DNA of 20,193 nucleotides. Source: a virus. The first letter of the stretch is position 1, and each line of letters opens with the position of its first letter. The notes below the pieces were generated by a model. The model saw only the letters and a list, made by a program, of their open reading frames with translations, was not told the DNA's origin and did no database searches. Where the stretch lies: the IMG/VR virus record IMGVR_UViG_3300033571_006474, positions 1 through 20,193 of that record. One strand, given 5' to 3'. The position numbers and the translations under genes are program-made. Shown here in pieces: positions 1 to 20,193 of the stretch.

Positions 1-165
1 CGCAGAGCTGCACCCAACCCCCCCAACACGCGCGCGCTTGTTGTATACGGAGGGCTGGTTGTTTTGTGGGTATTGCGTATAAAGGGCGGCCAAGCATGTG
101 GTTTGTTGCTTTGTTGATCAATCAGCAGCAAGCCTAGTGGTCTGATTGCACGAGGGTTTTATGCT

Positions 166-184
166 CCCCCCCCTTTCCCCCCCC
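166..184. repeat. Paired C8 tracts (G8-AAA-G8 on the minus strand)
   Basis: Two runs of eight C separated by TTT, followed at once by a CCCCT-CAT-AGGGG hairpin (181-193). The minus strand could form a G-quadruplex. Homopolymer length is error-prone in assemblies, so the exact counts are uncertain. Confidence 0.6.
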
Positions 185-213
185 TCATAGGGGTTTGGGA
201 TCGGTTCAACTTG

Positions 214-242
214 TTGAGACGAACTAGCTCGCGTTGTCTCAA
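214..242. repeat. Hairpin, 10-bp bulged stem
   Basis: TTGAGAC (214-220) pairs perfectly with GTCTCAA (236-242). After a one-base bulge (G221), AAC (222-224) pairs with GTT (233-235), leaving an 8-nt loop. The TTGA of the left arm also belongs to the dyad TCAAC-tt-GTTGA (206-217), so two structures compete. It may be a packaging-site or leader-RNA element; the function is unknown. Confidence 0.5.
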
Positions 243-256
243 GGTAACTCTCAATC

Positions 257-286
257 CCAAGGGTGACCACTTGGCTGTTCGTGGTC
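257..286. repeat. Overlapping competing hairpins
   Basis: CCAAG (257-261) can pair with CTTGG (270-274), while GACCAC (265-270) can pair with GTGGTC (281-286). The two stems share bases and exclude each other. Each is short, so individually they may be chance, but together with the 214-242 stem they make 200-290 unusually rich in structure. Confidence 0.35.
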
Positions 287-378
287 TGCGTGGTGCGCCC
301 ATTTGTGTGAGGGTGATGACGCACTACGCCGATGCCCCTCTGACGGGCGAGTCTCCGAGTACGAGTCGGATCGCTTGG

Positions 379-384
379 TATCTT
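379..384 (+). promoter_or_regulatory. -10 box TATCTT, leaderless-type promoter
   Basis: TATCTT ends 7 nt before the ATG at 392 and is preceded by TG plus one base (376-378), forming an extended -10. Transcription would begin at or next to the start codon. The same geometry recurs at six other genes in the window. No -35 is seen. Confidence 0.4.
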
Positions 385-391
385 AGCAGTG

Positions 392-553
392 ATGGATTAC
401 GAGTCGTGGTCTACGTGGGTGTTTCGTTGCTGGTTCGCTAGTGGTGGTCAGGGGAGGTTGGTGGTTCATGCGGCGTGCGAGTATGATGCTTGGGTGTCGT
501 TTAGAGTGTTGACTGGGTTTGATGTGAGTCTTGATGGTTTGGAGCATTACTGA
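392..553 (+). CDS. Small hypothetical protein (53 aa)
   Basis: A 53-residue frame, MDYESWSTWVFRCWFAS to LDGLEHY, not matching a family I recognise. It is rich in aromatic residues (Trp, Tyr, Phe) and has no signal peptide or obvious motif. Reasons to call it real: its stop overlaps the next start as ATGA, it fills the space up to the next gene, its codons resemble the neighbours (G/T at third positions), and an extended -10 box sits 7 nt before the ATG. A GTG at 389 is an alternative start. The frame is closed by a stop at 341-343, so it cannot extend far upstream. It lies first in the packaging operon; any link to DNA packaging is only positional. Confidence 0.5.
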   Translation: MDYESWSTWVFRCWFASGGQGRLVVHAACEYDAWVSFRVLTGFDVSLDGLEHY

Positions 554-729
554 TGAGTGAGCAGAAGTTTGATCCTGAGGCGGCTAGGGTTATGGCGTGG
601 ATGTTTCAGCAGCGTAATTTGTTTGAGCGTGAGCATGGTCGTCCTCCGTCTAGTAGGGAGTGGTTTCCTGTTCAGATTGAGGCTAGGGCGCGGTATGAGA
701 GGATGACTTGTCGTGACGAAGCGTGCTGA
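553..729 (+). CDS. Small hypothetical protein upstream of terminase (58 aa)
   Basis: A 58-residue charged protein with a central RNLFEREHGRPPSSREW segment and a helical, Arg/Glu-rich C-terminal half ending in two cysteines. I do not recognise the family. The start is supported by GGAG at 541-544, 8 nt before the ATG, and by the ATGA overlap with the preceding stop. Its 3' end overlaps the small terminase start by 17 bp, so the three frames 392-553, 553-729 and 713-1252 look translationally linked. Small proteins just before terS are common in phages and are often DNA-binding or packaging accessory proteins, but nothing in the sequence proves that here. Confidence 0.6.
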   Translation: MSEQKFDPEAARVMAWMFQQRNLFEREHGRPPSSREWFPVQIEARARYERMTCRDEAC

Positions 730-1252
730 TTTGAAGATGCAGCGTGAGGATAAGCAGACTGGTATTGAGAAGTTCGGGTTGGACGAGTCTGCTTTCTTGG
801 TTGAGGGGTATCGGCACTCGGTGACTCCCAACGAGTTGTCGAAGGAGCAGATGGATGAGGCTGTGGAGATGGCTGGTCTTGGCGCTTTTGAGTCGGCTAT
901 TGCCAGGGTGCTTGGCGTGTCGGAGTCTACGTTTGTGAATAGTCTTCGTAAGGGCAAGCTTGGACAGTCCGAGTTGTATCGCGAGTGGTCTGACAGGTTT
1001 TATGAGGCGCGGAAGAAGCATATGAAGCGGAATCTTCGTGTGATGAATGAGGCGGTTGATGAGGGTGATTGGAAGCCTGCGGCGTGGCAGCTCGAACGCA
1101 GCTTTGGGTTTCACAAGCAGGAGGTGGTGGAACATGAGGTTGGGCCGCAGACGCTCTCACTGATGCAGTTGGCGCAGATCCCAATTGAGGATGCGCAGAA
1201 GGCGCTTGAGATTGAGGGCGAAGTAGTGGTTGAGCCTGATGATGCTGCGTGA
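713..1252 (+). CDS. terS: Terminase small subunit
   Basis: A 179-residue protein that should bind the packaging start site and load the large terminase. Residues about 57-80 (GAFESAIARVLGVSESTF) form a helix-turn-helix of the type found in small terminases. They are followed by a basic helix rich in Arg and Lys (about 85-112) and then GDWKPAAWQLERSFG (118-132), which matches the GD-x-AAW-LERRFP signature of many phage TerS proteins. The C-terminal tail is acidic, as expected for contacts with TerL. The GTG start has AGAGGA at 698-703, 9 nt upstream; an in-frame ATG at 737 is possible but has no ribosome site. The stop overlaps the TerL GTG start (GTGA), giving coupled expression. Confidence 0.88.
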   Translation: MTKRADLKMQREDKQTGIEKFGLDESAFLVEGYRHSVTPNELSKEQMDEAVEMAGLGAFESAIARVLGVSESTFVNSLRKGKLGQSELYREWSDRFYEARKKHMKRNLRVMNEAVDEGDWKPAAWQLERSFGFHKQEVVEHEVGPQTLSLMQLAQIPIEDAQKALEIEGEVVVEPDDAA

Positions 1253-2832
1253 GTAACGAACTAGACCGTGCCGCCCTAGAGTTACGGGCGAAGATGGCTG
1301 ACCCAGTGTGGAAAGCCAAGAATCTATTTGGTTTTGAACCATGGTCAAAGCAGCGCGAGATTCTGAAGGCGCTCCGTAAGCACAAGCGTGTCGCTGTTCG
1401 CTCTTGTCACGGCGTTGGCAAGACGGCAACCGCTGCTACTGCTGTGCTGGATTTTATGACGGAAGGCCCGTGCCGCGTCATCACCACAGCGCCTACATGG
1501 AGTCAGGTCGAACAGCTCTTGTGGCGCGAAATCGCCGTCCGCCACTCAAAGATCCCTGGTGGCAAGGATGCTTTTGGCAAGATATTCAAATCATCGCTAG
1601 AGGTGCGCTCGGATTGGTTCGCGATGGGACTTTCAACCGACAAGCCAGAACGATTTCAGGGTCATCACTCTCCCCGCATGATGCTTGTCGTAGACGAGGC
1701 TAGTGGTATTGACGAAGCTATCTACGAAGCATCCGAAGGCTTCCTCACTGCTGATGAGGCGCGCGTTCTTCTGATTGGGAACCCGACTCGACCCGCCGGA
1801 ACCTTCTACAAAGCATTCCAGAAAGACTCTGGATGGTACCCAGTCCACATGAGCGCGTTTGATGCGCCCTGTTTCACCAATGAGCGCGTATCCAAAGAGG
1901 CTCAGAGAGCTTTGATCACGCAAGAATGGGTACAGGACGCCAAACAACAGTGGGGTGAGGACTCTGCGGCGTACAAGATTCGCGTGTTAGGCGAGTTTTG
2001 TGAGACAACAGGCCGCCAATTCTTCAACTTTCTCGACAATCTCGCCGCCACGCCCCACAAGAAACGTGGTTTCGTGCGTGGAATGCCGGTTCCTGGCGGT
2101 CGAATCGAGTTTTATGAGGAATCTCGGGGCGGAATGCGCATGTGGGAGACACCACAAGCCGGTGTTCGCTACCTAATCTTCGCTGATGTGGCCGGATCGG
2201 TCAGTTTTGACGAGTATGAGCGGCGAGAATCCCGTATTGGAGCTGGTGCGGGGTCAGATTATTCGGTCGCGGAGGTTCTTCGCCTTGATAATGGCGAGCA
2301 AGTCGCCGAAATCCGGTATCGAGCGGATGTTGACGAGTTTGCCGACGACTTGGCGCGTCTTGGGCGTTTGTATAACGATGCGATGCTAGCTGTGGAGCGC
2401 AATGGGCCGGGTGCGGCTGTCCTTACCCAGCTGAAGAACGTGATGGGGTATCCGCATATCTGGAGGCCGCGTAATCCAATCCATGTGAAGACGCGGATGG
2501 ATCAAACGCTTGGGTGGAACACGACTGCTGCGACTCGCCCCATGATGCTCGCCGCAATGCAGGCCGCTATTCGTGATGAGCCTGGTCGAATCAAGAGCGA
2601 ACTGCTGATTGACGAGCTACGCACGTTTGTTTTTCGGGATCGGAATGGTAAGGAGCCGCGCCCCGAGGCGGATGAGGGTTGTCACGACGACTTGGTGATG
2701 GCTATGGCTGGTGCGCAAGCGGTGTGGCAGCAGGAGGCGCAGTCTCCGATTCGCCTTGTTGAGCGGCCTAAGCCTGTGGTTGAGGTTCCGATGCAGAAGC
2801 GTGCGCCACGATTTGTTGTTGGACGCGGCTAG
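1249..2832 (+). CDS. terL: Terminase large subunit (ATPase and nuclease)
   Basis: A 527-residue motor protein that pumps DNA into the procapsid at the portal and cuts the concatemer. Walker A is SCHGVGKT (52-59). Walker B is MLVVDEA (145-151, Asp149/Glu150 acidic pair). The coupling motif is LLIGNPTRP. The C-terminal RNase H-like nuclease carries acidic residues at Asp313 (IFADVAG), Glu383 (VERNGPG) and Asp480/Asp481 (CHDDLV). The length is usual for the family and all catalytic motifs are intact. The GTG start overlaps the terS stop. No strong Shine-Dalgarno is visible, consistent with translational coupling. The stop codon lies inside the left arm of a 12-bp inverted repeat. Confidence 0.97.
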   Translation: MSNELDRAALELRAKMADPVWKAKNLFGFEPWSKQREILKALRKHKRVAVRSCHGVGKTATAATAVLDFMTEGPCRVITTAPTWSQVEQLLWREIAVRHSKIPGGKDAFGKIFKSSLEVRSDWFAMGLSTDKPERFQGHHSPRMMLVVDEASGIDEAIYEASEGFLTADEARVLLIGNPTRPAGTFYKAFQKDSGWYPVHMSAFDAPCFTNERVSKEAQRALITQEWVQDAKQQWGEDSAAYKIRVLGEFCETTGRQFFNFLDNLAATPHKKRGFVRGMPVPGGRIEFYEESRGGMRMWETPQAGVRYLIFADVAGSVSFDEYERRESRIGAGAGSDYSVAEVLRLDNGEQVAEIRYRADVDEFADDLARLGRLYNDAMLAVERNGPGAAVLTQLKNVMGYPHIWRPRNPIHVKTRMDQTLGWNTTAATRPMMLAAMQAAIRDEPGRIKSELLIDELRTFVFRDRNGKEPRPEADEGCHDDLVMAMAGAQAVWQQEAQSPIRLVERPKPVVEVPMQKRAPRFVVGRG

Positions 2833-2876
2833 GAGATCCGCGAGTGAGCGGGTGAGGGTTGGTTTCTCCTAGCCGC
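2825..2876. terminator. 12-bp inverted repeat spanning the terL stop
   Basis: GCGGCTAGGAGA (2825-2836) is the exact reverse complement of TCTCCTAGCCGC (2865-2876), with a 28-nt loop. The TAG stop of terL is inside the left arm. There is no T tract after it, so it is either a U-less terminator, an mRNA-stabilising stem or a protein-binding dyad. It precedes the run of small genes that have their own -10 boxes, which fits a transcription boundary. Confidence 0.5.
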
Positions 2877-2893
2877 ACCAGCACCGTAGCATG

Positions 2894-2899
2894 TATCAT
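2894..2899 (+). promoter_or_regulatory. -10 box TATCAT, leaderless-type promoter
   Basis: TATCAT lies exactly 6 nt before ATG 2906 (TTCAAC between), placing +1 at or next to the A of the start codon. It decides the start: the upstream in-frame ATG at 2891 would overlap the -10 box itself. Confidence 0.5.
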
Positions 2900-2905
2900 T
2901 TCAAC

Positions 2906-3073
2906 ATGCCAGTTAAGGGAACCGACTATAAGAAGGGCGACTTCAACAAGCTCGCTGCGAAGTTGAAGGCGAAGAGTGGGAAGGATTCTGGCGCGCTTAC
3001 GGCGTACATTATGCGTAAGAAGTATGGTGCTAAGAAGTGGGCAAAGATTCAGGCCGAGGGTCGCAAGGACTGA
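2906..3073 (+). CDS. Small basic protein, paralogue A (55 aa)
   Basis: A 55-residue Lys-rich protein with no known fold that I recognise. The core KLAAKLKAK, AL-AYIMRKKYG and AEGRKD aligns with the 50-residue protein at 3412-3564 (KLVASLRAK, ALAASIGRKKLG, AAGRR), so the two are paralogues in the same cluster. The chosen start, ATG 2906, sits 6 nt after TATCAT; ATG 2891 would add five residues (MYHFN) but has no ribosome site. The stop overlaps the next start (TGATG). Strong positive charge suggests a nucleic-acid or virion-associated role, but this is inference. Confidence 0.7.
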   Translation: MPVKGTDYKKGDFNKLAAKLKAKSGKDSGALTAYIMRKKYGAKKWAKIQAEGRKD

Positions 3074-3396
3074 TGAGCGAGTTTGTGCCGCCTAGTGGCG
3101 CTCGCGCGGCTGCGCGCCGAGGGTTGGATCTTGTGGCAAAGGGTAAGGCGGGTGGTGGTTTTGAGCCTGCGACTGCTGCTCGGGCGCGAAAGATTGCTGC
3201 TGGCGCGCCACTAACTCGTGACCATGTGATGCGTATGCACTCATTCTTCAGCAGACACGCGGTTGATCGCAAGCCTAATTGGGGCGCGTCTGGTAAAGAG
3301 ACTCCGGGGTATGTTGCGCATCAGGCGTGGGGTGGAGATGCTGGAGCGTCGTGGGCTTCTAGTCTTGCTAAGCGCCTTCGAGAATCCGACAAGTAG
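3073..3396 (+). CDS. Phage head-cluster domain protein, XkdF-like N-terminal type (107 aa)
   Basis: A 107-residue stand-alone domain. The sequence FVPPSGARAAARRGLDL, an ARARKIAAG segment, the DHVMRMHSFFSRHAVD helix (50-65) and HQAWGGDAGASWA (83-95) match a widespread phage domain (pattern P-x-A-x-x-AKRGL, RM-S-F-RHEVD, WGGDAG-AWA). I know it as a separate protein and as a domain in XkdF-like head proteins. Its biochemical role is not known to me. The start ATG 3073 overlaps the previous stop and has AAGGA at 3065-3069; a longer reading from GTG 3037 would run through the upstream gene and is less likely. It lies between terL and the spike genes. Confidence 0.7.
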   Translation: MSEFVPPSGARAAARRGLDLVAKGKAGGGFEPATAARARKIAAGAPLTRDHVMRMHSFFSRHAVDRKPNWGASGKETPGYVAHQAWGGDAGASWASSLAKRLRESDK

Positions 3397-3398
3397 GG

Positions 3399-3404
3399 TA
3401 TAGT
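3399..3404 (+). promoter_or_regulatory. -10 box TATAGT, leaderless-type promoter
   Basis: TATAGT begins three bases after the stop of the previous gene and ends 7 nt before GTG 3412. No Shine-Dalgarno is present in the 15-nt gap between the genes, so a leaderless transcript best explains this start. Confidence 0.5.
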
Positions 3405-3411
3405 TTCTCGC

Positions 3412-3564
3412 GTGAAGAAGACCAAGTACGCAAAACTTGTCGCTTCGCTTCGCGCAAAGGGCGCTGAAGATCCTCGCGCGCTTGCCGCAAGCATTGGTCG
3501 TAAGAAGCTTGGTAACGAAGAGTTCCAGCGCAGGGCTGCTGCTGGTCGCAGGAGTGCTGCGTAA
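3412..3564 (+). CDS. Small basic protein, paralogue B (50 aa)
   Basis: A 50-residue protein starting MKKTKYAKLVASLRAKGA and ending AAAGRRSAA. It is rich in Arg, Lys and Ala, and two helices are likely. It shares the order of conserved blocks with the 55-residue protein at 2906-3073 (KL-A-L-AK, D-AL-A-I-RKK-G, A-GR), about one residue in three identical by eye, so an old duplication is likely. The start is GTG 3412, 7 nt after a TATAGT box. Its stop TAA overlaps the next ATG (TAATG). Its small size and position between terL and spike genes suggest a virion or regulatory accessory protein; no function can be assigned. Confidence 0.7.
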   Translation: MKKTKYAKLVASLRAKGAEDPRALAASIGRKKLGNEEFQRRAAAGRRSAA

Positions 3565-3872
3565 TGGCTCCGCTTGATAAACTCAAGAAGAAGAACGCTC
3601 CGACTGTTAGCATCGCGCTCATGCGCATGAAGCCCATGTCGCGCAAAGAAGCAATGAACGATGCCATGTCCGAAGACGGCTCTGAATACGACACGACCGA
3701 AAATAATGCTGAAGAAGAAATGGGCAAAGAAGACATGATGGAGGACAAGGCCGAATACGGTTCTGAGCATTGTCCCAAGTGTGCCGAGTATCAGATGCTC
3801 ATTGGCGAAGCACTCGCCATGTACATGAAGAACAAGGACGCTAAGGAAACGCCAGACTCCGAGATGGAGTAG
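3564..3872 (+). CDS. Acidic Met-rich hypothetical protein with CxxC (102 aa)
   Basis: A 102-residue protein with a basic N-terminus (LDKLKKKNAP), a very acidic middle (about 36-65, many Glu and Asp) and a single CPKC pair near residue 71, then a short helix and an acidic tail. Thirteen of 102 residues are Met. The polarity change suggests a partly disordered protein. The lone CxxC could bind a metal only as a dimer or with a partner. The start is well supported: AGGAG at 3550-3554, 9 nt before the ATG, which overlaps the upstream stop. I do not recognise the family. Confidence 0.65.
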   Translation: MAPLDKLKKKNAPTVSIALMRMKPMSRKEAMNDAMSEDGSEYDTTENNAEEEMGKEDMMEDKAEYGSEHCPKCAEYQMLIGEALAMYMKNKDAKETPDSEME

Positions 3873-3876
3873 GTGC

Positions 3877-3882
3877 TACACT
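3877..3882 (+). promoter_or_regulatory. -10 box TACACT, leaderless-type promoter
   Basis: TACACT starts 5 nt after the upstream stop codon and ends 7 nt before ATG 3890. The intergenic gap is only 17 nt and lacks a ribosome site. Confidence 0.45.
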
Positions 3883-3889
3883 AAACCCT

Positions 3890-4216
3890 ATGAGCGTACC
3901 TCCGAACATGATGGGCGCAGGCCCCGCAATGATGGCTCCTCCCGCCGCGCCGATGCCTCCGGCTCCGACCGCGCAGACACCGGCGATGGCTGCTCTGCCT
4001 GGTATGGCTCAGCTCGCGTCTGCTCAGCAGGCTCAGATGATGGCAATTCAGGATGAGATGAATAAGCAGATTATGATGCTTATCGCTAGTCTTCCTACGC
4101 CAAATCCGGCTGGTGAGGCTGCTGTTAGTGCGCCGCTTACGCCGATGATGAGTGGTGCGGATACTGGTAGTGCTGCTCCGGCTATGCCGATGAGCGGTGG
4201 TACTGGTGCCTACTAA
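3890..4216 (+). CDS. Met/Pro/Ala-rich low-complexity protein (108 aa)
   Basis: A 108-residue low-complexity protein: 17 Met, with Ala and Pro making up much of the rest. The N-terminal part (MSVPPNMMGAGPAMMAPP) and the C-terminal part are probably disordered. The middle (about 38-70, MAQLASAQQAQMMAIQDE and onward) could form an amphipathic helix with Met on one face. There is no signal peptide. It starts 7 nt after TACACT with no Shine-Dalgarno, and its last 11 nt overlap the next gene. I do not recognise it. Low-complexity proteins near head genes are often linkers or minor virion components, which is inference here. Confidence 0.6.
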   Translation: MSVPPNMMGAGPAMMAPPAAPMPPAPTAQTPAMAALPGMAQLASAQQAQMMAIQDEMNKQIMMLIASLPTPNPAGEAAVSAPLTPMMSGADTGSAAPAMPMSGGTGAY

Positions 4217-4487
4217 TAACTTTGCGCAGAATGATGCTGGCGTAAACGCGCCGTTCACTCGCGCAGTAGCGATCACGGCTAATGATTCAACGGATCTTGC
4301 TGAGATCCCGCGCGCGCTGAACGTGCATAAGGGAACGGGCGGATCTGTGACGGCGATCAAGGTTACGATGGTTGGGGATTCTACGCCGGTAACGCTTAAT
4401 CTGAACGTGGGCGCGGTGTTTCCGATTCGTGTTAGTCGAGTGTGGGCTACTGGCACGGACGCGACTCAGATCATCGCCCTCTACTGA
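4206..4487 (+). CDS. Spike base protein-like (RcGTA Rcc01079 type)
   Basis: A 93-residue beta-rich protein. The blocks ITANDSTDLAEIPRALNV (23-40), TVMVGD-like VTMVGDSTPVTLN (53-65) and VFPIRVSRVWATGTDATQII (71-90) followed by ALY at the end match the pattern of the small spike-base proteins named after Rcc01079 of the Rhodobacter gene transfer agent (P-D-T-DL-RALYVG, V-P-GT-LP-R-RVLATGTTAT-I-ALY). In that particle the base holds head spikes. The start is taken as GTG 4206, which gives an 11-bp overlap with the preceding gene; GTG 4197 would add only three residues. The following two genes are fibre-like, which strengthens the spike-base reading. This is by recalled pattern, not a search. Confidence 0.62.
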   Translation: MPTNNFAQNDAGVNAPFTRAVAITANDSTDLAEIPRALNVHKGTGGSVTAIKVTMVGDSTPVTLNLNVGAVFPIRVSRVWATGTDATQIIALY

Positions 4488-4493
4488 TACACT
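4488..4493 (+). promoter_or_regulatory. -10 box TACACT, leaderless-type promoter
   Basis: TACACT begins directly after the TGA of the spike-base gene and ends 6 nt before GTG 4500. No ribosome site fits in the 12-nt gap. Confidence 0.45.
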
Positions 4494-4499
4494 ATCCGC

Positions 4500-5231
4500 G
4501 TGCCGTACACTGCCCCGACTCCTAGTACCGTAGCTCCTGGCGATACGTTCCCAGCTACGGCGTATAACATTATTGCTGCGGATCTTGCTGATCACGAGTC
4601 GCGGATTAAGACGGGTGTTGAGTCGTATACGACTGCGCAGAAGACTGCGCTTACTGGTGTCGCGACGGGTACTGTTATTTACGACTCAACTCTTGGCCTT
4701 ATGCAAGTGTGGAATGGGTCTGCTTGGTATGCAGCGTCAGGATTTATTCCAATCAATACAACAGTTGTTAATTCTCAAACAAGCGTAAATGTGGATAACG
4801 TATTTCCAACAACCTTTTCTGCACATAGGGTTGTTATTACTGATTGGAATCTGGCTGCTGGCAGTAGTTCTACTTTTAGTTTTAGAACCGCTGGAGCTTC
4901 TCCTGCTACGGATTCGACTGCTAATTACAATTGGCTGTATCGAACTGGGATTTACTCAACTGGTGCGGCAAGTTTTAACAATGGAGTAAGCCAAACAAGC
5001 CATTCTCTTTTCATTGGTGGCGGTAGTTTGGCAATCAATCATATTTTGGAAATCACAAACGCAGCTCAGGCCTCCCCAACGTCGTATACAATGGCAGGAA
5101 CAGCGTTTACTCCGTCGGCTAACTCTGTGCAAGGTTCTGGGTATCATGCTGCATCAACTATATTCGGAGGATTTAATATTTCAACTTCTGCTTCTTTTTC
5201 ATGCACAATTCGAGTTTACGGGTTTGTTTAA
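4500..5231 (+). CDS. Spike/fibre protein with C-terminal jelly-roll-like receptor domain
   Basis: A 243-residue virion attachment protein. Residues 1-40 form a short anchor (MPYTAPTP to SRIKTG) resembling the start of the next gene. Residues 43-79 (TTAQKTAL, then GTVIYDSTLGLMQVWNGSAW) are a fibre repeat also seen downstream. Residues about 82-243 form a beta-rich tip containing VNVDNVFPTTF and ending CTIRVYGFV; this matches a recurrent phage fibre tip with a DNVF-x-YD-YRIV core and a TIRVYGY end. The tip (from about 4740) is AT-richer than the rest, as for an exchanged module. Starting at GTG 4500 it is preceded by a TACACT box. Placed just after a spike-base gene, it may be a head spike rather than a tail fibre. 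Confidence 0.75.
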   Translation: MPYTAPTPSTVAPGDTFPATAYNIIAADLADHESRIKTGVESYTTAQKTALTGVATGTVIYDSTLGLMQVWNGSAWYAASGFIPINTTVVNSQTSVNVDNVFPTTFSAHRVVITDWNLAAGSSSTFSFRTAGASPATDSTANYNWLYRTGIYSTGAASFNNGVSQTSHSLFIGGGSLAINHILEITNAAQASPTSYTMAGTAFTPSANSVQGSGYHAASTIFGGFNISTSASFSCTIRVYGFV

Positions 5232-5237
5232 TTAGTT

Positions 5238-6743
5238 ATGCCGTACACTCGACCTTACACTGGTGGGTTTATTGACTACCCGAACACCACCACGCCCCTA
5301 ACCGCAAGCGCGCTAAACACAATGGATCTTGGCATCAAGGGTGCCTATGATCAGATTCAGACGCTCACTACCACGCAGCGCAACGCAATCAGCAGTCCGA
5401 GTCTTGGCCAGCTTGTGTGGGATTCGGATCTTGAAGAACTATTCGTCTACCTCAACGGAGCCGCTGGCAATGGTTGGTTTGGGCTTGGCAACTACATTAT
5501 CTGCACCAGCACCACTCGACCAGCCACGCCCGTTGTTGGTATGCGTATTTACGAAACGGATACGCGATACAACTATACGTACATTGCTGGAGCCTGGACT
5601 CCTTCGGGCGATACGGTTATCTGCACGGTTGCGACTCGTCCAGCTTCGCCTCCGATTGGTCAGATTATCTATCAGACTGATACGGATGAGGTTCTGAAGT
5701 ACGTTACGGATGCTGACGGTACTGCGCGGTGGATGCTGGCGGATCACGATTATCGTCGCAATGTTGTGATCAATGGCGGTTTTGACGTTTGGCAGAGAGG
5801 AACCTCGTTCAACCCGACGAGTGCGACGAGTACGTCAACCGCGAATTATGCTGCTGATCGTTGGCAGTTCCTTCAGGCTACGACAAGTGCTGCGGCGTTT
5901 ACTCGACAGGCAATTACGTCGTCCGACCCGGCTGGTTTCAACTATTACACTCGTGTGCAGCGAGCAAATACGTTGACGCTTACGACCGCGTATACGGTAC
6001 AGACAAGCTTTGAGTCGCAGAACATTCAGCAATTTCGTGGTAAGTATGTGACGCTGAGTTTTTGGGCGCGTGCTGGTGCCAACTATTCTGCTGCTTCGTC
6101 GTTTCTTGTGTCGGACATTGTGACTGGCACCGGTACGGATAACACGGTTGGCAACTTTACGACAAACACGGTGAATACGACGACGAATAATGTGTTGACG
6201 ACTTCGTGGAAGCGTTTTGCGATTACGACGAGCGCGGTTCTTGCGACGACGATTACGCAGCTTGGTGTGCGGTTTGTGTTTACGCCGGTTGGTACGGCTG
6301 GTGCTGCTGATTATTTTGATATTACTGGTGTGCAGGTTGAGCCTGCGAGTGCGCCGAGTGATTTTGAGTTTCGCGATTTTGGTGAGGAACTTCGTCGTTG
6401 TCAGCGATACTATTATCGTTTGGGGCCATATGGGTCTACGGGCTTGTCTTTTGGTGTTGGCTTTATGCGCGATACTTCACTTTCTCGCGTAGAAACTCGT
6501 TTTCCAGTTACAATGAGGACTATTCCAGTTGGAGTTGAAACAAGTGGTACTGCTAACCATTATGGAATTAACTATCTTACGCTTGTTGGTAGTCCTTGTA
6601 GTTCAATTCCAGCATTTTACTCTGCTACTCAAGAAGCAGCTACAACCACTTTTGTAGTACCAGGCCCATTAACTAATGGCTATTGTATTCAGGGTGTCAA
6701 CGGAACTACAGCGGCTTATCTTGGCTGGTCTGCTGAACTGTGA
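5238..6743 (+). CDS. Spike/fibre protein with carbohydrate-binding-like domain (501 aa)
   Basis: A modular attachment protein. Residues 1-40 are an anchor starting MPYTRPYTGG, akin to the previous gene. Residues 44-85, 87-121 and 127-167 are successive fibre repeats (GQLVWDSDL, GMRIYETDT, GQIIYQTDT). Residues 174-395 are a jelly-roll domain: NVVINGGFDVWQRG, AADRW, GKYVTLSFWARAG (268-280), ITGVQVEPASAPSDFEF and CQRYYYRL (388-395). This signature is widespread in phage tail fibres with carbohydrate-binding-type folds. Residues about 396-501 are a separate tip whose DNA turns AT-rich from about 6500. The start ATG 5238 has no ribosome site; TTTAAT 5 nt upstream is a weak -10. The stop overlaps the portal start (GTGA). 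Confidence 0.78.
   Translation: MPYTRPYTGGFIDYPNTTTPLTASALNTMDLGIKGAYDQIQTLTTTQRNAISSPSLGQLVWDSDLEELFVYLNGAAGNGWFGLGNYIICTSTTRPATPVVGMRIYETDTRYNYTYIAGAWTPSGDTVICTVATRPASPPIGQIIYQTDTDEVLKYVTDADGTARWMLADHDYRRNVVINGGFDVWQRGTSFNPTSATSTSTANYAADRWQFLQATTSAAAFTRQAITSSDPAGFNYYTRVQRANTLTLTTAYTVQTSFESQNIQQFRGKYVTLSFWARAGANYSAASSFLVSDIVTGTGTDNTVGNFTTNTVNTTTNNVLTTSWKRFAITTSAVLATTITQLGVRFVFTPVGTAGAADYFDITGVQVEPASAPSDFEFRDFGEELRRCQRYYYRLGPYGSTGLSFGVGFMRDTSLSRVETRFPVTMRTIPVGVETSGTANHYGINYLTLVGSPCSSIPAFYSATQEAATTTFVVPGPLTNGYCIQGVNGTTAAYLGWSAEL
5496..5738 (+). repeat. Tandem fibre repeat, two copies in the 5238 gene
   Basis: Copy 1 (5496-5600) encodes IICTSTTRPATPVVGMRIYE and on to GAW; copy 2 (5616-5738) encodes VICTVATRPASPPIGQIIYQ and on to RWML. 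Shared pattern: ICT-x-TRP-x-P-x-G-x-IY-x-TDT. Two more copies occur in the 16482 gene and degenerate ones in residues 44-85 here and in the 4500 gene. Such repeats form short stacking units in fibre shafts. Confidence 0.75.
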
Positions 6744-8449
6744 TCGAGTCTTCCGACCCCAAGAAACTCCTAGACCGATTCCAGAAGTGCTGGTCGCAGT
6801 CCGATCAGAAGCATCGGCAGAATCGAGAGTTCTACAAGAAGTGCGACGACGGCTACAACGCAATCATCAAGCCATCCAACAGCGAATGGCAAAGTGACCT
6901 GCACCCGCCCTACGCACTTCAGATCATTGACATCATCGAATCCAACATCGTGGATGATGATCCCGATGTGCGCGTCATTGCAGCTCAGCCGCAGTACGAA
7001 GAGGGCGCGGAGATGCTGACGCACATTCTGAAGCAGCAGCGGTACAAGGATAACTTTGGCGAGAAGTACGCACTGTTCGTAAAGCAGGCGCTTGTCCGTG
7101 GCATTAGCGTGGCGAAGATCCCGTGGCTAGAAGAGTGGCGCAAGGTACCAACTCCTAACTACAAGCCTGATCCGATTGGAATGCGGAAGCCGTTTGAGAC
7201 TGTGCCGCATCGTCAGCAGCCAGGGTTCGTCAACGTGGATGTAAACCACTTCTTGTGGGACTCCAACGCCACGAGTCTTGATGATGCTGAGTACGTGTTC
7301 TTCCGTACGTACGAGTCGAAGCGCAGTCTTGAAGCGTCGGGCGTGTACGAGAATCTTGACAAGATCGAGGAGATGACTCGTACGCTCGCTCCCGACGATA
7401 AGGAGCGCCGCAACCGTGTTGAGGTTGTGGAGTGGTGGTGGCGTGACGGCAACATGATGCGCCTCACCGTCGTCGCCAACCGCAACACTATTATCCGTGA
7501 TTGCGCCAGTCCGTTCTGGCACGGCGAGTTTCCCTTCACCGTTGCGAACATCATGCCGACCCCGTTCGCGTTTCGCGGCAAGAGCATTGTGGAAATCATT
7601 AGCGATCTTCAGATCGCATTGTGGGAGCTTCAGAATCAGCGCATTGACAACTCCAAGTTCATGGCAAACGCCGCCATGTTCGTTGATCCAAACACGGAGC
7701 AGCAGGACATTCGTCTCTATCCTGGCGCTGTGATTCCGCTGCGTCCGGATCAGGTGCAGGCGTGGATGCCGAATCTGAGCATTCTTCAGCCGTCGGTGCA
7801 GGCTGAGGAGATGCTGAAGGGTGATCTTCAGAACATCACAGGCGCAGTTGGTTATCTGAGTGGCGCGTCCAATACGCAGATTGACCAGACCACGGCTACT
7901 GGCATCTCCGTCATCAGCAACATGGCAGCCAAGCGCATCATTAGGATGAAGCAGCAGATTATGTACGCGATGCGTCGAGCAGGCGAACAGCAGATCGCGC
8001 TCAACCAGCAGCTTCTTCCCGGCCCTGTCGCGGTGCGTATTGATCGTGAGGCTGAGAATGATTGGAAGCTCGTGTCGCCGACGGATATTCAGGGTCAGTA
8101 CGATTATCGCGTTGAGGATGCGAACGAGAGTCTGATGCGGCAGGAGCGTCGCGCTGAGGCTCTTGCGTTTGCTAATTGGTTCGGGCAGAACTACATGCTT
8201 CTTATGCAGAGTGGCGTTACTCCGAATATGCGTCGAGTCGCAGAAGATGTGATTCAGGCATTTGATGAAGATCCGAAAGAATATCTTGGTAACGCCGAGC
8301 AGGTGCAGAACCCGCCTTTGGTCGGAGGGCCGGGTCAGTCACAGCCGGAACCGACAACCCCAATGGGCGCAGCGCCCGGAAGCCCCGGCATCCCGCCTGA
8401 GATTCTTGCTGCTCTCGGGGCCGGTTCCGGCCAACCAACCCCCCAGTAA
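6740..8449 (+). CDS. Portal protein
   Basis: A 569-residue protein expected to form the dodecameric ring at one capsid vertex, the channel for DNA packaging and ejection and the dock for TerL and the neck adaptor. Helical N-terminus, then SNIVDDDPDVRV (68-79), a beta-rich wing with VVEWWWRDGN and CASPFWHGEFPF, the stretch FAFRGKSIVEIISDLQIA followed by LWELQNQRIDN typical of portal stems, then GAVGYLSGAS and a long helical crown. The C-terminus is Pro/Gly-rich (GGPGQSQPEPTTPMGAAPG) and probably disordered. The length fits P22-type and related short-tailed phage portals. The GTG start overlaps the upstream stop (GTGA). The first roughly 150 codons use more C-ending codons than the rest, which may hint at mosaicism. 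Confidence 0.94.
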   Translation: MIESSDPKKLLDRFQKCWSQSDQKHRQNREFYKKCDDGYNAIIKPSNSEWQSDLHPPYALQIIDIIESNIVDDDPDVRVIAAQPQYEEGAEMLTHILKQQRYKDNFGEKYALFVKQALVRGISVAKIPWLEEWRKVPTPNYKPDPIGMRKPFETVPHRQQPGFVNVDVNHFLWDSNATSLDDAEYVFFRTYESKRSLEASGVYENLDKIEEMTRTLAPDDKERRNRVEVVEWWWRDGNMMRLTVVANRNTIIRDCASPFWHGEFPFTVANIMPTPFAFRGKSIVEIISDLQIALWELQNQRIDNSKFMANAAMFVDPNTEQQDIRLYPGAVIPLRPDQVQAWMPNLSILQPSVQAEEMLKGDLQNITGAVGYLSGASNTQIDQTTATGISVISNMAAKRIIRMKQQIMYAMRRAGEQQIALNQQLLPGPVAVRIDREAENDWKLVSPTDIQGQYDYRVEDANESLMRQERRAEALAFANWFGQNYMLLMQSGVTPNMRRVAEDVIQAFDEDPKEYLGNAEQVQNPPLVGGPGQSQPEPTTPMGAAPGSPGIPPEILAALGAGSGQPTPQ

Positions 8450-8451
8450 TT

Positions 8452-8475
8452 CCGACTAACCGACTATCCGACCGG
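8452..8475 (+). repeat. Three tandem octamers CCGACTAA / CCGACTAT / CCGACCGG
   Basis: Three CCGAC units in exact 8-nt phase fill the 34-nt gap between the portal stop and the scaffold ribosome site, the last running into GGAGGA. This may be a binding site for a regulator, a spacer element or a chance micro-repeat. Other CCGAC words occur nearby (9374, 9394) without phase. Confidence 0.5.
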
Positions 8476-8479
8476 AGGA
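8474..8479 (+). promoter_or_regulatory. Strong Shine-Dalgarno GGAGGA for the scaffold gene
   Basis: GGAGGA lies 4 nt before ATG 8484, followed by CAAG. It is the strongest ribosome site in the window and shares the GGA-CAA form with the sites before the capsid gene and the gene at 10714. Confidence 0.75.
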
Positions 8480-8483
8480 CAAG

Positions 8484-9368
8484 ATGAGCGAGATTGAAGA
8501 GACTACTGACGAGCGCGACCCGATTGCAGACGCGATTCTGCATGGCGGCGCTCCAAAGGATGACCCGTTTGAAACGCCTGACGAAGCGCCTGTCGCTGAG
8601 GAAGCGCCTGTTGCTGACGAGTTGATTCTTGGCAAGTTCAAGAGCGTTGATGATGTTGTTGAGGCGTACAAGAATCTAGAGTCGCACAACACGCAGACGA
8701 ATCAGCGCCTGTCTGAACTTGAGGCTCTTCTCATGCAGGATGATGAGGACGAGTCTCCGGTTCAGCCGTGGGGCGTTTCGTTCAATGGCGAGCCTGAGAA
8801 TGAGGAGCAGCTTATTGGCTGGGCTGAGCGTGATGCTGGAGCGGCTGCTCAGTGGGCGATGGCGAATGCGAATCGTGTTCCGCAGGAAACTGTGAATAGT
8901 CTGTGGGAGCATTGGTTTGAGACTAAGCCTGCTGAGGCGAATGCTTGGTATGTTCAGCAGCAGACTCAGCAGATCCGTCAGCAGTACGAGGACGAGCTTG
9001 CGATGTTGCGCGAGCAGATCACTCCGCTTCGTGATCAGCAGACGCAGACGCTTTTTGAGTCTAGCCTTGAGTCGCTTGAGTCGCAGATCCCTGATCTTGC
9101 CGACTATTCGGACAAGATCCAGGCGTACATTGACAATATTCCCGTTGATCAGCTTCATCTCGCGTTCTTCCCAAATGGGATGGATACGCCGGAGAAGATT
9201 CAGAATGGCGTGAAGAGTCTGTATGCGATTGTTCGTATGCAGGAGCAGCCCGTTCAGCATCAGGCCGTGGAGCAGCCAAGCGCGTTTACGCAGTCTCGGC
9301 AGGGCGTTGCTGACACTGGCCCGGTGGATTACGCTGCTAAGATCAACGCTGCTATCCTTAATGGGTAG
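8484..9368 (+). CDS. Scaffolding (capsid assembly) protein
   Basis: A 294-residue acidic, mostly helical protein that should template procapsid assembly and leave before or during packaging. The N-terminus is rich in Asp, Glu and Pro (1-45). LGKFKSVDDVVEAYKNLES (49-67) is the signature of T7/P22-style scaffold or capsid-assembly proteins (GKYKS-EDL-KAY-L). A Gln-rich coiled-coil region follows (about 150-195, with QQQTQQIRQQYEDEL). The C-terminus should hold the capsid-binding helix. The position between portal and major capsid gene is the classic scaffold slot. Expression is supported by GGAGGA. No protease domain is visible. Confidence 0.87.
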   Translation: MSEIEETTDERDPIADAILHGGAPKDDPFETPDEAPVAEEAPVADELILGKFKSVDDVVEAYKNLESHNTQTNQRLSELEALLMQDDEDESPVQPWGVSFNGEPENEEQLIGWAERDAGAAAQWAMANANRVPQETVNSLWEHWFETKPAEANAWYVQQQTQQIRQQYEDELAMLREQITPLRDQQTQTLFESSLESLESQIPDLADYSDKIQAYIDNIPVDQLHLAFFPNGMDTPEKIQNGVKSLYAIVRMQEQPVQHQAVEQPSAFTQSRQGVADTGPVDYAAKINAAILNG

Positions 9369-9445
9369 TAGTTCCGACCATGTGTGGCCCAACCCGACCG
9401 TTGGACAACCGCAGAAACCCGTAAACTCCTCTATCCAGAAAGCGT

Positions 9446-9449
9446 AGGA
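9446..9449 (+). promoter_or_regulatory. Shine-Dalgarno AGGA for the capsid gene
   Basis: AGGA followed by CAA, 8 nt before ATG 9458. The 89-nt gap (9369-9457) between scaffold and capsid genes otherwise holds only a weak CCAAC/GTTGG dyad (9389-9404). Confidence 0.6.
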
Positions 9450-9457
9450 CAATCTAA

Positions 9458-10633
9458 ATGCCTACCCTCCTCTCCGGGGTTGTTGACGACGCGGATATTC
9501 TGTCGAACCAGCGTGTCGTTGATATGTCCCCCACCATCGCTGAGCTTGAGCCGGACGAGGCTCCGCTCACGACGATGCTCCAGAAGGTCAGCAAGCGCGC
9601 TGCCTACTCGCAGAAGGTCGAGTGGCTGAGTGACGAGCTGGTGCCGCGCCTGACGACGCTTGCTGCGTCGGCTACGTCGTCGGCTACTTCTCTCTCCGTT
9701 CCTGCGACGACGGGCGCTTCGTCCGGCACGTACTTCCGTGCTGGCGACGTTATCCGCATCGCTTCGACTGGTGAGAACTGCTACGTCACTGGCGTTTCGG
9801 CTGACACTCTCTACGTCACGCGCGGCATTGGCGGCTCGGCTGTTACGGCTGCGTCGGCTGCGTCGGGCGTTGATGTGATCAAGGTCGGCAACGCTGCGGC
9901 TGAGGGTGCCACGCTTGGCACGCTCATCCAGACGAAGAAGGTCGCCAACTACAACTACGCGCAGATCCAGCGTGACCCGTGGGGCTTCACGAACACGCTG
10001 GTCGCGTCGAAGCTGTACGGTGGCCCGGAGCCTGCTAACGAGGCGAAGAAGAAGCTGATTGAGCATAAGCGTCAGCTTGAGAACACCCTGTTCTGGGGCG
10101 TTCGCGACCTCAACACGAGCGGTGCTGCTCCGATTGGTTACTGTGGTGGCGTCTTCCAGTTTGCCACGACGAACCTCACGACTGGCGTTGGCACCCTGAC
10201 GGAGAGCGTCTTTGAGTCGTTTCTCCGCAAGGCGTTCCGTTACGGCTCGCAGAACAAGGTGTTCTTCTGCTCGCCGCTCGTCGCGTCGGCTCTGTCCTCG
10301 TTCCCGCAGGGCAAGCTCGCTCCCCCGTCGCCTGGTATCACGGAGTACGGCGTTTCGCTGTCCTCGTACCAGTCGGCTTCGGGCGCGAAGGTGCAGATCA
10401 TGGTGAAGCGTGACTGGTACGATTTCCAGTCCACCGCGAACCAGTACGGCGGCATTGGCGTCATGCTCGACATGGAGGACATTACGATGCGTCCTCTGCG
10501 CGACACGGTGCTGAAGCCGGATCGTCAGGCCAACGACGAGGACTCCGTTAAGCAGGAGTACCTCACCGAGTGGTCGTTTGAGATGGGCAGCGAGAAGAAG
10601 CACGCCATCATCTCGGGCATCACCGGCTACTAA
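9458..10633 (+). CDS. Major capsid protein, SU10/DUF5309-like
   Basis: A 391-residue shell protein of the HK97 fold class, inferred from order and sequence. The N-terminal arm (MPTLLSGVVDDADILSNQRV to LEPDEAPLTTML) and VEWLSDELVPR (54-64) match capsid proteins of the SU10/DUF5309 group. Residues 68-145 form a Ser/Thr/Ala-rich beta insertion with a FRAGDVIRI to YVTRGIGGSA core, a usual insertion domain in this group. KVANYNYAQIQRDPWGFTNT and EAKKKLIEHKRQLENTLFWG (195-214) are the spine-like helix region. Codons are strongly biased to C- and G-ending forms compared with neighbours, as for a highly expressed gene. It is preceded by AGGA and followed by a strong hairpin. Confidence 0.92.
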   Translation: MPTLLSGVVDDADILSNQRVVDMSPTIAELEPDEAPLTTMLQKVSKRAAYSQKVEWLSDELVPRLTTLAASATSSATSLSVPATTGASSGTYFRAGDVIRIASTGENCYVTGVSADTLYVTRGIGGSAVTAASAASGVDVIKVGNAAAEGATLGTLIQTKKVANYNYAQIQRDPWGFTNTLVASKLYGGPEPANEAKKKLIEHKRQLENTLFWGVRDLNTSGAAPIGYCGGVFQFATTNLTTGVGTLTESVFESFLRKAFRYGSQNKVFFCSPLVASALSSFPQGKLAPPSPGITEYGVSLSSYQSASGAKVQIMVKRDWYDFQSTANQYGGIGVMLDMEDITMRPLRDTVLKPDRQANDEDSVKQEYLTEWSFEMGSEKKHAIISGITGY

Positions 10634-10644
10634 GCCAACCCAAT

Positions 10645-10680
10645 CTAGGCGGCGGGGATATATGACTCCCCGCCGCCTAG
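10645..10680 (+). terminator. 13-bp perfect hairpin after the capsid gene
   Basis: CTAGGCGGCGGGG (10645-10657) pairs fully with CCCCGCCGCCTAG (10668-10680) around a 10-nt loop, 11 nt after the capsid stop. There is no U tract, so it is a U-less terminator or an mRNA 3' stabiliser that keeps capsid mRNA abundant. The next gene starts 33 nt downstream with its own ribosome site but no clear promoter, so read-through is likely. Confidence 0.8.
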
Positions 10681-10701
10681 TCCAACTCTCCCACCCGACA
10701 C

Positions 10702-10706
10702 AGGAG
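10702..10706 (+). promoter_or_regulatory. Shine-Dalgarno AGGAG for the 10714 gene
   Basis: AGGAG then ACAA, 7 nt before ATG 10714. Same layout as the scaffold and capsid sites. Confidence 0.7.
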
Positions 10707-10713
10707 ACAATCA

Positions 10714-11358
10714 ATGCGATTTGTCAGCAAGCACGGTAATTACACTTTTGTAGCGCGCCCCGATACGGTTCAGATGATCCTCGGCCCTGGTGGTGCGATG
10801 ATGCCGCATACCGTTCAGAGCGCCATTATCTGTGATTTCACGCATGGCATGGTTCGTCCTGATGAGGCGATGATGGCTGCTGAGAAGTGGATGGGCATGG
10901 GAAATCGTCAGGATGGTACGCCTATCGCGTTTGGCGCTGTCCCTAGTGCGCAGAGTGGCGTGGTCAATGGGCAGGCGCACGATTCGTGGCAGCCAATGTT
11001 GACGTTCAGCGTGTTTGACACGGACACGATCCCGAATGAGGAGGATCGAGCGTACGCTGAAAAGCGTCTTCTTGAGGATGCGAGCAACGGGAATCATTAC
11101 ATTCAGGTTGGTCATCGTAAACTTGATCCGCCGTGGCCGACGTACGAGCAGATGCAGGGCAAGAAGGGTCAGCCGACTAGTGCGCTGATCTGCAACATGA
11201 TCCGCGAGGGTGGGTACGACCCGGATTATGTGATTGCGTACGAGCTTCAGCGTGAGCGTCCTCGTTACGACATTCCGAAGGCGATTGAGGCGCTGAAGGA
11301 AGAACTTGCAGCTCAGGCTGCTGAGGATGCTTCGCTGGCGCGCGAAATCCCCGCGTAG
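10714..11358 (+). CDS. Hypothetical head-region protein (214 aa)
   Basis: A 214-residue soluble protein. The first third is beta-like (MRFVSKHGNYTFVARPDT, then MILGPGGAMMPHT). The middle carries SWQPMLTFSVFDTDTIP, and the C-terminal half is helical and charged, ending in an Ala/Glu-rich helix (IEALKEELAAQAAEDASLAR, 191-210). I do not recognise a named family. Its place right after the capsid gene, its own Shine-Dalgarno and its size fit a minor capsid, head-completion or decoration-type protein, but that is positional inference. It is separated from the glycosyltransferase gene by only 2 nt. Confidence 0.7.
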   Translation: MRFVSKHGNYTFVARPDTVQMILGPGGAMMPHTVQSAIICDFTHGMVRPDEAMMAAEKWMGMGNRQDGTPIAFGAVPSAQSGVVNGQAHDSWQPMLTFSVFDTDTIPNEEDRAYAEKRLLEDASNGNHYIQVGHRKLDPPWPTYEQMQGKKGQPTSALICNMIREGGYDPDYVIAYELQRERPRYDIPKAIEALKEELAAQAAEDASLAREIPA

Positions 11359-11360
11359 TC

Positions 11361-12926
11361 ATGCACCACAACATTGCCGCGTATGAGGCGGCTGTGCGTC
11401 GTCATGTAACGGTGATTATTCCGTGGCATGGGCGAGAGGAGGATTTGCTTCGGCAGGCTCTTCGTTCGCTTCCTCGCGGCGTAAACGTGATCATTGCGAA
11501 GAACGCTGGTAAGCATGAGATGGCTAGTGCGGTCAATGCTGCGCTAGAAGCAGCAAAGACGCGGTACGTGTTTTTCATGGGCGCTGATGATGTGCTTGAC
11601 TCTGAGACGCTTTGGCGCTTGTGGGAAGCGGCTATTGATTATGATGGTGCGTATCCGTGGATGCTCGGGTTTGGTGATAGGCGCTTTAGGTTTCCGGCTG
11701 AGCCGTGGTCGCTTCGGCGTATTCAGGATGCGAATGTGGGTGGCGCTCTGCTTGTGAAGACGGCTGCGGCTCGCGCTGTTGGCGGGTATGCGGATAAGGC
11801 GATTGAGGATTGGGATTTTTCGTACCGGTTGGCGCAGGCTGGTTATCGGCTCGCGCCTGCTCCGCGCGCTCGGTACGGGTATCGTCAGCGTCCTAACGGG
11901 TTGTGTAGGTCTACGATTGATCAGGCTGCGAGCATGGGCTTGTCGGTTATGGATCTTGCGCCGTACGAGGAGCGCGAGGATGTGTCGAGCGTTTTCTACC
12001 AGTGGAAGTACGATGGTACGGCGTATGTGCGGTGTGATCTCGCTGCGCGTACGGCTGGTGGTGTGGTGCGTGGTACGTGGGATTGGCAGAATATTCACCA
12101 GGCTCCCGCGTGGGTGTACCAGTATCCGAACCGTGATGCGCAGCCGTATTGGGATCTTGGCGCAAAGCTTGGCAAGAAGCGCGTGATTGATGTGGATGAC
12201 AATTATTTGTCTACTGATCTTGCGAATGTTGTCAGCAAGTACCATCAGGAGAATGGGAAGGCGTGGGGTGAGCGCCAAGAGTCGCATAAGCGGATGGTTG
12301 AGGAGGCCGACTATGTTATTTGTGCCACGCCAGCTCTAGTTGAGGTGTATGGCGCGGTGAATCCGAATGTTGTGTTGTGTGAGAACTCGTGTGATCCGGT
12401 TGATTGGCCGCGTGTTCAGAAGAAGAAGAAGATTGTTGGGTGCGTGTTGAGCGCAAATCATTATGATCATCTTCACTTGGTTGAAGACGCTTTGCGTTAT
12501 GCGGATGCTGCTGGCGCTGAAGTTCAAATCGTTGGGTTAGATCCTGATTGGGACTTCTCGTATACGCATTTTGCGTTTACGCCTAGTGTCGCTTCGTATC
12601 GGCGCGTGTTGTCTCGCTGGAGCATTGGCTTAGCGCCAGTCATAGATAATGACGTTACTCGATGCAAGAGTGATTTGAAGTGGCTTGAGTTCACGATGAG
12701 TGGAGCTGCGCTTGTTGCTAGTGATGCTGAGGCGTATAAGCGTGTTCCAAATGACTCGATTATCAGAGTTGATGGTGCCAATGGGTTTCGTGATTCTGTC
12801 GCAAAGTTGCTCGGTGATGAGGCCGAACGGAAGCGTATGATTCGTCGTAGCATGTTTCATGTGAAACGGGATCGCTTGGTTGGTAATGAGTCGTTGCGGA
12901 GCAGGTATACTAAAGCACTAGCATGA
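11361..12926 (+). CDS. Fused two-domain glycosyltransferase (GT-A plus GT-B)
   Basis: A 521-residue enzyme with two glycosyltransferase modules. Residues 14-200 are a family-2-like GT-A domain: VTVIIPWHGREEDLLRQAL, the metal-site region FFMGADDVLD (71-80), GGALLVKTAAARAVGGY, and the IEDWDFSYRLAQAGY acceptor/catalytic segment (148-162). Residues about 206-260 link the modules. Residues 260-521 resemble a GT-B domain: KRVIDVDDNYL (273-283), EADYVICATPALVEVY, ENSCDP, a Rossmann-type strand at 357-393, then IGLAPVIDNDVTRCKSDLKW and LEFTMSGAALVAS, the usual nucleotide-sugar site. Substrates are unknown. In a structural operon it could glycosylate virion proteins or host surface polymers. No ribosome site; it starts 2 nt after the previous stop. 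Confidence 0.88.
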   Translation: MHHNIAAYEAAVRRHVTVIIPWHGREEDLLRQALRSLPRGVNVIIAKNAGKHEMASAVNAALEAAKTRYVFFMGADDVLDSETLWRLWEAAIDYDGAYPWMLGFGDRRFRFPAEPWSLRRIQDANVGGALLVKTAAARAVGGYADKAIEDWDFSYRLAQAGYRLAPAPRARYGYRQRPNGLCRSTIDQAASMGLSVMDLAPYEEREDVSSVFYQWKYDGTAYVRCDLAARTAGGVVRGTWDWQNIHQAPAWVYQYPNRDAQPYWDLGAKLGKKRVIDVDDNYLSTDLANVVSKYHQENGKAWGERQESHKRMVEEADYVICATPALVEVYGAVNPNVVLCENSCDPVDWPRVQKKKKIVGCVLSANHYDHLHLVEDALRYADAAGAEVQIVGLDPDWDFSYTHFAFTPSVASYRRVLSRWSIGLAPVIDNDVTRCKSDLKWLEFTMSGAALVASDAEAYKRVPNDSIIRVDGANGFRDSVAKLLGDEAERKRMIRRSMFHVKRDRLVGNESLRSRYTKALA

Positions 12927-13306
12927 GTACCGTTCAGATTCAGTCGTGGCGTAGGCCAATTACGGCGCACGCTGAAGAGACATACGATCTTGAGTCGGGC
13001 GAGCCTAAGCGCAGTATCAATTGGCATCTTCACGGCAAGAATCAGTACGAGGATGCTGAGCGGCTGGCAAGGGGTCTTGCGTGTGGTGTGTGTTTGAGCG
13101 TGTTCCCGGCGCGTCCGTGTATTGAGAACATGCGTGACTTTAAGCCGATTGCGCACGAGTGGCAGCCAATGAGGACGAAGGATGAAGTGATGAAGATGGT
13201 TGCTAATGGTCTTTGTCCTACGTGCGCCAGTGAAGTTAATGATCGAATGCACGAGATTATGCATCGTGGCCTTGATCCGCTCAGGCCGAAAGGTATGGAC
13301 GAGTAA
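12923..13306 (+). CDS. Small putative zinc-binding protein (127 aa)
   Basis: A 127-residue protein with two Cys pairs, CGVC (54-57) and CPTC (98-101), 40 residues apart, plus Cys66 and several His, consistent with a zinc ribbon or knuckle. The rest is polar, with a helical segment between the pairs. The ATGA overlap with the glycosyltransferase stop and TAATG overlap with the adaptor gene show it belongs to the operon. TATACT at 12906-12911 lies 11 nt upstream, further than at other genes, so a promoter there is doubtful. No family recognised; a regulatory, scaffolding or maturation role is possible but unproven. Confidence 0.7.
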   Translation: MSTVQIQSWRRPITAHAEETYDLESGEPKRSINWHLHGKNQYEDAERLARGLACGVCLSVFPARPCIENMRDFKPIAHEWQPMRTKDEVMKMVANGLCPTCASEVNDRMHEIMHRGLDPLRPKGMDE

Positions 13307-14466
13307 TGGCTACGTTTGCCCAGCTCAAGCAGCGCGCTCAGAATCTTGCGCTGAATGATGATGACACTGAAGCGGGTTATCACGTTAATGATGCGCTTGA
13401 TGACATCGTTGTTAATGCTCAGCTTAAGGTAACGCAGGTCAGCAAGCCTCTTGCGGCCGGTCAGTCGGTGTACGATATTTCGTCCGATTGGTCGATTTCT
13501 GATTTTGGTGCGCTTCAGTATCTTGAGTATCTTGGCCTAGGTTCAACATACTCGTATATTTTGGAGCAGTCGAGTGCTGATGAGCTTCTTGCGCTGAATG
13601 CGACGAACCCAATTGGCGCTACTCGTAAGTACGCTTTTCTCGGGTTGGACACGATTCGGTTGTGGCCTGTTCCACAGCAGGGCGTTCGCCTTTCGGTTAG
13701 CGGCCCTGGTTGCGTAACTATTAGTGGTGGAGCAATTCTAGTTCTTGCCAATGGTGTTCTTAGTGGGGATGCTGTTGCGGTTACAAATATTGCTTCTGGC
13801 CCTGCTGGGTTTTATGACATTACGACTAGCTCTAATCATGGGTTTTCTAATGGTCAGAACGTGTACTTTGTTTTGTATTCTAGTTCTAATGGTCAAGCGT
13901 TAAATGGGCAGACCTTTGCGGTTGAAACTACTGCTTCTCCAAACGTATTTAGAATTGCTTACTCTGGTGCTGTTGTGATTGGTGCGGCTAATGGTGCAGT
14001 TGGTTCTCCTCAGACGTATTACACTGATGGCATTGGTTCGTACGCAAGTACATATACGTATGTTGTTTACTCATCTGGTTCAATGCTTGCTAGCGCCTCG
14101 TCTGGAAATGCGTCTTACGAGTCGTGTACGTTGTCTTCTGGAAACGACACGCTAAAGATTTATTACGCTAGAACTTCTACGGATCTTGTAAATCCTACGG
14201 ATGTCCCAACGGACATTCCAGCGCAGTGGCATTGGCTGATTGCTATTGGCGCAGCTGCTCGACTGGCTGATGCGGTTGGTGAGGATCAGAATCTCAGCAA
14301 CGCGCTTGATGCGAAGTTTGTTGCTGGTATGGATCGGTTCCAGAAGTGGCTTGGTCGTCGCCAGGGTCGTTCGGCAAAGACGATTCAGACGGGTTATTTG
14401 CGTAATCCGCGTCGTCCGTTCCACGATAACTCAACGTACTATTCGTTTACGCAGCGGCAGGGTTAG
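13306..14466 (+). CDS. Head-tail (neck) adaptor with inserted beta domain
   Basis: A 386-residue protein. The outer parts match phage neck adaptors: an N-terminal helical start (FAQLKQRAQNLALND, 4-18; VNDALDDIVVNAQ), then TIRLWPVPQQGVRLSV (116-131), resuming at LKIYYARTSTDLVNPTD (283-299), IPAQWHWLIAIGAAARLAD (304-322) and a FVAGMDRFQKWLGRRQGR helix. This is the usual L-L-P-P, YY-R-DL-N-D, IP-H-LI-GA-ARL order. Between them, residues about 132-281 are an extra Ser/Gly-rich beta domain. Its HGFSNGQNV (178-186) and ALNGQTFAVE (198-207) match the FCCH-like repeat found in other phage proteins. DNA of the insert is AT-richer than both flanks. It would bridge portal and nozzle. Confidence 0.76.
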   Translation: MATFAQLKQRAQNLALNDDDTEAGYHVNDALDDIVVNAQLKVTQVSKPLAAGQSVYDISSDWSISDFGALQYLEYLGLGSTYSYILEQSSADELLALNATNPIGATRKYAFLGLDTIRLWPVPQQGVRLSVSGPGCVTISGGAILVLANGVLSGDAVAVTNIASGPAGFYDITTSSNHGFSNGQNVYFVLYSSSNGQALNGQTFAVETTASPNVFRIAYSGAVVIGAANGAVGSPQTYYTDGIGSYASTYTYVVYSSGSMLASASSGNASYESCTLSSGNDTLKIYYARTSTDLVNPTDVPTDIPAQWHWLIAIGAAARLADAVGEDQNLSNALDAKFVAGMDRFQKWLGRRQGRSAKTIQTGYLRNPRRPFHDNSTYYSFTQRQG

Positions 14467-14469
14467 CGT

Positions 14470-16482
14470 ATGGCGGGTACTGTTCAGTACGCTAGCCATT
14501 CCAACTTTTTCACGGGAATGGTTCGTGATATTCCACGGCATCTGATTCCTGATGGTGCGGTGTATGACGCTACGAATGTTGTGATTACGAACTCTGGTTC
14601 GTTGGCGAAGCGTGGCGCGTCTACGACTGCGCTTGCTGCGGCTACAAGTCTTGCGCCGACGGAGATGGCTTCGCAGCGTAGTGCGAACATTGATGGGCGC
14701 ACTCGGCTCTATCCGGCTGGTGTTACGAGTGGCGTTGTCCGGTTTGGGTCTATGGCGTTTGCGTCTATGGTGCAGACGCTTTACCCGTTTACGTCGAGCA
14801 TTACGGCGGATGCGATTAGCAGTCCGACTATTTATGGTGATTCGTCAGTGTTCCCTGTTGCTTCTACGTCGGGATCTAGTCCGATGGCGTGGGTTGGTGG
14901 AGCTGACTTTTCGGAGACTAGTGCGAACGCTACGACGGTTGTTAGCGCGACAACTGTGGTTGGCGATAACGTAATCACGGTTGGAGCGACTGCTGCTGGC
15001 ACGATGAAGGTCGGCGGGTATGTTCACTTGTCGAATGGTGGTACTGACGAGTATACGGGTCGCCTGTTGAATGTTGGCGCTACGACGATTACGGTTGATC
15101 CTCCACCGTTGTACGCTAAGACGTATACGAGCGCGGCGTACTATCCGGTTCTCCCGCAGGTTGGCACTCGCAATGATGGTCAGTATATTGCGTCGGCTGG
15201 GTGTATTGGCACGTTTACGTCGGGTGGTGATTCTCGCATCGTTATGGCTGATGTGAAGATCACGAATACGACAACGAATAAGACCGCTGCGTATCCGAAT
15301 CGGATTGTGTGGAGTGTTCGCGAAGCTGCTGATGCGACCGTGACGCAGGTTGATGGTCTTGTCCAGGCTACTCGCGCTGGCTTTCCCGCGTTGAATTACA
15401 TTGATATTGAGGATATTGAGCAGATCATTGCGCTTGTGCCAGTTGGTTCGGGCAACATGATGGTGCTTGGCACGAAGAACTGTGTGATGCTGAGTGGTTA
15501 TCTGCTTACGCAGTCGGGCGGTGCGGCGAGCGCGAGCCTTAGTCGAGGTGGTATCACGGCGAACATTCGAGGCTTTTCTCAGCAGGTTGGTTGCTTGAGT
15601 GCTAAGAGTGTGCAGCGTACGAGCGCGGGTGTGATGTTTGCCGCGTCGGATGGTGTGTATCTGACGGATGGTGCTTCGCTTGTGAATACGATGACAAAGA
15701 AGGTTTCTAACTTGTGGGGCGATGCGCTTAGCGGATTGTCTATTTTCAAGTTCAACCAGTCATTGTTTGACGGGAGTGATGTGCTTGCTGGGGCGAACGT
15801 GAATCTTGGCGTGTACGGCTCAGCAAATATCAATGATTCGCACTATTACATCAGTCTTGCAACTGGTGGCTTCTTGTGTGATCTTCGCGCGTCGTTTGGT
15901 TGGACTCGTGTGCAGGCTGGACAGCTTGAGATTGCGGCTGCGTGTGTGGATTCGGATCAGACAACGAATCGTATTTACGCTGTGAAGTATGGGACGACGG
16001 CTGCGACGAGTGGTATTGATCGTGTAATCCGTATTGATCGAGTTGTTGTGCCGGATAATACGAGCAAGGATGCGGATGGTTCGCAGATCAATTGTTCGAT
16101 CACTACGCGCGCGTATGCTGAGGGTGATCCTGCGCAGAAGCGTCGGTATCGTCACGGCTTGTTTACGTATACGCTTTATGGTGGAGCTGCGACGTATCCG
16201 TCTGCGACAACTTATCCGTCGGCATTGTTGTATCTCGGGTCGAGTACGGGTGCGTTTACGGTGACGGCTACTCGTGGGCTTGATGCTTCTGGTTCGTCTA
16301 CGCTTGTTGGTTCTAAGACGGCGACGGCGCAGACGCAGACTTCTAGTGTGCTTCGTTGTGATCAGCAGGTACTTAGTCAGGCTGTGACGTATACGATTGA
16401 AACGACTGGGTATCCGATTGGTTTCTCGTTGTACGAGATTACAAATGGGTTTAACCAGCTTCGTCCTGGTCGCGTAACGTAG
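14470..16482 (+). CDS. Tail nozzle / stabilisation protein (P22 gp10-like beta-propeller)
   Basis: A 670-residue, almost wholly beta protein, rich in Thr, Ala, Ser and Gly. It begins with FFTGMVRDIPRHLIPDGA (13-30) and DATNVVITNSGSLAKRGA, the standard opening of podovirus nozzle/hub proteins, in which the N-terminus sits near the adaptor. Later blocks NRIVWSVREAADATVT (277-292), YIDIEDIEQIIALVPVGSG (310-328), MMVLGTKNCVMLSG (330-343) and GCLSAKSVQRTSAGVMFAAS (374-393) followed by DGVYLTDG form propeller blades as in P22 gp10-type proteins. A beta insertion lies at about 120-220. The fold assignment is by recalled pattern. It starts 3 nt after the adaptor stop with a weak AGGG site and overlaps the fibre start by one base. 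Confidence 0.76.
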   Translation: MAGTVQYASHSNFFTGMVRDIPRHLIPDGAVYDATNVVITNSGSLAKRGASTTALAAATSLAPTEMASQRSANIDGRTRLYPAGVTSGVVRFGSMAFASMVQTLYPFTSSITADAISSPTIYGDSSVFPVASTSGSSPMAWVGGADFSETSANATTVVSATTVVGDNVITVGATAAGTMKVGGYVHLSNGGTDEYTGRLLNVGATTITVDPPPLYAKTYTSAAYYPVLPQVGTRNDGQYIASAGCIGTFTSGGDSRIVMADVKITNTTTNKTAAYPNRIVWSVREAADATVTQVDGLVQATRAGFPALNYIDIEDIEQIIALVPVGSGNMMVLGTKNCVMLSGYLLTQSGGAASASLSRGGITANIRGFSQQVGCLSAKSVQRTSAGVMFAASDGVYLTDGASLVNTMTKKVSNLWGDALSGLSIFKFNQSLFDGSDVLAGANVNLGVYGSANINDSHYYISLATGGFLCDLRASFGWTRVQAGQLEIAAACVDSDQTTNRIYAVKYGTTAATSGIDRVIRIDRVVVPDNTSKDADGSQINCSITTRAYAEGDPAQKRRYRHGLFTYTLYGGAATYPSATTYPSALLYLGSSTGAFTVTATRGLDASGSSTLVGSKTATAQTQTSSVLRCDQQVLSQAVTYTIETTGYPIGFSLYEITNGFNQLRPGRVT

Positions 16483-17867
16483 TGGCTAGGGAGCATATTG
16501 ATCCTCCGGCGATGCCGCCGGTGAAACCGATGCCGGAGCCGCCTGATCCTCGGATCATTCCGCTTGATCGGCAGACTCCTCTTACGCATCAGCAGGTTGA
16601 GCAGGTTAGGTTTGGGTTGGGTGATACGGGGCCGTTGGCTCAGGCTGTGATGAATGCGAATGTGCCTGCGTTGGCGAAGCAGCTTGCGACGGGTGCGGTG
16701 TCGTGTTTGTCTTCTCGTCGTCCTGCTGATCCCGTGGTGGGTCAGATGATTTATGAGACTGATACGCAGCAGACTCGATTTTGGAATGGAACCGAGTGGC
16801 AGACACCGGCCAATGCAACAGTAGTTTGCACATCTACAACAAAACCATTAAACCCATCTTTGGGACAATTTATTTACTGCACGGACACAGATGAGTCTCT
16901 CAAGTTTGTTTCCTATGGTGGATCAAATAGATGGATGCAAGCAAACCCAAAGTCAAATAGGCGACTTAATTTGAATGGTGGAATGGGTGTTTGGCAACGT
17001 GGTGCTGGCCCTGTAACAACAAGTGGGCAATATCTCGCTGACAAATATCAATGCGTAAATACAAACTCCTATTCAAGAAGCACAGATGTTCCAACCGGAA
17101 TGGGATTTCAATACTCTATTTCTTATGGCAATTCTTCTGCTGCATACCCACTTATTTTGCACAAAATTGAAGCTGTTGATTCTGCTAGATTTGTGGGAAA
17201 ATATCTTACAATTAGTTTTTGGGCAAAAAATGTTAGTGGTTCTGTTGGGATTTATGCAGATTTTCTTAGCCCAACAGCAGTTGATAACTGGGCAGGAGTA
17301 AACAATTGGAGTACGGCAATATCTTCGGCAATTGTCCCAACTAATTCTTGGACATATTACTCATTTACAAGCAATGTTGTTGCCCCGGCCAGCGTTGCAA
17401 ATGGTTTAGGATTTTATATTCCTAGAAATAATGGTTCGGCAACGACTCTTGTGACTGGTATCCAATTAGAAGTTGGAACTGCCCCTAGCGAGTTTGAGTT
17501 TAAAACATATTCTGACGAGTTGCGCTTGTGTCAAAGATATTACTATACGGTATTTAATGGTTCTGGTGGAAATAATCCGGCTTTGTTTAGAGGCAATTCT
17601 CCGAATATTGGCAATACGTACTTTTTCAATTTTTCTTTACCAATCGCACCACGTGTTGCTACTTTTGCAATCGCCTATCCTCAGCCATCAAATCAAATAC
17701 ATAAACCTGGTATTAGGTGGGATACGGCTAATTCTATTAGTATTAATGTTACGCCTGGTAATGATATTCGTTTTGAGTTTCAATGTGTTCCTGGGGTAGA
17801 TGATGGAAGCACTTATTACGTTTGTTATTTGTATGGTGTAAGCATTACTCTTACAGCTGATCTATAA
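16482..17867 (+). CDS. Tail fibre / receptor-binding protein (461 aa)
   Basis: A modular fibre. Residues 1-60 are a Pro-rich anchor (MAREHIDPPAMPPVKPMPEP) unlike the other two fibres, fitting attachment to the nozzle encoded just upstream. Residues 73-108 and 114-152 are fibre repeats (GQMIYETDT, GQFIYCTDT). Residues 159-355 are the same jelly-roll type as in the 5238 gene: RRLNLNGGMGVWQRG, LADKYQ, GKYLTISFWAKN (239-250), VTGIQLEVGTAPSEFEF and LCQRYYY (349-355). Residues 356-461 form a distinct tip. From about 16810 the DNA becomes strikingly AT-rich and uses AGA/AGG for Arg, unlike the 5' part, so the binding module was probably acquired from a different source. Confidence 0.78.
   Translation: MAREHIDPPAMPPVKPMPEPPDPRIIPLDRQTPLTHQQVEQVRFGLGDTGPLAQAVMNANVPALAKQLATGAVSCLSSRRPADPVVGQMIYETDTQQTRFWNGTEWQTPANATVVCTSTTKPLNPSLGQFIYCTDTDESLKFVSYGGSNRWMQANPKSNRRLNLNGGMGVWQRGAGPVTTSGQYLADKYQCVNTNSYSRSTDVPTGMGFQYSISYGNSSAAYPLILHKIEAVDSARFVGKYLTISFWAKNVSGSVGIYADFLSPTAVDNWAGVNNWSTAISSAIVPTNSWTYYSFTSNVVAPASVANGLGFYIPRNNGSATTLVTGIQLEVGTAPSEFEFKTYSDELRLCQRYYYTVFNGSGGNNPALFRGNSPNIGNTYFFNFSLPIAPRVATFAIAYPQPSNQIHKPGIRWDTANSISINVTPGNDIRFEFQCVPGVDDGSTYYVCYLYGVSITLTADL
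16698..16937 (+). repeat. Fibre repeat, two copies in the 16482 gene
   Basis: Copy 1 (16698-16805) encodes VSCLSSRRPADPVVGQMIYE and on to GTEW; copy 2 (16821-16937) encodes VVCTSTTKPLNPSLGQFIYC and on to NRWM. They follow the same C-x-S/T-x-R/K-P-x-x-P-x-x-GQ-x-IY-x-TDT pattern as the copies at 5496-5738. The GC-rich to AT-rich change falls between the two copies. Confidence 0.72.
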
Positions 17868-17893
17868 CAACACAAAGCCGACTGATCAATAGG

Positions 17894-17899
17894 TATACT
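17894..17899 (+). promoter_or_regulatory. -10 box TATACT, leaderless-type promoter
   Basis: TATACT ends exactly 6 nt before GTG 17906, in a 38-nt gap with no Shine-Dalgarno. This is the clearest example of the pattern because the whole box is outside any coding frame. Confidence 0.6.
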
Positions 17900-17905
17900 C
17901 TAACC

Positions 17906-18163
17906 GTGCCTTCCACTCTCTACGCACCCCAGCGCGTCAACTACAAGCCGACCGCACCCAACGCGAACCCAGAAACCGACCCGCGCAAAATCCTCCTCAA
18001 CTCGCTGAAGAAGCTTGGCGATAAGAAGACGCAAGGGATTATGGATCAGTCGCCTGCTGCCGTGATGGGAGCTGTGACGAATCCAACTGATGTTGCGAGT
18101 GGTATGAAGGGGAATATTCTTGGTGGCGTGGAGACTCGCGCTCGGATGATGGGCGGCAAGTAG
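17906..18163 (+). CDS. Small hypothetical virion-region protein (85 aa)
   Basis: An 85-residue protein: a Pro/Asn-rich, probably disordered N-terminus (MPSTLYAPQRVNYKPTAPNA), a basic amphipathic helix (RKILLNSLKKLGDKKTQGI, 27-45), and an Ala/Gly/Met-rich C-terminus ending MMGGK. I do not recognise the family. The start is set by the TATACT box 6 nt upstream. The stop overlaps the next GTG (TAGTG). Lying first in the 3' cluster of low-complexity proteins, it may be a small internal virion or ejection-associated protein, which is inference only. Confidence 0.65.
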   Translation: MPSTLYAPQRVNYKPTAPNANPETDPRKILLNSLKKLGDKKTQGIMDQSPAAVMGAVTNPTDVASGMKGNILGGVETRARMMGGK

Positions 18164-19374
18164 TGGCGGTAACGCGCGTCAAGATCCCTAAGCCTACGAA
18201 GACTGGCACGCCAAAGGGAATGGAGGGCGTGCGTCCTGGTTCGCCAAAGGCTATTGCGGCTGGGTATAAGGCTCCGAAGGGGCCGGGTAAGCCGGGTGGC
18301 GCGCCATTCTCCCCATCGTTCAACGCTGATGGCACGACAACGCTGAAGCCTCCTACGGCTCCAGCGGTCACTACGCCCACGACTCCGGCTCCGACTACGC
18401 GCACGGTCACTACTCCTGGTACGCCGCCGACTGCTTCTTGGTGGCAGTCGCAGTACACGAGTGATCCGTCTTTCCTGCTTACTGACCCGTCGCTTCGTGC
18501 TGCTCAGAATCAGACAAGTTCTAACTTTGGGTATCGCATCAATCGTGATGTGACTGAGGGTTCTCCGACTAAGGGGCAGGCGTACTATCGAGCGCCGAAG
18601 ATTGATCCTGTTACGAAGAAGCCTGTGCTTGATGAGACGGGTAAGCCCGTGTACTTGGCGACTGGGATTCTTCAGACGTTTGATGACGCTGGCAAGCCTG
18701 TCTACAAAGACTCAACGGGCAAGGTGTATGCGCCGTCTGAGCTTGAGATGGATATTCAGCGCATCGCTAAGGGCGAAGCCGGGTATCTTGAGGGCGCGCT
18801 TGGTGGTGCGGAGGCAACGAGTGAGAAGGCTCAGTTCAATATTGGTGATGTGGCTGCTCGTGCTGGTGCGCGGCGTAGTGGTATGCGCGCTCAGGCTAGT
18901 GCTGCTGAGACTGGTGCGCTTCAGTCGGCGCTTGCTGGTTTGACGCAGAAGGCTGCTGGCGAGTTGACGGGTATTGATAAGCAGTACGCTGATCTTTATT
19001 CTTCGATCTTTAGGGGGCTTGCTCCGAAGGCTGAGGCGCTTGCTGCTCCGACAACGGCTGAGGTTCCGGTTGCTCCTTCGGCTGAGGTGGTTCCGCCGCC
19101 TGCTGCTCCGAACACGAATCCGGTTACTGAGTCTGGTCTTGTTCCGAGGCAGGCGCTTAGTGGTGGGCCGCAGGGTCAGTTTATGGGTCAGGCTGGTGCG
19201 ATTGTTGCGCAGCGTGATGCTCCGTATGCGCAGAAGGTTGCTTCGTTGAATGCGTTGAAGCGGTTTGCTTTGACTCCTCAGCAGCTTAAGTGGATTAGTG
19301 ATTGGATTGAGAATAATAAGCCTAAGCCAGAGGTAAAGCCTAAGCCGAAGCCTGCTAAGGGTAAGGGCAAGTAG
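18163..19374 (+). CDS. Probable internal/ejection virion protein, low complexity (403 aa)
   Basis: A 403-residue protein, disordered at both ends. Residues 1-90 are basic and Pro/Thr-rich (KIPKPTKTGTPKGM; PTAPAVTTPTTPAPTT). Residues 93-200 are a folded-looking part with a short repeat, ETGKPVY, DAGKPVY, STGKVY (158-189). Residues about 200-290 form an Ala/Gly-rich helical stretch (GDVAARAGARRSGMRAQASA; AAGELTGIDKQYADLYSSIF). Residues 295-320 are a Pro/Ala linker, 357-385 a helical pair, and the tail (KPKPEVKPKPKPAKGKGK) is strongly basic. No transmembrane segment or lytic motif is seen. Position after the nozzle and fibre is where short-tailed phages keep ejection proteins. GTG start overlaps the upstream stop. 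Confidence 0.7.
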   Translation: MAVTRVKIPKPTKTGTPKGMEGVRPGSPKAIAAGYKAPKGPGKPGGAPFSPSFNADGTTTLKPPTAPAVTTPTTPAPTTRTVTTPGTPPTASWWQSQYTSDPSFLLTDPSLRAAQNQTSSNFGYRINRDVTEGSPTKGQAYYRAPKIDPVTKKPVLDETGKPVYLATGILQTFDDAGKPVYKDSTGKVYAPSELEMDIQRIAKGEAGYLEGALGGAEATSEKAQFNIGDVAARAGARRSGMRAQASAAETGALQSALAGLTQKAAGELTGIDKQYADLYSSIFRGLAPKAEALAAPTTAEVPVAPSAEVVPPPAAPNTNPVTESGLVPRQALSGGPQGQFMGQAGAIVAQRDAPYAQKVASLNALKRFALTPQQLKWISDWIENNKPKPEVKPKPKPAKGKGK

Positions 19375-19377
19375 AAT
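19372..19377 (+). promoter_or_regulatory. -10 box TAGAAT, leaderless-type promoter
   Basis: TAGAAT ends 6 nt before ATG 19384, and its TAG is also the stop codon of the preceding gene. No ribosome site is present in the 9-nt gap. Confidence 0.45.
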
Positions 19378-19383
19378 CTAGTT

Positions 19384-20193
19384 ATGGCTAACGGCGTTTA
19401 CCAGTTTGGCAATAGTGCCGGGTTTGTTTTGACGGATAAGCCTGCTCCGTCGTTTGCTTCTCAGCCTGGCGCTAAGTCTGAGATTGCCAAGCGAAAGAAG
19501 AAGGAAGCGGCGCAGGCTGCTAAGGACGCTGCGCCTACTACTACTTCTACGAGTGTTTCTTCTCCGGCGGGGAAAACTGCTGCTGAGAAGGCTGCTGATC
19601 GTAAGGCGGCTGCTGAGAAGCGTAAGGCGGCTGCGGCCAAGAGGGCTGAGGAGCGTAGGGCTGCTGCTGAGGCTGCGAAGAATCCGCTTACTGCTCCGTT
19701 TAAGACTCCGGCTGAGCTTCGTCGTGATGCGGCAGAGTTGGCGGCGATGGGTGTTGGTAGTGAGGATACGCTTCGTGCTACAGCCGCTCAGCAGCAGGCT
19801 GGTCTTGGTGGGCTTACTAGCGCGTTGACGGGTACGCTTACTGGGATTGCTGATCGTACGCAGGCTGGTCTTGCTGGGTTTGGGAATTTGTATTCGCAGC
19901 TTGCTGGTCAGGCGCAGTCGGCTGGTCAGTCGGCTGCTGCGGCGGCTGGCGCTCCGACGACTATTGCTGCTGGTGCGTCGCCGACGGTTGCGTCGAATCT
20001 TGCGAATCTTTCTGCTCCAACTATGGGGTATGCGCCTGCTGCTGCGGTGACTGGTGCGCAAATGGTTGGTGCGGTGACGGCGAATCTGACGAAGGCGCTG
20101 ATGAATCGGTCGAGTAAGTTGAGTGCGGATACGGCGAAGTATTTGTACCAGTTGAAGAATGATGAGATTCAGCGCGCTATTAGTCAGGGTACG
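19384..20193 (+). CDS. Probable internal/ejection virion protein, Ala/Lys-rich (partial at 3' end)
   Basis: At least 270 residues, open to the window end, with no stop. After a short start (MANGVYQFGNSAGFVLTDKP), residues 31-99 are a highly charged Lys/Ala/Arg/Glu region broken by a Ser/Thr-rich patch (51-60), with a probable coiled coil at 64-99 (KTAAEKAADRKAAAEKRKAA). Residues 100-230 are Ala/Gly/Thr/Ser-rich, with LGGLTSALTGTLTGIADRTQ (141-160) and LYSQLAGQAQSAGQS; this loosely resembles the ALQSALAGLTQKAAGELTGI stretch of the preceding protein, so the two may be related. The visible C-terminal part turns into an ordinary helix (KYLYQLKNDEIQRAISQ). No enzyme motif is seen. The composition fits a DNA-contacting or ejected core protein, which is inference. 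Confidence 0.7.
   Translation, partial: MANGVYQFGNSAGFVLTDKPAPSFASQPGAKSEIAKRKKKEAAQAAKDAAPTTTSTSVSSPAGKTAAEKAADRKAAAEKRKAAAAKRAEERRAAAEAAKNPLTAPFKTPAELRRDAAELAAMGVGSEDTLRATAAQQQAGLGGLTSALTGTLTGIADRTQAGLAGFGNLYSQLAGQAQSAGQSAAAAAGAPTTIAAGASPTVASNLANLSAPTMGYAPAAAVTGAQMVGAVTANLTKALMNRSSKLSADTAKYLYQLKNDEIQRAISQGT

Follow-up and report, generated by a model that had tools for sequence, protein, structure and literature searches.

Putative extended -10 promoters for leaderless mRNAs in the late region of a phage family

Our analysis of the 20,193-nt window (the whole of the stretch taken from IMG/VR record IMGVR_UViG_3300033571_006474) confirmed seven TANNNT boxes and their start codons, all on the plus strand, at the positions given in a first-pass annotation. 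The first, TATCTT (379–384), lies 13 nt (offsets here and below run from the box's first T to the start codon) ahead of ATG 392, which opens a 53-aa gene before the terminase small subunit. TATCAT (2894–2899, offset 12) precedes ATG 2906 of a 55-aa basic protein, the first after terminase. Then follow TATAGT (3399–3404, offset 13; GTG 3412, 50-aa protein), TACACT (3877–3882, offset 13; ATG 3890, 108-aa protein), a second TACACT (4488–4493, offset 12; GTG 4500, 243-aa protein) and TATACT (17894–17899, offset 12; GTG 17906, 85-aa protein). The last box, TAGAAT (19372–19377, offset 12), has a TAG that doubles as the stop codon of the preceding gene, and the protein starting at ATG 19384 is truncated by the contig end. 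As annotated, inspection of the sequence showed no SD-like tetramer at the appropriate distance from any of the seven starts.

These seven are among 24 gene starts in the window. Three others are separated from the preceding gene by a gap, have an SD and lack a box: the 8484 gene (GGAGG, 8474–8486, +), the major head protein gene at 9458 (weak AGGA, 9446–9460, +) and the 10714 gene (AGGAG, 10702–10716, +). The remaining 14 starts overlap the preceding gene or lie at most 6 nt from it.

A box at -12/-13 was found before 12 of the 837 other ATG/GTG codons in the window (1.4%) and before 1.9% of all plus-strand positions. The estimated chance rate of about 3% was thus too generous, since the measured background is lower. 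The box also passes the check proposed for it, being less frequent before other ATG/GTG codons than before gene starts (1.4% versus 7/24). The binomial P for 7/24 at the 1.9% rate is 2.4e-7, and the Fisher P for window starts against non-start ATG/GTG codons is 2e-7. In 20,000 trials that shuffled the 25-nt stretch before each start, a count of seven or more boxes was never reached. In the window alone, cross-correlation of the bare TANNNT with ATG/GTG without gene calls gave no signal, because so loose a motif is common inside genes. This search was therefore replaced by one with a refined motif and with relatives.

The comparison set comprised twelve related phage contigs, whose genes were called blind to the box. 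The aligned boxes of the family gave the refined motif GNTANANT. TANNNT is therefore adequate as the core of the element but incomplete: the full element has the form of an extended -10 without a -35. T-12, A-11 and T-7 are the letters by which the sites were found, while A-9, present in 38 of 44 aligned boxes, is independent support beyond those search letters. G-14 occurs in 39/44 family boxes and in five of the seven window boxes (2894 and 19372 lack it). T-15, which would complete the TGn, is weak (18/44), and no -35-like column appeared in the alignment of the 44 boxes. In these letters the motif resembles a sigma-70-type extended -10 lacking a -35.

The box is retained at the corresponding genes of the relatives. 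It was found at 12/13 and without SD in 9 of 11 non-redundant orthologues of the 392 gene, in all six orthologues of the 2906 gene, in 11/14 of the 3412 gene, in 11/17 of the 3890 gene (as TACACT, TAGGAT or TACAAT, at 12 or 13), in 10/17 homologues of the 4500 gene and in 8/9 orthologues of the 17906 gene, where AGGTATACT is near-invariant amid diverged flanks. Counterparts of the 19384 gene carry TAGAAT or TAGACT at 12. Box letters thus vary among orthologues while the distance to the start is preserved. In relatives without the 2906 gene, the same element precedes homologues of 3073 or 3412, so that the slot after terminase keeps its box irrespective of the downstream gene. SD counts at boxed slots are low among orthologues except at 3890 and 4500, where homologues without a box contribute SDs. 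The unboxed starts are equally consistent: orthologues of the 8484 gene have an SD in 12/12 and a box in 0/12, those of the 10714 gene an SD in 13/13 and a box in 0/13, and the box is absent from all 11 orthologues of the major head protein gene.

Over the relatives as a whole, boxes were found at 42 of 119 gapped starts without SD, at 4 of 71 gapped starts with SD and at none of 103 coupled (overlapping or abutting) starts, and 25 of the 32 gaps of 12–20 nt hold one. Each genome has about six to eight boxes, in the virion region, and the boxed non-redundant starts use ATG/GTG only. The boxes had been described as preceding small and accessory genes; this description was too narrow, as a late gene of 1,763–2,061 aa and tail-fibre-like genes are also boxed in relatives.

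Without gene calls, 57 instances of GNTANANT at offset 12/13 before RTG were counted across 231 kb of late DNA; about 6 were expected. There was no occurrence on the minus strand of the same 231 kb, and none in 115 kb of early DNA. At the level of genes, 33 of 53 late gapped no-SD starts are boxed, leaving about a third without a box, and none of 122 early starts is. It might be argued that the seven window sites are too few, and that they reflect chance, a favourable choice of starts or an echo of the TAG/TAA stop codons before the next gene, as the 19372 box begins with such a codon. But the window P is about 1e-7, relatives show the same whether genes are called blind to the box or not called at all, and only 2 of 45 non-redundant boxes start with the stop codon. 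This explanation is refuted by the relatives and by the lack of hits on the minus strand and in the early module, and we give it practically no credence.

Another explanation is that the box acts at the RNA level, either signalling translation independently of an SD or marking a site of RNA processing, within one long late mRNA. Every boxed start is intergenic, lacks an SD and lies on one strand, and the sequence taken alone is compatible with such an element. Its invariant letters, however, are those of a -10 hexamer and the extended -10 G, and none of the 43 early gapped no-SD starts is boxed despite being read by the same ribosomes. We consider an RNA-level element very unlikely.

Somewhat less improbable, but still unlikely, is that the promoters are real and that transcription starts several bases away from the start codon, giving short-leadered or downstream-starting mRNAs and no leaderless translation. 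Offset 13 accounts for about a quarter of family boxes. In addition, a candidate eighth box, TATACT (12906–12911, +), lies 17 nt upstream of ATG 12923, inside the end of a glycosyltransferase gene, and would yield a leader of 5–6 nt. TANNNT was found at -17 in all 10 relatives displayed; the candidate is weak, because its conservation is partly imposed by coding. Against an off-codon start, offsets in the relatives peak at 12 and 13 and otherwise stay close to background, except for a lesser peak at 17, whereas a leadered promoter needs no tight coupling to RTG, and the boxed starts lack an SD.

From the motif, its position, its conservation, its late-only distribution and the hairpins described below, all read from sequence, we infer promoter activity, the precise 5' ends of the RNAs, termination, and translation without a leader. 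Very probably, the extended -10 boxes are used by host RNA polymerase, and the resulting leaderless mRNAs divide up the late region. The boxes would serve as the -10 hexamers of promoters of the extended -10 type that have no -35, and the host's RNA polymerase with its principal sigma would recognise them. At offset 12 transcription would begin with the first base of the ATG/GTG, and at offset 13 one base ahead of it; ribosomes would begin on the RTG at the 5' end of the mRNA. Rather than one operon, the late region would then comprise about seven short transcription units. The first gene of each would be translated leaderlessly, and later genes through overlap with the preceding gene or from a Shine-Dalgarno site. 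The first-pass proposal that internal leaderless promoters split the late operon gains strong support, as a prediction, from the statistics, the orthologues and the absence of boxes from early and coupled starts. Counting against this reading are the weak T-15, the two window boxes that lack G-14, the late gapped no-SD starts that have no box, and the boxes at offset 13, where a single base would precede the start codon if initiation is not shifted accordingly.

Two hairpins, both on the plus strand, may help to separate the units. One (2825–2876) lies 3' of the terminase large subunit gene, directly before the 2894 promoter. It has 12-bp perfect arms (-33 kcal/mol for 2820–2885, z -3.6) and was found in many relatives. 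The other (10645–10680), 3' of the major head protein gene, has 14-bp perfect arms (-36.3 kcal/mol, z -6.9) and no T run; relatives retain a long G+C-rich stem of differing sequence. The multiple alignment made of this hairpin was not structure-aware. Both stems are single folds and look like terminators.

No match above cut-off was found for sigma-70 region 4 in 13 records, nor for WhiB. A phage-encoded sigma factor or WhiB was accordingly rejected as reader of the motif, and the sigma result makes host polymerase the likely reader. The host itself is probably actinobacterial, as we infer from the RecT-like and NlpC/P60 proteins, which point to phages of Gram-positives, mostly actinobacterial ones. 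Capsid and portal matches point to phages of other groups. Terminase searches against bacterial genomes gave only remote matches, mostly in Acidobacteria, and so do not identify the host; the tRNA-Leu of relatives was uninformative.

The usual picture of a phage late region is of SD-led genes in a single long operon or a few of them. The layout is unusual for a virion module, as was claimed, but it is not without precedent: in Thermus phage phiYS40 most middle and late transcripts are leaderless (PMC3594737). Leaderless genes are likewise already known. In Actinobacteria and Deinococcus-Thermus they carry TANNNT about 12 nt upstream of the start codon (PMC3160421; for mycobacteria PMC4633059, PMC6448022), and leaderless initiation in mycobacteria requires ATG/GTG (PMC4633059). 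The boxes resemble those of host leaderless genes in core motif, distance from the first T, ATG/GTG and lack of an SD, and the sequence definition of a leaderless gene (PMC3160421) describes all seven window sites. Known leaderless genes, however, are mainly host-chromosomal and monocistronic or first in an operon, whereas here they would be repeated in one phage virion module. The phage boxes also differ by adding G-14 and A-9, and are absent from the early genes of the same phages.

Middle and late promoters of phiYS40 reportedly have a single -10-like element, and its early promoters a -35 and a -10. Leaderless middle and late phage mRNAs were measured there and are predicted here. In Thermus phage P23-45, middle and late promoters are of the extended -10 type and need no -35 contact, and gp39 displaces sigma region 4 (PMC7403470). 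Shared with P23-45 would be late genes under extended -10 promoters, which may here too do without a -35 contact, and shared with both programmes is the confinement of single-element promoters to non-early genes. By its predicted promoters, the present phage works like the phiYS40/P23-45 late programme; we do not file it as a member, because no Thermus phage was among the three capsid matches or the best terminase and portal matches listed. It differs from phiYS40 in its probably actinobacterial host and the lack of evident relationship between the phages, and from P23-45 in that the latter has gp39, whereas the searches here covered only sigma-70 region 4 and WhiB.

The late-only distribution leads to a testable polymerase-switch prediction. 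We suggest tentatively, and with less confidence than would make it probable, that this -35-less leaderless class is part of a temporal switch in which a phage protein blinds host RNA polymerase to -35/-10 promoters. Late in infection only extended -10 phage promoters would then fire, and translation would move to leaderless initiation. If true, phages whose hosts are probably actinobacteria would have come independently to the phiYS40/P23-45 strategy.

Apparently this phage family relies on many leaderless promoters of about 14 nt, each with a single purpose, which fit gaps of 12–20 nt and seem to stay put while the genes behind them are swapped. Such a layout would permit gene gain and loss in the virion module without lost expression, and would be well matched to hosts with ribosomes that readily initiate on leaderless RNA. 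For uncultured phages, the motif is in addition of practical use as a rule for placing the starts of short genes.

Two further candidates gained no clear support. TTGAC-N15..19-TANNNT occurred in early DNA 18 times on the plus strand and 13 times on the minus strand, no clear excess for a -35/-10 promoter class of early genes. The 5' region of the major head protein gene folded no better than shuffles (z 0.71), as judged for a stable hairpin; its sequence is strongly conserved among relatives.

Analysis of the record, a viral contig of 20,193 bases, revealed PHROG matches to terminase small and large subunits, tail-fibre-like proteins, portal, major head protein and glycosyltransferase. The capsid protein is common to about 25 IMG/VR loci and the terminase, at high identity, to about 50; several of these loci lie on contigs of 38-40 kb. 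Cultured phages are only remotely related to the window.

The first-pass annotation had claimed TANNNT boxes before seven starts (392, 2906, 3412, 3890, 4500, 17906 and 19384), and all seven boxes and starts were found where it had placed them. In the window, TANNNT at −12/−13 precedes 7 of 24 gene starts vs 12 of 837 other ATG/GTG codons (1.4%), so the enrichment holds against the random codons which that annotation had itself named as a refuting test. The background at these offsets is 1.9% of all plus-strand positions (binomial P = 2.4e-7), and shuffled upstream sequence never attained seven boxes in 20,000 trials. Ten starts are preceded by non-coding sequence (a gap of at least 9 nt or, for 392, no known gene upstream); seven of these are boxed and the other three (8484, 9458, 10714) have a Shine-Dalgarno (SD)-like motif. 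None of the remaining 14, which overlap or lie ≤6 nt from the preceding gene, is boxed. The boxes are confined to a subset of genes.

The relatives raise the hint in the window to a clear signal. Genes of 12 relatives and the window were called by a promoter-blind coding model, with the distant relative G008 excluded. Among the non-redundant starts that follow a gap, boxes were found at 42/119 lacking SD and 4/71 having SD; where the start overlaps or abuts the preceding gene, 0/103 were boxed. In the gapped class without SD, 32 boxes were at offset 12 and 10 at 13, with a lesser peak of 10 at 17. By gap length, 25/32 starts were boxed at 12–20 nt, 12/27 at 21–40 nt and 6/121 at longer gaps, and the upstream stop codon formed the first letters of the box in only 2/45 boxes. 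Orthologous contigs are non-independent events, the independent units being roughly eight slots rather than 45 genes; within these slots, though, the box letters have turned over.

Alignment of 44 non-redundant elements on the box showed G at −14 (39/44) and A at −9 (38/44) besides T-12, A-11 and T-7, with no −35-like signal. TATACT, TATAGT, TACACT, TAGACT and TAGAAT were the most frequent boxes. On sequence grounds, the element is a putative extended −10 with a weak T-15. This refinement to GNTANANT made the signal visible without gene calls: in nine genomes, 231 kb of late DNA held 44+13 cases of GNTANANT followed by RTG (ATG/GTG) at offset 12/13 (mean of other offsets, 3.1), and the late minus strand and 115 kb of early DNA each held 0+0. 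Among the genes called in eight genomes, 0/122 early starts were boxed vs 33/53 late gapped starts without SD, the early calls being weaker than the late.

The box density of the window and its close relatives is not general among phages. Strict GNTANANT-N6-RTG was counted twice in the window and 5, 3 and 6 times in the related contigs G001-G003. Each of eight cultured actinophages, mostly larger, had 0–2; EBPR podovirus 3 had 3 and lambda 6, with 1 and 2 in reversed-pattern controls. Remote terminase relatives were mostly without motif excess.

A TANNNT whose first T lies about 12 nt ahead of the start codon is the published mark of leaderless genes, whose average share of all genes is 19% in Actinobacteria and 39% in Deinococcus-Thermus; it is argued that a polycistronic mRNA can have no leaderless gene but its first (PMC3160421). 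Extended −10 promoters bypass the sigma-4/−35 contact, and RbpA of M. tuberculosis is dispensable at them (PMC7403470). Every box would thus start a separate leaderless mRNA, whose later genes would be translated through overlap or SD, and the late region would be subdivided into leaderless transcription units. No sigma-70 region 4 or WhiB was found above cut-off in 13 records and no recognisable RNA or DNA polymerase among 19 G001 proteins scanned with Pfam, so the boxes are probably read by the RNA polymerase of the host.

Two hairpins were found. The one 3′ of the terminase gene spans 2825-2876 (−33 kcal/mol and z −3.6 when 2820-2885 is folded) and lies immediately upstream of the predicted promoter at 2894. 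The other, 3′ of the capsid gene, spans 10645-10680, and the intergenic stretch there folds at −36.3 kcal/mol (z −6.9). Both lack a T run; we infer that they terminate transcription. At the capsid position, relatives carry a long G+C-rich stem that differs in sequence.

Most homologues of the RecT-like protein belong to phages of Microbacterium, Propionibacterium, Rhodococcus and Streptomyces. The NlpC/P60 protein is similar to proteins of Gram-positive-host phages, above all of Mycobacterium and Streptomyces, but capsid and portal relatives point to other phage groups. Our best guess is an actinobacterial host. Leaderless middle and late transcripts are already known in phiYS40 of Thermus (PMC3594737). 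The window's family resembles it in the class of promoter, in late-only use and in the predicted absence of a leader but has no evident sequence relationship to it, and is therefore rated a probable variant on that pattern.

At orthologous starts the box is kept while its letters change; orthologues of 3890 have TACACT, TAGGAT or TACAAT at 12 or 13. The post-terminase slot is the clearest natural experiment on box retention: in most relatives its first gene is boxed at −12, be it the homologue of 2906, 3073 or 3412, behind gaps of about 14 nt (loci L038, L049, L061) as well as gaps of over 70 nt. Two similar-looking small lysine-rich proteins (2906-3073 and 3412-3564 in the window) were gained, lost or swapped among relatives behind this conserved putative promoter. 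A giant late gene of relatives (1,763-2,061 aa; G001 30193-35484 = L105:10490-15781), for which Pfam gives no match in G001, begins behind a leaderless box.

The SD starts behave as a class apart from boxed starts: SD is kept in 12/12 orthologues of 8484 and 13/13 of 10714, and the box never occurs. CCGAC(C) repeats lie just upstream of the starts of three SD-led head genes in a row (window 8455-8483, 9385-9420, 10690-10713) and at equivalent places in relatives. The major head protein gene has in its 5′ region (window 9369-9457) a stretch, GTGGCCCAACCCGACCGTTGGACAACCGCA, that is near-invariant even among relatives with proteins up to about 40% different. The region folds no better than shuffles, so the stretch may serve as a promoter or bind a protein.

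Several relatives have a tRNA-Leu (CAA) gene immediately 5′ of the terminase gene (L035:514-596, L063:9915-9997, L039:9905-9988, L060:1144-1224); in the window, where these genes are coupled by overlap, there is no space for it at that place. Non-coding DNA contains runs of seven or eight C ahead of the packaging genes (window 160-190) and after the giant gene (G001, about 35600).
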